This document shows, in pieces, positions 1-64,000 of a DNA stretch of 64,000 bases. The stretch comes from Acidimicrobiales bacterium (GTDB taxonomy: Bacteria > Actinomycetota > Acidimicrobiia > Acidimicrobiales > MedAcidi-G1), in the NCBI GenBank assembly GCA_014237715.1, contig JAAZZG010000006.1, positions 62,001 through 126,000 of the forward strand, written 5' to 3'. The translations under genes and the position numbers were made by a program. The notes beneath the pieces are model-generated. The model had not been told where the DNA came from, ran no database searches, and saw only the letters and a list, made by a program, of their open reading frames with translations. Numbering within the stretch: position 1 is the first letter of the stretch; the number at the start of each line of letters is the position of its first letter.

Positions 1-1021
1 TGGCGAGGCCATCGATCTCGCCCACGGTGTCATGTACGACCTTGCGATCCGCCGCTCCCATGGGCTCCAGCGCCCGGGGACGACCGTCATCAAGCACAGC
101 CTCGCCCTGGTTCCGAGCGAAGTCCGCCAGGAAGGTCCGACGACGCTCGCGGTACCCACCAATGTCAACAGTCAGAGACCCATCCGCCTGACCATCGGAG
201 CTCCTCTGCACGAGGGTCCGTGACAGTTCGGTGATGGCACGTACCGTTTCACCTCGCTGACCAATGGCCAGACCAAGGTTCAGGCCCTGAGCCTCGACGG
301 TCAGACGATCCTCTTCGATTCGGCTGGCCACCCGAGCCTCGAGGCCCATCCGGTCCAGGAGTCCCTGGACGAACTCTTCAGTGATTCGTGCCTGCGTCTG
401 CAGATCCATGGACTCCACGTCAGTCCTCTCCCGGTCGCTTCCACGACCGTTTCCATCGGTCGACGACTTCGCCGACTCTCCATTCCGACCTCGACGATCG
501 GCATTCCTCTCACTACCCCGGTCCCGTCCACGTCCAGAATCGCCCACAGGCTCCCGTGACGCGCGCTTTTCCGAAGTTACTGACTCCTGCTGCGAATGGC
601 CCTGCCCATCGCCACGACCCTCGCCCCCCCTGCGGCGACGGTTACCACCACGGGAACCCTCGCCCTGACGCTCATCATCACGATCCTGTCGACGATCACC
701 ACCCTGGGTGGTACTCCGGCTCCGGTCTTGATCCCCGCCCTTGGATTGTCCATTCTGTCGCCCACCGCCCTTGCCAGAACCGCCACGACCGCCGCCGCGG
801 TCATTTCGCCGATTCCGATCACGTCGCTCCACCTTGGGACGGGGGCTGGTCGGCCGAACACGGGCCCGAAGACGGGCCTCGGTCTTCTTCAGACCAAACA
901 TCGATCGAGAGGCCTCAACCAGCACCTCCACCTCGAGTTCGTCTTCTGCCACACCAAGCCGATCCAAGGCTCGTTCTTTTGCTTCATCTAGTGAGATACC
1001 GGTGGTTTCAATCCACTCCAT
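1..1021 (-). CDS. jag: Jag/KhpB-like RNA-binding protein (KH-R3H), 3' end cut by window edge
   Basis: The frame opens with ATG at 1021-1019, three bases after the yidC stop, and runs off the left edge after about 340 codons without a stop. The N-terminus (MEWIETTGISLDEAKERALDRLG) fits the Jag_N domain with its SMFGLKKTEARLRARV ending. The last ~130 residues fit the KH region (AIGQRGETVRAITELSRTLVQ) followed by an R3H-like start (RRRTFLADFARNQGEAV). Between them, at about residues 70-200, lies a low-complexity linker very rich in Arg, Gly, Asp and Ser. The ribosome-binding site AGGAGG lies inside the end of yidC, so the genes are probably translationally coupled. In other bacteria this family binds RNA and influences cell-wall synthesis. 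The missing part is the C-terminal end of R3H. Confidence 0.88.
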   Translation of the reverse strand, partial: MEWIETTGISLDEAKERALDRLGVAEDELEVEVLVEASRSMFGLKKTEARLRARVRPTSPRPKVERRDRNRRNDRGGGRGGSGKGGGRQNGQSKGGDQDRSRSTTQGGDRRQDRDDERQGEGSRGGNRRRRGGEGRGDGQGHSQQESVTSEKRASREPVGDSGRGRDRGSERNADRRGRNGESAKSSTDGNGRGSDRERTDVESMDLQTQARITEEFVQGLLDRMGLEARVASRIEEDRLTVEAQGLNLGLAIGQRGETVRAITELSRTLVQRSSDGQADGSLTVDIGGYRERRRTFLADFARNQGEAVLDDGRPRALEPMGAADRKVVHDTVGEIDGLA

Positions 1022-1024
1022 GGC

Positions 1025-2275
1025 TCACTTCCTCCTTTTCTTGGCACTACGCGCACGGGCTGTTCCGGGAGGAGTCGTCCGACCCCCACCAGACCGCCCG
1101 GCCGGCGGCCTCTTGTCGGTTGTTTTGATGTCATCAGACGCATCACTGCGTCCGCGACGACTCGCCTTCTTCTTCGCCGGGGAAGTCGAGGACCTGGATT
1201 TCCGAGCACGCTTCTTGCGTGAACGGGAATCATCCTCAGAGGACACTCCATCGTCGATCTTTTGAGAACTGTTCTCAATCTTGCCAGCTGTCGTTCGCCC
1301 TGATCGGACAGAACCGCTGGTTGAAGACCTATTTTCGGGCTTACCACCAGAACTTTTTTCGGGCTTACCACCGGCCTTGGTGCCGGATTTGGAACTGCCG
1401 GACTTGCCACCACCGGACTTCTTGGTCGACTCTGCACTCGTCGGAACCACAACCTCGGGATGATCCCGCCCAGGTCCGTACAACGTCTGGGTGATGTAGG
1501 CCTGCTGGGCGATCCGATACAGGTTCGAGACCACGAAATACATGACCAACGCCGCATCCAAGTTGAACGAGATAACCGGCAAGAAGAACGGCATGACCTT
1601 CATCAGCATCTGCTGCTGAGGATTCACCGTGGCATCGGGGTTCCGACCCCTGATCTGTCGCTGCTGGATCCATGAGCTGGCGAACACGATCAGGATCAGG
1701 AAGAGATAGGGGAGGGACGACATCAGGCCTTGCGACAACGCCGTTCCCGCTGATCGGGAGAGATCGAAGCCCAGGAAGAGCATTTCAGTCTCACTAGACA
1801 GGTCGATGAAAAGATCTGAACTCGAATCGACGTAGGCCGGATAGAAGGCCTGAGGATCGTTGGATGCCCCGGTCAACACCGCATTCGACCCGTCGGCCAA
1901 CCGTCCGGCCACCCATCCCACACTGTCCCCGATGTCAGACAACCGCCTGGTCATACCCCGCAGCACGTTGTACAGGACCATGAACACCGGCGCCTGGATC
2001 AACATGGGCAGGCAGCCACCCATCGGGTTGATGTTGTTGGCCTGATAGAAGGCCATCATCTCCTTGTTCATAACCTCCCGGTCGCCCTTATACCGAGTCT
2101 GGATCTTCTTCATCTCGGGCTGGAGGTGCTGCATCTTGATCATCGACCGCGTGCCCTTAAGGGTCAGAGGGGTCACGATCAGCATGACCACGAGGGTCAG
2201 CAGGACAATGGCTAGGCCGTAACTGGGTACGAGCCCGTAGAACCAGGACAGAACGGCGGCGATCAGGTCGAACAT
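1025..2275 (-). CDS. yidC: YidC/Oxa1 membrane protein insertase
   Basis: The 416-aa protein inserts membrane proteins with or without SecYEG. It starts with an N-terminal membrane segment ([14 protein letters not shown]) and carries the family core [31 protein letters not shown] followed by [20 protein letters not shown], with further membrane segments at roughly residues 185-205 and 235-260. From about residue 290 to the end there is a long tail rich in Lys, Arg and Ser, which probably contacts the ribosome, as in other insertases with basic tails. The ATG at 2275 has GAGGATC upstream. The gene overlaps the end of yidD by 13 bases and is followed three bases later by jag, so the whole block is one leftward operon. 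Confidence 0.96.
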
Positions 2276-2553
2276 GTAGATCCTCGGGAACCATGAAACG
2301 GATGGGGGCGCTCAGATGTCCCGGGCACGGGATCCAAGCCCGTACCACCCCACGGATGGCACCGGCAGAGACGCCCGACGGTCAACACGGAACCACGAAT
2401 CGCCCCATGGCTCTCAAGGGCGTCCAGGGCGTAGTTCGAACAGGTCGGGACAAATCGACAGGGAGTGGGACGACCATCCACGACGCGCTGGTAACCACGT
2501 ACCGCAGATCGCAAAAGTCGGGTAAGAACACCGAGGTCAGAGGATGTTTTCAT
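2263..2553 (-). CDS. yidD: Membrane protein insertion efficiency factor YidD
   Basis: This 96-aa protein has the family signature [39 protein letters not shown], with the conserved cysteines and HPWG motif. YidD sits at the inner membrane face and assists YidC-dependent insertion. It lies between rnpA (35 bp gap) and yidC (13-base overlap), the standard order. No purine-rich ribosome-binding site is visible before the ATG at 2553, so translation may depend on coupling or on an unmapped transcript end. The C-terminal ~20 residues beyond GLDPVPG are not conserved. Confidence 0.95.
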
Positions 2554-2588
2554 AGGGAGGTTCCGTCAAGTACGTGCACGTCGGAGCG

Positions 2589-2933
2589 TCAGCCTTCGGT
2601 TAGTGCGTCGATCGCACCCGTCAGGTACCGCTGGAGCTCGTCGTAGGACGAGTCCGCCGCACCAGGTGACACTCGAACCAGGTAGTCGCCGACCGGTACA
2701 CCCTGTGGGCGCCGGTCGAGGTCCACCACGATCGCCCTGAGGCGACGGCGGATCCGGTTCCGGACGACCGCCGGCCCGACGGTCCGAGGAATGGCGTAAG
2801 CCACCCTCGATCCCGGGCCATCCATCTGGTCTCCGCTGGCTCGAAAGCCTATTCGCAATGGTCCACGGCGAACCGTGCGACCATTGCGACGAAGTAGACG
2901 AAAGTCGTCCCGTCGACGCAGCCGGCCGATCAA
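2589..2933 (-). CDS. rnpA: Ribonuclease P protein component
   Basis: The protein subunit of RNase P helps the RNA subunit mature tRNA 5' ends. It is recognised by [14 protein letters not shown] at the N-terminus and the RNA-binding signature [16 protein letters not shown] in the middle. I place the start at a TTG at 2933-2931, which overlaps the rpmH stop in the arrangement TTGA and gives 114 aa, the usual family length. The reading frame stays open for a further 76 codons upstream, right through rpmH, with an ATG at 3161. An extended protein like that of Thermus is therefore formally possible but less likely. Confidence 0.93.
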
Positions 2934-3064
2934 GCCGACAATCGGGCGCGGCCCTTCTGGCGGCGGGCCGAGATGATGGCCCGGCCTGCGCGGGTTTGCA
3001 TCCGCTTCCGGAAGCCGTGCTTCCTGGCTCGACGCCTGGTGTTGGGCTGGAACGTACGCTTCAT
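2930..3064 (-). CDS. rpmH: 50S ribosomal protein L34
   Basis: The 44-aa product begins [20 protein letters not shown] and ends GRARLSA, a full match to the short, very basic L34 family. The ATG at 3064 has AGGAGA eight bases upstream. It is the first gene of the leftward rpmH-rnpA-yidD-yidC-jag operon, and its stop overlaps the proposed TTG start of rnpA. The promoter must lie in the 600-bp space shared with dnaA. Confidence 0.97.
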
Positions 3065-3670
3065 AAATGGTCTCCTGCTGGCATCGAAAGGGCGTCGTCA
3101 GGAAGGGGAGCGCCCAGATGCCGTCGATTAATGGAATCCGGTCGGGCCCTTCATCGGACAAAGACGCCAGACGAAGAACGACCGTCCACCGTCGGTGACG
3201 GCAGGATCGGCTCGGCTGCCGATCGGACTGGACCGATGGATCGGGACGAATCCCGCACCAATCACGTGTCTGCCCGACAGGCTACGGGCCTATTGACGGA
3301 CGCGCCAACCGTAAACACCGCATCTGACGAGATCCCTGCCTCCCGTTCAGGGACTTCTAACCCAACACCGACAACCCCCAGCGAGAGTTATCCACAGTTT
3401 CCATCAAGCCATGGCTCTCTGATTCTCCCCTGGAACCCGGAGCGGTGTCCCCATCGCGAAACCGTCCGATTCCGGGCCCTATCGCGCGAAACAAGAACTG
3501 AACAGGCGCGACGCGTGATGAAATCTGGCCTTGCGCGAGGTCATCCACAGGCTGCTACCTTGCCTCGCCCACAGCGAGGGCGGAGTGGGCCGACGGTGGC
3601 TGTTTTCCGTTCTCTAACGACCTTTCCACAACAGATTTAACATCTGTGGACAACTTGATCGGAGAATGCA
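3065..3670. promoter_or_regulatory. rpmH-dnaA divergent intergenic region with DnaA boxes (probable part of oriC)
   Basis: This 606-bp stretch has no convincing gene. It holds a perfect consensus DnaA box TTATCCACA at 3388-3396 and near-matches TCATCCACA at 3541-3549, CTTTCCACA at 3622-3630 and TTGTCCACA on the minus strand at 3645-3653. The last two face each other across an A+T-rich dyad (ACAGAT/ATCTGT around TTAAC) just before dnaA. Promoters of both rpmH and dnaA must lie here, so DnaA autoregulation is likely. A 19-bp word at 3498-3516 recurs exactly near 29.74 kb. Confidence 0.8.
3498..3516 (+). repeat. 19-bp word shared with 29732-29750, copy 1
   Basis: CTGAACAGGCGCGACGCGT occurs here, between DnaA boxes upstream of dnaA, and once more, identically, 26 kb away beside other DnaA-box-like sequences. 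An exact 19-bp match between two non-coding segments is unlikely by chance. Its function is unknown. Confidence 0.7.
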
Positions 3671-5146
3671 ATGGCGGATGCAACGGTGCTCTGGGAGGCC
3701 TGTGCGGCAGCCATCCAGTCAAAGGTGTCAGACGTCGTCTGGCAAATGACGTTCAGCGCGGCCCAGCCGGTGACTGCAGACGACCAGACCCTCACCGTCT
3801 CGGTACCCAGCATCGTGACCCTGGATCGGATCGAAGGTCGATACCACGACCTGGTCCATGACACGGTCTCCGAGGTGAGCGACGACCAACTCACGCTCAA
3901 CATCGTCATCCGAAAGGACGACGTCGACAATCATGACGACCTGATCTTCGATCTCCCACCGCTCACTCATCCAGCAGTCACTACCACAGCACCAAATTCC
4001 CTCCAGCGAGCCAACCTCGATGAGCAAACCAGCCCCATCCAGCCAGCAGCATCCAGCCCGACTCCCACAACCGTCACCTCCGTCGACGCCGCTACCACTA
4101 CCGGTACGGGAGATTCCTCTTTCGCTGGACGCCTTACCTTCAAAGACTTCGTCATCGGCTCCTCAAACCGGTTCGCCCACGCGGCAGCCCAGGCCGTGGC
4201 CGAAACCCCCGGTCGCTCGTACAACCCCCTCTTCATCTACGCCGAAGCCGGACTAGGAAAGACCCATCTCCTCCAGGCCGTCGGCAACTACGTCCTAGCC
4301 CACTATCCGACCAAACAGGTCCGGTACGTCTCCAGTGAGACGTTCATGAACCGATTCGTGGAAGCCATCCGCAACAAGCAACTCCCAGAGTTCAAGGACC
4401 TCCATCGCCGCAACGACGTACTCCTCGTCGATGACATCCAGTTCATGGAAGGAAAGGAGGGCCTCCAAGAGGAGTTCTTCCACACCTTCAACGCGATCCA
4501 GGAGGGTGGCGGCCAGATCGTGCTGACCAGCGATCGCCCCCCAGACGACATCTCCACGCTGGAGGATCGACTCCGCAGCAGATTCAAGATGGGTTTGGTC
4601 ACCCACATCCAACCCCCCGACGTTGAAACCCGTCTGGCCATCCTCCGTAAGAAGTCTGAACAAGGAAGGAGCAGCATCGAGATCCCTGACGATGTCCTGT
4701 TCTTCATCGCCGAAAACATCACCGAGAACATTCGTGAACTCGAGGGTGCCCTGACCCGGATCACCGCCTACTGCAGCCTCAACCAAGAGGTCTGCACCAT
4801 CGACCTGGCTACCACGGTTCTCGCGGATCTGATTACCAGCAACGCGCCGCTGATCATCACCCCGGACCTGATCCTCAACCAAACCTCGGAAATCTACGGC
4901 TTCAGCCGCGAAGATCTCGTCGGTGCCAGCAGGCGGAGACCCCTCGTAACTGCACGCCAAGTCTCGATGTACGTATTTCGTGAGCTCACCGACCTGAGTT
5001 ACCCGGCGATCGGTCGAGAGTTCGGCGATCGTGACCACACCACGGTGATCCACGCCGTCGAAAAGATCACCCGTCTCATGGCCGAACGCCGAGAAATCTA
5101 CGACCAGGTCTCGACCCTCACCTCAAACGTCCGTTCCGGTAAGTAA
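3671..5146 (+). CDS. dnaA: Chromosomal replication initiator protein DnaA
   Basis: The 491-aa protein opens oriC and loads the helicase. Domain I is at about 1-85. A Pro/Thr-rich domain II linker spans about 90-150. The AAA+ core has Walker A AEAGLGKTH near 195 (Gly-Ala variant of the usual GGVGLGKTH), Walker B VLLVDDIQF and the arginine-finger region DRLRSRF. Domain IV at the C-terminus carries the DnaA-box recognition motif EFGDRDHTTVIHAVEKI. The ATG at 3671 has GGAG eight bases upstream. It is followed by a 288-bp gap with more DnaA boxes and then dnaN, the classic origin arrangement. Confidence 0.98.
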   Translation: MADATVLWEACAAAIQSKVSDVVWQMTFSAAQPVTADDQTLTVSVPSIVTLDRIEGRYHDLVHDTVSEVSDDQLTLNIVIRKDDVDNHDDLIFDLPPLTHPAVTTTAPNSLQRANLDEQTSPIQPAASSPTPTTVTSVDAATTTGTGDSSFAGRLTFKDFVIGSSNRFAHAAAQAVAETPGRSYNPLFIYAEAGLGKTHLLQAVGNYVLAHYPTKQVRYVSSETFMNRFVEAIRNKQLPEFKDLHRRNDVLLVDDIQFMEGKEGLQEEFFHTFNAIQEGGGQIVLTSDRPPDDISTLEDRLRSRFKMGLVTHIQPPDVETRLAILRKKSEQGRSSIEIPDDVLFFIAENITENIRELEGALTRITAYCSLNQEVCTIDLATTVLADLITSNAPLIITPDLILNQTSEIYGFSREDLVGASRRRPLVTARQVSMYVFRELTDLSYPAIGREFGDRDHTTVIHAVEKITRLMAERREIYDQVSTLTSNVRSGK

Positions 5147-5434
5147 GAACCTCCCGGTCAGTTTGATCAGGAACCATCCGATCCTCCTTTTAGCCAATTC
5201 CTGTGGATCATCCCGTGGACGACCAGTGGAAGGCGATGTGGACGCTCGGTGGATCATGACCAGACCATCCACAGCCGTTGTCTCCATTCATCGTCACACT
5301 GGGGATACCGGTGGATGACCAACACGACACCATCATCATCCTGACCTGCGATGATGGGAGATACTCCACAATCCACAGCACCTATTACTGCTACGACCTG
5401 ATAAGAAAAGCCACATAGAGAAAGTGACCAGTCT
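5147..5434. other. dnaA-dnaN intergenic region, candidate replication origin core
   Basis: The 288-bp gap contains several DnaA-box-like nonamers in both orientations: minus-strand TGATCCACA at 5202-5210, plus-strand CCATCCACA at 5265-5273, TACTCCACA at 5362-5370 and CAATCCACA at 5369-5377. There are also GGTGGATCA and GGTGGATGA relatives. The end nearest dnaN is comparatively A+T-rich (ACCTATTACTGCTACGACC and following), suitable for unwinding. The dnaN promoter should also lie here. Placement of oriC here follows the pattern in other actinobacteria and is an inference. Confidence 0.75.
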
Positions 5435-6529
5435 GTGAAGTTCCGATGCGAACGAGATGTCCTGGACAGGGCCTTCTCCATCACCCGGCGCGCTGTTGCC
5501 GGTCGTGGAGGAACACTTCAAGTTCTGTCGGGCCTCCACCTGGAACTCAAGGGCAACACCCTGACCGTGGTCGGTAGTGACCTTGACCTGGTGGTCCGTG
5601 TCACCGCCGAGGTGGGTGGTGAACAGGATGGTTCAGTGGTCCTGTCTGCCCAACTAGGAGCTGAGATTGTCCGAGCTTTGGACAGTGGACAGGTGGAGTT
5701 CACCGTCGATGACGACGGAGCCAGCGTGGTGTCCGGCCGATCCGACTTTCGTCTTCGGGTTATGTCGGCCGAGGAATACCCCCGCTTCGATGAACCCGGT
5801 GGAGAATCAGTAACCCTGGATGCCAGCGTGGTTGCTGATGCCCTTGACCAAGTCATTAAGGCGGCAAGCATTGATGACGCACGCCAGATCTTGACTGGTG
5901 TTCTCATGGCTGCCGAAGCCGACGGCCTCAGATTCGTGGCAACGGATTCCTACCGTCTCGCAGTCAGAGACCTCCCTGGGACAGCGGTGCTAGGTCGGGA
6001 CCAAACGGTGCTCGTTCCATCACGAGCTCTGGACATGGTGGGAAAGATCTTGGGCGATGCCGAGGAGCTGACTATCCGACTAGGTGAACGAGATGCCACG
6101 TTCGAGGTGGATGATGTCCAGGTGGTGACCCGCCTCATCGAAGGTGAATTCCCGAATTATCGGGGCCTGATCCCAGATGACCATCCGAACGTTCTGGTGG
6201 TGGACCGTCTGGCTCTACAGGAAGCGGTTCGCCGGGTCCGGATTCTGGCCCAGGAATCCACGCCGGTGAGGTTGTCGATGTCTGCCGAAGGACTTGAGTT
6301 GGTGGCCATCACCCAAGACGTCGGGCAAGCTCACGAATCGGTGGATGCCACATACGAGGGTGCCGATCTGACGGTGGCATTTAATCCACAGTTCCTCCTC
6401 GATGGTCTTGAGGTGAGTCCCGGTGAAGAGGTCCGACTGGAGACCAGTGAGGCAAGCAAGCCGGCGGTACTCCGGTCGATCGGTGACGAGCAGTTCCTGT
6501 ATCTGCTCATGCCTGTACGGGTGTCCTGA
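5435..6529 (+). CDS. dnaN: DNA polymerase III beta sliding clamp
   Basis: The 364-aa protein is the ring-shaped processivity clamp that tethers DNA polymerase III. It has the three-fold clamp repeat, beginning MKFRCERDVLDRAFSITRRAV and ending with the family-typical LYLLMPVRVS. FVATDSYRLAVRDL and VVTRLIEGEFPNYRGLIP are diagnostic. The start is a GTG at 5435 (GTG AAG TTC). Length is normal. It lies directly before recF in the origin operon. Confidence 0.98.
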   Translation: MKFRCERDVLDRAFSITRRAVAGRGGTLQVLSGLHLELKGNTLTVVGSDLDLVVRVTAEVGGEQDGSVVLSAQLGAEIVRALDSGQVEFTVDDDGASVVSGRSDFRLRVMSAEEYPRFDEPGGESVTLDASVVADALDQVIKAASIDDARQILTGVLMAAEADGLRFVATDSYRLAVRDLPGTAVLGRDQTVLVPSRALDMVGKILGDAEELTIRLGERDATFEVDDVQVVTRLIEGEFPNYRGLIPDDHPNVLVVDRLALQEAVRRVRILAQESTPVRLSMSAEGLELVAITQDVGQAHESVDATYEGADLTVAFNPQFLLDGLEVSPGEEVRLETSEASKPAVLRSIGDEQFLYLLMPVRVS

Positions 6530-6590
6530 CCCTTCGAACGCCTCAGGCCGGTGATCCTGTGGTGCGCCGGATCTGGGCGACTTCGCTGCC

Positions 6591-7679
6591 ATGACCGTTG
6601 AGCGCCTCTGGCTGACCGATTTCCGGAATCATCCGGAGGTTGATCTGGTTCTGGATCCCGGGGTCACCCTGGTGGTCGGTTCCAATGGTCGAGGGAAGAC
6701 GAACCTGATTGAGGCGTTGGCCTGGTTGGCTCGAGGGGCGTCCTTTCGCGGTGCACCCACTGAGGCGATGGTGAGACTTGGTGCAGACCGGGCGGTGGTT
6801 CGAGCCGAGATTGATACCGCCGGACGAAGCGTCCTGCTAGAAGCTGAACTGGTGGCCTCGGGACGAAACCGAATCCAGGTCAATAAGCAGCGGATAACCC
6901 GACTGCGAGATCTCCTTGGTCATTTTCGGACCACGGTGTTCGGTCCTGATGACCTTCGCCTGGTCAAGGGCAGCCCGGGAGAACGGCGGGGCTGGATCGA
7001 CGACTTGCTGGTCGATCTTCACCCACGTAATCATGCGCTTCGGAGTGATCTGGATCGGATCCTCCGACAGCGGAACACGTTGCTCAAACAGGCCAGGGGC
7101 CGCCTGTCGCCTGAGGTGGAGACCACGTTGGACGTCTGGGACGCCCAACTGGGAGACTTGGGTGAACGCCTGGCGACCGCTCGACGGGAAACCCTCTTGG
7201 CCCTCGGGTCGACGGTCGATGAACTCTCCGACGCACTCACCGATGGGAGAAGCCGTCTGACGATGAAAGTGGTGGATCAGTGGTCCTCAGAGGGACTGGA
7301 GACGGCATTGAACCGGGCACGGTCCGATGACGTACGACGCGGAGTGACCACGGTCGGGCCTCATCGCGATGATGTGCTCCTGACTCTGGACGACATGCCG
7401 TCCAGAACCCATGCCTCCCAGGGGGAGCAGCGCTCGATAGCCCTCGCCCTCCGTCTTGCCGGTCACCGTCTGGTGGCCGAACAGACGGGTGCAGAACCGA
7501 TCGTCCTGCTCGATGATGTGTTCTCAGAACTCGACCCCCGGCGGTGTGTCGTCCTGGTCGGGTTGCTGCCATCGACCCAGGCGGTGATCACTTCGGCCGG
7601 AGCGGTTCCTAAAGGAGTAGAAGCTGGTGTCGTCCTTCATCTCGACGACGGCGAGTTCGTCCCCGAGAGAGGACCATGA
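6591..7679 (+). CDS. recF: DNA replication and repair protein RecF
   Basis: This 362-aa SMC-like ATPase helps load RecA at gapped DNA. It begins MTVERLWLTDFRNHPEVDL and has Walker A VGSNGRGKTNLIEAL at about residues 30-44, the family motif SPGERRGWIDDLL, an ABC-type signature ASQGEQRSIALALRLA and Walker B PIVLLDDVFSELD. The gene follows dnaN after 61 bp. Its TGA overlaps the ATG of the next gene (ATGA), which indicates translational coupling. Confidence 0.97.
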   Translation: MTVERLWLTDFRNHPEVDLVLDPGVTLVVGSNGRGKTNLIEALAWLARGASFRGAPTEAMVRLGADRAVVRAEIDTAGRSVLLEAELVASGRNRIQVNKQRITRLRDLLGHFRTTVFGPDDLRLVKGSPGERRGWIDDLLVDLHPRNHALRSDLDRILRQRNTLLKQARGRLSPEVETTLDVWDAQLGDLGERLATARRETLLALGSTVDELSDALTDGRSRLTMKVVDQWSSEGLETALNRARSDDVRRGVTTVGPHRDDVLLTLDDMPSRTHASQGEQRSIALALRLAGHRLVAEQTGAEPIVLLDDVFSELDPRRCVVLVGLLPSTQAVITSAGAVPKGVEAGVVLHLDDGEFVPERGP

Positions 7680-7990
7680 AGCCTGATCGCGGGCCGGTGC
7701 CCCTTCGGTGGAGTTTGGAACGGCTGTTGGCTGGCATGGGAGCACCGCAGATCGATGACACCATGATGATCATCGATCAGTGGCCGGAGATCGTGGGAGC
7801 TCGGTTGGCTGAGCGGATCGAAGCCGTCGCGGTGAGTGGATCAGAGCTCCTGGTCGCCGTTCACGATCCGGCCTGGGCCAGCCAGGTTGCGTGGCTGGAG
7901 GCCCAGTTGTTGGAGCGGATTGAGGCTCTGGTCGGGCCAGGGAAGATCACCTCGGTCCGGGCTCGAGTCCAACCTCGTGAGGGCCCCTGA
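7676..7990 (+). CDS. DUF721 / DciA-like protein
   Basis: The 104-aa product matches the DUF721 family that includes the DciA helicase-associated protein. Visible hallmarks are WSLERLLAGMG, the QWPEIVGARLAERIEAVAV core and the Trp/Gln-rich VHDPAWASQVAWLEAQLLERI. DciA replaces DnaC-type loaders in many bacteria. Its position between recF and gyrB, overlapping recF by four bases, is the normal actinobacterial arrangement. No zinc motif or other domain is present. Confidence 0.88.
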   Translation: MKPDRGPVPLRWSLERLLAGMGAPQIDDTMMIIDQWPEIVGARLAERIEAVAVSGSELLVAVHDPAWASQVAWLEAQLLERIEALVGPGKITSVRARVQPREGP

Positions 7991-8052
7991 GTGAGCAGAT
8001 TCTGCACCTGATCGACACCATTTGGATCCGTGGTCAGGAGGCCATTGGCTGG

Positions 8053-8067
8053 TAGTCTGGTCAAACC
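8053..8067 (+). promoter_or_regulatory. Predicted leaderless-type -10 element before gyrB region
   Basis: TAGTCT at 8053-8058 fits the actinobacterial -10 pattern TANNNT and lies 9 bp before a GTG at 8068. It could drive a transcript that starts at that GTG and continues into gyrB. No good -35 is visible. Confidence 0.4.
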
Positions 8068-10090
<2,023 letters not shown>

Positions 10091-10091
<1 letters not shown>

Positions 10092-12625
10092 TGGCTGACG
10101 AGACGGACGTCCCGACGACAGACGTAGCTGCCCTGGGTGACGAGGCACCGACGCTGGGATTCATCCAGCCCATCGAGATCCAGGAGGAGATGGAGCAGTC
10201 CTTCCTGGACTACGCCATGTCGGTCATCGTGTCGCGGGCTCTTCCCGACGCACGGGACGGTCTCAAGCCGGTGCACCGACGAATCCTCTGGGGCATGTAC
10301 GACCTCGGAGCTCGGCCCGACCGGCCGACCATGAAGTGCGCCCGTGTCACTGGCGAAGTCATGGGCAAGTACCACCCCCATGGGGATCTAGCCATCTACG
10401 ACGCCCTGGTTCGCATGGGACAGAACTTCAGCCTGCGTCACCCGGTCGTGCATCCGAAGGGAAACTTCGGCTATTCGCCGGACGACGCGGCCGCCGCGGC
10501 CCGTTACACCGAATGTCGCCTCGATCCGATCGCCCTGGACCTCCTGGCCGGGATCGATGAGGACACCGTCGATTTCACGGAGAACTACTCGGGTGAGTTC
10601 ACCGAGCCCGTCGTCCTTCCGGCCCGCTTTCCGAACCTCCTGGTCAACGGCAGCCAGGGCATTGCGGTGGGCATGGCGACCAACATCCCGACCCACAACC
10701 TGGGCGAGGTGATCAATGCCACGATCCACCTCATTGACCATCCGGACGCCACGCCGGATGACCTGATGGAACACCTGCCCGCACCGGACTTTCCGACCGG
10801 GGCCCTGATCCTGGGGCGGTCCGGCATCCGCGAGGCCTACCGGACCGGCCGCGGACAGGTACGGATGCGGGCCCGCACCGACATCGAAGAGGGCCAGCGG
10901 TCGAGTCGGATCGTGGTCTCCGAGTTGCCGTACCAGGCCAGCCCCAACCTGATCATGTCCAAGATTCGTGATCTGGTGGATGCTCGTGAGATTGAGGGCA
11001 TTGCCGATATCAACGACGAGTCGGCGCAGGGAAAAACCCGGATCGTGATCACGCTCAAGCGGGACGCCGCGGCGCTGGTCATCCTTAACAACTTGTTCAA
11101 GCGGACGCCGCTGCAGACCACATTTTCGGTCAACACGGTGGCCCTTGTCGACGAGGTGCCCCGCACTCTGAACCTGCGTGAACTGCTGGTGGCCTACGTC
11201 GACCACCAGGTCGAGGTGGTACGCCGCCGCAGTGAGTTCCGGTTGGCCAAAGCGCGCGATGAGGCCCACATCACTGAAGGACTCCTGAAGGCACTGGACC
11301 TGATCGATGACATCATCGCCCTGATCCGGGGGTCGGCGGATCGGGCTACGGCACGTGAAGGCTTGATGGGTGATGACTTCGAGTTCAGCGAGGTCCAGGC
11401 AAACCACATCTTGGACATGCAGCTGGCCCGTCTGACCCGTCTTGGACGGACCAACCTCGAGGAGAGGATGGTCGAGCTCCAGGCGACGATCGCTGAGTTG
11501 GAGGCCATCCTCGGAGACGAGGAACGCCTTCGCAGCGTTATCAAGGACGAGTTGGGCGAGGTGCGGGCCAGACACGCCACCCCGCGGCGCAGCGAGATGA
11601 TCCACGATCCAGGCGAGCTCGACATCGAGGACCTGATTGACGACGAGGAGCTGGTGTTTGCCATGAGCACCTCGGGTTACGTCAAGACGATGTCAATCGG
11701 TGAGTTTCGGACCCAGGGGCGTGGTGGCAAGGGAGTAACAGGAGCAAAGCTCAAGGACGAGGATGCGGTGGCTCACCTCATCCACACCACCGCTCATGCC
11801 TACCTGTTGTTCTTCTCCACCAGGGGACGGGTATACCGGCTCAAAGCCCATGAGATTCCGTCGGCTGGTCGTACAGCCCGCGGGACATCGATTGTGAACT
11901 TGCTCCCGTTGCAGCCCGACGAGCGGATCCAGGCCGTCATCGACACCCGGGACTACGAGTCGAACCGTTTCCTGTTCTTCGCCATGAGGAGCGGACGGGT
12001 GAAGAAGACCCTGTTCACGGCCTACGACTCTTCGTTGAAGGCCGGTCTGATCGCCGTGCGCCTCAACGACGGTGACGAGCTAGTGGCCGTGGTGCCCACC
12101 AACGGTGACGACGACCTGTTCCTTGTCTCGAGCTCTGGTCAGACCCTGCGGATCTCCGAGGACGACGTGCGGCCCATGGGGCGGAGCGCGGCCGGGGTGA
12201 GGGGCATGAAATTCCGGGGCGAGGACGTTCTGGTGTCGTGTTGCGTGGCCCGTGCCGACGCCACGATCCTCCATCTGACCACCGAGGGCTATGGCAAGCG
12301 GACCGAGTTGGACGAGTTCACGGTCAAGGGCCGTGCTGGTCTGGGTGTACGGGGTATCCGGACGACCGATGATCGGGGACGAGTGGCTGGTGCGCTGGTG
12401 CTGACCGAGGACGAGGACCTGTTCGCCATCACGACGGCTGGAATGATCATCCGTATGCCCGCGACCGACATTTCGGTCCAGGGTCGGGATGCAACCGGGG
12501 TTCGGGTCATGTCCCCCGGCGATGGCCAGGAAGTCGCCGCGGTGTCGCCCGTACCGGCCGGCGAACCCGACGAGGAGTTCACCGAAGAGTCGACTGACGG
12601 GCTGCCAGAGGTTCCCGTCGAATAA
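10091..12625 (+). CDS. gyrA: DNA gyrase subunit A
   Basis: The 844-aa protein is the DNA-cleaving subunit. The catalytic tyrosine is Tyr139 in AARYTECRL. The C-terminal half has the repeated beta-pinwheel blades and the GyrA box QGRGGKGV. The quinolone-resistance region reads HPHGDLAIYDALVRMGQ: Leu100 stands where E. coli has Ser83 and mycobacteria have Ala90, while the acidic Asp104 (E. coli Asp87) is kept. The ATG overlaps the gyrB stop by one base. A tail of about 25 acidic residues (PVPAGEPDEEFTEESTDGLPEV) ends the protein. Confidence 0.98.
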
Positions 12626-12701
12626 GCCTGATCCCCCGGTAGGCCGTGCCCGGGCAACAGCCCAGTCGCGGGCCCGTCCGGTTGGACCGGGATCGGACCC
12701 G

Positions 12702-12715
12702 TAGACTTCCGGCCC
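12702..12715 (+). promoter_or_regulatory. Predicted leaderless promoter of the DUF3566 gene
   Basis: TAGACT at 12702-12707 is followed after 8 bp by the GTG start. TTGGAC at 12682-12687 could be a -35, but with only 14 bp spacing. No ribosome-binding site is present. Confidence 0.5.
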
Positions 12716-13504
12716 GTGGCCCCCGACGACATCGATGATTCCAGTGAGCCGCGCCCGGACGCGCGCTCCGGAGAACTCTTCGCGGACCTCGGGGAGGAGC
12801 CGACTGAACTGGTCGATCCTGAAGGCGACACTGAAGCTGACGCAGGAACCGAGGCCGATGCCGAATCGACGCCGCAGCAGTCGTCAGGCGACCTGTTGGC
12901 CCAGATGTCCGGCGGGGACCTCGATGACGACGACCTCGACGTGTCACCAATCTTTCGACGAGAACGTCCACGTGTCCTGAAGGGCTGGTTCGGCCGGGCA
13001 CGGGCAGAGGCCCTCCCGGTCGCCGAACGGGCTCCAGATGCCCCGACCGGTGGGTATCGAGTACGACGGGTTCGCCGTTTAGTCCGTCACATCGAGCCGT
13101 GGTCGGTCCTGAAGGTCTGTCTGGTGTTCTACCTCTGCGTCTGGGGTCTTCTGGTCATCGCTACCCGCATGCTGTGGAGCGCGGCTGACGAGGCGGGAAC
13201 CATCGGCAAGGTCGAATCGTTCATCGAGGAGCTATTCGCCCTCGAGTCCTTCACCTTCGACTCGGCACAGATCTTCCGGATCTTCGTGCTGGGCGGCCTG
13301 GTCCTCGTGGTCGGCGGTATCGGTGTCACCGTGGTCCTTGTGGTGCTTTTCAACCTCATCAGCGATCTGACCGGGGGAATCCGCTTCACCATGGTGGAAG
13401 AGGAAACGGCGGTCCGACAGCGAAAGTTGCGGCGCGGTGATGTCGTCGTCGAGACCCCCGTGACCGGCACTAGTTGGCAAACCGAGGGCGGCCCGGGAGA
13501 GTAG
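12716..13504 (+). CDS. DUF3566 transmembrane protein
   Basis: The 262-aa protein has an acidic, disordered N-terminal half (about residues 1-75). It continues with the DUF3566 core, starting RRLVRHIEPWSVLKVCLVFYLCVWGLLVIATRMLW with membrane segment 1, then FSFDSAQIF-like FTFDSAQIFRIFVLGGLVLVVGGIGVTVVLVVLFNLISDLTGGIRFTMVEEE with membrane segment 2. Homologues sit just after gyrA and before tRNA-Ile in many actinobacteria, as here. The function is not established. The GTG start with an upstream TAGACT suggests a leaderless mRNA. Confidence 0.87.
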   Translation: MAPDDIDDSSEPRPDARSGELFADLGEEPTELVDPEGDTEADAGTEADAESTPQQSSGDLLAQMSGGDLDDDDLDVSPIFRRERPRVLKGWFGRARAEALPVAERAPDAPTGGYRVRRVRRLVRHIEPWSVLKVCLVFYLCVWGLLVIATRMLWSAADEAGTIGKVESFIEELFALESFTFDSAQIFRIFVLGGLVLVVGGIGVTVVLVVLFNLISDLTGGIRFTMVEEETAVRQRKLRRGDVVVETPVTGTSWQTEGGPGE

Positions 13505-13543
13505 TGACGCCTTCGTCGGCGCCGATACCGTTCCGGGGTCTGC

Positions 13544-13617
<74 letters not shown>

Positions 13618-13622
13618 CGTTC

Positions 13623-13760
13623 ATGCAGTTCATCCGACGAGCCCTCGCCGCGGTGAGCGTCGCCGCCGCGGTGGCCGCCGCCCTCCGCATTAACGGAGCT
13701 GACGGGATCGCGCGCCGTTCCGGCGGATGGCGACCCCTGGCTGGGCCACACCTCCGGTGA
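13623..13760 (+). CDS. Small hydrophobic protein of unknown function downstream of tRNA-Ile
   Basis: A 45-codon frame starts six bases after tRNA-Ile and encodes MQFIRRALAAVSVAAAVAAA followed by LRINGADGIARRSGGWRPLAGPHLR. It has a basic start and one short Ala/Val-rich membrane-like segment. Many actinobacteria carry a tiny single-span protein in this same position, which is the main support. There is no ribosome-binding site and the composition is low-complexity, so it may not be real. Confidence 0.4.
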   Translation: MQFIRRALAAVSVAAAVAAALRINGADGIARRSGGWRPLAGPHLR

Positions 13761-13784
13761 ACCGTCTCCTATGAGACATTTTCG

Positions 13785-14801
13785 ATGAACCGGGTCGCGG
13801 TCCTCGGGGCCGGAGCGGTCGGCGCCCGGGTGGCCCGTCAACTCCTGTCCTCCGATGCGGTCGAGCAGGTCTTGCTACGAGACATCTCGGCTGAACGCCT
13901 GGCTCGAGCCTCACGATCCCTCGGTGACCGGTGTCGGGTCGAACACCATCCGTTCTCTGACTCGCTGGAGGCCGATGTGGTTGTCGTGTCAACGCCAAGG
14001 GGGACCCATCTTGAGGCGGTGATCGAGACCATTGCGGCCCGTCGGCCAGCGGTACTGGTTGGTGACGGTCTAGCCGAGACGATCGCGGTGCTTCGGCGGT
14101 CGGGCGACGCAGCCCGTGCCGGCGTGCCGATCGCGGTGGGCAGTGGCTTCGGGCCCGGAATGTCCTGTGTCCTGGCGGCCCATGGTGCCTCGTGGTTCGA
14201 CGAAGTCGAGGAGGTACACGTGGCGAAGGTCGGCACGGGCGGACCTGCGTGTGCGTTGGTCCACCATCGGGCACTCAGTCGACGTTCCTACGACTGGCGG
14301 GTGGACGATGGTTCCGGCGCGGGCGACTGGACTCGCCGGACGGGTGGCTCGGGCCGTGAACTGGCGTGGTTTCCCGATCCGGTGGGACCGAGGGACTGCT
14401 ATCGGGCGGCTCTTCCTGATCCGGTGTTGTTGCACCATGCACTGCCCACGGTGCGTCGGATCACCGCCCGGGTGGCGGCCACCCGCCGGGATCGCCTGAC
14501 GGCGCCATTACCCATGCTGTCGCCGCCGCATGTGGAGGGCGGGATGGGAGCTGTACGGGTCGAGGTCCGGGGTCGGCGAAATGATGCAAGCGACGTGGTC
14601 GTGCTCGGAGCCACCGAGCGACCAGCAGTGGCGGCCGCCGCAGTGGCCGCCACGACCGTGGAGTGGTTGCTGGCTGGTCGCCACCGCGTGGCCGGAATGG
14701 CCGGAATGGCCGAGATGGTCGAACCGGTGGCATTCCTGTCGGACCTGGCGGAGCGGGGTCTCCAGGCTTCGATTTTCGAGGGGGAGCGGGCCCTCTCCTG
14801 A
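13785..14801 (+). CDS. NAD(P)-binding Rossmann-fold protein, saccharopine-dehydrogenase/Gfo-like
   Basis: The 338-aa protein begins with a clear dinucleotide-binding fold (VAVLGAGAVGARVARQLLSSDAV), followed by DVVVVSTPRGTHLEAVIETIAARRPAVLVGDG, typical of saccharopine dehydrogenase-like and Gfo/Idh/MocA-like enzymes. The middle has GSGFGPGMSCVLAAHGA. The C-terminal part contains no motif I can assign to a substrate. A short repeated GMAGMAEMVE occurs near residue 310. It is between tRNA-Ile and a convergent phosphatase gene, so context gives no pathway. Confidence 0.65.
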   Translation: MNRVAVLGAGAVGARVARQLLSSDAVEQVLLRDISAERLARASRSLGDRCRVEHHPFSDSLEADVVVVSTPRGTHLEAVIETIAARRPAVLVGDGLAETIAVLRRSGDAARAGVPIAVGSGFGPGMSCVLAAHGASWFDEVEEVHVAKVGTGGPACALVHHRALSRRSYDWRVDDGSGAGDWTRRTGGSGRELAWFPDPVGPRDCYRAALPDPVLLHHALPTVRRITARVAATRRDRLTAPLPMLSPPHVEGGMGAVRVEVRGRRNDASDVVVLGATERPAVAAAAVAATTVEWLLAGRHRVAGMAGMAEMVEPVAFLSDLAERGLQASIFEGERALS

Positions 14802-14837
14802 GGATCGGTTCTGGTTACCTGTTCTGAGTACGGGCCC

Positions 14838-15620
14838 TCAGCGGCCGACTAGTTCGAGGATCTGGGGGGCGAGCGCCAGGTTGGTGGCCAGGGCATCCCC
14901 ACCTTCGGCAGTCACGGCACCCGACAGATCGGTGAACACGCCACCGGCCTCCGGGAGGATGGTCAGCATGGGGGCGACGTCCCACCGGCTCACGATCGGA
15001 TCGACCATGGCGTGCGCTCGACCGGTGGCCACCAGCACGTAGCCGTAGGCGTCACCCCAGGTCCGGATCACCGCGTTGCGCCCGACGAACTCGTCGAGTG
15101 CGGCGGCTGACGGCCAATAGTCGACGCCACTGGTAACGATGCAGGAGCCATGGAGGTCCTCGCGGTCCGACACGCTGGTCGGTTCGCCGTTCACAAAGCA
15201 ACCGAGTCCCCGGCCAGCCCAGACGCATTCGTCGAGTGCGGGGATGTTGATCACCCCCACGACTGGGCCGTGCTTGTCCTCAAGAGCCACGAGGTTGGCG
15301 TAGAGGGGCACACCGTGGATGAATGACTGGGTGCCGTCGATGGGGTCGAGTACCCAGGTGCGTCCCGAGGTGCCGTCGGTGTCGGATTCCTCTTCACCGA
15401 CCACGGCGTCGTCGGGATACGCGGCGCCTATCCGTTCCCTGAGAAGACGTTCGGCTCCGCGGTCGGCTTCGGTGACCGGGGTGCCGTCTTCCTTGCCTTC
15501 CACGGCGACGTCGGGACGACGGAAGAGTTCCAGGGTCAGAGCCCCTGCCTCACGTGCGATGGCTATGGCGAAGTCAAGGTCGGACTGTTGTGCGGCGGGA
15601 GCAGCGGGGGTTGGCGACAT
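14838..15620 (-). CDS. Inositol-monophosphatase family phosphatase, probably histidinol-phosphatase HisN
   Basis: The 260-aa protein has all the metal-site motifs of the family: EADRGAERLLRE, VVGEEES, the signature WVLDPIDGTQSFIHGVPLYANLVAL and, late, VSRWDVAPMLTILPEAGG. DPIDGTQSF rather than DPLDGT is common in the actinobacterial HisN subgroup, which dephosphorylates histidinol phosphate. Inositol or nucleotide phosphates cannot be excluded. I start at the ATG at 15620 (MSPTPAAP). A TAGGCT element 7 bp upstream fits a leaderless mRNA. The frame extends upstream, but without support. Confidence 0.85.
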   Translation of the reverse strand: MSPTPAAPAAQQSDLDFAIAIAREAGALTLELFRRPDVAVEGKEDGTPVTEADRGAERLLRERIGAAYPDDAVVGEEESDTDGTSGRTWVLDPIDGTQSFIHGVPLYANLVALEDKHGPVVGVINIPALDECVWAGRGLGCFVNGEPTSVSDREDLHGSCIVTSGVDYWPSAAALDEFVGRNAVIRTWGDAYGYVLVATGRAHAMVDPIVSRWDVAPMLTILPEAGGVFTDLSGAVTAEGGDALATNLALAPQILELVGR

Positions 15621-15633
15621 GTTCGGGAGCCTA
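15621..15633 (-). promoter_or_regulatory. Predicted leaderless promoter of the HisN-like gene
   Basis: On the minus strand TAGGCT (15633-15628) lies 7 bp before the ATG. No ribosome-binding site is present. Confidence 0.45.
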
Positions 15634-15750
15634 GGGTCGGCACCTTCGGAGACGAGCGGACGGGAGGCCCGGTGTGGCGACGGTTCCGTCTCCACGCTGC
15701 CGGACTGGTGCTGGCTGCTGGCCTACAGACCGGGTGTCGGCCGACATCGG

Positions 15751-16890
15751 TTACCTGCCGGCACTGCGGTAGGCATCGAGTAGCAGGCCGTGGAAGTGGT
15801 GGACGCCGTGTTCGGATTTCCCCGATCCCGCCGGGTCGTGCACGATGCGACCCCGGGTAAACGCCGGGGTGGTCATGCCCCGCTGCACGCTCTCCACCAG
15901 CGCTATGTCCTCAGCTTGGAGGACATCGTTGATGTACCTGATGGCCTCCAACTCGGCCTCGGTCGTCTCGGCGGTCTCGAAGAAGAAGTCGTAGGTCTCG
16001 CGGGTGCGACCTGGGCCGTCGGGTACGACGTTCATGACGATGAAGTTGCCCCGTCCCGGGTAACGCATGAGACACGTGGTGGGCCACAGCCACCAGACGG
16101 CGTGGTCGGTAACCGTGGCATCGTCGACCGGATAGGCGGTGTTGTCGGATCGCCCAGCCTCAGCCATGTGGCTGGACCAGATCCCGTGGGTGGATACCTC
16201 GTAGGTGTCCATATTGACCAGCGTGCAGAAGTCCCGGTGGGCGACCGGACAGTGGTAGCACTCGAGGAAGTTGTCGATGACGTTCTTCCAGTCCGACGCA
16301 ATCTCGTAGGTCAGGCGATGAGCGTGGGTGAGATCGGCCACGTCGGGCGCCCAGTGGGCAATCTCGGCAGCCAGATCACCGGCCTGCTCGGCCAGGGCTC
16401 GGGCCTCCGAGTCGAGGTTCACGTAGACGAAGCCGCCAAACTCCTCAACGGCTAGGGCATCGAGGCAGATGGAGTCCGGGTCGAAGTCGACTAGGTGGCC
16501 GGTGTGGGGGGCGGTGAGGAGGCCGCCGTCTAGGCCGTAGGACCAGGCGTGGTACGGGCAGGTGATCCGCTTTACGGTGCCGTCGCCGGTCAGGAGTTCG
16601 TGGGCCCGGTGCATGCAGACGTTGGAAAACGCCCGAAGGGTGTGATCGACGTCGCGGGCCACGACGACCGACCGATCGGCGATGGTTGTGGTCGTGTACG
16701 TGCCGGGGTCACGGACCTTTTCGACATGACACACCCACTGCCAGGTCCGGGAGAAGACGGTCTCGACCTCTACATCGAACCAACGTGGATCGGTGTAGGC
16801 ATCTGCCGAGAGTGACATCGAGCGGGCGGGGTTGGGATCCCAGCCGGTGGCCAGAGCCTCTCGTTCAGCGGCGGTGGGCCCCATTGTCAC
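15751..16890 (-). CDS. Rieske non-heme iron oxygenase, alpha subunit (quaternary-amine demethylase-like)
   Basis: The 379-aa protein has the Rieske [2Fe-2S] ligands Cys92-x-His94 (CMHRAHEL) and Cys111-x2-His114 (CPYHAWSYGLDG). The catalytic iron region is DWKNVIDNFLECYHCPVAH, with the E/D-x-x-H-x4-H pattern. Size and the ECYHCPVAH motif resemble the glycine-betaine (GbcA), carnitine (CntA) and stachydrine demethylase group, so N-demethylation of a quaternary amine is the best guess. No reductase partner is adjacent. The start is a GTG at 16890; an ATG two codons later is an alternative. Confidence 0.82.
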   Translation of the reverse strand: MTMGPTAAEREALATGWDPNPARSMSLSADAYTDPRWFDVEVETVFSRTWQWVCHVEKVRDPGTYTTTTIADRSVVVARDVDHTLRAFSNVCMHRAHELLTGDGTVKRITCPYHAWSYGLDGGLLTAPHTGHLVDFDPDSICLDALAVEEFGGFVYVNLDSEARALAEQAGDLAAEIAHWAPDVADLTHAHRLTYEIASDWKNVIDNFLECYHCPVAHRDFCTLVNMDTYEVSTHGIWSSHMAEAGRSDNTAYPVDDATVTDHAVWWLWPTTCLMRYPGRGNFIVMNVVPDGPGRTRETYDFFFETAETTEAELEAIRYINDVLQAEDIALVESVQRGMTTPAFTRGRIVHDPAGSGKSEHGVHHFHGLLLDAYRSAGR

Positions 16891-16902
16891 AGCCAGACAC
16901 TA
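16891..16902 (-). promoter_or_regulatory. Predicted leaderless promoter of the first Rieske oxygenase gene
   Basis: On the minus strand TAGTGT (16902-16897) lies 6 bp before the GTG and 12 bp before the alternative ATG. The direct repeats at 16912-16942 lie just upstream and could be an operator. Confidence 0.4.
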
Positions 16903-16911
16903 GAAGCAGAG

Positions 16912-16942
16912 GGTCCGCGCGCGCGATGGTCCGCGCGCGCGA
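16912..16942. repeat. Tandem pair of a 15-bp word (16-bp period) between divergent genes
   Basis: GGTCCGCGCGCGCGA occurs at 16912-16926 and again at 16928-16942. The pair sits 22 bp upstream of the Rieske start and 36 bp upstream of the next rightward gene. Tandem sites at about one and a half helical turns in a divergent promoter suggest a regulator-binding site. Alternating GC could also favour Z-DNA. Confidence 0.55.
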
Positions 16943-16977
16943 ACCTCGAGGACCCACCCAGACAGCAGAGGAACCCC

Positions 16978-17520
16978 ATGTCCCAGATCCCCGATTCACC
17001 CGAGATCAAGTCGGACCAGACCCAGGAGGAACAGGTGGTGGCACGCGCCCGGGACTACGACGAGGCCCGTCAGCGGGCCGCCGATCTCCACCGGGACCGC
17101 ATCGTGGCCGATGAGGAAGAGCGTCTGGCGGACAGTGACTTCCACGCCGCATCAAACGACCGGTTCGCCGCAAACTTGACGGCGGATGACCGGACGATGG
17201 GGTTCACTGGAACGACCGAAGCTCCTTCATCTGATGGCGAACCGGTCGACCAGAAAACCGGATGGGCGAACCATCGATACCAGGTGCTGTTGGAGGCCCG
17301 AAAGAGGTTGGACGTCCTGTGTGATCGGGCTGACCGTGAGCTCGACGAGGCTCTCGGGGCGCTTCTGTCAGCCACCGACGGCCTCAGGCAGGTGGCCGGC
17401 GAAGACGAGGAGAGCGATGATGCCGAGGCCTTCGATCTGGTGGTCGGTGGCAGGGTCGACGCGGCGGTCAAGGAGTCCGACGAAGCCGTTGATCTCACCG
17501 GTGCAACGTCGGCGGCCTGA
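16978..17520 (+). CDS. Acidic hypothetical protein
   Basis: This 180-aa product is rich in Asp, Glu and Ala, has no cysteine-rich motif except one isolated Cys and no membrane segment. I do not recognise a family. The N-terminal third (ARDYDEARQRAADLHRDRIVADEEERLADSDFHAASNDRFAANL) is probably helical, and VLLEARKRLDVLCDRADRELDEALGALL could form a coiled coil. The ATG at 16978 has AGAGGAA eight bases upstream, supporting a real gene. It is divergent from the first Rieske gene and converges on the second. Confidence 0.7.
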   Translation: MSQIPDSPEIKSDQTQEEQVVARARDYDEARQRAADLHRDRIVADEEERLADSDFHAASNDRFAANLTADDRTMGFTGTTEAPSSDGEPVDQKTGWANHRYQVLLEARKRLDVLCDRADRELDEALGALLSATDGLRQVAGEDEESDDAEAFDLVVGGRVDAAVKESDEAVDLTGATSAA

Positions 17521-17563
17521 ACGGTCTTAGCGCTACTAGTCGGTGCAGCTGAACATGACCTTC

Positions 17564-18775
17564 CTACCTGTCGGCGGTGATCTTGTCGAGGAGTGGTAGA
17601 AGCTCCTGGCCCAGCATGCTGCGATAGGTGTTGTGGTAGTGGTGCAGGGCAGGCTCGTTTCGTCCGAACACGATCTGGTCGAGTGCACCGGTGTCAGCTG
17701 ACCTCTGTTGGCTGGCGCTCATGGCGTAGTCCTCGTCGCGGATGATCTCGCCGAAAGAGCGAGCAATTTGGGTCGCCAAGGCTTCGAAGTCAGGTACCTC
17801 GATGCCGAGGACGTTCGACTCGACGGCTTCCGGGCGGATGTAAAAGTCGACCTTGCTGACATGGTGGCCCGGGTCACCCGGCGTCGGAATGGCACGGACG
17901 AGGAATACACCGACTTCGAAGGGCATGAGGATGATGTTTGGGAATAGCCAGTAGACGGGGAGGCCGGCGACGGTGACGTCCCACTCCTCCTCCGGAAGCT
18001 GTCGCACCTGATCGATGGCTCGCTTGCATAGAACCATTCGGTGGAGGTGCCCGTCCTCGTCGTAGGTCTGGACGTTGCCGTGGAAGTTGAGTGCAAGGGT
18101 GTTCGAGTGGAGTGCGTTGAAGTGATACGTCTCGCCGAAGGTGTCCATTGCGAGCTTCCAGTTGCACTTGATGGCGTACTCGTCAGAGGTGAGGAGTTTG
18201 AGTTCGTCGAATCTCCAGGTTGGGAACTCGTCGTTGAACCACTCGCCGAGTAGCCAGTCGAGGTCGATTTCACCGTCGGGTTGGGGATGCACGAAGAGCA
18301 GTCCGTGTCGCTCCTCGGCCGGAAGTTCGCGCAATCCGAGGCATTCCATTTCGACTTGGCCGAAGTGGGCGGCCTTAGGCATCCCTACGAGGGTCCCGGC
18401 GGTGTCGTAGCTCCAAGCATGGAACGGGCAGGTGAAGCGACGCTTAGTGCCGTGGCTATCGGTTTCGAGGATGGTGCCCCGGTGCCGGCACGAGTTTACG
18501 AAGGCCCTGAACCCACCATCTTCGCCCCGGGTGGCGAGGATGGGTGTCCCGTAGTCGTTGTTGGTGAGGAACGACCCTGCCTCGGGAAGGTCACCGGACA
18601 GGCCGAGGAGTTGCGGCATCCCCCGGAACCACTCGTTCCACTCGCGGTTGGCCTGGGTGGGGTCGGTGTAGGTGATGGTCGGGTTTTGACGCAGACCGCC
18701 CGCATCGACGTTGGTGTCGCCGTCGAGATGGGCGCACAGTTCCTTGATTACCCGGACTTGCTCGTCGTGTCGCAT
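17564..18775 (-). CDS. Rieske non-heme iron oxygenase, alpha subunit (second copy)
   Basis: The 403-aa protein has Rieske ligands Cys96-x-His98 (CRHRG) and Cys116-x2-His119 (CPFHAWSYDTAG). The catalytic region NWKLAMDTFGETYHFNALH carries the D-x-x-G-E-x-Y-H-x4-H arrangement. It is only distantly similar to the neighbouring Rieske protein, so the two are not a recent duplication. The substrate is unknown. No ferredoxin or reductase gene is next to either. I start at ATG 18775; the frame continues upstream only through the tRNA-Arg gene and must not be used. Confidence 0.83.
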   Translation of the reverse strand: MRHDEQVRVIKELCAHLDGDTNVDAGGLRQNPTITYTDPTQANREWNEWFRGMPQLLGLSGDLPEAGSFLTNNDYGTPILATRGEDGGFRAFVNSCRHRGTILETDSHGTKRRFTCPFHAWSYDTAGTLVGMPKAAHFGQVEMECLGLRELPAEERHGLLFVHPQPDGEIDLDWLLGEWFNDEFPTWRFDELKLLTSDEYAIKCNWKLAMDTFGETYHFNALHSNTLALNFHGNVQTYDEDGHLHRMVLCKRAIDQVRQLPEEEWDVTVAGLPVYWLFPNIILMPFEVGVFLVRAIPTPGDPGHHVSKVDFYIRPEAVESNVLGIEVPDFEALATQIARSFGEIIRDEDYAMSASQQRSADTGALDQIVFGRNEPALHHYHNTYRSMLGQELLPLLDKITADR

Positions 18776-18845
18776 GACGTGACCTGACCAGAAACTTAGA
18801 GGGTTAGCCAAACCCACTGAGGTCCTGGCCTGCGAAGGCGTGTGG

Positions 18846-18919
18846 CGCGCTCGGAGGGACTCGAACCCCCAACCTTCTGATCCGTAGTCAGATGCTCTAT
18901 CCAATTGAGCTACGAGCGC
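18846..18919 (-). tRNA. tRNA-Arg (ACG anticodon)
   Basis: A complete 74-nt cloverleaf on the minus strand: acceptor GCGCTCG/CGAGCGC, D-arm AGCTCAATTGGATAGAGC, anticodon stem TCTGA/TCAGA with loop CTACGGA, and T-arm GGGGGTTCGAGTCCC. The discriminator is G, and CCA is encoded at 18845-18843. Confidence 0.97.
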
Positions 18920-19013
18920 AGCGGCCCGAGTGTACGAGCCACCCGGAACCCGCCCCACCGCTGGTGACCGGAGCCACCAGGAGGTGGTTACGGCCAATCG
19001 GTAGGCGGCTGGC

Positions 19014-19103
19014 GGAGAGGGTGGGATTCGAACCCACGATGAGCTTTTAGGCCCATACTCCCTTAGCAGGGGAGCGCCTTCGACCTGACTCGGCCACCTC
19101 TCC
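19014..19103 (-). tRNA. tRNA-Ser (GCT anticodon)
   Basis: A 90-nt class II tRNA on the minus strand with acceptor GGAGAGG/CCTCTCC, anticodon stem CTCCC/GGGAG with loop CTGCTAA and a long variable arm. It reads AGY serine codons. CCA is not encoded. Confidence 0.97.
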
Positions 19104-19164
19104 TCGGGGCCGGATGCTACCGGCGGCCCGGATGCCGCGGACCCCCGCCGATACGCTGCGCGAC

Positions 19165-19252
19165 GGAGGGATGGCAGAGCGGACGATTGCGACGGTCTTG
19201 AAAACCGTTGAGCCTCACGGCTCCGGGGGTTCGAATCCCCCTCCCTCCGCCA
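19165..19252 (+). tRNA. tRNA-Ser (TGA anticodon)
   Basis: A class II tRNA with acceptor GGAGGGA/TCCCTCC, anticodon stem ACGGT/ACCGT with loop CTTGAAA, long variable arm and T-arm GGGGGTTCGAATCCCCC. CCA is encoded at 19250-19252. It is divergently arranged with tRNA-Ser(GCT) 61 bp away. Confidence 0.97.
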
Positions 19253-19275
19253 CTCGCCGGGACTGATCAGTCCCC

Positions 19276-20223
19276 TCAGGAGCGGATGCGACCCCGTAGG
19301 TCGGTCAGCCAGTCATCAGCCGAGCGGGAGGCCGCCGTGGCTTCAGACCGGACCTGCGCTCCGTTGGTGCCCGCCGCCGGGTACGACCCGAGGAACTTGA
19401 CCTCTCCGTGCTTCTTCTGCAGGTTCCGGAGGCAGTCGGCCACCAACTCGTCTGCCACATGACCTTCGAGGTCCATCAGAAAGCAGTAGTCACCGAGCCC
19501 TCGCTTGGTGGGGCGCGACTCCAAGCGGGTCAGGTTGATCGAACGGGCGGCGAACTCCTGAAGGATCCCCAGCAGCGATCCCGGTCGGTCGGCCCGCTGG
19601 AAGACGACCAACGAGGTCTTGTCATGACCGGTGGGAGCCGGGATGCCGTCGGGGGCTACCAGTACGAACCGTGTCTGGTTCTCCGGATGGTCCTCGATGT
19701 CGGCGGCCAGCACCTCAAGCCCGTAGGCCTCGGCAGCCCGACCCGGGGCAATGGCCGCGGTGTGACCGTCGGGTGTGGCGGCCAGCAGGCGCGCCGCGTC
19801 GGCCGTGGAGTTGGTGGCCTGGACCTCAGCGCTTGGGAGGTGTTCGGACAACCAGCCACGGCACTGGGCAATGGCGTGCGGGTACGAACACACCCGGTCG
19901 ACGTCAGCTAAGGCGGTGCCGGGCGCCACCATCAGGTTCAACTGGATGGAGATCACGACCTCACGTTGGATCAGTAGGTCAACGTCGAAAGCCAGAGTGT
20001 CCTGGGTGACGTTGACACTGCCCTCGATGGAGTTCTCGATCGCTGCGAAACCGAGGTCCGCCTCACCGGCCACCACCTGGCGGAATACGTCGGGAATCGA
20101 CGGTGCGGGACGCAGGTCCAGGCCCGTCAGGTCGCGCTGAGTGAACAGAGCCTGCTCGGTAAAGGTGCCGGTGGGGCCCAGATAGACGAGCCTCGAAAGC
20201 TCCGGGGGTGCGAGATCGGTCAC
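19276..20223 (-). CDS. pheA: Prephenate dehydratase
   Basis: The 315-aa monofunctional enzyme converts prephenate to phenylpyruvate for phenylalanine synthesis. The catalytic domain begins RLVYLGPTGTFTEQALF and has the ADLGFAAIENSIEGSVNVTQD motif, with the NQTRFVLVA motif before the C-terminal ACT domain. The ACT domain contains the phenylalanine-binding ESRP sequence (INLTRLESRPTKRGLGDYCFLMD). The start is GTG 20223. A TATCCT eight bases upstream suggests a leaderless message. A longer frame upstream is the antisense of larB and is discarded. Confidence 0.95.
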   Translation of the reverse strand: MTDLAPPELSRLVYLGPTGTFTEQALFTQRDLTGLDLRPAPSIPDVFRQVVAGEADLGFAAIENSIEGSVNVTQDTLAFDVDLLIQREVVISIQLNLMVAPGTALADVDRVCSYPHAIAQCRGWLSEHLPSAEVQATNSTADAARLLAATPDGHTAAIAPGRAAEAYGLEVLAADIEDHPENQTRFVLVAPDGIPAPTGHDKTSLVVFQRADRPGSLLGILQEFAARSINLTRLESRPTKRGLGDYCFLMDLEGHVADELVADCLRNLQKKHGEVKFLGSYPAAGTNGAQVRSEATAASRSADDWLTDLRGRIRS

Positions 20224-20237
20224 GGGAGGGGAGGATA
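20224..20237 (-). promoter_or_regulatory. Predicted leaderless promoter of pheA
   Basis: On the minus strand TATCCT (20237-20232) lies 8 bp before the GTG start. The opposite strand of the same 14 bp is the purine-rich ribosome-binding site of larB, so two divergent genes share this short spacer. Confidence 0.45.
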
Positions 20238-20242
20238 GTGAC

Positions 20243-21058
20243 GTGGACCCCGACGCCCGGCACCAGTTGCCCCTGTACGAGTTGCCCCTGTCCGAATTGA
20301 TGGCCGGCGTGGCGGCGGGGACGATCTCGCCCGATGACGCCGTACGACGCCTGAGTCGACTGCCCTTTGTCGATGTAGGCGTGGCCCGCATCGACCACCA
20401 CCGCGCCCTCCGGCAGGGACTCCCCGAGGCGGTGTACGCCCCCGGCAAGTCCGCCGAGGACGTGGCCATCGTGGTCAGCGAACTGCTGGACCACGGGACC
20501 GGCCCGGTGGTGCTGTCACGGGCCGACAAGGTGCAGACCGCTGCCGCGCTTGGCGTCGACGCCTCGGGAACCGTGCTGGGCCACACCGTGGTGTGGCGAC
20601 GGGCTGTCGATCGTGGGGATCGGGTGTTGGTGGTCACGGCCGGTACGGCCGATGCGCCGGTAGCCGACGAGTGCGCGGCGGTCCTCTGGGCCCACGGCAT
20701 CGATGCCGACCGGTTGTCCGACGTAGGTGTCTCAGGCATCCACCGCCTACTGGCCGACATTGACCGCATTCACAATGCCGACGCCATGGTCGTGGTGGCC
20801 GGCATGGAGGGGGCGTTAGCCAGCGTGGTCGGTGGCCTCACCGATTGCCCAGTGGTCGCCGTACCGACCAGCGTGGGGTACGGCTCGTCACTGGAGGGGG
20901 TCACGGCACTTCTGGGAATGCTGGCCTCGTGCGCCTCTGGGCTGACCGTGGTGGGCATCGACAACGGATTTGGCGCAGCATGTGCCCTGCTACGCGCATT
21001 GGGACCGGTTCCCGGCCGGCCGGCGGGGGGCACCCCTGCGACGGAAGACCTCGAATGA
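20243..21058 (+). CDS. larB: Nickel pincer cofactor biosynthesis protein LarB
   Basis: The 271-aa protein belongs to the LarB family (PurE-like fold), which carboxylates and hydrolyses nicotinic acid adenine dinucleotide in the first step of nickel-pincer nucleotide synthesis. Diagnostic stretches are FVDVGVARIDHHRALRQGLPEAVYAPGKS, VLVVTAGTADAPVADECA and the AIR-carboxylase-like core AMVVVAGMEGALASVVGGLTDCPVVAVPTSVGYG. The GTG at 20243 follows AGGGGAGGA. Its TGA overlaps the larC ATG. LarE and the lactate racemase LarA are not in the window. Confidence 0.93.
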   Translation: MDPDARHQLPLYELPLSELMAGVAAGTISPDDAVRRLSRLPFVDVGVARIDHHRALRQGLPEAVYAPGKSAEDVAIVVSELLDHGTGPVVLSRADKVQTAAALGVDASGTVLGHTVVWRRAVDRGDRVLVVTAGTADAPVADECAAVLWAHGIDADRLSDVGVSGIHRLLADIDRIHNADAMVVVAGMEGALASVVGGLTDCPVVAVPTSVGYGSSLEGVTALLGMLASCASGLTVVGIDNGFGAACALLRALGPVPGRPAGGTPATEDLE

Positions 21059-22266
21059 CCCGGGTGGCGTGGTTCCAGCCGTTCGCCGGTATTGCTGGGG
21101 ACATGGCCCTCGGCGCCCTGATCGATGCGGGCGCCGACGTCGACGAGGTTCGGGCGTTAGTGAGACAGCTTCCGATTGAAGGTTGGGCGCTGACCGCCGA
21201 GCCGGTCCTGCGTGGTGGAATCGCGGCGATCGACGTACGGGTGGAGACCGACGATGAGGCCACCCACCGACACGCGTCCTCGATTCTGGCCATGGTCGAC
21301 GCTGCCGGCTTCCCGGATCGCATGGCCCGACGGGTACGCGACACCTTCGAGGCGCTGGCCGCCGTCGAGGGCCGCCTTCACGGGATTCCGCCGGCCGACG
21401 TGCACTTCCACGAGGTAGGTGCCATCGACAGCATCGTGGATGTGGTCGGCACGTGTGCCGCCCTCGAGGTACTCGATGTCGACGAGGTCCAGTCGGGCAG
21501 TGTGGCTACGGGAACGGGCACAGTCGAATCGGCCCACGGCACGATCCCCGTTCCCGCACCGGCCACCATCGCTCTGTTGGCTGGAGCCCCCACCCACGGC
21601 ACCGACGTGGCTGCCGAGTTGACCACCCCGACAGGCGCCGCCCTGTTGGCCGCCACGGTCACCACCTGGGGTCCAATGCCGGCCCTGGTCGTCGAGGCCG
21701 CCGGTTACGGGGCAGGCGACCGGGACCTCGACGGACGACCCAACGTCACTCAGGTTGTGGTGGGCACCCTCGATCGGGCGGGGGAAGCCACCGGCGGGGG
21801 ACCCGGCCGGGCCTCGGGTCAGCCGATGGTCACCCTCGAGGTGAACGTGGACGATGCCACAGGCGAAACCCTCGCCCACGCCCTGGCCCGCTGCCTAGAG
21901 GCGGGAGCCCGTGATGCCTGGGTCACGCCCATCGTGATGAAGAAGGGCCGTCCGGCCCACGTGGTGAGCGCCCTGTGCGATCCGTCCGCAGTAGCCGTGG
22001 TGGCCGAGGTGTTGACGTCTGAGACGGGATCGCTCGGCGTACGGGCCCACACCGTCCAACGGTGGTCGGCAGCTCGGACCATGGACGAAGTGGTGGTCGA
22101 CGGACACCCGATCGCGGTCAAGGTGACCGCCGGTCGGGCCAAGGCCGAACACGATGATGCAGCCCGTGTGGCCGCGGCAACCGGTCGTCCGCTCCGTGAA
22201 GTTCTGGCTCTGGCCGAGGCTGCCTGGCGGGCCGCCGACGCGGACCCGTCCGAACCGGCCTCCTAG
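21055..22266 (+). CDS. larC: Nickel insertion protein LarC
   Basis: The 403-aa protein matches LarC, which inserts nickel into the pincer cofactor. It begins RVAWFQPFAGIAGDMALGALIDAG, has the VHFHEVGAIDSIVDVVGTCAALE motif and the GTIPVPAPATIALL/ELTTPTGAALLAA motifs of the family. In Lactobacillus LarC is made by programmed frameshifting between two frames; here one continuous frame covers both halves. ATG 21055 overlaps the larB stop, so the pair is co-translated. The frame extends 210 bp further upstream inside larB but the ATGA overlap marks the true start. Confidence 0.94.
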   Translation: MTRVAWFQPFAGIAGDMALGALIDAGADVDEVRALVRQLPIEGWALTAEPVLRGGIAAIDVRVETDDEATHRHASSILAMVDAAGFPDRMARRVRDTFEALAAVEGRLHGIPPADVHFHEVGAIDSIVDVVGTCAALEVLDVDEVQSGSVATGTGTVESAHGTIPVPAPATIALLAGAPTHGTDVAAELTTPTGAALLAATVTTWGPMPALVVEAAGYGAGDRDLDGRPNVTQVVVGTLDRAGEATGGGPGRASGQPMVTLEVNVDDATGETLAHALARCLEAGARDAWVTPIVMKKGRPAHVVSALCDPSAVAVVAEVLTSETGSLGVRAHTVQRWSAARTMDEVVVDGHPIAVKVTAGRAKAEHDDAARVAAATGRPLREVLALAEAAWRAADADPSEPAS

Positions 22267-22278
22267 TCTGGCTCGACG
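22264..22278 (+). promoter_or_regulatory. Predicted leaderless promoter of the MBL hydrolase gene
   Basis: TAGTCT at 22264-22269 overlaps the larC stop (TAG) and lies 9 bp before the next ATG. No ribosome-binding site is seen. Confidence 0.45.
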
Positions 22279-23016
22279 ATGACCGACACCACCCACCTCG
22301 AGACTTCCGACCGCCTCTACTTCCGCCAACTCCTGTCCGGCCGGGACTTCGCCACCGAGGATCCGATGGCCCGCCAGATGGTCAACTTCGTCTACCTCAT
22401 CGGTGATCTGGAGACCGGCGAGGCCGTGGTGGTCGACCCGGCCTACGACGTTGACGGCATTCTTGATGTCCTTGCGGCCGATGACATGCGTTGCACCGGT
22501 GCGCTAGCCACCCACTACCACCCGGACCACGTGGGTGGTTCCATGATGGGCTTCGACATCATCGGGGCCGCCGAACTGCTGGAACGAACTTCGGTTCCCA
22601 TTCACGCCCAGCGTGACGAGGCTGGGTTCATCGCCGAGGTGACCGGTCTAGGCGACGGTGAGATCGTCGGGCACGACAGTGGCGACGTGGTCACCGTGGG
22701 AGCCATCGACATCGAGCTGATCCACACGCCGGGCCACACGCCGGGCAGCCAGTGCTTCCTGGTTGACGGCCGACTGGTGGCCGGCGACACCCTGTTCCTC
22801 GAGGGCTGCGGGCGGACCGACCTCCCCGGCGGCGACCCCGCGGCGCTGTACCACAGCCTCCATCACCGTCTAGCCAAGGTGCCCGACGACGCCGTGCTCT
22901 ACCCCGGTCACCTCTACTCGCCGCAACCGTCGGCCCCTATGGGCGACACGCGGCGTGACAACTTCGTATTCATGCCCCGTTCCGAGGAGCAGTGGCTGGC
23001 CATGTTCGGCCGCTGA
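22279..23016 (+). CDS. MBL-fold hydrolase (glyoxalase II / persulfide dioxygenase-like)
   Basis: The 245-aa protein has the metallo-beta-lactamase metal motif THYHPDHVGG, then TPGHTPGSQCF, AGDTLFLEGCGRTDLPGGDP and YPGHLY. The GCGRTDLPGGDP stretch is typical of glyoxalase II-like and ETHE1-like enzymes that act on glutathione-type or persulfide thioesters. The N-terminus carries an extra ~35 residues (YFRQLLSGRDFATEDPMARQMVNFVYLIGD) seen in a large actinobacterial subgroup. The substrate is not determined. It follows larC by 12 bp. Confidence 0.85.
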   Translation: MTDTTHLETSDRLYFRQLLSGRDFATEDPMARQMVNFVYLIGDLETGEAVVVDPAYDVDGILDVLAADDMRCTGALATHYHPDHVGGSMMGFDIIGAAELLERTSVPIHAQRDEAGFIAEVTGLGDGEIVGHDSGDVVTVGAIDIELIHTPGHTPGSQCFLVDGRLVAGDTLFLEGCGRTDLPGGDPAALYHSLHHRLAKVPDDAVLYPGHLYSPQPSAPMGDTRRDNFVFMPRSEEQWLAMFGR

Positions 23017-23078
23017 GCTGGCCCGCCCTGCCGCCGAGAGCCTGGCCTCCGAAATCCCAGCCCCCGAGAAGAGAAGAG

Positions 23079-24089
23079 ATGACCGTGTTTCGTGCCCTGC
23101 GGCTCGACAAGTCCGATGGTGAGTTCCGACGGGAGTATGTAGAACTTGACGACGGGGACCTACCGTCGGTAAGTGACGCTGACCAGCCCGAGGTGATTGT
23201 TGACGTCGAGTACTCGACGGTGAACTTCAAGGACGCATTGGCCGTCGCCGACCAGTCACCCATCGTGCGTTCGTGGCCCATGGTGCCCGGCATCGACCTG
23301 GCCGGCACGGTGGCTTCTTCGGACGACCCCGAGGTTCCGGTAGGCCAGCGGGTGGTCGTGAACGGTTGGGGAATAGGCGAGGAGTCCTGGGGTGGGTTGG
23401 CTCAGCGGGCCCGGGTACGCGGGTCGTGGACCCTGCCCCTACCCGAAGGCGTGTCCACCGCCCAGGCCATGGCCATTGGCACCGCTGGCTACACGTCGAT
23501 CCTCTGCGTGCTGGCCCTCGAGGACCACCACGTGACCCCTGATCGTGGTCCGGTGCTGGTCACCGGTGCGGCGGGTGGCGTGGGGAGCGTGGCTATTGCC
23601 CTGTTGGCTGCCCAGGGCTATGAGGTGCACGCCTCCACCGGTCGCCCGGAGGAGGCGGACTACCTGACGGCGTTGGGCGCCTCCACCATCGTGGAGCGGT
23701 CTGAACTATCTGAACCGGGGGGTCGGCCACTGGCCCGAGCCCGGTGGGCTGGGGCGGTGGACGCGGTGGGCAGCCACACGCTGGCCAACGTGCTGGCCCA
23801 GGTGCAGCCCGAGGGCTGTGTTGCGGCCTGCGGCCTTGCCCAGGGGATGGACCTCACGACCAGCGTGGCACCGTTCATCCTGCGGGGTGTGACCCTGCGT
23901 GGCGTGCACTCGGTCCACGTACCCCGTGCTCGACGCGTTGAAGCCTGGAGACGTCTTGACGAGGATCTCGATCGGGACCTGCTGGCCTCTATGACCACAC
24001 TGGTAGGTCTCGACGATGTGCCGGCCGTCGCCGACGACGTGTTGGCCGGACGGATCCGGGGACGGGTCGTCGTCGACGTCCACGCCTGA
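23079..24089 (+). CDS. YhdH/AcuI-type quinone oxidoreductase (acrylyl-CoA reductase family)
   Basis: The 336-aa zinc-independent medium-chain reductase begins MTVFRALRLDKSDGEFRREYVEL and has the family stretch YSTVNFKDALAVADQSPIVRSWPMVPGIDLAGTV and an NADPH-binding GAAGGVGSVAIALLAAQGYEV. This combination is typical of YhdH and of AcuI, which reduces acrylyl-CoA produced during DMSP and propionate-type metabolism in marine bacteria. The exact substrate is inferred. ATG 23079 follows GAGAAGAGAAG. Confidence 0.88.
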   Translation: MTVFRALRLDKSDGEFRREYVELDDGDLPSVSDADQPEVIVDVEYSTVNFKDALAVADQSPIVRSWPMVPGIDLAGTVASSDDPEVPVGQRVVVNGWGIGEESWGGLAQRARVRGSWTLPLPEGVSTAQAMAIGTAGYTSILCVLALEDHHVTPDRGPVLVTGAAGGVGSVAIALLAAQGYEVHASTGRPEEADYLTALGASTIVERSELSEPGGRPLARARWAGAVDAVGSHTLANVLAQVQPEGCVAACGLAQGMDLTTSVAPFILRGVTLRGVHSVHVPRARRVEAWRRLDEDLDRDLLASMTTLVGLDDVPAVADDVLAGRIRGRVVVDVHA

Positions 24090-24121
24090 GTCGCTGACCT
24101 GGAATCGGAGAACGGAGCATC

Positions 24122-25177
24122 ATGCGACTGGGTCTGGGGGTTGACGTCTGGGCCGCGCCGCGTGTCGATCTGCCGCTACGTCGGATTCTGTTGGCCGAGA
24201 AACTCGGCTTCGACTCGGTGTGGACCGCTGAGATCTACGGCGCCGATGCCGTCACGCCGCTGGCCTTCCTGGCCGCCCATACCCGTTACCTCCGCCTCGG
24301 CTCCGCAGTCGCTCAGGTCCCGGCGAGGCCACCCACCACAGCGGCTATGCAGTTCGCCACCCTCGAGGCACTGGCCCCCGGGCGTGTGGTGTGTGGACTG
24401 GGATTGTCGGGCCCGCAGGTCGCCGAGGGCTGGTACGGCCAGCCGTGGGGTCAGCCGTCAGCACGGTTGCGGGATTACGTAGCCATCGTGCGACAGGTGT
24501 TTCGCCGCGAGGGGCCGGTGGTCCACGACGGTACGGAAATCCGCCTGCCCTACGACGGGCCGGGCTCGACTGGGTCGGGCCGACCCTTGAAACCGATCCT
24601 CCATCCGAACCCCGACCTGCCGATCTTCCTGGCCACCGGTGGGCCGGCCAACGTGCGCCTTACCGCTGAGGTGGCCGACGGTTGGTTGCCGCTGGGCTAC
24701 ACCCCTGGGAGCGCGCACCTCTACGCCGAGGACTTGGCTGTCGGGCTGGCTCGGAGCGGCCGGACCATGGCCGACCTCGAGGTCCAGACAGGGGCCACGG
24801 TGTGCCTGACCGATGACGTGCGGTCTGTCTTGGACGCCGCCAAGCCGGGAGTGGCCATGCGGGTCGGTGGTTACGGGACCGCCGAGCACAACTTCCATCG
24901 TGATGCCATGGTCCGACGGGGGTTCGGAGAGGCGGCCGAGCGGATTACCGAGCTGTTCGTGGCCGGTCGGCGGGACGAGGCTGCGGCGGCCGTACCCGAC
25001 GACTACGTGGATGACGGGGCGTTGGTCGGATCCGAGGCCCGGATCGCCGAACGCTTCGAGCAGTGGCGTTCGACCGATGCCACCGGTCTCACCGTGCGAC
25101 CCGGCACCGATGAGGAGATGGTCCTGCTGTCTCGACTGGCTGGCTGCGAACCACGGCCCGACGTCGACGTTCCCTGA
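24122..25177 (+). CDS. LLM-class (luciferase-like) F420-dependent oxidoreductase
   Basis: The 351-aa protein has the bacterial-luciferase-like TIM barrel: LGVDVWAAPRVDLPLRRILLAEKLGFDSVWTAEIYGADAVTPLAFLAAHT, then LRLGSAVAQVPARPPTTAAMQFATLEALAPGRVVCGLGLSGPQVAEGWYG and the FLATGGPANVRLTAEVADGWLPLGYTP motif. These are features of the F420-dependent actinobacterial subgroup. The substrate is unknown. It follows the AcuI-like gene after 32 bp on the same strand, so the two may be co-transcribed. Confidence 0.87.
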   Translation: MRLGLGVDVWAAPRVDLPLRRILLAEKLGFDSVWTAEIYGADAVTPLAFLAAHTRYLRLGSAVAQVPARPPTTAAMQFATLEALAPGRVVCGLGLSGPQVAEGWYGQPWGQPSARLRDYVAIVRQVFRREGPVVHDGTEIRLPYDGPGSTGSGRPLKPILHPNPDLPIFLATGGPANVRLTAEVADGWLPLGYTPGSAHLYAEDLAVGLARSGRTMADLEVQTGATVCLTDDVRSVLDAAKPGVAMRVGGYGTAEHNFHRDAMVRRGFGEAAERITELFVAGRRDEAAAAVPDDYVDDGALVGSEARIAERFEQWRSTDATGLTVRPGTDEEMVLLSRLAGCEPRPDVDVP

Positions 25178-25214
25178 CTACCGGCGCTACCGGATTTTGG
25201 GTTCGAGCAGGTGG

Positions 25215-25298
<84 letters not shown>

Positions 25299-25414
25299 GA
25301 GTCGCGGAGGAAAGGCTAACGGGACCGATGATGTTCCCGCTGCGCTGAAATGGCCGGCCGGCCACCGGTACCATCGTGTGACGGTGCAGGCGACCGACGG
25401 GTGGTGAGCGACAA

Positions 25415-26617
25415 GTGATGGTGGCCCGCCGACCTCGAAGACGGTCGATCCGATTGGTGATCGGTTCGGCTACCCATGTCGGTCGAATCCGTGACGTCAA
25501 CCAGGATGACGTCGCCTCGGGTGACGACGTGTACGTGGTGGCTGACGGAATGGGTGGTCATCGAGGAGGCGAAGTGGCATCAACGGTGGCCACCGCGGCT
25601 GTGGTGCAGGGGTTCACTGGCCCCGACCGGGCCTCGCTGGTCCATGCGGTGCGTCTGGCCAATCGAGCGGTTCTGGAACGGGCCGCTGCCGATCCCGAAC
25701 TGTCGGGTATGGGAACCACCCTGTGTGCGTTGGCCGTGGTCGATGGTCCGGGAGGACAGGGCGGGCCCGACGCGCTGGCCGTGGTCAACATCGGTGACAG
25801 CCGCGTGTACCGCCTGGATGCCGGTGGGCTAGTACGGGTCAGCGACGATCACAGCCTGGTGGCCGACTTGGTACGGGCCGGCGAGCTGACGCCGGACGAG
25901 GCGGCCGTTCACCCACAACGCAACATTCTCACCAGGGCCCTGGGGATCGAAGCCGATCCCACCATCGACAGTTGGGAGCTCCCGCCGGCTCTGGGAGACC
26001 GCTTCCTGCTGTGCAGCGACGGGTTGTTTAACGAGTTGGATGATGCCCGAATCAGCGAACTTCTGGGTGACGGCCCGGCCCACGAGGTGGCCGGTCGACT
26101 GGTTGCTGAAGCGGTCGTCGAGGGCGGGCACGACAACGTCACCGCGCTGGTCGTCGAGGTGGTCGACGGCCCGGAGGTCCCGCCCAGCGGGCGTCCGGCA
26201 ATTCCCGCGGCCCGACCCGAGCGAATCACCGGTCCTGTCCTGTCCCGCCCGAAAGGCGACGACCCGCGGGCCACCCTGCGAGCCACTATCGGCTCGGTGG
26301 CTGCCGTGGTGATCGCAACGATCCTGGTCCTGTCGTTGTTTGCCGGCCAGGGGTGGTTCATCGGGGACGACGATGGGGACGTGGCGGTGTTCCGGGGGCG
26401 TCCATCCGGGATCTTGTGGTTTGATCCGACCTTCGTGGAGGGCGGAGATCTACGGATGTCCCGCCTCGATGACTCGACCCGGGCGGCCGTCCTCGAGACG
26501 ATCCCGGTCGGAAACCTAAAGGAGGCCCGGCGTCTCATCGAGGGCTTCCGATCCCACCTGAGCGACCCAATTCCGAGTAACCCGGATCTGAGCAACGCCA
26601 ATCCGGGCGACCAATGA
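25415..26617 (+). CDS. pstP: PP2C-family serine/threonine phosphatase (PstP-like), membrane anchored
   Basis: The 400-aa protein has PP2C motifs in order: GSATHVGRIRDVNQDDVA, VVADGMGGHRGGEVAS, GMGTTLCALAV, NIGDSRVYRL, LLCSDGLFNEL and GGHDNVTALVVEV, covering residues ~15-245. One membrane segment (IGSVAAVVIATILVLSLFAG, ~290-310) precedes an external domain of ~85 residues. In actinobacteria PstP dephosphorylates PknA/PknB and their cell-wall targets, and the adjacent pknB-like gene supports that role. The FHA, FtsW and PBP genes that usually separate them are missing here. The start is GTG 25415 or ATG 25418. Confidence 0.9.
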   Translation: MMVARRPRRRSIRLVIGSATHVGRIRDVNQDDVASGDDVYVVADGMGGHRGGEVASTVATAAVVQGFTGPDRASLVHAVRLANRAVLERAAADPELSGMGTTLCALAVVDGPGGQGGPDALAVVNIGDSRVYRLDAGGLVRVSDDHSLVADLVRAGELTPDEAAVHPQRNILTRALGIEADPTIDSWELPPALGDRFLLCSDGLFNELDDARISELLGDGPAHEVAGRLVAEAVVEGGHDNVTALVVEVVDGPEVPPSGRPAIPAARPERITGPVLSRPKGDDPRATLRATIGSVAAVVIATILVLSLFAGQGWFIGDDDGDVAVFRGRPSGILWFDPTFVEGGDLRMSRLDDSTRAAVLETIPVGNLKEARRLIEGFRSHLSDPIPSNPDLSNANPGDQ

Positions 26618-26655
26618 CCAATCACGGGCGACGGTCGGCCCAAACCGACCCCCGG

Positions 26656-26669
26656 TAGAATCCTCCGCC
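26656..26669 (+). promoter_or_regulatory. Predicted leaderless promoter of pknB
   Basis: TAGAAT at 26656-26661, the best -10 match in the window, is 8 bp before the GTG start. No ribosome-binding site is present. Confidence 0.55.
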
Positions 26670-28571
26670 GTGTCAGCACAGGGCCCCACCGTCTTCAATG
26701 GGCGGTACGAACTCCACCGGCAGATCGCCCGGGGAGGCATGGCCGACGTCTACCTCGCGCGCGATCTCCTCCTGGATCGACCAGTGGCGGTCAAGGTCCT
26801 GTTCGACGAATTTTCCCGAGATCCCGACTTCGTGGAGCGGTTTCGTCGGGAGGCTCAGGCCGCAGCCAATCTGAACCATCCCAACGTGGTGAGCGTCTTT
26901 GACTGGGGCGAAGAGCAGGGCACCTACTTCATCGTCATGGAGTACGTGGACGGGCGGAGCCTGGCGGAGATCCTCCGCGCCGACGGGCCCCTGCCTGCCG
27001 ATCGGGCCGCCGAGGTGGCTGCCGACATTGCTGCCGCGCTGGCCTTCGCGCACCGCAACGGTCTGGTGCACCGGGACGTGAAGCCCGGGAACGTATTGGT
27101 CACCCCCAACGGCCACGTGAAGGTGGCCGACTTCGGAATCGCCACGGCGTTGGTAGGGGCCCGCAACGACCTCACCCAGTCGGGTTCGGTCATGGGAACG
27201 GCCACCTACTTCTCGCCCGAGCAGGCGCAGGGACGACCGGTCGACCCGCGTAGCGACCTGTACTCCCTCGGCGTCGTTCTCTACGAGATGATTCTCGGGC
27301 GACCGCCGTTCACCGGCGAGACCCCGGTGGCCATTGCCTACCGGCATGTCCAGGACAGCCCGTTGTCGATGCGAGCTGCCGGTGCCGCCGTGGCCGAATC
27401 GTTGGAGGCCATCACCCTCAAGCTGCTGGCCAAGAACCCGGTCAACCGCTATCCCACTGCCGAGGACCTTAGGAGTGACCTCAAGCGCTACCGGGACGGT
27501 GCACACGACCTGCGTGCCATCTCGCAGGCCACCATGGTGTCACCAGTTAGTCCAATCGCCCCGATCCCGGTGCCGTCTGGGGACTTCGGGGCGGCCACCG
27601 GCCACCGTCGCGACGATGGGCTGCGCCGTACGGCCATGTTTACGGTGGTGTTGGTCGGCCTGCTGGTGGCCTTCGGCTACTTGGTGTTGGAGTTCGTCGA
27701 CACGCTGGGGGTAGGTAGCGGCGATGAGCCGGCCCAGGTGGGGATCGAACTGGTCGAAGTGCCCACGCTGATCGGTCAGCCGTTGGATGAGGCCCGAGCC
27801 AGTCTGCGCGATGCTCGCCTCAGCGTTCAGATGGACTACGAGACCAACTCCGACTTTCCTGAGAACACCGTCTTCTCCCAGGATCCGTCGGGCGGTACCA
27901 AGGTTGAGCCCGCCGACACGGTCCGCCTGTGGGTCAGTCGGGGGACCGGACCGATGATGCTGCTGGACGTCCGGGGCGATCAGGCTGTCGATGCCGAACG
28001 CGACCTGGAGGCCATGGGCCTCAAGGTTCAGACGGTGGGCCAGGAACATCCAGTGGTTCCGGCCGGCGAGGTGATCGACCAGTCACCTGATCCGGACGTG
28101 GAGATCATTCCGGGGGCGCGGGTCATCTTGTTCGTGTCGACTGGGCCGGCCGTCGAGGAGGTGCCCGACCTCTCGAACCGGCCCGTGCTCGATGCGATGA
28201 ACATTGTGTCGCGTCTTGGTTGGCGGGCCAGCACGGCTGAGGAGAAGAGTCGCACGGTGCCCGAGGGCCAGGTGGTCCGCACCGAGCCACCGGCCCGAAG
28301 TGAGTTGGCGCCCGGTGGCACCGTGGTCATCGTCGTGTCGTCGGGTCTGCCGTTGGTGCCCGTCCCGGCGGTCGAGGGCATGCGGGAGGCCGACGCGGTC
28401 GCTGCGTTGACCGATGTTGACCTGGTGGTCAACGTCCGCAGCGAGGTTCTGCCTGCCTACAGCCCCAATGACGGGCGGGTCATCAGCCAGAGCCCGGCAC
28501 CGGATGGAGAGGTCGACCTGGGGACCCGAGTGACCATCGTGATTGGACGGGCCGAGGATCCGACCGGCTAG
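26670..28571 (+). CDS. pknB: PASTA-domain serine/threonine protein kinase (PknB-like)
   Basis: The 633-aa kinase has a cytoplasmic N-terminal catalytic domain with Gly loop ARGGMADVYLA, Lys42 (VAVKV), catalytic HRDVKPGN (Asp136), DFG (Asp154) and the activation segment with SGSVMGTATYFSPEQAQG. A membrane segment lies at ~318-340 (AMFTVVLVGLLVAFGYLVLEF). Outside are four PASTA repeats, which bind peptidoglycan fragments. PknB coordinates growth and cell-wall synthesis. The GTG start with an ideal upstream TAGAAT indicates its own leaderless promoter, 52 bp after the phosphatase. Confidence 0.95.
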   Translation: MSAQGPTVFNGRYELHRQIARGGMADVYLARDLLLDRPVAVKVLFDEFSRDPDFVERFRREAQAAANLNHPNVVSVFDWGEEQGTYFIVMEYVDGRSLAEILRADGPLPADRAAEVAADIAAALAFAHRNGLVHRDVKPGNVLVTPNGHVKVADFGIATALVGARNDLTQSGSVMGTATYFSPEQAQGRPVDPRSDLYSLGVVLYEMILGRPPFTGETPVAIAYRHVQDSPLSMRAAGAAVAESLEAITLKLLAKNPVNRYPTAEDLRSDLKRYRDGAHDLRAISQATMVSPVSPIAPIPVPSGDFGAATGHRRDDGLRRTAMFTVVLVGLLVAFGYLVLEFVDTLGVGSGDEPAQVGIELVEVPTLIGQPLDEARASLRDARLSVQMDYETNSDFPENTVFSQDPSGGTKVEPADTVRLWVSRGTGPMMLLDVRGDQAVDAERDLEAMGLKVQTVGQEHPVVPAGEVIDQSPDPDVEIIPGARVILFVSTGPAVEEVPDLSNRPVLDAMNIVSRLGWRASTAEEKSRTVPEGQVVRTEPPARSELAPGGTVVIVVSSGLPLVPVPAVEGMREADAVAALTDVDLVVNVRSEVLPAYSPNDGRVISQSPAPDGEVDLGTRVTIVIGRAEDPTG

Positions 28572-28602
28572 CAGTCGGCCGTAGGCGGGGCGGATCTACG
28601 GG

Positions 28603-29181
28603 TCAGGTGACCCGGGCCAGGAAGTTGGTTAGGAGATCGTGACCGTTGGCCGTCAGTATCGACTCGGGATGGAACTGCACGCCCTCCACGTCGAACTCGC
28701 GGTGTCGTAGGCCCATGACGAGGCCGTCCTCAGTGGTCGCCGTGATCTCCAACTCGTCGGGGACCGAGTCCCGGTCGACGATGAGCGAGTGGTAGCGGGT
28801 GGCTTCCAACGGAGCGGGTAGGCCGGCGAAGACTCCGGCGCCCTCGTGTTGGATCATCGACGTCTTACCGTGCATGACCTCCGGCGCCCGTACCACCGAG
28901 CCACCCCATGCGGCACCGATAGCTTGATGGCCGAGGCACACGCCTAGCAGGGGTACCCGTCCGGCTGCCCAGTGGATGACCGCCGTGGAGATGCCGGCGT
29001 CCTCCGGTCGTCCCGGCCCGGGGCTGATCAGCACAGCATCGGGAGCTAGGGCCTCCACGTCGGCCAGCGTCACCGCGTCGTGGCGGTGGACGAGCGGATC
29101 GGCACCGAGCTCACCCAGGTATTGGACGAGGTTGTAGACGAATGAGTCGTAGTTGTCGATGACCAGAACGCGTGGGCTCAC
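28603..29181 (-). CDS. Class I glutamine amidotransferase, anthranilate/aminodeoxychorismate synthase component II
   Basis: The 192-aa protein supplies ammonia from glutamine. It has the N-terminal [23 protein letters not shown], the oxyanion motif [11 protein letters not shown], the nucleophile [10 protein letters not shown] and the His-Glu pair in [13 protein letters not shown]. It could serve anthranilate (TrpG) or folate (PabA) synthesis; the location beside pknB and crgA matches the actinobacterial TrpG/PabA locus. Its partner synthase subunit is not in the window. The start is GTG 29181. Confidence 0.93.
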
Positions 29182-29194
29182 TCTTGAGACGCTA
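29182..29194 (-). promoter_or_regulatory. Predicted leaderless promoter of the pabA/trpG gene
   Basis: On the minus strand TAGCGT (29194-29189) lies 7 bp before the GTG. The same TTAGCGT word precedes the gene at 34565. Confidence 0.45.
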
Positions 29195-29251
29195 ACCGAA
29201 CCGATTCGAGGCCCCGCTGGGTTCGGACCCCGGGATGGTGGCCGGGGGCCG

Positions 29252-29264
29252 TATCCTCGTGGAC
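29252..29264 (+). promoter_or_regulatory. Predicted leaderless promoter of crgA
   Basis: TATCCT at 29252-29257 lies 7 bp before the ATG; no ribosome-binding site is seen. Confidence 0.45.
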
Positions 29265-29615
29265 ATGTCGAGTAGCGAGAACGTCAACCCCACTTCGGAC
29301 CCGTCCCCTGAAGATGCTGTCGAGGGTGGTGCCACACCAGCGCGCCCCCGCCCCGCCAAGAAGCGGGTCCAGGGAGGTCGGGTTACCCCGAAGGGCACCC
29401 GTACCGGCGCCCCGGTGGACCACTCGATGTCAGCTGGTCATGCACCGTCGCCCACCTGGATGACGGTGCTGCTTTTCGGCCTGTTGGGCCTAGGCATTTT
29501 GATCATCTTCTTCAACTATGTCGGCTGGCTGCCCGGTGGAACCAGCAACGGTTTCCTGATGCTGGGCCTCGGTTCGATCCTCGGTGGGATCATCACCGCC
29601 ACCCAGTACCACTGA
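29265..29615 (+). CDS. crgA: Cell division protein CrgA
   Basis: The 116-aa protein has a hydrophilic Pro/Lys-rich N-terminus ([23 protein letters not shown]), then [26 protein letters not shown] and [21 protein letters not shown], the two membrane segments and C-terminal ATQ-x signature of CrgA. CrgA is a divisome membrane protein that interacts with FtsZ-ring components and helps coordinate septal synthesis in actinobacteria. I choose ATG 29265; an upstream in-frame ATG at 29235 would put the TATCCT element inside the gene. Confidence 0.92.
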
Positions 29616-29691
29616 CCTAGCCCGTGCTGGGGTCCGGCGATCGAACCGGATCGCATCTTGGAATCACATCTCTGTGATTCGCCCACAGGCG

Positions 29692-29750
29692 TGTCCACAC
29701 CCTGTGGAAAACCATCGCTTTTAAAGAGCGTCTGAACAGGCGCGACGCGT
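29692..29750. other. DnaA-box-like cluster plus second copy of the 19-bp origin word
   Basis: The 149-bp gap after crgA has TGTCCACAC at 29692-29700, minus-strand TTTTCCACA at 29703-29711 (one mismatch from the DnaA consensus) and, 20 bp later, the same 19-bp word found upstream of dnaA (29732-29750). No gene fits here. The pairing of both elements resembles the dnaA upstream region and hints at a second DnaA-related site. Confidence 0.5.
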
Positions 29751-29764
29751 CCATTGACGGAGGG

Positions 29765-30016
29765 TCACTCTTCGGAGGCCTGGAGCTCCATGTCGTCCAT
29801 GCAGTGACGCGGCGGGTCGGGGACCTCGTCAGGGGCCACCGTCATCCGGACTTCGGTCCCGCAGAGGCTGCAGCGGTACTGGAGCTTCACCTTCCGGAGT
29901 TCGCCGACCGGCGGAGGTTCGGGAATCGGAGTGGCTAGGGCTCGTAGCACAGCGATGCCCATGCGCAGCATCATCACGGCCACCGCGATGGCCATGATGA
30001 TCTTGAACGTCAGCAT
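29765..30016 (-). CDS. Small membrane protein with zinc-ribbon-like motif
   Basis: The 83-aa product starts with one membrane segment (FKIIMAIAVAVMMLRMGIAVL), followed by a cytosolic or external domain with YRCSLCGTEVRMT and PPRHCMDDM. The CxxC and HC pairs probably bind a metal. Similar short proteins occur in many actinobacteria. Function is unknown. It lies alone between crgA and a divergent DoxX gene. Confidence 0.75.
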   Translation of the reverse strand: MLTFKIIMAIAVAVMMLRMGIAVLRALATPIPEPPPVGELRKVKLQYRCSLCGTEVRMTVAPDEVPDPPRHCMDDMELQASEE

Positions 30017-30156
30017 CCAGCCAGCCTAGGACCGGCCAGGGAACGGACCCGGAGGCCGAGTGGCCCCAGTTCACGGATCTCCTCGTCCAGTGGGGTCCGG
30101 TCCCCCGGTAGTGTCCGCGTCGGTCGAGTCCTGCCCACCTGACCGGAGGTATTTCC

Positions 30157-30678
30157 ATGGAACTGACCACTGACGCCAACCTGGCCCTGCTGATCCTGCG
30201 GGTGGTGGTGGGTCTGACGTTGGCTGCCCACGGCTGGAACAAGTTCACCGGCGGGGGGAAGATCCCGGGCACCGGACGGTGGTTCGACAGCATCGGGATG
30301 CGTCCCGGGCGGTTGAACGCCTATCTGGCGGCGTCGACCGAGCTGGGCGCCGGCCTTCTGCTGGCGGTGGGCCTTCTCCATTCGTTGGCCGCCGCGGGCG
30401 TAATCGGCGTGATGACCGTTGCCGGTTGGACGTCGCATCGCAGCAACGGGTTTTTCATCATCAAGGAGGGCTGGGAGTACGTCTTCGTGCTGGCCGCCAT
30501 GTCCCTGGTGACAGCAATCCTGGGTCCCGGCTCCTGGTCGGTGGATGACGCCCTGGGCATCGCCGACGACCTCAACGGCATGACCGGGCTGTGGATCGCG
30601 CTGCTGGTCGGCGTGGGCGGTGGTGTCGTCCAGATGCTTACCTTCTACCGGCCATCCAGCGTGGCGCGGGGCGACTGA
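30157..30678 (+). CDS. DoxX family membrane protein
   Basis: The 173-aa protein has four predicted membrane segments and the DoxX-family opening LALLILRVVVGLTLAAHGWNKFTGGGKIPGTGRWFDSIGM, followed by AYLAASTELGAGLLLAVGLL. The family is linked to redox and thiol stress in some species, but the role here is unknown. The ATG has ACCGGAGGT nine bases upstream, a strong ribosome-binding site. Confidence 0.87.
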   Translation: MELTTDANLALLILRVVVGLTLAAHGWNKFTGGGKIPGTGRWFDSIGMRPGRLNAYLAASTELGAGLLLAVGLLHSLAAAGVIGVMTVAGWTSHRSNGFFIIKEGWEYVFVLAAMSLVTAILGPGSWSVDDALGIADDLNGMTGLWIALLVGVGGGVVQMLTFYRPSSVARGD

Positions 30679-30693
30679 TCGGACCGGCGGATC

Positions 30694-31788
30694 GTGCCAG
30701 ATCACCTCAGGGGCCCGCTGGACGAAGACCTGGACCTCCGGGCATTGGAGGAATGGCTGGTCGACCGCCTCTCTGACGACGGGGTCGGGGCCGTGCGATT
30801 GGCGGCACCGGTCCGACCCGAGGGCGGCTACTCGGGAGAGACGCTGATCCTGCCTGCCGTCGTCGAGAAGGATGGCCGGGAGGTAGAGGAGCGCTTCGTC
30901 GTGAGGCGGGAGCCTTCGGAGGCGGCCATCTACCCGGCGCAGTCGCCGACCACCACCGTGGAGGTGGAGCTGCAGTGGCGGGTGCTGCGGGGACTGGAGG
31001 ACCACTCCGAGGTGCCCGTGGCCCCGTCAGTCGGCTTCGAGCCGGACGGGAAGGTCCTGGGTGGACCGTTCTTCGTGACCGGCTTCGTAGCCGGCGACAT
31101 ACCGCGGGAGGATCCGGCCTACGTAGCCGAGGGCTTCTATGCGGAAGCCACGCCTGAGCGCAGGCGGGCCATGAACGAGGCGGCAGCGCAAACCATCGCC
31201 ACGGTGAACCGGGTGGACTGGATGACCGCCGGCCTCGGCCACCTGGTCCCGGAGGGGTGTGAGCCCACGAACCTTCGCCAACTGGACCTGTGGGAGGAGT
31301 TCGCCACGGGCGAGTTGCGAGGGCGCCTGCATCCGACCCTGGCCGAAGGTTGGCGGAGGCTCAGGGCCGAGGTTCCACCCGATGCTCCACCGGCCCTCTG
31401 CTGGGGTGACTGCAGGCTGGGGAACATCTTCTGGGATGGAGCCAGGCCGGCCTGCACGACCGACTTCGAGGGGGCGACCATCGCCCCGGCGGAGTTCGAC
31501 CTGGGATGGTTCTTGAGCTTCGACCGGTGGATCCACGAGGCCTGCGGGAACCCCCGCCTGGACGGCGAGCCCTCCCGGGAGGAGCTGGTCGGGGTGTACG
31601 AGCGGGCGTTGGGACGCCGGGCTGTGGGTGTGCGCTGGCACGAGGTCTTCGGCGCGGCCCGCTACTGCGCCGTCGTCCTGCGGGTCATGAACCGCCTGGA
31701 GGAACGCGGCCTCCTGCCACCCGGGAGCGACCTCTACCTGGGCGGCGGGGTCACTGATGCCCTGCAGATGCAGTTGGAGGAACGCTGA
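30694..31788 (+). CDS. APH-fold phosphotransferase family protein
   Basis: The 364-aa protein has the aminoglycoside-phosphotransferase fold: VRREPSEAAIYPAQS for the ATP-binding Lys/Arg region, then the catalytic loop LCWGDCRLGNIFWD and the metal-binding TDFEGATIAPAEFDLGW. WGD replaces the usual HGD, common in the acyl-CoA-dehydrogenase-associated subfamily. This is probably a small-molecule kinase of unknown substrate rather than a resistance gene. GTG 30694 lies 15 bp after the DoxX stop. Confidence 0.82.
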   Translation: MPDHLRGPLDEDLDLRALEEWLVDRLSDDGVGAVRLAAPVRPEGGYSGETLILPAVVEKDGREVEERFVVRREPSEAAIYPAQSPTTTVEVELQWRVLRGLEDHSEVPVAPSVGFEPDGKVLGGPFFVTGFVAGDIPREDPAYVAEGFYAEATPERRRAMNEAAAQTIATVNRVDWMTAGLGHLVPEGCEPTNLRQLDLWEEFATGELRGRLHPTLAEGWRRLRAEVPPDAPPALCWGDCRLGNIFWDGARPACTTDFEGATIAPAEFDLGWFLSFDRWIHEACGNPRLDGEPSREELVGVYERALGRRAVGVRWHEVFGAARYCAVVLRVMNRLEERGLLPPGSDLYLGGGVTDALQMQLEER

Positions 31789-31802
31789 ACCGGCGACCCA
31801 CC

Positions 31803-31814
31803 TACGGTGACGGT
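31803..31814 (+). promoter_or_regulatory. Possible leaderless promoter of the HDAC-family gene
   Basis: TACGGT at 31803-31808 lies 6 bp before the ATG. The gene is only 26 bp from the upstream stop, so read-through is also possible. Confidence 0.3.
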
Positions 31815-32843
31815 ATGCAGGTCATCTTGAGCGACGACCACCGTGCCCACTTCCCGTCCGCGGAACTCTTCGAGGGTGGCCTGGTTCGGCCATTCGAGTG
31901 TCCGGAACGATGGGACCACGTGGTGGCCGCCCTGGATGCGGCCGGGTTCGAGGACCGTCATGATCCTGAGCCGGTCGACCTGGATGGGGTCGTCCGGGTC
32001 CACGATCCTGCCTACGTCGACTTCCTACGGACGTTCTGGGAGGACTGGACGGCATCCGGGCATACGGGCGACGCCATCCCCACGATGTTTCCGGTGCGGG
32101 GACTCCGCCACGATCGGGTGCCCCTCGAGCCCGATGGTCGGCTGGGGTACTTCGCCCTCGCCGCTGAGACGGCGATCACCGCCGGGACGTGGAAGGCCGC
32201 ATCGGCTGCTGCGGCAATTGCCCAGACCGGGCAGCGCCTTGTCGCCGGCGGGTCGCCGGTGGCCTTCGGACTGTGCAGGCCGCCGGGCCACCATGCGTCG
32301 TCCGACCAGTTCGGCGGCTACTGCTTTCTGAACAACGCGGCCATCGCCGCAGAGGGGTTCCTCGTCGACGGAGCCGATCGGGTGGCGGTACTGGACATCG
32401 ACTTCCACCACGGCAACGGCACCCAGGGCATCTTCTGGGAGCGGGCCGACGTGCTTTTCACGTCGCTCCACGGGCACCCGGCCGACGCTTTCCCGTACTT
32501 CCTAGGTTATGAGGACGAGACGGGGGCCGGTCTCGGAGAGGGCTGCACCGCCAACTATCCGATGCGCCCCGGTACGGGCTTCGCCGAATGGTCGACGGCC
32601 CTGGACGATGCCTGCCGGCGGATCCTCGCCCACCGACCAGATGCCCTGGTGGTGTCGCTGGGCGTTGACACCTTCGAGGGTGATCCGATCAGCTTCTTCC
32701 GCCTAGCCACCGCTGACTACCTGGAGGTGGGCCGCCGTATCGGCGCCCTGGGCCTGCCCACCCTGTATGTGATGGAAGGTGGCTACGCGGTGGCGGAGAT
32801 CGGCACCAACGCCGTCAACGTTCTGACCGGACACATCGGCTGA
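31815..32843 (+). CDS. Histone-deacetylase-family amidohydrolase (acetylpolyamine amidohydrolase-like)
   Basis: The 342-aa zinc hydrolase has the arginase/deacetylase fold with RPPGHHASSDQFGGYCFLNNAAIAA, the metal-binding VLDIDFHHGNGTQGIFWER, a second ligand in SLGVDTFEGDP and the C-terminal MEGGYAVAEIG. The HPERP-like loop reads ECPERWDHVV. Bacterial members deacetylate acetylated polyamines or other small amides. No polyamine genes adjoin, so the substrate is open. Confidence 0.9.
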   Translation: MQVILSDDHRAHFPSAELFEGGLVRPFECPERWDHVVAALDAAGFEDRHDPEPVDLDGVVRVHDPAYVDFLRTFWEDWTASGHTGDAIPTMFPVRGLRHDRVPLEPDGRLGYFALAAETAITAGTWKAASAAAAIAQTGQRLVAGGSPVAFGLCRPPGHHASSDQFGGYCFLNNAAIAAEGFLVDGADRVAVLDIDFHHGNGTQGIFWERADVLFTSLHGHPADAFPYFLGYEDETGAGLGEGCTANYPMRPGTGFAEWSTALDDACRRILAHRPDALVVSLGVDTFEGDPISFFRLATADYLEVGRRIGALGLPTLYVMEGGYAVAEIGTNAVNVLTGHIG

Positions 32844-32874
32844 CCAGCAGGCTCCCTGACGTCTGATTCGGTGA

Positions 32875-33258
32875 TCAGACGTTGTCCCGTTCGGCCAGCT
32901 GGCGCTTGGTGGCGACGAGGCGCCAGGCATCCTCGACCACGGCGGCCACCTCGTCCCAGTCGAGGTCCACGTCGAGCCGCAGGCCGACCCATCCCCGGGG
33001 GCCCACGTAGGGGGGGACGAAAAACCGGTCCGGTTCCTGCTCGACCAGCTCGGCCTGTACCCCGGCTGCCGCCTTGAACCACAGGGTGGGACGGTCGTCC
33101 TCGTGGTGGTGGTGCAGGTTGCAGAAGGCCGTACGCCTGACCACGGCGAAGGTAGGCATGCCGTGGTTTATCCGCTCCTCGACACCGGGCAGCGGGAGGC
33201 AGGCAGTCCGTAGTCCGGTCAACAACGCCTGATCCTGAGCGTCACGATCCGTGGTCAT
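32875..33258 (-). CDS. MmcQ/YjbR family protein
   Basis: The 127-aa protein carries CyaY-like-fold family features: LPGVEERINHGMPTFAVVRRTAFCNL, the PTLWFKAAAGVQAELVEQEPDRFFVPPYVGPRGWVGLRLD core and a C-terminal AWRLVATKRQLAE. Some relatives bind DNA, but function is not established. ATG 33258 is chosen because the longer open frame upstream passes through tRNA-Ala. Confidence 0.82.
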   Translation of the reverse strand: MTTDRDAQDQALLTGLRTACLPLPGVEERINHGMPTFAVVRRTAFCNLHHHHEDDRPTLWFKAAAGVQAELVEQEPDRFFVPPYVGPRGWVGLRLDVDLDWDEVAAVVEDAWRLVATKRQLAERDNV

Positions 33259-33286
33259 CCGGTTATCGACAGACGACGATTCATGG

Positions 33287-33360
33287 TGGAGCTGATGGGA
33301 ATCGAACCCACGACCCCCTGCTTGCAAAGCAGGTGCTCTAGCCAACTGAGCTACAGCCCC
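33287..33360 (-). tRNA. tRNA-Ala (TGC anticodon)
   Basis: A complete 74-nt cloverleaf on the minus strand: acceptor GGGGCTG with CAGCTCC (one G-U pair), D-arm AGCTCAGTTGGCTAGAGC, anticodon stem CCTGC/GCAGG with loop TTTGCAA and T-arm GTGGGTTCGATTCCCAT. The discriminator is A; CCA is encoded at 33286-33284. Confidence 0.97.
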
Positions 33361-33418
33361 GTGTATAGATCCAGCGTACGGCCACCGACCGGGGAGGAAA
33401 CCGACTAGGAATTCGATC

Positions 33419-34495
33419 GTGATCAAGTACCTGGGATCCAAGCGACGGCTCGTCCCGGTACTTGACGCCCTATGCGCGGCGTCGGGGGCAACCACCGCGC
33501 TCGACCTGTTCACCGGCACCACCCGGGTGGCCCAGGCCTTCAAGCAGCGGGGGCTGACGGTCACCGCGGTCGACTCGGCTCGGTATGCGCACCTCTTCGC
33601 CGAGTGCTATGTGGCCATCGACGCTGGTGAGGTCGACACTGATGACCTGGCCGACGCACTGGCCCATCTCGACGGACTTCCGGGAGAGGAGGGGTACGTC
33701 ACCGAGATCTTCTGTCGTCGGGCCCGGTTCTTCCGTCCGGAGAACGGCGCCCGGATCGATGCCATCCGCAATGCCCTGGAAAAGGATTTCACGACCTCGC
33801 CGTTGTATCCGATCCTGCTGACCAGCCTCATCGAGGCCGCCGACCGGGTGGACTCGACGACCGGCCAGCAGATGGCGTACCTCAAGGCATGGGCCCCCCG
33901 GGCTGCTCGGGACTTAGAGTTGCGGGCCCCCAAGCTGCTCTTGGGTGCGGGTACGGCTCTTCATGGCGATGCGGTCGAACTGGTTCGTGACGGCTCGCTG
34001 GGGTCGTTCGACCTCGCCTATCTGGACCCGCCCTACAACCGACACCGCTACACGGCGAATTACCACGTGTGGGAGACCCTCGTGGCATGGGATGCCCCCG
34101 AGCACTACGGGGTGGCGTGCAAGCGGACCGAAGTGCGTGATGAGCCGACCAGCGTGTTCAACCGCAAGGGGGAGATGCCGGCGGCGTTGGCCGAGGTGGT
34201 GGCTGGTGTGGACGCCGAGGTGGTGGTGCTGTCCTACAACGACGAGTCGTGGCTGAATCGTGACGAACTCGAGGACCTATGTCGGGCGCGGAAATCTGGA
34301 GGGCGTACTGACGTGCGGTTGCTGGCCTTTGAACAGGACCGGTACGTGGGGGCCAAAATCGGCATCCACGGGCCGGACGGGTCGAAGGTGGGTGCGGTCT
34401 CCCACACCCGGAATCGGGAGTACGTGGTGCTGGCCGGCGAACGGTCCCGCGTCGAGCACATGGCCTCAGCGGTGGAGGGTGACCGATCCCGGTGA
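33419..34495 (+). CDS. D12-class (Dam-like) DNA adenine N6-methyltransferase, solitary
   Basis: The 358-aa protein begins MIKYLGSKRRLVPVL, the conserved D12-class opening, with the AdoMet site ALDLFTGTTRVAQAFKQRGL at ~27-46 and the catalytic motif DPPYNRHRY at 203-211. It should methylate adenine in a short DNA site, GATC being the family archetype. No restriction enzyme, McrBC or BREX-like gene is nearby, so an epigenetic or repair role is more likely than defence. GTG 33419 has AGGA eight bases upstream. A 20-bp palindrome overlaps its stop codon. Confidence 0.87.
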   Translation: MIKYLGSKRRLVPVLDALCAASGATTALDLFTGTTRVAQAFKQRGLTVTAVDSARYAHLFAECYVAIDAGEVDTDDLADALAHLDGLPGEEGYVTEIFCRRARFFRPENGARIDAIRNALEKDFTTSPLYPILLTSLIEAADRVDSTTGQQMAYLKAWAPRAARDLELRAPKLLLGAGTALHGDAVELVRDGSLGSFDLAYLDPPYNRHRYTANYHVWETLVAWDAPEHYGVACKRTEVRDEPTSVFNRKGEMPAALAEVVAGVDAEVVVLSYNDESWLNRDELEDLCRARKSGGRTDVRLLAFEQDRYVGAKIGIHGPDGSKVGAVSHTRNREYVVLAGERSRVEHMASAVEGDRSR

Positions 34496-34508
34496 CCCGG
34501 GTCACCGG
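34489..34508. repeat. 20-bp perfect palindrome overlapping the methyltransferase stop
   Basis: CCGGTGACCCGGGTCACCGG reads the same on both strands and contains the TGA of the methyltransferase gene. A related, less symmetric element (GGTGA-ACCCGG-TCACC) overlaps its right end at 34507-34522. It could be an operator for the next gene or a strong RNA hairpin. Confidence 0.6.
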
Positions 34509-34551
34509 TGAACCCGGTCACCATCCGGAGGGCCACCGGGGTGCGGGTCGT

Positions 34552-34564
34552 TAGCGTTTTTCGG
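34552..34564 (+). promoter_or_regulatory. Predicted leaderless promoter of the NTF2-like gene
   Basis: TAGCGT at 34552-34557 lies 7 bp before the ATG, 44 bp downstream of the palindrome. Confidence 0.45.
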
Positions 34565-34957
34565 ATGGATACCGCACTGCTGGATCGAACCTTCGCCCCC
34601 CCGGCCGGTCCGGGCCGACTGCTCTTCGAGCGGTTCATGGCCCGGCTTGAACACGGCGACCTCGAGGTACTCCTCGACCTATTTGCCGATGATGCCGAGG
34701 TGCTGGCCTTCGGCGGTGTACGCCGTGGACATGCCGAGGTGGGTCATTGGCTGGGGGAGATGCTGGTCGAGCAGGGACCGGGCATGCTCGTGTCGATCGA
34801 CCGATTCACCGAGGAAGGCGACGTCGTCCGCTTCGAGGTCACCATCACCAGCCTCGAGGGCCAGGTTCGACAGGTCTGCGGCGTACTGGCCTTCGCCGAG
34901 GGTCGCATCGTTCGGTTTCTCTCGGGTCTCATCACTGATCTCAACGACTGGAGCTGA
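34565..34957 (+). CDS. NTF2/SnoaL-like protein
   Basis: The 130-aa product has the cone-shaped NTF2-like pattern: FERFMARLEHGDLEVLLDLFADDAEVLAFGGVRRGHAEVGHWLGEMLVEQ, then alternating strands VSIDRFTEEGDVVRFEVTITSLEGQVRQVCGVLAFAEGRIVRFLSGL. Such small proteins are isomerases, hydrolases or binding proteins. No partner gene indicates a function. I choose ATG 34565 over 34508 because of the upstream TAGCGT and the position of the fold. Confidence 0.68.
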   Translation: MDTALLDRTFAPPAGPGRLLFERFMARLEHGDLEVLLDLFADDAEVLAFGGVRRGHAEVGHWLGEMLVEQGPGMLVSIDRFTEEGDVVRFEVTITSLEGQVRQVCGVLAFAEGRIVRFLSGLITDLNDWS

Positions 34958-34987
34958 ACCTTCAACCTCGTTTGTCGGATCAGCTCC

Positions 34988-35821
34988 TCAGACCGCCATA
35001 GGGCGGCCGAAGGGCAGTTCTGTCTGCCACCCGGCCAGAAACGCCTCGGCCCGTTCGCAGGCAGCGAGCACTGGCCCGTCGGCATGGCCGACTACCGAAC
35101 TGATGACGTCGGTGACGGCATCGCGAGAAGCATCCGCATCACCGATCAGTGGCCCGGCGGTCGTCACAAAGTCGGGGAGGGCCAGTACGCCGCTGCGACG
35201 GCAGTGGGCCACCGCCCTAGTGGTCAGCGGGAGCGGACCGGTGGGAACGACGGCCCGGACCCGGAGCTGATCTGCAACTTCGTGGTCGATGGCGCCGACC
35301 TTGGACCCCACGAACAACAGATCGGCCTCGGCAGTCAAGGGCTGTTCGGCATCGATGACGACTAGGCCCCGGGCGGTGAGTTCGGCAGTCAGCTCCGGGC
35401 CGGCTGATCCGTCGACTACGGCGGTACCGGCATCCGGGCAGGCGGTCAGACCAGCAGCCACCGCGCCGACAGCCAGAAGTACGGCGTCCGGCACCGTGGC
35501 GGCAGCTGACTCGATGGCCTCCAACGAGCCGGTGTCGACCCCCTTGGCGGCGACCAGTCGATAGTCGACGTCCCACCCGGCCACCTCGGCGACGAACGCG
35601 GCCACCGCGGTGTCACGGCCATCGGGAGCGGCGTTGATGCCAGCCGAGATCCCGGTTTCCCGGCGCTCGAGGACGGCCAGGGCGTAGGTGGTCGACCGAG
35701 CCAGGTCCTTTGCTCCCCCTTGGAGGATCTTGGGTGCACATCGCACGACGCCGGTCCCGGCCACATCGGCGAGGTCGATGGCCACGAAGGCGTCGGTAGA
35801 GGTGAGCTTGCGGATGAACAC
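34988..35821 (-). CDS. Rossmann-fold protein related to Glu/Leu/Phe/Val dehydrogenases (tentative)
   Basis: The 277-aa protein has GGAKDLARSTTYALAVLERRETGISAGINAAPDGRDTAVAAFVAEVAGW, reminiscent of the glycine-rich N-terminal region of amino-acid dehydrogenases, and a later DADLLFVGSKVGAIDHEVADQL-like segment as in their NAD domain. It is much shorter than a full enzyme (~350-450 aa), and the catalytic Lys pocket is not evident. It starts at GTG 35821, three bases after xseB, so it belongs to the xseA-xseB operon. It may be a non-catalytic relative. Confidence 0.5.
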   Translation of the reverse strand: MFIRKLTSTDAFVAIDLADVAGTGVVRCAPKILQGGAKDLARSTTYALAVLERRETGISAGINAAPDGRDTAVAAFVAEVAGWDVDYRLVAAKGVDTGSLEAIESAAATVPDAVLLAVGAVAAGLTACPDAGTAVVDGSAGPELTAELTARGLVVIDAEQPLTAEADLLFVGSKVGAIDHEVADQLRVRAVVPTGPLPLTTRAVAHCRRSGVLALPDFVTTAGPLIGDADASRDAVTDVISSVVGHADGPVLAACERAEAFLAGWQTELPFGRPMAV

Positions 35822-35824
35822 CGG

Positions 35825-36058
35825 TCAGGTGCCGGCTTCCTGTCCGGCGGTTTCAGTGTCGAGGGCGGCGATCACCCGGGTGACGTGGAGACGGGCGTCA
35901 TCGAGACGGGAACGGCAGTGGCGGATGAGCACGTCGGCCCGCTGCACCCGCTCGGCCAGCAGGTCCACGTCGGCGGTGTCGGACTCCAGGGTCCCGAGGA
36001 TTTGCTGGAGTTCGTCGAGGGCTTCGGCGTAGCCGGGCAGGTCCCCATCGGTGGTCAC
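35825..36058 (-). CDS. xseB: Exodeoxyribonuclease VII small subunit
   Basis: The 77-aa protein has the family core YAEALDELQQILGTLESDTADVDLLAERVQRADVLIRHCRSRLDDAR, a helical hairpin that binds several-fold to XseA. It lies 11 bp downstream of xseA in the same operon. Confidence 0.94.
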   Translation of the reverse strand: MTTDGDLPGYAEALDELQQILGTLESDTADVDLLAERVQRADVLIRHCRSRLDDARLHVTRVIAALDTETAGQEAGT

Positions 36059-36069
36059 TGGTCGCCCTC

Positions 36070-37335
36070 CTAGCTGGCCGGGTTGTTGTCGTCGACGGTA
36101 CTCGCCACCTGACTGCCGGCCAGCGTCGTGACCAGGGTGTCGCCGGTGCTCACGTCGTCGGCCGTGCGGACCAGCGAGCCGTCGGTCCGTCGGGTGATCG
36201 ACCAGCCACGGGCAAGTATCCGGATGGGGTCCAGGGCGCGTACCCGGGCGGCCAGGCCGTCGAGCTCTCCGCCCTGCCGGTCCAGGAAGGTTCCTGGACT
36301 CCTGACGAAACGAGCGGTGGCCGTCTCGATCTGGTCGGCGTGGCGGGTCAGGCCGACCGATGCCGACCGGTTGGTTCGGTGGGCTACCTCGTCGAGACGG
36401 TCACTGGCTCGATCGACAGCGGCTCGGGCCCGGTCGGCAATGGTCATTCGCAGTCCGTCGACGGCATCGGAGAACGCCTGGACCTGTTCGACGAGGGCGG
36501 CCGCACATGCCGTGGGCGTTTTCAACGCCGTATGGGCCACTTCGTCGGCCACCGAACGGTCGATCTCGTGGCCGATTCCGGTCACCACGGCTACGTCGAG
36601 TGCGGCAATGGTACGGGCCAACACCTCAGCATCGAAGGCCGCCAGGTCAGTGGCTGAACCACCACCACGGACCAGGGCGATCACGTCGGGCTGGTGGGTA
36701 GCAACCACAGACAGAGCTTCGGCGAGATCGACGGCCGAGCCGTGGCCCTGGACACGTGCGTCGTGCTCGAGCACCTCGAAGGGCAGTCCGCTGCGGACCA
36801 GCTCGTCGGTGAAGTCGGCATGGGCTGCCGAACCCACGCTGGTCACCAGTCCGATTCGCAGTGGTGGCACCGATATGAGATTGGCCCGATTAGCCCGCAG
36901 CAGCCCCTCGTCGGCCAGGGCACGGATCAGGCGATCACGTTCGGCGGCCAACAGCCCCAGAGTGAACGTGGGGTCGACGCCGTTCATGATCAGTTGGAGG
37001 CGACCGCTGGGCGGGTAGAAGTCGAGCCGGGCCCGGATCCGGAGTTGCAAATCGTTGCCGAGGGCCAACCCGCCGGCCGAGGCAAGCGTCTGGTCCACGC
37101 CGGGGCGCGCCCCCTTGAAGAGGGCCACGCTGAGCTTGGCGGCCACCGCCCGTCCCGGTACGTCAGATGGCTCTACCAGGTCGAAGTAGGCGTGGCCACT
37201 CCGGGCATCGTGGAAGCCCGATACCTGGCCCTCTACCCACAGATCTTCGGGGAACAGGGTGGCCAGTCCGTCCTTGAGTAGGTGGGAGAGGTCCTCGACG
37301 GACAACACGGGGAGCTCACCCGATGGTTCGACCAC
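36070..37335 (-). CDS. xseA: Exodeoxyribonuclease VII large subunit
   Basis: The 421-aa catalytic subunit degrades single-stranded DNA from both ends. The N-terminal OB-fold reads LSVEDLSHLLKDGLATLFPEDLWVEGQVSGF and the nuclease core has IGLVTSVGSAAHADFTDEL, PDVIALVRGGGSATDLAAFDAEVLARTIAALDVAVVTGIGHEIDRSVADEVAHTALKTPTACAAALV. The Cys-containing finger and C-terminal segment GWSITRRTDGSLV are also typical. The start is GTG 37335; TAGGTT 6 bp upstream suggests a leaderless mRNA. Confidence 0.96.
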   Translation of the reverse strand: MVEPSGELPVLSVEDLSHLLKDGLATLFPEDLWVEGQVSGFHDARSGHAYFDLVEPSDVPGRAVAAKLSVALFKGARPGVDQTLASAGGLALGNDLQLRIRARLDFYPPSGRLQLIMNGVDPTFTLGLLAAERDRLIRALADEGLLRANRANLISVPPLRIGLVTSVGSAAHADFTDELVRSGLPFEVLEHDARVQGHGSAVDLAEALSVVATHQPDVIALVRGGGSATDLAAFDAEVLARTIAALDVAVVTGIGHEIDRSVADEVAHTALKTPTACAAALVEQVQAFSDAVDGLRMTIADRARAAVDRASDRLDEVAHRTNRSASVGLTRHADQIETATARFVRSPGTFLDRQGGELDGLAARVRALDPIRILARGWSITRRTDGSLVRTADDVSTGDTLVTTLAGSQVASTVDDNNPAS

Positions 37336-37347
37336 GAGCCGAACCTA
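37336..37347 (-). promoter_or_regulatory. Predicted leaderless promoter of xseA
   Basis: On the minus strand TAGGTT (37347-37342) lies 6 bp before the GTG start. The divergent acyl-CoA ligase gene begins 187 bp further right, so both promoters share the 198-bp gap. Confidence 0.4.
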
Positions 37348-37533
37348 GCCGTGGTGATTCCAGGCTGGGGTTCGTCACCAGAATGTCATGGCCGACCTTG
37401 GACCGACGTCTCAACCTTGGGTTACTTTCCTGTATCTCGCCTAGATGGTTTAAGGCCAGATATTCCAAGCATTGGCTATCGGGCAGACGATTTCTATGGT
37501 CGAGCGGTCGGTGGAACTCAAGGGGGGCGAAAC

Positions 37534-39405
37534 ATGGCGATAACGCTCGAGGAACGTCCTACGTCTGACGTGCCGACGTTGACGGTCACCGTGGCCAGCC
37601 TCGCTCGGGACTGGGCATCGCGCGAACCCTCCCGTATCGCCATGCGGGAGAAGGACTTCGGCATCTGGCAGGAGATCTCCTGGGTCGAGACCTGGGAACT
37701 GGTGCTCGATGCCGCCCACGGACTCCTGGCCCTCGGAGTACAGGTGGGCGACCGGGTGTCCATCCAGGCGGAGGATCGCCCGGAATGGGTGATCTTGGAC
37801 CTGGCCACCGTGGCTATCCGTGGCATCACCGTGGGCTTCTATCCGACCAACCCGACGGCAGAGGTGGAGTACCTGCTCACCGATTGCGGGTCGACGGTCC
37901 ATCTTGCCGAGGATCAGGAGCAGGTCGACCGGGTTATGGAGATCGATCGGGCCGGGCTCGGCAGCCTCACGAGGATTCTCTACTGCGAACCCCGTGGCGT
38001 ACGACAGTACGACGACGAACGTCTGCTGGACTGGAACGACTTCCTGGACCTGGGCAGGGATCACCGAGCGGCCCACGACGGCGCCGTCGAGGCGCTCATG
38101 GAGGCAGCGGAGGGCGACGATGTGATGACCCTCGTCTACACCTCTGGAACCACCGGCCCCCCGAAGGGGGCAATGCTGACCAACGTCAACACGGCCTATG
38201 CCATCGGAAAGATCACGGCCGAGGACGGATTGCGGGGAAAGCGGGCGCCGAGCGCCGATGACCTTGTGGTCACCTATCTTCCGTTGTGCCATGTGGCCGA
38301 ACGAATTTTCTCCACGTGGCACATGGTCTCGTGCGGGCTGTGCCTCAACTTCGCGGAATCGATTGAGACCGTCACGATCAACCTGCGCGAAGTCCAGCCC
38401 ACGTTGTTCTTTGCCGTTCCCCGCATATGGGAGAAGCTCCACGCCTCAGTGCTGATCAGGGGCAACGACGCCTCACCGTTCAAACGCCTCTGGCTCCGGT
38501 TCGGACTTCGCCTGGCCACGGTGATCGGCCGGGACAAGGCGGCCAATGGTGGAAGCCACACCGTTCGGAGTCGCCTGCTGGCCGCCATTGGCAATCCACT
38601 GGTCTTCCGAGCCATGAGAGAACGCATCGGGTTGCGGCGGTGCTGGCACGCCGGGTCCGGTGCTGCCCCCATTGCCCCCGAGGTGCTCGAGTTCTTCATG
38701 GGCATCGGCGTACCCGTCTACGAGCTTTACGGCATGACTGAGAACGCCGCGGTGGCCACCAGCAACTTCCCGGGCCGGATGATCCTGGGCACGGTCGGTG
38801 AGCCGTACCCCGACATCGGCTTCCGGCTGGACCCCGAGACCAGCGAGATCCAGACGAAGCACCCCGGCGTCTTTGCCGGCTACTGGAACAAGCCCGAGCA
38901 GACGGCGGAGACGTTCACCGACGACGGCTGGCTCATGACCGGGGACGTCGGCGAGTGGGTGGACGAGTCCCACGTCCGGATCATCGACCGGATCAAGCAC
39001 ATCATCATCACGGCAGGCGGCAAGAACATCTCGCCGTCGGAGATTGAGAACAGTCTCAAGGCCTCGCCGTACGTCAAGGAGGCGATGGTGATCGGGGACC
39101 GCCGTAGATTCCTCTCCGCGCTCGTCGGCATCGAATTGGACACTGTCGGCGACTGGGCGCTTCGCAAGGGCATCACATACACGACCTACCGCGACCTGGG
39201 TGAGAAGCCCGAGGTGCTGGAACTCATCCAGGGCGTGATCGACGGGACGAACGAGAAGTTTGCCCGCGTGGAGTCGGTCCGGGCGTTCCGCATGATCCCC
39301 AAGGAACTCGACCACGAGGATGGTGAGTTGACGGCCACGCAGAAGATTAAGCGGTCGGCCATGGAAGATGCGTTCGGCGAACTCATCGAGGGCATGTACG
39401 CATGA
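37534..39405 (+). CDS. Long-chain acyl-CoA synthetase-like AMP-binding enzyme
   Basis: The 623-aa adenylate-forming ligase has P-loop TLVYTSGTTGPPKGAMLTN, the VTYLPLCHVAERIF and WHAGSGAAPIAPEVLEFF motifs, YELYGMTENAAVATSN, TGDVGEWVDESHVRIIDRIKHIIITAGGKNISPSEIEN near the C-terminus, as in FadD15-type long-chain ligases. It should activate a carboxylate as its CoA thioester. The ATG at 37534 follows AAGGGGGGC. Its stop overlaps the next permease gene (ATGA), so the ligase is made with two Liv permeases, suggesting that the imported substrate may be an organic acid. Confidence 0.9.
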   Translation: MAITLEERPTSDVPTLTVTVASLARDWASREPSRIAMREKDFGIWQEISWVETWELVLDAAHGLLALGVQVGDRVSIQAEDRPEWVILDLATVAIRGITVGFYPTNPTAEVEYLLTDCGSTVHLAEDQEQVDRVMEIDRAGLGSLTRILYCEPRGVRQYDDERLLDWNDFLDLGRDHRAAHDGAVEALMEAAEGDDVMTLVYTSGTTGPPKGAMLTNVNTAYAIGKITAEDGLRGKRAPSADDLVVTYLPLCHVAERIFSTWHMVSCGLCLNFAESIETVTINLREVQPTLFFAVPRIWEKLHASVLIRGNDASPFKRLWLRFGLRLATVIGRDKAANGGSHTVRSRLLAAIGNPLVFRAMRERIGLRRCWHAGSGAAPIAPEVLEFFMGIGVPVYELYGMTENAAVATSNFPGRMILGTVGEPYPDIGFRLDPETSEIQTKHPGVFAGYWNKPEQTAETFTDDGWLMTGDVGEWVDESHVRIIDRIKHIIITAGGKNISPSEIENSLKASPYVKEAMVIGDRRRFLSALVGIELDTVGDWALRKGITYTTYRDLGEKPEVLELIQGVIDGTNEKFARVESVRAFRMIPKELDHEDGELTATQKIKRSAMEDAFGELIEGMYA

Positions 39406-40376
39406 CGGTTCTTCCAGTGGTGTTTGCTGCCAATGCGGTGGACACGTTTGTCCAGACGTTCTTTCGGGGCGCGGCCCTGGGGTCGTTGTATGCCCTGCTG
39501 GCCTTGAGCTTCGTGCTCGTCTTCAAGGCCACCCAAACGGTTAACTTTGCTCAGGGGGCCATGGCGTTGGCCGGGACGTGGTTCCTTTCCATGGTGTTCA
39601 TCGACTGGGAGATCCCCGGTCGATGGCTCGGTGGCCCCATGTGGCTGAACTGGGTGTTGGCCGTGGTGGTGGCTGCACTCATGACCGGGGTTCTGGGACT
39701 CGTCGTCGAACGATTCACCATTCGACCATTGATCGGTCAGCCTCACTTCACGATGGCCATGGTCACCCTGGGTCTCGAGGTTGTGATCCAGGTCGTGTCT
39801 GTTGACGCCGTTTTTCTCACCCCGCGGGTCCTTGGTGTGCCCTGGGGAGCCGACACGTTTCGCATCGGCGGCGCCTACGTGGCCTGGTCCTACGTGGCGG
39901 CCATTGGCATGGCTGCTGTGACCTTCATTTGGGCGTGGCAGTTTTTCAAGACCCGTGCCGGGGTAGCCATGCGGGCAACGGCGTTCGATCAGGAAGCGGC
40001 ATTGGCCCAGGGGATCAACGTGGGGCGGGTGTTCGCTATTGCCTGGGCTGCCGGAGCAGCGATTGCAGCGTTGTCAGGCATCTTTGCCTCGATGTCCCCT
40101 TGGGGTCCGGCTGGTGTGGCCAGTCGTGAGGGCGCCTTCTTCGTGTTTCGGGCGCTTCCTGCTGTCGTCCTCGGTGGTCTCGACTCGGCGACGGGGGCGT
40201 TGGTGGGTGGCTTGATCATCGGCTTTGCCGAGGTGTTCGCCGGCCAGTACCTGGCAGACCACGCCAATCTGCTGGGGTACGGCTATCAGCAGGTCGTGCC
40301 CTACGTGGTCATGCTTATCGGCCTACTCATTCGCCCCTACGGCATATTCGGGACCAAGGAGGTGCGTCGGGTATGA
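39402..40376 (+). CDS. livH: Branched-chain amino acid-type ABC transporter permease, LivH family
   Basis: The 324-aa membrane protein has the LivH opening FVQTFFRGAALGSLYALLALSFVLVFKATQTVNFAQGAMALAG and the conserved TRAGVAMRATAFDQEAALAQGINVGRVFAIAWAAGAAIAALSGIF coupling region. It forms the membrane channel together with the next gene. Start and stop overlap its neighbours by four bases each. The substrate is not known; the family also carries urea, amides and aromatic acids. Confidence 0.9.
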   Translation: MTVLPVVFAANAVDTFVQTFFRGAALGSLYALLALSFVLVFKATQTVNFAQGAMALAGTWFLSMVFIDWEIPGRWLGGPMWLNWVLAVVVAALMTGVLGLVVERFTIRPLIGQPHFTMAMVTLGLEVVIQVVSVDAVFLTPRVLGVPWGADTFRIGGAYVAWSYVAAIGMAAVTFIWAWQFFKTRAGVAMRATAFDQEAALAQGINVGRVFAIAWAAGAAIAALSGIFASMSPWGPAGVASREGAFFVFRALPAVVLGGLDSATGALVGGLIIGFAEVFAGQYLADHANLLGYGYQQVVPYVVMLIGLLIRPYGIFGTKEVRRV

Positions 40377-41626
40377 GGGGCCGGCCAAACCTCTACACCT
40401 CGTACGAGGCCGAGTCACAGCTCTTCCCGACGACGACCCACAAGGTCGCGCTTGGGCTCGGCCTCCTGGTGCTAGTGCTGATGCCGTTCGACCTGCCCGT
40501 CATCAACCAACTACCATTCGTCCGGTTCCTAGGCGACAGCATCTGGCTGCGTCTGGTCAACAAGATGCTGATCTTCACCATCGGCGCCCTTGGCCTCCAC
40601 CTTCTGAGCGGTCTAGCCGGCCAACTGTCTCTCGGCCATGCCTTCTTCGGTGGCGTGGGGGCGAGCACGGCGGTCCTGATGGGCGGCAAGGCGTCAGCGA
40701 ATCTGTGGGGCTGGGGGCTTCCCATGTGGGTGTGGCTGCCGGCCGCCGGCATGGTGGCCGCCCTGATAGGGATCGCCATAGCGCCTACCGCTGTCCGGGT
40801 CAGAGGCCTTTATCTGGGCATCGTGACCCTTGGGCTGGTTTTCATCGGCCTGCACCTGTCGCGGATGTTCCCGGAGATTGCCGGTCCGGGTGACCTAGGT
40901 CGCAAGTGGCCCCGGATGGAACTTCGCCTGTGGAAGGAGGAGGAACCGTTCCTTGACTTCTCCCGGGACGGCCATTGGCTGTGGTTTGATGCCTCCAAGC
41001 ACCAGAAGACCTACTTCTTTCTCCTGGTGATCGTCGTACTCATGGCCTGGTGGGTGGCCAACCTCGGTCGGACCCGGACGGGTCGGGCTCTGGCCGCGAT
41101 CCGGGATAGGGACATTGCGGCGGAGATCATGGGAGTGCACGAATACCGGTACAAGACCACGGCGTTTGCACTGTCGTCGTTCTACGCCGGGGTCAGCGGC
41201 GCGCTCTTTGCTTCCTTCGTTGGCCAGGTCCCCCCGGAGCAGTGGAGCCTCCGAGCGTCAGTGACCTTCCTCGCTGCACTTCTTATCGGCGGGATGGGCC
41301 GGGTTTCAGGTGTCTTCATGGGGTCGTTCTTCGTGATCATGTCGACCCGGTTCGTTGAGGAGGTCGTGGACTGGGCTAAGCATCAGGCTGAGGCCGACGG
41401 CCTCTTCTCAGGGTTCTTCGACTTCTTCATTAGCCGAGGCACTGGAGACGGAGGCTTGATCTCGGTGGCCGAGACGGCAATGGGCTACCCGTTGCCAGCC
41501 AGTGCGCTTGATGAGATCATCTACGGAGTCCTGATCATCGTCTTCTTGCTGTTCGAGCCGCTTGGCCTGTCCGGCATCTGGATGAAGGTCCGCAACTACT
41601 GGAAGGGTTGGCCGTTCAGCTACTGA
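40373..41626 (+). CDS. livM: Branched-chain amino acid-type ABC transporter permease, LivM family
   Basis: The 417-aa permease has many membrane segments and the LivM core GALGLHLLSGLAGQLSLGHAFFGGVGASTAVLMGG plus TRTGRALAAIRDRDIAAEIMGVHEYRYKTTAFALSSFYAGVSGALFASF. It partners the LivH protein. The required ATPases (LivG, LivF) and binding protein (LivK) are absent: the next gene, 72 bp on, is an OpuAC-type binding protein of a different transporter class. Confidence 0.9.
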   Translation: MRGRPNLYTSYEAESQLFPTTTHKVALGLGLLVLVLMPFDLPVINQLPFVRFLGDSIWLRLVNKMLIFTIGALGLHLLSGLAGQLSLGHAFFGGVGASTAVLMGGKASANLWGWGLPMWVWLPAAGMVAALIGIAIAPTAVRVRGLYLGIVTLGLVFIGLHLSRMFPEIAGPGDLGRKWPRMELRLWKEEEPFLDFSRDGHWLWFDASKHQKTYFFLLVIVVLMAWWVANLGRTRTGRALAAIRDRDIAAEIMGVHEYRYKTTAFALSSFYAGVSGALFASFVGQVPPEQWSLRASVTFLAALLIGGMGRVSGVFMGSFFVIMSTRFVEEVVDWAKHQAEADGLFSGFFDFFISRGTGDGGLISVAETAMGYPLPASALDEIIYGVLIIVFLLFEPLGLSGIWMKVRNYWKGWPFSY

Positions 41627-41698
41627 GCCGCCGCCCGCCAACAAATCTCAGGGTCTATTGGGCCCACTGGGAACCAACAACATGAGGGGATTACTGAC

Positions 41699-42733
41699 AT
41701 GAAGCGATTTACCAGGGTGTTGGCATTGCTGCTGACATTCACGATGGTCGCCGCGGCCTGTGGCAGCGACGACGATGGGGATGCTGCGCCGGCTACTACG
41801 GCCGCGCCGGCTACTACGGCTGCGCCGGCTACTACGGCCGCGCCAGCTGCGCCGGCTGCGGATTCGTCGGATGCCATCAAGTTGCCGATCCACAACTGGT
41901 CGTCCCAGATCGCCGGCGTCTACGCCGTTGGTGCGATTCTGGAGGCAACGGGTAACTCGGTGGAGTACATCTCGGCGGATTCCACGCTGGTGTACACCTC
42001 GATGTGTGAGGGCGACATGGACCTGGTTCACGAGGTCTGGGAAGGCGCCTTTGGTGTGGCCTTCATGGAGCAGGTGGACAAGGGCTGTGTGATCGATGCC
42101 GCTACGCACGACGCCAAGACCCGTGAGGACTGGTGGTACCCGTCCTACGTTGAGGACGTCTGCCCCGGTCTCCCGGACTGGGAGGCGCTCAACGCCTGCG
42201 CCGAAATGTTCTCTACCCCCGATTCGGGTGGCAAGGGCCGCTTCCTCGGTGGTCCGGTGGACTGGTTGAAGGGTGACCAGGAGCGTGTCGAGGGCCTCGA
42301 GATGGACTTCATTGTCGAGAACGCCGGCACCGCTGGTGCCTTGTGGGCTGCACTCGATGCCGCTTCAGCGAACCAGGATCCGGTTGTGATCTTCAACTGG
42401 ACCCCGAACTTCGTCGAGGCCATGTACGACGGCAAGTTCATCGAGTTCCCGGAGTTCGCCGACGAGTGTCGTACCGACGCTTCGTGGGGCCTCAACCCCG
42501 AGACCACCCACGACTGTGGTAACCCGAAGGATGGGTACCTCAAGCTCGGTGTGTGGTCCGGCTTCCCGGACAAGTGGCCGAACGCCTACAAGGTGGTTCA
42601 GAATATGAACCTCACCAACCTGGACGTTGCCCAGTTGGCCATGTACGTCGACATCGACGGCATGGAGCCTGAGGACGCCGCTTCCAAGTGGCTGGCCGAC
42701 AACGCCGACCGGGTGAACGCCTGGGTTGGCTAA
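41699..42733 (+). CDS. tmoX: Substrate-binding lipoprotein of a TMAO/betaine-type ABC importer
   Basis: The 344-aa protein has a lipoprotein signal (MKRFTRVLALLLTFTMVAAACGS, lipidated Cys21), a Thr/Ala/Pro linker and an OpuAC-type binding domain, including VYTSMCEGDMDLVHEVWEGAF and DPVVIFNWTPNFVEA with the aromatic residues that cage quaternary or tertiary amines. With the ATPase, permease and Tmm downstream, TMAO is the most likely ligand (TmoX); betaine or choline remain possible. The ATG follows GAGGGG. A very strong hairpin ends the gene, which may raise its expression over the other subunits. Confidence 0.8.
   Translation: MKRFTRVLALLLTFTMVAAACGSDDDGDAAPATTAAPATTAAPATTAAPAAPAADSSDAIKLPIHNWSSQIAGVYAVGAILEATGNSVEYISADSTLVYTSMCEGDMDLVHEVWEGAFGVAFMEQVDKGCVIDAATHDAKTREDWWYPSYVEDVCPGLPDWEALNACAEMFSTPDSGGKGRFLGGPVDWLKGDQERVEGLEMDFIVENAGTAGALWAALDAASANQDPVVIFNWTPNFVEAMYDGKFIEFPEFADECRTDASWGLNPETTHDCGNPKDGYLKLGVWSGFPDKWPNAYKVVQNMNLTNLDVAQLAMYVDIDGMEPEDAASKWLADNADRVNAWVG
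41786..41839 (+). repeat. Three tandem 18-bp repeats in the lipoprotein linker
   Basis: GCGCCGGCTACTACGGC(C/T) is repeated three times and encodes APATTAAPATTAAPATTA, a flexible tether between the lipid anchor and the binding domain. Copy number is likely to vary among strains by slippage. Confidence 0.9.
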
Positions 42734-42768
42734 TCCACTCCGAACACCGTCTCTGACGGTGTCGTAAT

Positions 42769-42812
42769 GTCTGGCCGGTTGCCGGGGCCCACCCCCCGGC
42801 AACCGGCCAGAC
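42769..42812 (+). terminator. 19-bp perfect inverted repeat between binding protein and ATPase genes
   Basis: Left arm GTCTGGCCGGTTGCCGGGG (42769-42787) and its exact complement at 42794-42812 enclose a 6-nt loop (CCCACC). The hairpin is extremely stable but lacks a following T-run, so it is more likely a partial terminator or an RNA 3'-end stabiliser than a full stop. The ATPase gene begins 50 bp later. Confidence 0.7.
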
Positions 42813-42862
42813 GCCTTCTCGGCCTACATTCGGGCAACAACCAGACTTCGAGGATCATCCTG

Positions 42863-43873
42863 ATGACAGAAGCCAAGATCATCTGCCGAAACGTCTGGAA
42901 GTTGTATGGCCCGGAGCCGAAGAAGTTCCTGACCGCCCACGGGGGCAATCCGAGCGTGGCCGCCGTGAAGGAGGCCGGCTACATCCCGGCCGTACGGGAT
43001 GCCTCACTGGAGGTCCACGAGGGTGAGATCGTGGTCCTGATGGGCCTCAGTGGCTCTGGCAAGTCGACCCTGGTTCGCTGCCTATCGCGCCTCATCGACG
43101 CCACCGCCGGTCATGTGGAGTTCGACGGTCAAGACCTGCTCGCCACCTCAGACAAGGAGATGATCGAACTCCGCCGCCACAAGATGGGCATGGTGTTCCA
43201 GCACTTCGCTCTGTTCCCCCACCGCACGGTGGCTGAGAACGTGGCCTTCCCCCTCGAGGTCCAAGGGGTAGACCACGAGACCCGAATGGCCAAAGCACTC
43301 GAGATCATCGACCTGGTCGGCCTCCATGGTCGGGGCGACTACTACCCCCGCGAGCTCTCCGGTGGCCAGCAGCAACGGGTGGGCATCGGTCGTTCGCTGG
43401 CCGTGGAACCCGACGTATGGTTCCTTGACGAGCCGTTCTCGGCGTTGGATCCGTTGATCCGCCGGGAGATGCAGGACGAGTTCATGCGCCTCCAGTCCAC
43501 GTTGCAAAAGACGATCGTGTTCATCACACACGACTTCGACGAGGCCATCCGCCTCGCCGACCGGATCGCCATCATGCACGATGGAGTGATCGAACAGCTC
43601 GGCACCGCCGAAGAGCTCATCACCAATCCGGCTACCGACTATGTGGCCGCCTTCACCAAGGACGTTCCCCGCTCCAAGCTGCTACGGGTCCAGACCTTGA
43701 TGGGTCCGGCCGACGACGACGCCGAGGGCGAGGTGGACGGCGCCGCCAAGGTCGCCGCCGTCGCCCGCCAGATCCTGAATGCACCCGGCCCGGTCCGGGT
43801 CGTCGAGGACGGGCAGGTGGTCGGTTCAATCAACGGCACCCAGGTGGCCAACGCCCTCTTCGAGAACGACTGA
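42863..43873 (+). CDS. tmoW: ATP-binding protein of the TMAO/betaine-type ABC importer
   Basis: The 336-aa ATPase has Walker A GLSGSGKST, Q-loop MGMVFQHFALFPHRTV, signature LSGGQQQRVGIGRS, Walker B VWFLDEPFSALD and the switch His in FITHDFDEA, in the OpuAA/ProV-like subgroup. The C-terminal ~90 residues form a small regulatory-like domain, shorter than tandem CBS domains. I choose ATG 42863 after CGAGGATC. It is 11 bp before the permease gene. Confidence 0.9.
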   Translation: MTEAKIICRNVWKLYGPEPKKFLTAHGGNPSVAAVKEAGYIPAVRDASLEVHEGEIVVLMGLSGSGKSTLVRCLSRLIDATAGHVEFDGQDLLATSDKEMIELRRHKMGMVFQHFALFPHRTVAENVAFPLEVQGVDHETRMAKALEIIDLVGLHGRGDYYPRELSGGQQQRVGIGRSLAVEPDVWFLDEPFSALDPLIRREMQDEFMRLQSTLQKTIVFITHDFDEAIRLADRIAIMHDGVIEQLGTAEELITNPATDYVAAFTKDVPRSKLLRVQTLMGPADDDAEGEVDGAAKVAAVARQILNAPGPVRVVEDGQVVGSINGTQVANALFEND

Positions 43874-43884
43874 GCGCCCCCCCC

Positions 43885-46524
43885 ATGAGCGACTCTGACG
43901 ATGGGGCGGGCACGCCAGTGGCTGGTGCTACCGAGGTGATCGACGCTCCCGTTCCATCCCCCACTCCCATCGACACCAACGACGCCGCCTCGGCCGACGG
44001 CCCAGCCGCGGAGATGTCGGGACGGACTAAGACGGCCATCGCCCTCGGCCCGTTCCTCGCCATCTGGCTGCTCTGGTGGCGTCTGGGCGATGTGTTCCTC
44101 CACCGAGACCTCGAGGCCAAGGTCCCCGAGTGGCTCTACGAGGTACCGCGGTCGTTCACCGTCGACTGGTTCAACTTCGCCGGTCGCGAGCGCGGCCACA
44201 AGGCCTCGGGCTGGGTCAACACCTGGTTCGACCACCTCCGCTACGAGGAACTCTTCGACTTCACCCTCTCGTGGCACGCCAGCACGCTCTGGCTGATCCC
44301 CTGTCTGGCCCTCGTCGTCCTTGCCGGCTGGCGGGGCTGGACGCAACGCAGCGGCGTCTGGATGGCCCTGGCTTTCGGTATCGCCTGGCTGGGCTGGGGC
44401 TTCGACCTCTTCGACTGGGTCACGCTGGCCGCCACGCCGTGGGCCTTCGTGGTCGCCGCCGGCCTCGCCACCGTCGCCATCGCCCGATTCCGCAATGGCC
44501 GGGATATCGGCCTGACCGCTGCAATGGCGGCCATCGCCACCGTCGGCTGGGTCACCATCCAGGTCGGCAACGAGTCATTCAACCTCAAAGTTCTGTTCCG
44601 CCGAATCGCAGGATGGCTGGAGTTCCCACTGGACCTCAGTGAGGGCCTGCTCGTCAGCGGTCACGGCCCGTGGCACCTGTCGGACATGCCGTGGCTGCCC
44701 ATCTTCGCCATCCTGGTCGGCGGGTCAGCGTGGATGAGCATCCGTGGTCGCAGCGTGCGGTGGGCCGTCATCGGTGCCATCACCCTGTGGTTCGCCGTGG
44801 TCAGCCTCTACGAGCCGTGGCACATCCCGGCCCTCCCGTGGGTCGTCATCGCCAGCCTGTTCGGTATGGCCGGCTACCGACTGGGTGGCTGGCGCCTCGC
44901 CCTGCTGAGTGTGACGTTCATCGTCTACGCCGCCTTCATCGGCGACCCGCCACTTAAGGATGGTGCCGAGACCCGCTGGGATAAGACGATGATCACACTG
45001 TCCGCCGTGCTGGTGGCCGTCCCGATCGCCACCCTCATCGGCGGGTTCCTCGGGATGTGGGCGGCGAAGCGGCGCCGGGTCGAGCAGTTCCTCATCCCGA
45101 TCATGAACCTCACCCAGGCCTTGCCGCACTTCACCTTCCTCATTCCGGTCGGCGTGTTCATCGGCGTGTCCCACAAGGCCGGTGTGATCGCCACCATCGC
45201 CTACGCCATACCGCCCATGGCCCGCCTCACCATCCTCGGCGTGCAAGGGATCTCCAAAGAGGTCATCGAGGCGGGCATCATGTCGGGCTGCACACCGCGC
45301 CAAATGCTCTGGAAGGTCGAAATCCCGGCGGCCCGCCACGCCCTACTGGTCGGGATCAACCAGGTGGTCATGGAGTGCCTGGCCATGGTGGTCATCGCCT
45401 CCTTCGTGGGCACCGCCGGGCTCGGCCAGGACCTGTTGTTCCGCCTCACCGGCCTGAAAATCGGTGCCGGCATGGAGATCGGCATCGCCATCGTGGTCAT
45501 GGCCATCACGCTGGATCGTCTCAGCCAGGCGCTTGGCAGCTGGGGTCCCACGCATCACGCACCCGGCGCGTCGTTCCCCTCCCGCCACCCGTACCTCATC
45601 GCCTCGTCCATCGCGGTGGGCGGTGGCACGCTGCTGGCCAGCATCTGGGACTCAGCCCAGCGGGTTCCCAAGAATTGGATGTGGGGCCATGCCCAGTACT
45701 GGGAGGCGATCGTCGACTGGTCCAAGACCAACATCTACAGCTCGACCATCTGGTTCCGCGACCAGTTGGAATCGTTCATTCTCCTGCGCATGCGTGACGC
45801 TTTCGCCACCATCCCGTGGATCGCCGCGGTGATCCTGGTGTTCACCATCGGCTGGTTCGTCAACGGCCGGCGTCTGGCCATCATGTCGTCGTCCATGGTG
45901 GCCATCATCGCTCTCACCGGCTTCTGGCCCCAGGCCATGACCAGCTTTTACCAGCTCACCTTCGCCGTGTTCCTGGCCTCTGTCATCGGCGTGCCGTTCG
46001 GCATCTGGACCGCCGGTTCGGAGCGCCGCAACTCGGTCGTCCAGGTGCTCCTGGACGGACTCCAGACGTTCCCGTCGTTCGTCTACCTCTTGCCGGCCAT
46101 CATGTTCTTCTCGGTGTCGGAGACCGCAGTGATCTTCGCCGTGGTGCTGTCAGTCTCGGTGCCGGCCATCCGCTACACGATCTTTGGCGTCCGCAACGTG
46201 CCCGGCCACCTGATCGAGGCGGCCACCATGTCAGGCTGCTCCAAGCGGCAGACCCTCTGGAAGGTCAAGGTGCCGCTCGCCGTGCCCGAGATCATGCTGG
46301 GCATCAACCAGACCATCATGTTCGGTCTTTTCATGGTGATGATCGGCGGTCTCATCAAGACCAGCGGTCTGGCCCGTGACCTCATTGAAGCCCAGCCCAA
46401 CGTCGATTCCGGCCGGGCCATCATCGGGGGCCTGGCCGTAGCCTGCATCGGCATGGCCATCGACCTGATCATCTCCGAGTGGGCCGACAAGCGAAAGAAG
46501 CAGCTCGGCCTCATTCAGGCCTGA
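43885..46524 (+). CDS. tmoV: Double permease of the TMAO/betaine-type ABC importer
   Basis: The 879-aa protein has an acidic N-terminus, about ten membrane segments in the first 300 residues and then two OpuAB/ProW-type permease modules. Their coupling loops are [32 protein letters not shown] and [32 protein letters not shown], an obvious internal duplication. Fusion of both half-permeases in one chain matches TmoV-type TMAO importers. It ends 7 bp before tmm. Confidence 0.88.
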
Positions 46525-46531
46525 TCCCGCC

Positions 46532-47902
46532 ATGACACGTGTCGCAGTGATCGGTGCCGGGCCCAGCGGTCTGGCCATGCTCCGGGCCTTCGCCTCGGCC
46601 GCTGAGCAGGGCGCCGAGGTGCCCGAGGTGATCTGCTTCGAGAAGCAGGATGACTGGGGCGGCCTCTGGAACTACACGTGGCGAACCGGCGTGGACGAGT
46701 ACGGCGAGTCGGTCCACGGCTCGATGTACCGCTACCTGTGGTCCAACGGCCCCAAGGAGTGCTTGGAGTTCGCCGACTACGGATTCGAGGAGCACTTCGG
46801 GAAGCCCATCGCCTCCTACCCGCCCCGTGAGGTCCTGTGGGACTACATCAAGGGCCGCGTCGACAAGAGCGGCGTACGTGACCAGATCCGGTTCCGGACC
46901 ACCGTGCGCGAGGTGGTCTACGACGCGACCGCTGGCGACGGGGCCGGGATGTTTACCGTCACCTCCCACGACCTGGATGGCGGCCACACGTCGTCCGAGA
47001 AGTTCGACCACGTCGTGGTCGCCTCAGGCCACTTCTCGGTGCCCAACGTGCCCCATTACCCGGGCTTCGAAAAGTTCCTGGGCCGCATCCTTCACGCCCA
47101 CGACTTCCGTGACGCCGTCGAGTTCGCCGGCCGGGACATCCTCATCGTGGGGGCCAGCTACTCGGCCGAGGACATCGGCTCGCAGTGCCACAAGTACGGC
47201 GCCAACCGCATCTACTGCACGTCACGGGCCGGCACCATGGGCTACGACTGGCCCGACAACTGGGAGGAACTTCCGATCCTCACTCACGTGGACGGCAACA
47301 CCGTCCACTTCTCCGACGGCCAGACCCGCGACGTGCATGCCATCATCCTGTGCACTGGGTACCAGCATCACTTCCCCTACCTGCCTGACGACCTTCGGCT
47401 CGAGACGGCCAACCGGCTGTGGGTGTCCGGCCTCTACAAGGGCGTGGTGTGGGAGCGGAACCCGAAGCTCTTCTACCTCGGGATGCAGGACCAGTACTAC
47501 ACATTCAACATGTTCGACGCGCAGGCCTGGTACGCCCGCGACGTCCTGATGGGACGCATCGATCTGCCGTCTGCCGAGGAGATGGCTGCCGATGGTGCTG
47601 CCTGGCTGGCCCGCGAGGAAGCACTTGAGACGGCCTACGAAGAAATCGACTTTCAGGGCGACTACACCCAGGTCCTGGTCGACGAGACCGACTACCCGGA
47701 CTTCAACATCCCGGCAGTGAACCAGATGTTTAAGGACTGGAAGGGCCACAAGAAGGCCGACATCATGGGCTACCGGAACCTCGGCTTCCCGTCGACGCTG
47801 ACCGGGACGGTGGCACCGCCCCACCACACGCCGTGGCTAGATGCGCTGGACGACTCGATGGCCACCTACCTGCTAGACGAGGCCCCGGAAGGCGGCGGCT
47901 GA
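46532..47902 (+). CDS. tmm: Trimethylamine monooxygenase
   Basis: The 456-aa flavin monooxygenase oxidises trimethylamine to trimethylamine N-oxide using FAD, NADPH and O2. It has the FAD motif [14 protein letters not shown], the Tmm-typical [45 protein letters not shown], the FMO signature [14 protein letters not shown] and the NADPH motif [14 protein letters not shown]. Length is normal for Tmm. It is the last gene of the tmoX-W-V-tmm operon, so one transcript covers uptake of TMAO and its formation from TMA. Confidence 0.92.
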
Positions 47903-47941
47903 GGCCGACCCCTTCGAGATCGGTTCACCGCTCAGTCCCCA

Positions 47942-48058
47942 TCAGGTTGAGAGGGCGCCCTTCCCTGCCTTTTTGTCTTTCTTTGCCTGTCGCTTTTCTT
48001 TGGCGCTCTTGGAGGCGGGAGTCTTGCTGCTCCTGCCACCCTTGTCTTTGCTAGCCAT
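47942..48058 (-). CDS. Lys-rich micro-protein
   Basis: A 38-aa product, MASKDKGGRSSKTPASKSAK followed by EKRQAKKDKKAGKGALST, with about one third Lys/Arg. The ATG at 48058 has GGAGAGG at good distance, which strongly supports translation. Short Lys-rich proteins of this pattern (SKTPASKS...KEKR-AKK) are widespread in actinobacteria and remain uncharacterised; binding to RNA or ribosomes is a guess from charge. It converges on tmm with a 39-bp gap. Confidence 0.75.
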   Translation of the reverse strand: MASKDKGGRSSKTPASKSAKEKRQAKKDKKAGKGALST

Positions 48059-48182
48059 AGCGGCCTCTCCAACTTTCTGTTGACCTCTCGACCCCAACCA
48101 ACCTTAGGCCCCAGTTCGACGCTAGAACTCAAAACGACCACTGCCCCAGAGAGAATCCCCAGAGAGAGTGAAGCGACTGGCC

Positions 48183-49523
48183 CTAGCTCCAGGGATACGG
48201 CGAGTTGCTCTCGGGGTGCAGATTTCCCAAGGCGTACCGGCTGTACCGGAACGGCTCCAACAGGGCCTGCGTGTCGCCGCAGAGTTCCTTGGCCACCAGC
48301 GCGCCCAGCCCGACCATCTTGAAGCCGTGGTTCGAGTCGGCGATCACGTAGACGTTCTCGCAGAAGGTGTCCAGCACCGGGAAGCTGTCCGGGGTGAACG
48401 CCCCGATCCCACCGGATGGCACCTGGCTCATCAGGTGGGCCTTGCCCTCGAACCGTGACTGGCAGTGCGACAACGCAGCGGCCCACACGGCCCGGAAGTC
48501 TTCGCCGACCACGAAGTCCGGGCTGGCCGGGCCGTACGGATCGATGGCCACGTCACGCCACGGCTTGTCGACCGGGTAGGGCATATAGCCGCCCTGCACC
48601 CCACCGAAGTTGAAATCGGGTTTGTAGTACACGCCCCACTTGCCATCGACCAGCAGGTTCCCATCCTCGTCGTGCAGGGGTGCGTCGGCATCCACGTGGA
48701 CGACCGGCGGCATAGTGCCGTCGTTGTTCATCAGGTAGCCGGGATCGACGTCCAGCGTCCCCTCCTGGAGGGCCCAGAACTTCCATGTCGGCACGGTGTG
48801 GGTGGAATCGCCGGACACGATGTCGGTGGTGTCAGGCAGGTCCAGCATCTCCCACAACTTCGGCACCCACGGCCCGGCAGCGGCGATCACATGGTCGACG
48901 GCGACCATGCCCCGACTGGTCACCACGTGGGTCACGGCACCACCGTTGACGGCCAGTTCGGTGACCACTGTGTCGGACACGACGTTGACGCCTTCGGCCT
49001 CCACCTTGGCCAGCAGTCCGTTGACGGTGGCCATGTTGTGGGCGTAGCCGCCCTTCTTCTCGTGGAGCACGCTGCTGACCCCGGTGGCACGCCAGTCGTC
49101 GAAGATGCCCAGCATGTGGTCGCGGGTGGCGTCGACACCGTCGATGAACTCCGACTCGTACCCGATGGCCTTCTGCTGCTCGTGGATCGTGGCCACGTCC
49201 TCGCTCATCTCGTCATACGAGATCTGGAGGTAGCCCACCGGGTGATACTCGAAGGCCTCAGCGTTGGCGTCCCACACCTCGACCGAATGGGCCATCAGCT
49301 CGCGCATGGCGGGCTGGAAATAGTTGTTTCGAACCACGCCGCAGGCGATGCCCGACGGGCCGGCACCCGCCGCGGACTTCTCAATGATGACGATGTCGTC
49401 GCCACTGCCAGTGCCACGGGCCTTCAACTCACGGGCCAGGTGCCACGCAGTGGACAGGCCGTGGATACCGGCACCGATGATGCAGTACCGGGCCGACTCG
49501 GGAAGCTTGCCGGTGGTGCTCAT
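48183..49523 (-). CDS. DAO-family FAD oxidoreductase (SoxB/MgdA-like)
   Basis: The 446-aa flavoprotein has the FAD fold CIIGAGIHGLSTAWHLARELK, a second FAD contact VIEKSAAGAGPSGIACGVVRNNYFQP and the C-terminal FPVLDTFCENVYVIADSNHGFKMVGLGALVAKEL typical of sarcosine/dimethylglycine oxidase-type amine oxidases. It closes the leftward gmaS-mgs operon, where N-methylglutamate dehydrogenase would be expected. The usual partner subunits are absent, so it may act alone or with the 140-aa protein upstream. ATG 49523 follows CAGGAG. Confidence 0.85.
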   Translation of the reverse strand: MSTTGKLPESARYCIIGAGIHGLSTAWHLARELKARGTGSGDDIVIIEKSAAGAGPSGIACGVVRNNYFQPAMRELMAHSVEVWDANAEAFEYHPVGYLQISYDEMSEDVATIHEQQKAIGYESEFIDGVDATRDHMLGIFDDWRATGVSSVLHEKKGGYAHNMATVNGLLAKVEAEGVNVVSDTVVTELAVNGGAVTHVVTSRGMVAVDHVIAAAGPWVPKLWEMLDLPDTTDIVSGDSTHTVPTWKFWALQEGTLDVDPGYLMNNDGTMPPVVHVDADAPLHDEDGNLLVDGKWGVYYKPDFNFGGVQGGYMPYPVDKPWRDVAIDPYGPASPDFVVGEDFRAVWAAALSHCQSRFEGKAHLMSQVPSGGIGAFTPDSFPVLDTFCENVYVIADSNHGFKMVGLGALVAKELCGDTQALLEPFRYSRYALGNLHPESNSPYPWS

Positions 49524-49657
49524 GGGGTACTCCTGTTTCCTGGGTGCCACCGAGTCAGCAGCACCGATCTATCACGGGTCGGACATGACCGGACCCGCCG
49601 ACAGGTGTCGACGGGTCCGAATCAGAGATTTTCTTCGGTGGTCGTCCCGCCGGCGAG

Positions 49658-50080
49658 CTAGTGCGCCGGGGGCTCCCAGCCTTCGAGAACCGGCGCCTTG
49701 TAGTTGTCGCCCACCGACTTTGAGTCGGCGACCCACGGGCCGAGCTCCACCTGGTGGAACTTGCAGTGCTTCTCCTTGAGCTGGATGCCGTAGGAGTTCC
49801 CCGAGATGAGGTGTCTCATGAGCACCTTGCGGGCCAACTCGTCTCCCCGACCTTCCGGGATGTCGAAGTAGATCTTCAGGAAGGCGTTGGAGTTCCGATC
49901 GAATACCGCGGGGGTGCCGTCCTCCTCCAGTAGGTGAATGTCCTCCAGCCAGTTCAGATCCTTCCCCGGCGTCAACTCCATCAGGTCGAGGTCCTCGACC
50001 AGCGAGACGTCCTCCTGGTATTCGAACCGCTTCCCGGCCAGGGTCTCGGCATCGATGGCGACTGTGTGCTTCACACCCAT
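49658..50080 (-). CDS. Unrecognised 140-aa protein in the methylamine operon
   Basis: I do not recognise a family. The protein is soluble and acidic, with no signal or membrane segment. Notable stretches are VEDLDLMELTPGKDLNWLEDIHLLEEDG, LKIYFDIPEGRGDELARKVLMRHL and the C-terminal CKFHQVELGPWVADSKSVGDNYKAPVLEGWEPP. It lies 2 bp from the FMN-subunit gene and 134 bp from the flavoprotein, so it is part of the operon and probably works in the same pathway, possibly as a small partner subunit. Confidence 0.8.
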   Translation of the reverse strand: MGVKHTVAIDAETLAGKRFEYQEDVSLVEDLDLMELTPGKDLNWLEDIHLLEEDGTPAVFDRNSNAFLKIYFDIPEGRGDELARKVLMRHLISGNSYGIQLKEKHCKFHQVELGPWVADSKSVGDNYKAPVLEGWEPPAH

Positions 50081-50082
50081 CG

Positions 50083-51525
50083 TCAGTTCCTCCCGCTCTC
50101 TGCAAGCTGCTTGGCCATCATGTCCTTCATCTCCTGGAGCGCACGCTCCTCGCTGACGCCCGGGATGTAGGTGGTCCCGGCCAGCGGCACCTTGGCCATG
50201 GCCGACGCCTCATGGGTGAGAGCGGCCAGATCCTCGGGCTCCAGGCTGTGGATGTTGGTCTTGCCGCATGCACGGGCCAGCAACTGGACCTCCATGGTCA
50301 ACGTATGGAGGTAGTTGTAGACCCGCAGGGCGGCCTCCTCGACGTCAAGGCGTGCCCGCAGCTCGACGTCCTGGGTGGCCACACCCACCGGACAGCGACC
50401 GGTGTGGCAGTGGTAGCACTCGCCGGCCGGCACTCCGATAGTGCCCTCATAGTCAGTGACACCCTCTATGTGCTTGTTGCAGTTCAGGGCCATCAGGGCA
50501 GCGGTACCGAGTGCCACGGCCTTGGCACCCAGAGCCAGACACTTGGCCACGTCACCGCCGTTGCGGATCCCGCCGGCCACCACGAGGTCGACCTCGTCGG
50601 CCAAGCCCACGTCCTCGAGCGCCCGTCGGGCCTCGGGGATGGCGGCCATCAACGGGATGCCCGTCTCCTCGGTCGCGAGGTGTGGACCGGCACCGGTACC
50701 TCCTTCGGCGCCATCGAGGTAGATCGAGTCAGGACCGCACTTGGCGGCCATCCGAACGTCGTCGTACACCCGTGACGAACCCAGCTTCAACTGGATCGGC
50801 ACCTGGTAGCTGGTGGCTTCGCGGATCTCCTGGATCTTCAGCGACAAGTCGTCAGGTCCGATCCAGTCGGGGTGGCGGGCCGGCGAGCGCTGGTCGATGC
50901 CAGCGGGCAGCGAGCGCATCTCAGCCACCTGCTCGGTGACCTTCTGGCCCATGAGGTGTCCACCAAGGCCGACCTTGCAACCCTGCCCGATGAAGAACTC
51001 AATGGCGTCGGCCAGCATCAGGTGGTGCGGGTTGAAGCCGTAGCGGCTCTGGATGACCTGGTAGAACCACTTCGTCGACAGGTCCCGCTCGGGCGGAATC
51101 ATGCCGCCCTCACCGGAGCACGTCGCCGTGCCGGCCATCGAGGCGCCCTTGGCGAGTGCCGATTTGGCCTCGATGGACAACGCACCGAAGCTCATGCCGG
51201 TGATGTAGACGGGAATGTCCAACTCCAACGGGTTGGCGGCAAACCGGCCGCCGATGACCGTCTTGGTCTCGCACTTCTCGCGATAGCCCTCGATCACGAA
51301 GCGGGTGAGCGTTCCGGGAAGGAACACCAGCTCGTCCCAGTGGGGGATCTTCTTGAACAGTGAGAATCCCCGCATCCGATAGCGGCCCAGTTCTGCCTTC
51401 ACGTGGATGTCGTTGATGACCTCCGGCGTGAAGATCTTGCTCTTGCCGATGACGTCGGTGGCTGCGTTGGTGTCGACCTTGGGGGTGTCGACTCCCTTGA
51501 TGTCGTTTGCTTCTGGCATCGTCAT
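50083..51525 (-). CDS. mgsC: FMN-dependent glutamate-synthase-like subunit (MgsC/GlxD type)
   Basis: The 480-aa protein matches the FMN and Fe-S part of glutamate synthase large subunit. It has GMSFGALSIEAKSALAKGASMAGTATCSGEGGM, QLKLGSSRVYDDVRMAAKCGPDSIYLDGAEGGTGAGP, DLVVAGGIRNGGDVAKCLALGAKAVALGTAAL and the iron-sulphur cysteines in GECYHCHTGRCPVG. With the GXGXG and amidotransferase subunits upstream it forms a three-subunit enzyme. The glutamine-synthetase-like gene at the head of the operon points to N-methylglutamate synthase. Six bp separate it from the GXGXG gene. Confidence 0.85.
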   Translation of the reverse strand: MTMPEANDIKGVDTPKVDTNAATDVIGKSKIFTPEVINDIHVKAELGRYRMRGFSLFKKIPHWDELVFLPGTLTRFVIEGYREKCETKTVIGGRFAANPLELDIPVYITGMSFGALSIEAKSALAKGASMAGTATCSGEGGMIPPERDLSTKWFYQVIQSRYGFNPHHLMLADAIEFFIGQGCKVGLGGHLMGQKVTEQVAEMRSLPAGIDQRSPARHPDWIGPDDLSLKIQEIREATSYQVPIQLKLGSSRVYDDVRMAAKCGPDSIYLDGAEGGTGAGPHLATEETGIPLMAAIPEARRALEDVGLADEVDLVVAGGIRNGGDVAKCLALGAKAVALGTAALMALNCNKHIEGVTDYEGTIGVPAGECYHCHTGRCPVGVATQDVELRARLDVEEAALRVYNYLHTLTMEVQLLARACGKTNIHSLEPEDLAALTHEASAMAKVPLAGTTYIPGVSEERALQEMKDMMAKQLAESGRN

Positions 51526-51531
51526 CTCCTC

Positions 51532-52323
51532 CTAGAGCACGAGCTTGCGCTCGGAGGGCTCCAGCGCGTCGTAGTTGTGGAGCACCTTGCCGCACTCGAA
51601 CTTCTTCAGGTCCGGCGGGGTGCCGAGGTCGTAGATCTCGAACTTGCGGTTGATGAACTCGATGTCGTCGTCGTTCATCTCACCAGGCACACAGTCCACG
51701 CCGAGTGAAGCGATCTTGCCGCCGACGTAGATCACGCCGTCGTACATCGAGTCGCCCAGGCCATCGTTGGCGTCACCACAGATGATTTGACGACCACGCT
51801 GCATCATGAAGCCGGTGTTGATGCCGGCGCTGCCCAGGGCGATGATCGTTCCGCCCTTCTGGTCGATTCCGGTACGCGCACCCACGTTGCCCTTGATGAC
51901 CAGGTCTCCACCACGGAGGGCGGCGCCGGTCAGGGAACCGGCCGGCCCCTCGACCACTACCGACCCAGACATCATGTTCTCGGCCAGCGCCCAGCCGACC
52001 CGACCGTTGATCTGGACCTCCGGCCCGTCGATCAGTCCGCAGGCATACCAGCCCGGGCTGCCCTCAAACGTCAGGTTGCAGCGCTTGAGGATGCCCACAC
52101 CGAGCGAATGCTTGGAGCCCGGGTTGACGATGGTCACTTCGTTTACGCCCTCGTCGTAGACGATGCGCTTGAGCTCCAAATTGATCTTCCTGGTGGTCAG
52201 GTCGGTGGCGTCGATCACCGCCGTGTCACCGTCGATAACCGCGGTCATGGGCGGCTCGGGATCCGGCTCGACGAGTCCGCGGGCGTCGTAGACGACCCCG
52301 CTCTTGGTGTTCAGACCTGCCAC
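51532..52323 (-). CDS. mgsB: Glutamate-synthase GXGXG-domain subunit (MgsB/GlxC type)
   Basis: The 263-aa protein is a stand-alone version of the right-handed beta-helix domain that ends glutamate synthase. Its strands repeat around VQINGRVGWALAENMMSGSVVVEGPAGSLTGAALRGGDLVIKGNVGARTGIDQKGGTIIALGSAGINTGF. It is structural and holds the other two subunits together. The start is GTG 52323, overlapping the end of the amidotransferase gene by 13 bases. Confidence 0.85.
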   Translation of the reverse strand: MAGLNTKSGVVYDARGLVEPDPEPPMTAVIDGDTAVIDATDLTTRKINLELKRIVYDEGVNEVTIVNPGSKHSLGVGILKRCNLTFEGSPGWYACGLIDGPEVQINGRVGWALAENMMSGSVVVEGPAGSLTGAALRGGDLVIKGNVGARTGIDQKGGTIIALGSAGINTGFMMQRGRQIICGDANDGLGDSMYDGVIYVGGKIASLGVDCVPGEMNDDDIEFINRKFEIYDLGTPPDLKKFECGKVLHNYDALEPSERKLVL

Positions 52324-53243
52324 GTCAGTACCTCCCGCTCGAACGGATCCCGGGTCTCGACCTCGGCCCCGACGAGCGCCCGGATGGCAATCTCCTCTGA
52401 GGCCATGGCCACCAGGTTGTCGGTCTCCATTAACACCAGCGGCTTAGCCGCCATCTCGTCCTTGGCGATGCCCAACTCGCTGCCGGTGGCCACCAGATAG
52501 GTGAACACCCCGTCGAAGTCATCCAGGCTGTGCTTCATGGCCGTCTCGAGCGGCTCGCCGTCCTCGAGATGCTGGGCCAGATAAACGGCAATGATCTCCG
52601 AATCGCACTCGGACTGGAACCGGTGGCCCATCCGCTCCAGGCGGCGGCGCCACATGTGGTAGTTGGTGAGTTGTCCGTTGTGCACGACAGCGACGTCGGC
52701 AAACGGGTAGGCCCAATAGGGATGGGCGCTGGCCAGGTCCACGTCGGACTCGGTCGCCATCCGAACGTGGCCGATGCCGTGGCTGCCCCGGATCCCGGCC
52801 AGGCCGTACTGCTCGTGGACGGTGTTGGCGTCGCCGAGGTCCTTGACAATCTCCAACGAGTTGCCCAACGACAGCACCTGGCAACCTGGGATGTCCTCCA
52901 GGTAGTCGGCCAGTGGCTTGAGGTCGCCCCCGTACCTGATGGTGGCCCGGAAGGCGTAGCCGCCGTCCTCGGTGTGGATCGTCGCCAGGTCGGCGCCGAT
53001 CTTGGCCAGACGAGCCTCGACCTCGGCTCGGTTGCGCTCAAGCCTCTCGGCCATACCGAACCCCTTGAAATCATTGGGTTCGGCCAGCATGAACCTCACG
53101 ATGACTAGGTCGTCAGCCGGTCCGTACATTGCGAAGCCCGTTGAATCGGGGCCCCGATGCTTCATGGAATTGAGCATCGCTGTGAGCTCGTCGCCGATGT
53201 CGGCCGCTCCGTCACGATGGATGATGCCGGCAATGCCGCACAT
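52311..53243 (-). CDS. mgsA: Class II glutamine amidotransferase subunit (MgsA/GlxB type)
   Basis: The 310-aa protein begins MCGIAGIIHRDGAADIGDEL: Cys2 is the Ntn-type nucleophile that releases ammonia from glutamine or, in Mgs, processes gamma-glutamylmethylamide to feed methylamine into N-methylglutamate. GIRGSHGIGHVRMATESDVDLASAHPYWAYPFADVAVVHNGQLTNY carries the oxyanion residues. Because Cys2 must become residue 1, ATG 53243 is certain despite a longer open frame. AGGGAGA lies upstream. Confidence 0.87.
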   Translation of the reverse strand: MCGIAGIIHRDGAADIGDELTAMLNSMKHRGPDSTGFAMYGPADDLVIVRFMLAEPNDFKGFGMAERLERNRAEVEARLAKIGADLATIHTEDGGYAFRATIRYGGDLKPLADYLEDIPGCQVLSLGNSLEIVKDLGDANTVHEQYGLAGIRGSHGIGHVRMATESDVDLASAHPYWAYPFADVAVVHNGQLTNYHMWRRRLERMGHRFQSECDSEIIAVYLAQHLEDGEPLETAMKHSLDDFDGVFTYLVATGSELGIAKDEMAAKPLVLMETDNLVAMASEEIAIRALVGAEVETRDPFEREVLTWQV

Positions 53244-53265
53244 GGTGTCTCCCTGCTTCTCAGGT

Positions 53266-53382
53266 CTTGAACGTCGCTTATCTGGTGTCTGGCAGTAGCT
53301 GCCAGACCATGAGAGGTTGGTCTCAAACGTCGTGTATCTGGTGTCTCGTGTCTGGTCTCTGGCAGTAACTGCCAGGCGATGA
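53266..53382 (-). repeat. Duplicated hairpin element between gmaS and mgsA
   Basis: Two related copies each contain TATCTGGTGTCT and a perfect 7-bp hairpin: CTGGCAGTAGCTGCCAG at 53289-53305 and CTGGCAGTAACTGCCAG at 53359-53375. Each is followed by ATGAG on the plus strand. The second copy has a 12-bp insertion before the hairpin. Transcription crosses the gap from gmaS to mgsA, so they may tune transcript processing or attenuation. Confidence 0.7.
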
Positions 53383-53392
53383 GCGGTGGGCG

Positions 53393-54802
53393 CTACGGCA
53401 GGATGTCGAGGTATTCCTCGACATCCCAGTCGGTGACCGTAGCCATGAAGCGCTCCCACTCATCGCGCTTGTAGTGCTCGAACACCCGGTACATGTCACC
53501 CGGAAGGGCACTCTTGACTACCTCATCCTGGTCGAGAGCCACGAGTGCCTCGCCGAGGTTCATCGGAATCTTCTTGACGTCCTTGCCCTCGTCCATGGCC
53601 TCGTAGATGTTCCGCTCCTCGGGCGGACCAGGATCGAGGTCATTGTCTAGACCGTCCTCCATGGCCTTGATGAGTGCGGCGAAGGTCAGGTACGGGTTCA
53701 CCGCCGAGTCAACCGAGCGGTACTCGAACCGCCCGGGGGCGCTGATGCGCAGGGCGGTCGTACGGTTCTGGAATCCCCAGTCAGCGAAGACCGGTGCCCA
53801 AAAGCCGGTGTCCCAGAGTCGTCGGTACGAGTTCACGGTCGGTGAGCCCAGGCAGGTCAGGGCGTTCAGGTGCTTCATGATCCCACCGATGGCCTGCATG
53901 CCGATAGCACCAGGAATCTGCGGATTGTCTCCTTCGGGCATGAACTTGTTCTCGCCACCCTCGTCGGGCTCTCCGGTCCACAGGGAGATGTTGTGGTGGC
54001 AGCCGTTGGCCGACACGCCCACAAACGGCTTGGGCATGAAGCACGGGAAGGCGCCCATCTCGCGACCGACCTGCTTGCAGATCTGTCGGTAGGTGGTGAG
54101 CCGGTCGGCCGTCAGATCGGCCCGGTCGAAGTTGAAGTTGAGCTCCAACTGGCCCGGAGCGTCCTCGTGGTCACCCTGGATCATGTCTAGGCCCATGGCC
54201 TCGCCGTACTCGACCACCCGGTGGATGAGCGGCTGGAGCTCGGCGAACTGGTCGATGTGGTAGCAGTTCGGCTTGGTGAGACCCTCGACGGTGGGCTTGC
54301 CGTTCTCATCGGCCTTGAGCCACATCATCTCGGGCTCGCAACCGGCCCTCAGGTGGAGGCCGGTCTTGGCCTCAAACTCCTTGTGGATGCGATGGAGGTT
54401 GCCGCGACAGTCCGAGGTGAGGAATGCGCCGGGGTCGACCTCTTCTTCCCGGCCCCGGAACAGGGTGCAGAAGACGCGGGCCGTCTTGGAGTCCCAGGGG
54501 AGCTTGCAAAAGGTGTCGGTCTCGGCGACGCCCACCAGCTCACGTGACTCGGGTCCGTAGCCGATGTACTGGCCGTGGCGGTCGACGAACAGGTTGGCCG
54601 TCGAGCCGTAGACCAACTGGAAACCCTTATTGGCAATGGTGGCGAAGTGCTTGGCTGGAATGCCCTTGCCCATGATCCGGCCAGTCACCGACACGAACTG
54701 GCAGTAGAGGTACTGGATCTCCTCAACCTCGATGCGCCTCTGGATCTCGGCGACCTGCTCGGCACGCCCCGGCGCCTCGATGAACTCCTGGATATCGGTC
54801 AT
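53393..54802 (-). CDS. gmaS: Type III glutamine-synthetase-like enzyme, probably gamma-glutamylmethylamide synthetase
   Basis: The 469-aa enzyme has the glutamine-synthetase fold with HLRAGCEPEMMWL for one metal site, DHEDAPGQLELNFNFDRADLTADRL, GVSANGCHHNISLW and TTALRISAPGRFEYRSVDSAVNPYLTFAALIKA. This is the GlnT/GmaS group; GmaS ligates methylamine to glutamate with ATP. The mgs-like genes directly downstream favour GmaS. ATG 54802 is better spaced from AGGGGG than ATG 54808. It is divergent from tdm across 277 bp. Confidence 0.82.
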   Translation of the reverse strand: MTDIQEFIEAPGRAEQVAEIQRRIEVEEIQYLYCQFVSVTGRIMGKGIPAKHFATIANKGFQLVYGSTANLFVDRHGQYIGYGPESRELVGVAETDTFCKLPWDSKTARVFCTLFRGREEEVDPGAFLTSDCRGNLHRIHKEFEAKTGLHLRAGCEPEMMWLKADENGKPTVEGLTKPNCYHIDQFAELQPLIHRVVEYGEAMGLDMIQGDHEDAPGQLELNFNFDRADLTADRLTTYRQICKQVGREMGAFPCFMPKPFVGVSANGCHHNISLWTGEPDEGGENKFMPEGDNPQIPGAIGMQAIGGIMKHLNALTCLGSPTVNSYRRLWDTGFWAPVFADWGFQNRTTALRISAPGRFEYRSVDSAVNPYLTFAALIKAMEDGLDNDLDPGPPEERNIYEAMDEGKDVKKIPMNLGEALVALDQDEVVKSALPGDMYRVFEHYKRDEWERFMATVTDWDVEEYLDILP

Positions 54803-54808
54803 GGTCAT

Positions 54809-55085
54809 CTCCCCCTGGCGCCCGAGGGCGCATCAATCGTGACGGTTTCGCTGCATCAGCGGCCCCCGGGACCTGTATCCAGCGTCCCAATTTTCCAACC
54901 GGCGTACCATACCAATCAACTACACTCACTGCCAGTGGAATCTGCCGTGTGAGTGGACGACATCCACACACAGGGGCGATTACCTTAGAAACTGCTGGTC
55001 AAACACTATTTTTGTTGTCAAGATCAGGATACGGACCACAGGGGTCGATGCCCAAACGGGGCGGCGGGGCGAAGGGAAACGGGAC
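54809..55085. promoter_or_regulatory. Divergent promoter region between gmaS and tdm
   Basis: This 277-bp gap should hold both promoters. A 14-bp palindrome GCGCCCGAGGGCGC (54818-54831) lies immediately upstream of the gmaS ribosome-binding site and could hide it in an RNA hairpin. An inverted repeat CACTCAC...GTGAGTG lies in the centre, and the tdm side is unusually A+T-rich (around CACTATTTTTGTTGTCAAG). The cupin-XRE regulator at 61.8 kb is a candidate binder. Confidence 0.6.
54818..54831 (-). promoter_or_regulatory. Palindrome next to the gmaS ribosome-binding site
   Basis: GCGCCC-GA-GGGCGC forms a 6-bp GC-only stem two bases upstream of the AGGGGG ribosome-binding site of gmaS. It could serve as a translational switch or as an operator. 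Confidence 0.5.
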
Positions 55086-57443
55086 ATGACGATCACGGTG
55101 TCGGAGAGCCCCCGCCTCCTCATGCCGGGCATGGCCGACTTCGAGCCCGGAATCGAGCGCTACCGAGTGACCGGCGGAGCGGTCACCGCGGTGCTCCTGG
55201 GTGCCGGCGACCGATTGCAGGTCATTGATCCTGAGGGTTGCCAGCCCGTTGAGGTGGCCGCCTTCGACCGCGACGGTCACTCCGATCCGGGCCTACTGGG
55301 CGACCTCCCCCACGGTGCGTCGGGTGCCCCGGCGACGGGCATCGCAGCAATCCTGGCCTCCGACCAGCACGACGCCCGGCGGGTCGCCGACGCGCTGTCC
55401 GGCAAGGGCATCGACCTCGCTGCGGCCACTGCCGTCCACCTGTTCGCTCCCGACTCCCCTGCCGGCCTGGAAGCTTGGCTGACCGCAACGACCGACCTGG
55501 TCTGTGTCATCGGTGTGACCGGCGGGAAGATGCTCCCCCACGAGCAGAACCCGCCGACCGACATCATCACCTTCGTCCACCGCACCGCCCCCCCGGCCCC
55601 GGGCCTCGAGGTGCTCCCCTCGCCGCTGGCCGACCAGAACCAGGACCTCCGAATCAGCGCGGCCACCGCCCGGACCTACGAGGTGAAGGCTGGCGAGTTC
55701 ATCCAGGTCATCGACGTCGAGGGTCGGGAGTGCTCCGACTTCCAGTGCTTCGACGCCGCCCGCCTGGACGGTGGAGTGGAGGCCGCGCTGGACGCCACCA
55801 TCACCCGCAGCCTCATGGGTGCCAGCTACCCCATGCCCGGCCTGTTCGCCAAGTACTACTCGCTGGACTTCCAACCCATGGTGGAGGTCGTCCACGACAC
55901 GGTGGGTCGCCACGACACCTTCAACACGGCCTGCAACCCCAAGTACTACGAGGACATGGGCTACCCGGGCCACGTCAACTGCAGCGAAAACTTCAACCAG
56001 GTCCTGGCCCCCTACAACATCGCTCCCCGCCGCGGCTGGGAGGCCATCAACTTCTTCTACAACACCAACCTGGACGACGCGAATCAGCTCTACTTTGAGG
56101 AACCGTGGTCCCGACCCGGCGACTACGTACTCTTGAAAGCGCTGACCGATCTGGTCTGCGTCTCGTCGGCCTGCCCATGCGACATCGACGCCGCCAACGG
56201 CTGGCAACCCACCGACATCCACGTCCGGGTCTACCCGGCGACCAACACCTTCAAGAAAGCCACGGCCTTCCGCATGTCAACCGATGCCGACCCCGAACTA
56301 ACCAAGGAGACGGGATTCCACGCCCGAACCTCGGAGCTCACTCGCAACTTCACGGAGTACGCGGGCTACTGGTTGGCCAACAGCTACACCAACCACGGCG
56401 CCCTCGACGAGTACTGGGCCACCCGCCAGAAGGCGGGAATCATCGACCTGTCGCCACTACGTAAATACGAGGTCGTGGGCCCCGATGCCGAGCTTCTCCT
56501 CCAGACCTGCGTGACCCGCAACGTCCGCAAGCTGGCCGTCGGCCAGGTCGTCTACACGGCCATGTGCTACGACACCGGAGGCATGATCGATGACGGAACG
56601 ATCTACCGCCTCGCCCAGGACAATTTCCGATGGATCGGCGGCAGTGACTCCAGTGGGCTGTGGCTCCGGAAGCAAGCTCAGGAAATGGGTCTTCACGTCT
56701 GGGTACGCGACGCCACCGACCAGTTGCACAACGTGCAGGTCCAGGGACCACTCAGTCGGGAGATCCTCTCAGAGGTGATCTGGACCCGACCGGACCAGGC
56801 CTCGATCGACGAGTTGGGTTGGTTCCGCCTCTCGACGGCTCGTATCGGCGATGAGCACGGCATACCGATCGTGGTGTCACGCACCGGCTACACCGGTGAG
56901 TTGGGATTCGAGGTGTTCTGCCACCCATCGGACGCTCCGGAGGTGTGGGACGCGATCTGGGCCGTCGGCCACCCAAAGGGCCTTACACCCCTGGGACTCG
57001 AGGCACTCGACATGCTCCGCATCGAGGCCGGTCTGATCTTCGCTGGCTCCGAGTTCAACGACCAGACCACTCCGCTGGAGGCCGGTATCGGCTTCACCGT
57101 GCCCATCAAGACCAAGGAGGACGACTTCATCGGTCGTGACGCCCTGGTTCGCGGCAAGGAACACCCCCAGCGCACCTTGGTCGGCTTGGAACTCTCAGGC
57201 GACGAGCCAGCCGGCCCCGGCAACCCGATCATGATCGCCCGCCAGCAGGTAGGCACGGTCACCAGCGGGACCCGCTCCCCCATTCTGAGAAAGAACATCG
57301 CTCTCGGCTGGATGGCCATCGAACACGCCGAGATTGGGACCGAGGTCGAGGTGGGCCAGATGGACGGCCACCAGAAACGCCTCCCGGCCACCGTGGTGCG
57401 CTTTCCGCACTATGACCCCGACAAGGAACGCGTACGTAGCTAG
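55086..57443 (+). CDS. tdm: Trimethylamine-N-oxide demethylase
   Basis: The 785-aa two-domain enzyme cleaves TMAO to dimethylamine and formaldehyde. The N-terminal DUF1989 half has the paired motifs RLQVIDPEGCQPVEVAAF and FIQVIDVEGRECSDFQCF. It also has conserved cysteines Cys283 (TACNPKYYEDMGYPGHVNCS, with Cys299), Cys363 and Cys365 (SSACPCDID), of which a subset should bind the catalytic zinc. From ~410 a GcvT-like tetrahydrofolate-binding domain follows (GIIDLSPLRKYEVVGPDAELLLQ, GYTGELGFEVF), which can capture formaldehyde. It shares its CTAG stop with the convergent flavoprotein gene. Confidence 0.93.
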   Translation: MTITVSESPRLLMPGMADFEPGIERYRVTGGAVTAVLLGAGDRLQVIDPEGCQPVEVAAFDRDGHSDPGLLGDLPHGASGAPATGIAAILASDQHDARRVADALSGKGIDLAAATAVHLFAPDSPAGLEAWLTATTDLVCVIGVTGGKMLPHEQNPPTDIITFVHRTAPPAPGLEVLPSPLADQNQDLRISAATARTYEVKAGEFIQVIDVEGRECSDFQCFDAARLDGGVEAALDATITRSLMGASYPMPGLFAKYYSLDFQPMVEVVHDTVGRHDTFNTACNPKYYEDMGYPGHVNCSENFNQVLAPYNIAPRRGWEAINFFYNTNLDDANQLYFEEPWSRPGDYVLLKALTDLVCVSSACPCDIDAANGWQPTDIHVRVYPATNTFKKATAFRMSTDADPELTKETGFHARTSELTRNFTEYAGYWLANSYTNHGALDEYWATRQKAGIIDLSPLRKYEVVGPDAELLLQTCVTRNVRKLAVGQVVYTAMCYDTGGMIDDGTIYRLAQDNFRWIGGSDSSGLWLRKQAQEMGLHVWVRDATDQLHNVQVQGPLSREILSEVIWTRPDQASIDELGWFRLSTARIGDEHGIPIVVSRTGYTGELGFEVFCHPSDAPEVWDAIWAVGHPKGLTPLGLEALDMLRIEAGLIFAGSEFNDQTTPLEAGIGFTVPIKTKEDDFIGRDALVRGKEHPQRTLVGLELSGDEPAGPGNPIMIARQQVGTVTSGTRSPILRKNIALGWMAIEHAEIGTEVEVGQMDGHQKRLPATVVRFPHYDPDKERVRS

Positions 57444-58654
57444 TCCCGGAACCGGGCCAGGAACAATTCCCGGTCGGCCTCGGTCGGCCAGTTCCGTCCC
57501 AGGAACAGCCCTGCGGCGAGCTCTCCGAGGGCCGGTGCACACTTGGCGGCGAAGCCGTTTGCCCCGATGGCGCAGGCAACCCGGTGGGACCCGTCGTCCA
57601 CCCAGTCGATGAACGGGAAACCGCTGGGCGTGTAGGTGGTGACGCACGACGTGGTCCTGCGCCCTATGCCACGGAGCCCGGGAAGCAACCCTTCCAGTAT
57701 CTGCTCAAGCCTCACGGCCACTACAGGGTCACCGTCGGTCCGGAACCAAGCAACCAACTCGGCTGCCGTAGCCCGCACATGGTTGTCCTGTGGTGCTCCC
57801 ACCTTGAGAATGTGGCGGCTTCCCGAACCAGGAGGGTGCCCGACAAGATGGTCACGCACGGGAGGCGTCAGGTAGAAGTCGTCAACTGGGTCAGGGAACT
57901 TGCCGATGATGCTGGGCATCCCGGCCAACCTGTCGACCTCGGCAGCATCCAGGTGGACAAGTAACTGGGTGTGCAACGCGTACTCCAGGTCCAAGCCGGC
58001 CGCTGGAGACTTGCCGTACCCGGAGAATGCACCGGTAGCCAGCAGCACGCGGTCGGCGGCGATGACGCCCACGTCGGTGGACACCGAGACCGGGCCGACC
58101 GCTCCCGCGAGGACCGAGTCAACAAGGGCGACCACGTGGGTGGCCCCAGCAGCCACAGCGGCGGCGGTCTCGGAGGCTACGTGGGCCCGGGGGTCCACAC
58201 TGCCCGCCGGTGGTGGCTCCCACAGGGTCTCGCACCCATCAGGGAGCGAGAGGAACCCCATGCTCTCAATTGCTTCGGCTGCACCACGCCGTTGGCAACA
58301 CAGCCCATACCGGACGTCGGCTTCGGCCAGCAGGTCGATACCGGCAGGCGAGTCCACCCAGAGGTGGCCCACAGGGTTGACGGGGTCGATGCCGGTACGG
58401 GCTGCCACTTCCGCGAACTGGCTGACCGACCGATAGCCCAGCCACGCCCGGACCGGATCCGGATCGATGATGCGACTCACCCGGGCGACGTCATGGTGAC
58501 TGCCGAAGACGCCCCCATGAGTCTGTCGATCGGTCGGTTCGGCCTGACCGACGAGCACCACGTCGCAGCCGGCGTCGGCTAGGTGTCTGGCCGCCGATGC
58601 ACCCAGCATGCCGGCACCAACCACCGCCACCTCACAGCGACGCTCCCCCGTCAC
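57440..58654 (-). CDS. Monomeric sarcosine-oxidase-like FAD enzyme
   Basis: The 404-aa flavoprotein has the FAD fold VAVVGAGMLGASAARHLADAGCDV and the C-terminal block TSCVTTYTPSGFPFIDW...IGANGFAAKCAPALGELAAGLFLG. By alignment in mind with Bacillus monomeric sarcosine oxidase, the Cys in TSCVTTYT sits where FAD is covalently attached. It should demethylate a secondary or tertiary amine such as sarcosine, dimethylglycine or N-methylglutamate. The start is GTG 58654 after GGAGAG. Its TAG and the tdm TAG overlap in one CTAG. Confidence 0.83.
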   Translation of the reverse strand: MTGERRCEVAVVGAGMLGASAARHLADAGCDVVLVGQAEPTDRQTHGGVFGSHHDVARVSRIIDPDPVRAWLGYRSVSQFAEVAARTGIDPVNPVGHLWVDSPAGIDLLAEADVRYGLCCQRRGAAEAIESMGFLSLPDGCETLWEPPPAGSVDPRAHVASETAAAVAAGATHVVALVDSVLAGAVGPVSVSTDVGVIAADRVLLATGAFSGYGKSPAAGLDLEYALHTQLLVHLDAAEVDRLAGMPSIIGKFPDPVDDFYLTPPVRDHLVGHPPGSGSRHILKVGAPQDNHVRATAAELVAWFRTDGDPVVAVRLEQILEGLLPGLRGIGRRTTSCVTTYTPSGFPFIDWVDDGSHRVACAIGANGFAAKCAPALGELAAGLFLGRNWPTEADRELFLARFRD

Positions 58655-58717
58655 CGGCTCTCCATCATCGGCCCATCGTCGCTCATGAGAACCTCCGACG
58701 CCAACAAAGCCACCTAT

Positions 58718-59068
58718 CTACGGAGCATTCTCCCGGATATCGGCCAGCATGTTCCAGACCAGAAGGCCGACGGCCACAGAGGCCGCCAACGCGCCAAGCA
58801 GCGGGCCGAGGCTCTGGAGGCCGACTTCATCCTCAAACCACTGACGCCATAGGACAGCAGCGGAGAATCCGGCGGCAAACCAGGCCAAACGGCTACCAAG
58901 TCGGATCATCACGATCGTCACCACTGCGGTGAGGACGATCACCTGACCGTCGCCGACCTGAACGCCCCTCAGCGTGCGGTCGTCCTCGACGGTCCAGGGC
59001 AGGAACGACGAAATGACGACGACGGCGGCGGCCACCTCCGCAACTCGGAGACGCACCGCCGCCGTCAT
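58718..59068 (-). CDS. Small membrane protein of unknown function
   Basis: The 116-aa product is almost entirely membrane segments: VAEVAAAVVVISSFLPWTV, VIVLTAVVTIVMIRLGSRL, LAWFAAGFSAAVLWRQWF and LGPLLGALAASVAVGLLVWNML. It resembles generic actinobacterial four-span proteins, and I cannot assign a function. It follows the micro-protein genes of the amt cluster on the same strand and precedes the sarcosine-oxidase-like gene by 63 bp. Confidence 0.65.
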   Translation of the reverse strand: MTAAVRLRVAEVAAAVVVISSFLPWTVEDDRTLRGVQVGDGQVIVLTAVVTIVMIRLGSRLAWFAAGFSAAVLWRQWFEDEVGLQSLGPLLGALAASVAVGLLVWNMLADIRENAP

Positions 59069-59098
59069 TCGACTGCTTCGCCTACTGCTCGTCAGGGA

Positions 59099-59263
59099 CT
59101 AGCAGGACATCGCCCATGCATCTTCACCGCACGTGGGGCCACTGACGACGTTCACAGCGATGATGACGAACACGATGCACACGAGCGACAGGATCAACAT
59201 CCCACGCTCGTAGGACTTCTTGTGCGTGTGGTTCTCCTGGAACTCAATCTGCTTTCCAGACAT
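59099..59263 (-). CDS. Micro-membrane protein 3 of the amt cluster
   Basis: The 54-aa protein has a charged start (MSGKQIEFQENHTHKKSYER), one membrane span (GMLILSLVCIVFVIIAVNVV) and a tail with two cysteines (SGPTCGEDAWAMSC) probably outside the membrane. ATG 59263 has GGAGGTGAG just upstream and lies one base after the previous stop, so it is very likely translated and coupled. Confidence 0.78.
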   Translation of the reverse strand: MSGKQIEFQENHTHKKSYERGMLILSLVCIVFVIIAVNVVSGPTCGEDAWAMSC

Positions 59264-59264
59264 C

Positions 59265-59483
59265 TCACTCACCTCCCATCGATGTGTCCCGGGCCGCCAG
59301 TCGGCTAGCCGCATGCTTGAGGTTCCTGTCCTCGGTCCTGATCAGGTGGATGAAGCTCAACACGAAGGCTGCGATGCCCAGACCGGTGAGCACAAAGATT
59401 GCACTCTCATTGTCGGCCCAGGTGAAGATCGCACCATTCGCTTCTAGCGCCTCTGTCCAATCGGCGTAGGGAAAGGTATCCAT
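59265..59483 (-). CDS. Micro-membrane protein 2 of the amt cluster
   Basis: The 72-aa protein has an acidic N-terminus (MDTFPYADWTEALEANGAIFTWADNE), one membrane span (SAIFVLTGLGIAAFVLSFIHLI) and a charged tail (RTEDRNLKHAASRLAARDTS). ATG 59483 follows AAAGGAGTG. I know no family for it. It probably forms a set with the genes on either side. Confidence 0.78.
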   Translation of the reverse strand: MDTFPYADWTEALEANGAIFTWADNESAIFVLTGLGIAAFVLSFIHLIRTEDRNLKHAASRLAARDTSMGGE

Positions 59484-59500
59484 ATCGATTCACACTCCTT

Positions 59501-59626
59501 TCAAACTGAACTGTCGATGTCGTTATCTGCCGCCTCACGCAGGGCCCGCGACTTGCGCGTCGCCCAAATGCCCGCCGTCAGCACGACGGCGTACATCAGC
59601 GCAATGGCCCCGATGAGTTCCAGCAT
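59501..59626 (-). CDS. Micro-membrane protein 1 of the amt cluster
   Basis: A 41-aa single-span protein, MLELIGAIALMYAVVLTAGI followed by WATRKSRALREAADNDIDSSV. Its ATG is three bases after the amt stop, with GAGGTTG ahead. Together with the next two genes it makes a chain of tiny membrane proteins directly behind the ammonium transporter. Confidence 0.75.
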   Translation of the reverse strand: MLELIGAIALMYAVVLTAGIWATRKSRALREAADNDIDSSV

Positions 59627-59629
59627 CAA

Positions 59630-61006
59630 TCAACCTCGGATGATCTGACTGGCGGCATGAGCAAGTACCGGCCCGGCTGGCACCTCAGTGCCATCAGCTT
59701 CCACGATGACCTCGGTGGTGCTAGCGAAGTCCGGGTAGAAGTCCCCACCGAACTCGGCGACGTCGAGACCCTCCAACTCCACCTCGGGCGGCACCCGAAG
59801 CAGGTTCGCCTGCTTCAGCAGCCACGAGATGATGTAGCCGGAGAGGAATGCCAGCGGAAGGAGGGCGGCTATGCCGACCAGCTGGCCCAGGATGGTCACG
59901 GTGATCTGGTTCCCAGCGCCCGATGCGGCCGGGTAGCCGCTGGCAAAGACGCCCATGAGCAGGACACCCAGGAAGCCCGTCCAACCGTGGACGGCGACCG
60001 CCCCGACGGCGTCGTCGACCCGCATCTTCTCCTGCTGCCAAGTACCGATCCACACGGCGAACGCCGCGCCCAGCATTGCCAACAGGTAGGTCAGCGAGGG
60101 CGCGTAGACGTCCGCACCGGACGACACGGCGATCACGCCAGCCAGGCCACCGGACAGGGTCCAGAACGGATCACCCTTCGAGCAGATGTAACCGCTCATG
60201 AAGCCACCAGCGAACGCGATCGTGATCGTGAACGTGATGGCACCCAGCGTGGTCGGGTTGTAATAGATGTTGTTCCAACCCGGAGCCTCACCCGGCAACA
60301 CCGCCAGACAAGCCGCGTAGAAGGCATAGAAGGCGGTGAAGATGATCATGAGACCCATGAGGGTCATGTGGAGGTTGTGAGGCTTGAATGCCCTGGCACC
60401 CCCGTTGTCATCAAACGCACCGATCCGCGGCCCCAGATTGAACAACACCCCGAGGGCGAAGAGCCCGGCAATGCCGTGCACCACTCCCGAGGCGGCGAAG
60501 TCGTGGAACCCGAAGTGGATGACCAGCCAGCCGTGCCAGCTCCAGCCCCAGGCAGCGCCGATGATCCACACGAATGCACCAAGGAACACGGTGAGCACCA
60601 GGTAGGCGGTGACCCGGATGCGCTCGATGGTCGCTCCCGACATGATCGAGCCGGTGGTCCAGGAGAACAACAGGAACGCCGCCCAGAAGACGGCCAGCAC
60701 GTGGTCTCCGATGTTCGGGCCCATTAGCTCGCCCCACGGGTTGCCCCATGTGCACTCTGCGCCGTGGACGGCATCGCCGACCGTCGGGATGAAGCCTTCG
60801 GACATGCACAGGTAGGTCCACCACCCGGCGTAGTAGAAGGCCGGCGTAACCACGGCGATGGTCATGATGTTCTTGATCGCCGTCGACATGACGTTCTTTC
60901 GGCGACTTACCCCGGCCTCGTAACACATGAAGCCGACGTGCAGGAACCACATGAAGACCACGGTGACGAAGTAATAGTTCTCGATGAAGAGGTCATCACC
61001 CATCAT
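59630..61006 (-). CDS. amt: Ammonium transporter
   Basis: The 458-aa protein has about eleven membrane spans and the Amt hallmarks: the first pore histidine in HFGFHDFAASGVVHGIAGLFALGVLFNLGPRIG and the second in AVGAVAVHGWTGFLGVLLMGVF, plus the IGAAWGWSWHGWLV periplasmic-site region. It moves ammonium into the cell, or recaptures ammonia released by amine breakdown. The C-terminal tail (EVELEGLDVAEFGGDFYPDF) resembles the PII-responsive tail of Amt proteins. A very strong GGGGAGGTGAGGATC precedes ATG 61006. A tiny leader ORF overlaps its start. Confidence 0.94.
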   Translation of the reverse strand: MMGDDLFIENYYFVTVVFMWFLHVGFMCYEAGVSRRKNVMSTAIKNIMTIAVVTPAFYYAGWWTYLCMSEGFIPTVGDAVHGAECTWGNPWGELMGPNIGDHVLAVFWAAFLLFSWTTGSIMSGATIERIRVTAYLVLTVFLGAFVWIIGAAWGWSWHGWLVIHFGFHDFAASGVVHGIAGLFALGVLFNLGPRIGAFDDNGGARAFKPHNLHMTLMGLMIIFTAFYAFYAACLAVLPGEAPGWNNIYYNPTTLGAITFTITIAFAGGFMSGYICSKGDPFWTLSGGLAGVIAVSSGADVYAPSLTYLLAMLGAAFAVWIGTWQQEKMRVDDAVGAVAVHGWTGFLGVLLMGVFASGYPAASGAGNQITVTILGQLVGIAALLPLAFLSGYIISWLLKQANLLRVPPEVELEGLDVAEFGGDFYPDFASTTEVIVEADGTEVPAGPVLAHAASQIIRG

Positions 61007-61050
61007 TGGATCCTCACCTCCCCACCCAGACTGCGTGCTGACATGGACAT
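61003..61050 (-). CDS. Short leader ORF overlapping the amt start
   Basis: ATG 61050, preceded by GGGGAGGAC, opens a 15-codon frame (MSMSARSLGGEVRIQ) whose TGA lies inside the ATGATG start of amt. The strong ribosome-binding site and the exact overlap suggest translational coupling. The peptide has no obvious regulatory codons. Confidence 0.45.
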   Translation of the reverse strand: MSMSARSLGGEVRIQ

Positions 61051-61105
61051 TCGTCCTCCCCTTGACTGATGGCGCGCCTTACGGCACGGGTCTGACATCG
61101 GGCCG

Positions 61106-61142
61106 ATGACAGTTCCCAACTCCCCCACCCGGGAACTGTCAT
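61106..61142 (-). promoter_or_regulatory. 12-bp inverted repeat in the amt leader
   Basis: ATGACAGTTCCC (61106-61117) and its exact complement (61131-61142) flank a 13-nt C-rich loop, 100 bp upstream of amt. It could be a terminator for the upstream small genes, an attenuator, or an operator. No T-run follows on the minus strand, so simple termination is less likely. The 244-bp gap also has an A/T run (61201-61211). Confidence 0.6.
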
Positions 61143-61250
61143 TCACACCGACCACTGGTATGACGACGGTCACAGTAACAGTGGACGAACACCCGTGCTG
61201 GGAAAAAATTTCCCTCAGAGGAAAGTGAAAGTAGAAGGGATTCCGGCGTA

Positions 61251-61574
61251 TCAGTAGTCGACGTGGACCGCTATGACGTCGCCGGTGCCAGCGTCCACCT
61301 CGACCGCTGTCCTCCGTTCGAACCCGTTCTCGCCGTCAGCAGCCGGGATCCAGAACGTGACCCCCCAAACGGCCCGTGGCGGAAAGCCCTTTTTGCCAAG
61401 TTCGGCATTGGTCTCCTCGGGGACGAAGTCGATCTCAGCACGAGCGATACGAACCGCTTCATCCCCTGAAACGGAAGTTCGACCGAGGCACCCGCCCAGG
61501 TAGCCGCCCACCACGACCACGAACAAGACGATGAACATCTTGGCTGGCAGGGACCACTGCCTAATGGGGGTCAC
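61251..61574 (-). CDS. Small membrane-anchored or lipoprotein-like hypothetical protein
   Basis: The 107-aa protein has an N-terminal hydrophobic segment ending in a possible lipobox (MFIVLFVVVVGGYLGGCLG). A PepSY-like pattern follows: GDEAVRIARAEIDFVP ... AVWGVTFWIPAADGENGFERRTAVEVDAGTGDVIAVHVDY. PepSY-type domains often inhibit proteases or sense ligands. Start and stop overlap the previous gene as ATGA. It precedes amt on the same strand by 244 bp. Confidence 0.68.
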   Translation of the reverse strand: MTPIRQWSLPAKMFIVLFVVVVGGYLGGCLGRTSVSGDEAVRIARAEIDFVPEETNAELGKKGFPPRAVWGVTFWIPAADGENGFERRTAVEVDAGTGDVIAVHVDY

Positions 61575-61783
61575 CGTTCTCTCCGTTCGTTGACTGCAAC
61601 CCAGGCCCTAAGAGCCAGGTAGCCGAGAACATGGGTCATACCGACCACTGAGATCCACCAAAGGGTTAAGCGTCGGTCAAAGCCCTGCTGACGCGCCTCC
61701 CAGAACGTCAGCCCGATGGCGCCAAGCAGTAGCAGTACGAGAAAACCGCTCTGGTGGGCCCCGAGGAGCCAGAGAATGCCCAT
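61571..61783 (-). CDS. Small two- to three-span membrane protein
   Basis: The 70-aa product has membrane spans SGFLVLLLLGAIGLTFWEA and LTLWWISVVGMTHVLGYLALRAW and a charged tail (VNERRER). It sits 15 bp after the cupin-XRE regulator and overlaps the next gene by four bases, so the three form one operon. No family is recognised. Confidence 0.68.
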   Translation of the reverse strand: MGILWLLGAHQSGFLVLLLLGAIGLTFWEARQQGFDRRLTLWWISVVGMTHVLGYLALRAWVAVNERRER

Positions 61784-61798
61784 CGTCTCGACCCGGGC

Positions 61799-62413
61799 CT
61801 ACTCGGCCGCCGGAAAGACCTTGACCGACATGAAACGCACCGGCAGCTCCATCAGGCTGACCGGACCGTGGGCCACCTCGCCGTGGATCTGGATGGTGTC
61901 GCCAGTGCTCAGCACGTAGTTCTTCGGCCCGTAGCCATACTCCATCGAGCCCTCCAGCATGTGCAGGAACTCCACACCCTCGTGCTGGAACAGCGGGAAC
62001 ACCTCGTTGGCGGACTCCAAGGTGACCATCATCGGCTCGATGATTCGGGTCGGACCCCGCAGCGAACCGAGGTCCTCGTAGCGGTGGCCGTCGCGAGTGC
62101 CCTCGTGGAGGATCTCCATGCGGTCGTCGGACCGCACGATCACCACGTCGTGCTCCTCGTCCAGGCCACGGAAGAACGCCGTGATCGGCACCCGTGCGGC
62201 ATGGGCCAGTCGGGTCAGCGTCGAGAGGCTGGGCGACGTCTGGCCATGTTCGATCTTGGACACCATGCCGAGCGATATCTCCGCCACCTCGGCGAATTGG
62301 GCCATGGTCAGCCCGAGCACACGGCGTGCGTCACGCACCCGCTCACCCACCACCCGGCACACGTCGTCTGAGGAGAAGCCGTGCCCGGCAGCCTCGTCGT
62401 CCTGCTGGATCAT
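61799..62413 (-). CDS. XRE-family transcriptional regulator with C-terminal cupin domain
   Basis: The 204-aa protein has a helix-turn-helix at ~18-75 (RVRDARRVLGLTMAQFAEVAEISLGMVSKIEHGQTSPSLSTLTRLAHAARVP) and a cupin at ~125-200 (EGVEFLHMLEGSMEYGYGPKNYVLSTGDTIQIHGEVAHGP). In this family the cupin senses a small ligand such as an amine or amino acid derivative. Its position at the end of the methylamine island makes it the best candidate regulator of gmaS, tdm and amt. ATG 62413 is chosen; the longer frame upstream has no conservation. Confidence 0.88.
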   Translation of the reverse strand: MIQQDDEAAGHGFSSDDVCRVVGERVRDARRVLGLTMAQFAEVAEISLGMVSKIEHGQTSPSLSTLTRLAHAARVPITAFFRGLDEEHDVVIVRSDDRMEILHEGTRDGHRYEDLGSLRGPTRIIEPMMVTLESANEVFPLFQHEGVEFLHMLEGSMEYGYGPKNYVLSTGDTIQIHGEVAHGPVSLMELPVRFMSVKVFPAAE

Positions 62414-62586
62414 CGTTGTGAGCCTTTCGTCCCGACAGCCGCCGGATCCTCTACTTAATCTCGATGCTAATGAGAACCCTGCACGGTAGTGGTAAAACCC
62501 ACGCGAGTGAACGGCTGACAGCCGGACTTCATGGCCGGTCGAGGCGGCAGACAACACGACCGCTCCCCTGGCCGGTGCAGCCGTCC

Positions 62587-62599
62587 TACGCTCCGGAAC
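62587..62599 (+). promoter_or_regulatory. Predicted leaderless promoter of the P450 gene
   Basis: TACGCT at 62587-62592 lies 7 bp before GTG 62600. The 186-bp gap to the divergent regulator also has a relatively A+T-rich stretch (62448-62475). Confidence 0.45.
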
Positions 62600-63871
62600 G
62601 TGTCTCCAACCAACTGGTCCAGCCAGCCTGACCAGCCCACGGGGTCCGACAGGCCTACGCCGCCCACCATGTATCCGGTCGGGGCATCGATCACGCTGGA
62701 CGACCTGGCGGGCGACGTGCACCCGCATCTGGCCCGGCTGCGTGCCACCGAACCCGTGTCGTGGCTTCCGGCCCTTGGAGGTTGGCTGGTCACCGACCGA
62801 ACCTCAGCACTCGAGGTGCTGAGAGACGCAGCCACCTACACCGTCGATGACCCACGGTTCTCGACAGCCCAGGTGGTCGGACCGTCGATGCTCTCCACCG
62901 ACGGCGACGAGCACACTCGCCACCGTGCACCGTTCGCCTCGCCGTTCCAACAGGCCGCCGTGCGAGAAGGCTTTGAGGATTGGACCGGATCGACGGCCCG
63001 GCAGCTGGTAGAGACGCTGGCCACGAGACCCGAGAAGCGGGCTGCTCCGCGGGCCGACCTCCGGAGCGAGTTGGCCGGACCGCTGGCCGTAGCTGCCATC
63101 GCCCGGGCGCTCGGCCTGGTCGACGCTGACCCCGACCGAGTGCTGGGCTGGTACCGGGCCATCGTGGTCGGCGTCGAAGGGGTGAACGCCGGGCTTGAGG
63201 TGGGGGACGACACCCGCCGGGCGGTGGCCGACCTGAGGGCCGAGGTGGACCGGACCGTGCGAGAGGCCGCCGGATCGATGCTGGCCGGAGTAGCCGGAGA
63301 AAGTTCACTAACCGCCGACGAAGTCTTCTCCAACACTGCGGTGCTCATGTTCGGAGCCATCGAGACCTCGGAGGGGATGACAGCCAACGCACTGGCCCAC
63401 CTGCTGACCGATCCCGACCAGACCGATGCCGTACGCAGTGACCGGTCCCTGGTCGCCGGCGCCGTGGAGGAGTCGCTGCGTATGGAGCCCGCTGCGACAC
63501 TCGTGGACCGCTACACCACCGTCGACGTGGTTCTCGGGGACGCGCTCATACCAGCCGGTGACCTAGTGACGGTTTCGTTGGCCGGCGCCAACCGCGACCC
63601 GGAGGTGTTCCTCGAGCCCGACCGTTATGACGTGCGCCGGGACAACGCCCGACTGCAGCTGGCTTTCGTGAAGGGACCGCACGTTTGCCTGGGCCTGCAT
63701 CTGGCCCGCCTGCAGACGATCGCCGCGGTGGATGCCGTACTCAACCTGCTCCCCAACGTGCACCTCGACCATGCGTCACGAAACGGGGGCTTCGAGCCTG
63801 CTCGGGGCCTGGTGTTCCGCAAGCCGGCACGGGTTCCCGTGCGCTGGAGCGCCTCGGGGAATGTCCGATGA
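62600..63871 (+). CDS. Cytochrome P450
   Basis: The 423-aa bacterial class I P450 has the I-helix oxygen-binding region AVLMFGAIETSEGMT, the ExxR motif AVEESLRMEPA, the DANRDP-like SLAGANRDPEVFLEPDRYDVRR and the heme loop AFVKGPHVCLGLHLARL, where the Cys ligates heme. I-helix Glu-Thr replaces the usual acid-Thr pair with a Ser nearby. The substrate is unknown. No ferredoxin or reductase adjoins. GTG 62600 fits the upstream TACGCT better than ATG 62531 or ATG 62669. Confidence 0.9.
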   Translation: MSPTNWSSQPDQPTGSDRPTPPTMYPVGASITLDDLAGDVHPHLARLRATEPVSWLPALGGWLVTDRTSALEVLRDAATYTVDDPRFSTAQVVGPSMLSTDGDEHTRHRAPFASPFQQAAVREGFEDWTGSTARQLVETLATRPEKRAAPRADLRSELAGPLAVAAIARALGLVDADPDRVLGWYRAIVVGVEGVNAGLEVGDDTRRAVADLRAEVDRTVREAAGSMLAGVAGESSLTADEVFSNTAVLMFGAIETSEGMTANALAHLLTDPDQTDAVRSDRSLVAGAVEESLRMEPAATLVDRYTTVDVVLGDALIPAGDLVTVSLAGANRDPEVFLEPDRYDVRRDNARLQLAFVKGPHVCLGLHLARLQTIAAVDAVLNLLPNVHLDHASRNGGFEPARGLVFRKPARVPVRWSASGNVR

Positions 63872-64000
63872 GGCGCAACTGCCGAACTGGTCCAGACCAT
63901 CTGAGCTAATTCTGAAATTGGTCCGAACTACCGTTATCCAACTGGGTTTCGTTCCAACTCCCACACCGTTTAAGGCCGGGCCGCCCGAATCATGGACGGA
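63872..64000. other. Right-edge non-coding stretch
   Basis: After the P450 stop there are 129 bp in which I see no supported gene. The stretch is comparatively A+T-rich (around 63905-63970), as expected for a promoter or spacer, and any following gene lies beyond the window. Confidence 0.5.

Follow-up and report, generated by a model that had tools for sequence, protein, structure and literature searches.

The window, a 64,000-nucleotide stretch of an Acidimicrobiales genome, carries an island for the degradation of trimethylamine (TMA). The earlier note had described a methylated-amine island, and profile scans of the island's open reading frames (ORFs) recovered every gene that it listed, at or near the place it had assigned.

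41699 to 46524, plus strand: ABC importer, presumably for TMAO, consisting of a binding protein, an ATPase and a fused 879-aa double permease
41699 to 42733, plus strand: substrate-binding protein (OpuAC, PF04069, 142 bits)
42767 to 43873, plus strand: importer ATPase, over the TIGR01186 cut-off
43885 to 46524, plus strand: fused double permease with two BPD_transp_1 stretches
46532 to 47902, plus strand: tmm, trimethylamine monooxygenase (NF058570, 793 bits against a cut-off of 675)
48183 to 49523, minus strand: fla446, single-chain 446-aa DAO flavoprotein (PF01266, 134.6 bits)
49658 to 50080, minus strand: p140, 140-aa conserved cassette protein (alignment of 23 homologues)
50083 to 51525, minus strand: mgs2C, FMN/Fe-S subunit of the glutamate-synthase type, GltB-like (PF01645, 311 bits)
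51532 to 52323, minus strand: mgs2B, GXGXG subunit (PF01493)
about 52311 to 53243, minus strand: mgs2A, class II amidotransferase with N-terminal Cys (PF13522/PF13537; MCGIAG start), its start re-set from a longer ORF at 52311 to 53459
53393 to 54808, minus strand: gmaS2, glutamine-synthetase-like ligase (TIGR03105, 315 bits, below cut-off)
55086 to 57443, plus strand: tdm, TMAO demethylase and probable source of dimethylamine (NF053776, 1187.5 bits against a cut-off of 1100)
57440 to 58654, minus strand: dao404, second DAO flavoprotein, adjoining tdm (PF01266, 92 bits)
59630 to 61006, minus strand: amt, ammonium transporter family (PF00909, 199.8 bits)
61799 to about 62413, minus strand: HTH-cupin regulator (PF01381, PF07883)

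The location of the importer adjoining tmm suggests a specificity for TMAO; in the published naming, tmoW is the ATPase and tmoV the permease. Homologues of dao404, a candidate for N-methylglutamate or sarcosine oxidation, occur in the islands of near relatives. In other loci, too, amt is found near the gene cassette described below, and relatives of the HTH-cupin regulator lie near the cassette or near canonical gmaS in other genomes. Another ORF of 446 aa, at 62531 to 63871, encodes a cytochrome P450 and is distinct from fla446.

The flavoprotein, GmaS2, Mgs2A, Mgs2B, Mgs2C and p140 make up a conserved six-gene cassette, which is present in Actinomycetota and in Alpha- and Gammaproteobacteria. 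We therefore rejected a system restricted to actinobacteria, and with it the suggestion that the island is a compact actinobacterial version of the N-methylglutamate pathway. The proposed association of the 446-aa and 140-aa proteins with the gmaS/mgs-type genes was borne out by co-occurrence: fla446 shares 53/80 named loci with other cassette genes (all six genes in 34, some in 19; genes of the compared loci were called with a codon-usage caller). Using p140 as the cassette marker, we found it in 32/318 sampled Alphaproteobacteria, a sample for which completeness of at least 90 was requested (the values were not shown in the output) and in which absences are less sure than presences. An orthologue of fla446 is present in 29/32 p140-positive and 2/31 p140-negative Alphaproteobacteria. 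Strong GmaS was found in 29/32 p140-positive as against 31/286 p140-negative genomes, absences again being less sure than presences since at most five candidates per genome were scored. Plasmid records held no relative of fla446 at an E limit of 1e-40 and none of p140 at 1e-3.

The gene that the earlier note called gmaS/glnT is indeed there, but it does not encode canonical GmaS, as GmaS2 reaches 315.1 bits against the TIGR03105 cut-off of 469.6; likewise, in locus L088 the cassette glutamine synthetase scores 303.9 bits and the canonical GmaS 657.2. Seven methylamine-pocket residues are defined for RhGmaS in PMC7948447. All of these (Lys30, Tyr147, Gln175, Asp177, Glu179, Glu186 and Asn188) are identical in 8/8 GmaS2 sequences, and the flap Trp is also retained in 8/8. 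GmaS2 departs at Tyr174 (Ile/Val), and its flap, as read from sequence blocks, is five residues shorter. Two canonical-type GmaS sequences, those of L125 and of contig C33 of the host genome, have Ala in place of Gln175. The three MgsABC-type subunits (class II amidotransferase, GXGXG and FMN synthase) are all present in Mgs2. Mgs2C (48 rows) and MgsC (20 rows) lie apart on a single branch, with one change on the tree, so that Mgs2C falls outside the canonical clade, although each row was given its label according to identity with the window, a choice that leans towards separate clades. The Fe-S cysteine motif is kept in 39/39 Mgs2C sequences and the MCGIAG start in 39/42 Mgs2A homologues; of the other three, two run into a contig end and the third is a short gene call. 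Among three congeners, mgsA was matched only in L205; the reference canA_L125 is over-extended, and its second matches overlie mgsA on the opposite strand. On these grounds we class GmaS2 and Mgs2 as paralogues of the canonical enzymes GmaS and MgsABC. The non-canonical branch that had been proposed is supported.

The best NCBIfam match of the flavoprotein is soxB, at 71 bits far below the soxB cut-off, and chains of sarcosine oxidase beta and of dimethylglycine oxidase are among its matches in the PDB; it has no GCV_T match and so lacks the fused domain of DMGO/DMGDH. The lysine of an HG(Y/F)KM motif is kept in 78/78 fla446 sequences and corresponds in alignment to a carboxylate-binding Lys in the beta subunit of sarcosine oxidase. 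One orthologue lies beside GbcAB (L104) and others beside homocysteine-S-methyltransferase genes (L077, L082, L089 and L097), and three of these betaine-type loci also contain SoxB/A-type genes; this fits demethylation of dimethylglycine, the step left over there. The tree does not resolve cassette-linked and other fla446 sequences into clades of their own (15 changes, some labels being affected by short contigs), and the substrate is therefore not readable from it. We propose that fla446 is a demethylase of N,N-dimethyl amino acids, here N,N-dimethylglutamate. For p140, none of 23 homologues gave a convincing Pfam family (best E 0.007), and no PDB match was better than E 0.24. A SoxG- or SoxD-like subunit was considered for p140 and rejected for lack of a profile match, the other side of that comparison being four sequences only.

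The cassette is linked with Tdm and is complementary in distribution to Dmm. Tdm is present in 23/32 p140-positive and 5/31 other Alphaproteobacteria. Its distance from p140 is no more than 10 kb in 12 of the 23 genomes carrying both, and its linkage to the cassette recurs in Acidimicrobiia as well as Alphaproteobacteria. As a Dmm marker we used PF11927, the gene at the DmmC position in five dmm loci examined. Among 60 strong-GmaS Alphaproteobacteria this marker is found in 0/29 p140-positive and 15/31 p140-negative genomes (Fisher 7e-6, a value that overstates since the sampled genomes are related). The 28 Tdm-positive genomes comprise 23 with p140, four with PF11927, none with both and one with neither. 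PF11927 matches in G074 and G086 were rejected as Dmm, having 24-28% identity to DmmC and no DmmA/B match nearby; both are still included in the raw tally of 3/76. On an rpoB tree of 57/63 genomes (four had no rpoB match, G374 yielded only fragments and G175 was too short to be kept), the cassette label requires 10 changes, at least five of them forced, and cassette and Dmm labels interleave.

The earlier note had the flavoprotein, perhaps with p140, replace MgdABCD, which would make fla446 a single-chain N-methylglutamate dehydrogenase and the cassette an alternative methylamine pathway. It had stated that neither Dmm nor Mgd is present and had named complete dmm and mgd operons elsewhere in the genome as grounds for refutation. 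Neither Dmm nor Mgd genes occur among the island ORFs scanned, and the host genome (2.33 Mb, 92.6% complete) gave no PF11927 (DmmC-type) match at all. The absence of Mgd does not extend to the whole genome, as contig C74 carries an Mgd/Sox-type heterotetramer with all four subunits, including SoxD; its beta subunit is 78.6% identical to one adjoining a canonical gmaS-mgsABC in another Acidimicrobiales genome. This agrees in part with the grounds for refutation that the earlier note had set. Elsewhere, the cassette is succeeded in L066, L067 and L084 by SoxB-, SoxD- and SoxA-type genes, where the stretches end. Canonical and cassette genes share one stretch in G112, G115, G155 and G415; in G112 (L116), to which L084 also belongs, all four mgd subunits and canonical mgsABC-gmaS come after the cassette, and the cassette stretch of G115 (L113) contains SoxB/D/A-type genes together with canonical mgsABC-gmaS. 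Given this co-existence, fla446 as a general replacement for Mgd was rejected. SoxD is found in 46/52 cassette genomes, host included, and most p140-positive Alphaproteobacteria have a strong canonical GmaS, as given above. We consider the replacement unlikely, even though fla446 is distantly related to SoxB, the island lacks mgd, and GmaS2 keeps the methylamine pocket. In the six of 52 cassette genomes where SoxD was not found, a single-chain enzyme could perform the N-methylglutamate step, which is otherwise unexplained there unless the assemblies are incomplete. The host has only one full MgsC, no second being found in the genome, yet C33 carries a GmaS-like glutamine synthetase above the TIGR03105 cut-off, and Mgs2 may therefore also serve methylamine here. 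According to PMC13390433, Mgd has been reported as a participant in homarine catabolism, and mgd-type genes need not, then, indicate methylamine use. A homarine operon was rejected as an explanation for the cassette, one literature search listing no paper whose title names an operon of this kind.

The function that the cassette supplies is more likely that of Dmm than that of Mgd. From the genes observed, their conservation, paralogy and linkage, and their complementary occurrence with respect to Dmm and Tdm, we infer the substrates and products of all its enzymes, and give a probability of about 0.6 to a dimethylamine (DMA) branch running from gamma-glutamyldimethylamide through N,N-dimethylglutamate and N-methylglutamate to glutamate. 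TMAO, imported or produced from TMA by Tmm, would be split by Tdm into DMA and formaldehyde. GmaS2 would ligate DMA and glutamate to gamma-glutamyldimethylamide, from which Mgs2ABC, perhaps with p140, would form N,N-dimethylglutamate using 2-oxoglutarate. Removal of one methyl group by fla446 would leave N-methylglutamate, and the second would be removed by the C74 heterotetramer (or by dao404, or by fla446 again) to give glutamate.

Points against the DMA branch include the absence of Tdm from 9/32 and of an fla446 orthologue from 3/32 p140-positive genomes, the six cassette genomes in which SoxD was not found and the mixed fla446 tree. Another is provided by two Actinophytocola loci (L063 and L064), where fla446 lies close to tmm and the stretch contains none of the other cassette genes, an arrangement also explained by direct action on DMA. 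Oxidation of free DMA to methylamine by fla446, with GmaS2 and Mgs2 then processing the methylamine, would account for these loci and for the exclusion with Dmm; we nevertheless regard it as improbable, because GmaS2/Mgs2 would duplicate the canonical enzymes standing alongside in several genomes, and because fla446 is similar to N-demethylases of amino acids, retains the HGxK lysine and has orthologues in betaine-type loci devoid of cassette genes. Use of the cassette for another amine (e.g. ethylamine or another N-methylated compound), with lineage effects behind the Tdm link and Dmm exclusion, would accommodate the genomes lacking Tdm and a relatedness not fully removed, but is the most doubtful reading given the recurrence of Tdm linkage in two classes and the interleaved labels on the rpoB tree.

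We favour, on balance, the DMA branch as a new Dmm-independent pathway that is the main DMA route of Tdm-bearing, DmmABC-free bacteria, a group that takes in Acidimicrobiia as well as small AT-rich Alphaproteobacteria of 1.2-1.4 Mb. According to PMC5520151, multiple marine bacteria lack dmmDABC, every SAR11 representative among them, although tmm, tdm and gmaS occur throughout SAR11; its conclusion is a bottleneck at DMA, which could explain DMA-derived aerosol. If true, a second, unrecognised route in 32/318 Alphaproteobacteria and in Acidimicrobiia would change that accounting, and the cassette could explain how bacteria without the oxygen-dependent Dmm handle climate-relevant DMA. There is also a risk that gmaS2/mgs2 are mistaken for methylamine genes; p140 and gmaS2 would be marker genes for metagenomes, and the fate of DMA in Tdm-bearing, Dmm-free bacteria would reduce to simple enzyme tests.

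Among known systems, the SAR11 TMAO locus SAR11_1303/1304, as described in PMC3160333, pairs an aminomethyltransferase gene with a monomeric sarcosine-oxidase-like gene, and tdm-dao404 is similar to it by arrangement. Like DMGO/DMGDH and the heterotetrameric and monomeric sarcosine oxidases, fla446 belongs to the DAO family (PF01266), but it is a single-domain protein with no fused folate (GCV_T) domain, and the island lacks SoxDAG partners. With the N-methylglutamate pathway (GmaS, MgsABC and MgdABCD) the cassette shares the three-step plan of amide ligase, three-part glutamate-synthase-like enzyme and flavoprotein demethylase, and GmaS2 keeps the RhGmaS amine-pocket residues (PMC7948447); it differs in its separate paralogues, the extra p140 and the single-chain flavoprotein, and often stands alongside the canonical set. 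DmmDABC is the system to which it is complementary in distribution and whose step, from Tdm to the level of methylamine or N-methylglutamate, it is proposed to fill. The cassette would do so with no shared genes and no haem monooxygenase, and the route proposed here would bypass free methylamine and presumably not depend on O2 for the ligation or for the synthase reaction.

The six genes fla446, gmaS2, mgs2A, mgs2B, mgs2C and p140, here called the cassette, most likely form a paralogous, widely distributed branch of the N-methylglutamate pathway, for dimethylamine. They lie inside the methylated-amine island at 41699-62413, where the genes listed by the earlier note are indeed present: Tmm and Tdm both score above their NCBIfam equivalog cut-offs, and Pfam supports the three mgs-type subunits, the GS-like gene, the two DAO flavoproteins, amt and the HTH-cupin regulator. 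The assembly (genome G000; 2.33 Mb, 75 contigs) is 92.6% complete, and the nearest named loci to the window belong to Acidimicrobiales or Acidimicrobiia MAGs. Two 446-aa reading frames occur in this region:

48183-49523, minus strand, fla446, a 446-aa flavoprotein
62531-63871, P450 gene, another 446-aa ORF, at the right border of the island

The P450 start falls within the divergent regulator ORF in its long form, and the importer permease (43885-46524) is a double permease fused into one 879-aa protein, in which BPD_transp_1 occurs twice. The second DAO flavoprotein, dao404 (57440-58654), is sarcosine-oxidase-like and convergent to tdm, a placement like that in the SAR11 locus, where SAR11_1304 adjoins SAR11_1303 according to an excerpt of PMC3160333. 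In near-relative islands, dao404 homologues lie near tdm (L026, L029, L032, L038) or next to fla446 (L034, L036, L037, L040), and none was matched in the proteobacterial loci examined. A second DAO of another kind, about 395 aa long (cluster c10), occurs in further Acidimicrobiia (L044, L046-L050, L052, L053, L057, L058 and L060), most of which have it next to fla446 or tmm.

Searching with fla446 yielded 380 relatives; the top 80 named loci were kept and probed with the window's cassette proteins and one proteobacterial p140. All six cassette genes were found in 34 of these 80 loci and part of the cassette in 19, many of them interrupted by contig ends; within the stretch examined, the remaining 27 had none of the other five genes. 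In the same stretches, tmm was present at 21 loci (19 with a cassette gene) and tdm at 18 (17 with a cassette gene). The order in Acidimicrobiia is gmaS2-mgs2A-mgs2B-mgs2C-p140-fla446, and fla446 comes first in the proteobacterial loci that contain the run. Since proteobacterial loci also carry the cassette, it is not peculiar to actinobacteria, as had been proposed. The named, cultured strain Methyloceanibacter marginalis R-67177 (L087) is among the cassette carriers. A 179-aa protein with no Pfam match (cluster c17; L076:12949-13488) is encoded close to p140 or amt at several of the proteobacterial loci that carry the cassette. In the 1.2-Mb, 33% GC genome G305 (L131), canonical GmaS, amt, p140, mgs2CBA, gmaS2, fla446, tdm and a tmoX-like gene all lie in 14 kb, and in L130 and L132 (1.4 Mb, 34-36% GC) the cassette adjoins canonical gmaS and mgs genes.

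Judged from sequence, the cassette is distinct from the canonical methylamine set. On TIGR03105, whose cut-off is 469.6 bits, GmaS2 reaches 315 bits in the window and 304 bits in L088, against 657 bits for the second GS gene of L088; Mgs2C and canonical MgsC fall on opposite sides of one tree branch. Canonical gmaS-mgs adjoins gmaS2 in G064 (L213). In G115 (L113) SoxA/D/B-type genes are followed by mgsABC, gmaS, amt, p140, mgs2CBA, gmaS2 and fla446; in G112 (L116) p140 precedes the full set of four mgd subunits together with mgsABC and gmaS; and in L066 and L067 SoxB-, SoxD- and SoxA-type genes come after the cassette, up to the stretch end (those of L066 being confirmed with Pfam and NCBIfam). 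These arrangements bear on the earlier proposal that fla446 replaces MgdABCD. With Mgd-type genes already beside the cassette, a second N-methylglutamate dehydrogenase would have little to do in such loci, and the proposal is not supported there. SoxD, the marker for the Mgd/Sox-type heterotetramer, was found in 70 of 76 genomes searched, a set mostly chosen for carrying fla446, and in 46 of the 52 counted as cassette genomes. The replacement reading draws support from the six SoxD-free genomes (G009, G016, G020, G081, G087 and G114), all of which carry the cassette, some being drafts for which completeness is given as 66-93%.

An excerpt of PMC7948447 places the methylamine pocket of RhGmaS at Tyr147, Gln175, Asp177, Glu179, Glu186, Asn188 and the neighbour's Lys30, with Trp300 in the flap where GS has Glu. 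With numbering anchored on the GPYQND motif of Celeribacter GmaS, aligned with 7cql, the seven pocket residues are identical in 8/8 GmaS2 sequences; in these eight the flap Trp is present in a flap 5 residues shorter, and Tyr174 is Ile or Val. A GS-like paralogue on contig C22 of the window's genome differs at 5/7 pocket sites and has the flap Glu. Position 175 is Ala in the canonical-type GmaS of L125 and contig C33. On the basis of the retained pocket residues and flap Trp, and of the changes at Tyr174 and in flap length, GmaS2 resembles an alkylamine ligase whose pocket has been altered, rather than a glutamine synthetase, and we infer that this pocket may favour dimethylamine.

Dimethylamine monooxygenase (Dmm) was followed through its DmmC-type marker, PF11927, which closes a GcvT-DmmA-reductase-PF11927 run both in L219 (Celeribacter neptunius) and in L217 (G203), where DmmA is named by NCBIfam and Pfam; L215, L216 and L218 match all four dmm genes, and in each of them DmmA, B and C stand in tandem. 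Only 3 of the 76 genomes matched PF11927. G129 has true dmmDABC, and its fla446 locus lacks the other cassette genes, while the matches in G074 and G086 (24-28%) are without DmmA/B; G086 is the sole cassette genome of the 52 with any match. We then drew 318 genomes from the Alphaproteobacteria, the class of the Rhodospirillaceae MAG G105 (L075), and used the same draw for p140 (32 genomes), PF11927 (E up to 1e-20; 41) and strong canonical GmaS (E up to 1e-180; 60). With genomes that are not independent in every Fisher test, GmaS was present in 29 of the 32 p140-positive genomes (4e-21); p140 and PF11927 occurred together in 0/32 (0.02 across the 318); and among the 60 GmaS-positive genomes PF11927 was found in 0/29 with p140 versus 15/31 without it (7e-6). 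Tdm (E up to 1e-150) was sought in these 60 plus the three p140-positive genomes lacking strong GmaS, and was present in 23/32 with p140 versus 5/31 without (1e-5); the 28 Tdm-positive genomes comprised 23 with p140, 4 with PF11927, none with both and one, G413, with neither (2.4e-4), again among genomes that are not independent. Three of the 28 Tdm matches, in G168 and G305 (both p140-positive) and G413, were below the NF053776 cut-off, and 12 of the 23 genomes with both have Tdm no more than 10 kb from p140. Orthologues of fla446 (at least 656 bits) were found in 29/32 p140-positive versus 2/31 p140-negative genomes, relatives at 415-434 bits in two further p140-negative ones; fla446 can sit apart from the other cassette genes, as in G438. 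On an rpoB tree covering 57 of the 63 genomes in the Tdm search set, the cassette label changes 10 times and the Dmm label 9 times; for each label, well-supported branches force at least 5 of the changes. Hence the exclusion between cassette and Dmm is not one split, though the genomes are not independent.

The absence of Dmm and Mgd noted for the island extends only in part to the window's genome: PF11927 was not found in the 92.6% complete assembly, but an Mgd/Sox-type operon is present on contig C74 (L120), where the genome's single SoxD lies with MgdA-, MgdC- and SoxG-like genes. A GbcA-like Rieske gene (30%; L120:10192-11199) adjoins this heterotetramer, and for that reason the operon may serve betaine degradation too. 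Its beta subunit is sister to that of G083 (78.6% identical), whose gene adjoins canonical gmaS-mgsABC (L125). Members of the same enzyme lineage (66-72%) also adjoin fla446 at five further loci, and homocysteine S-methyltransferase genes are present at two of these five; the C74-type enzyme may therefore take sarcosine, N-methylglutamate or both. The only full MgsC of the genome is the window copy; the remaining matches are one of 32% within a long GltB-like frame and a short one of 25 bits. Contig C33 encodes a GmaS-like GS above the TIGR03105 cut-off (577.7 bits), with no mgs genes matched in the 30 kb around it. Mgs2 may thus serve both amines in this genome. In the congeners G010, G011 and G012 (L201, L204, L205) mgsC and mgsB lie after the GmaS-like gene, and in G010 mgsA was directly matched as well. 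No mgs was found in the stretch around this gene in G000 itself, G001, G002, G006, G009, G019, G028 and G037, all of the window's genus or family (L112 on C33, L200, L202, L203, L206-L209); mgsABC has seemingly been lost, and gmaS retained, in these eight congeners and kin.

Outside cassettes, fla446 orthologues adjoin GbcA/GbcB (glycine-betaine monooxygenase) matches, both below cut-offs, in L104, and homocysteine S-methyltransferase genes in L077, L082, L089 and L097, which we read as BHMT-like (profile scan for L082). SoxB/A-type genes are also present in three of the homocysteine S-methyltransferase loci, and stand alone near fla446, within the stretch examined, in L062, L065 and L085. The L085 subunits score above sarcosine-oxidase cut-offs and the beta subunit clusters with those beside canonical mgs, so that Sox and Mgd are indistinguishable there. 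Dimethylglycine is converted to sarcosine between betaine demethylation and sarcosine oxidase. It is this step that fla446 would catalyse in the betaine-type loci; by symmetry, ahead of Mgd it would convert N,N-dimethylglutamate to N-methylglutamate. Both assignments would avoid redundancy, and the fla446 tree does not split the genomic contexts apart.

In the open-licence literature, no title on dimethylglutamate or glutamyldimethylamide in a methylated-amine context was found, and among the matches listed none described the cassette by title, under dimethylamine routes or as a new dimethylglycine demethylase. For methylotrophic Mycobacterium, an excerpt of PMC5023230 hypothesises an N-methylglutamate pathway comprising gma, mgsA-C and mgdA-D. 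Compared with the N-methylglutamate pathway, the cassette would represent a paralogous branch of wide occurrence, and the fla446 orthologues of the betaine loci (L077, L082, L089, L097 and L104) may constitute a single-domain dimethylglycine demethylase distinct from DMGDH and DgcA.
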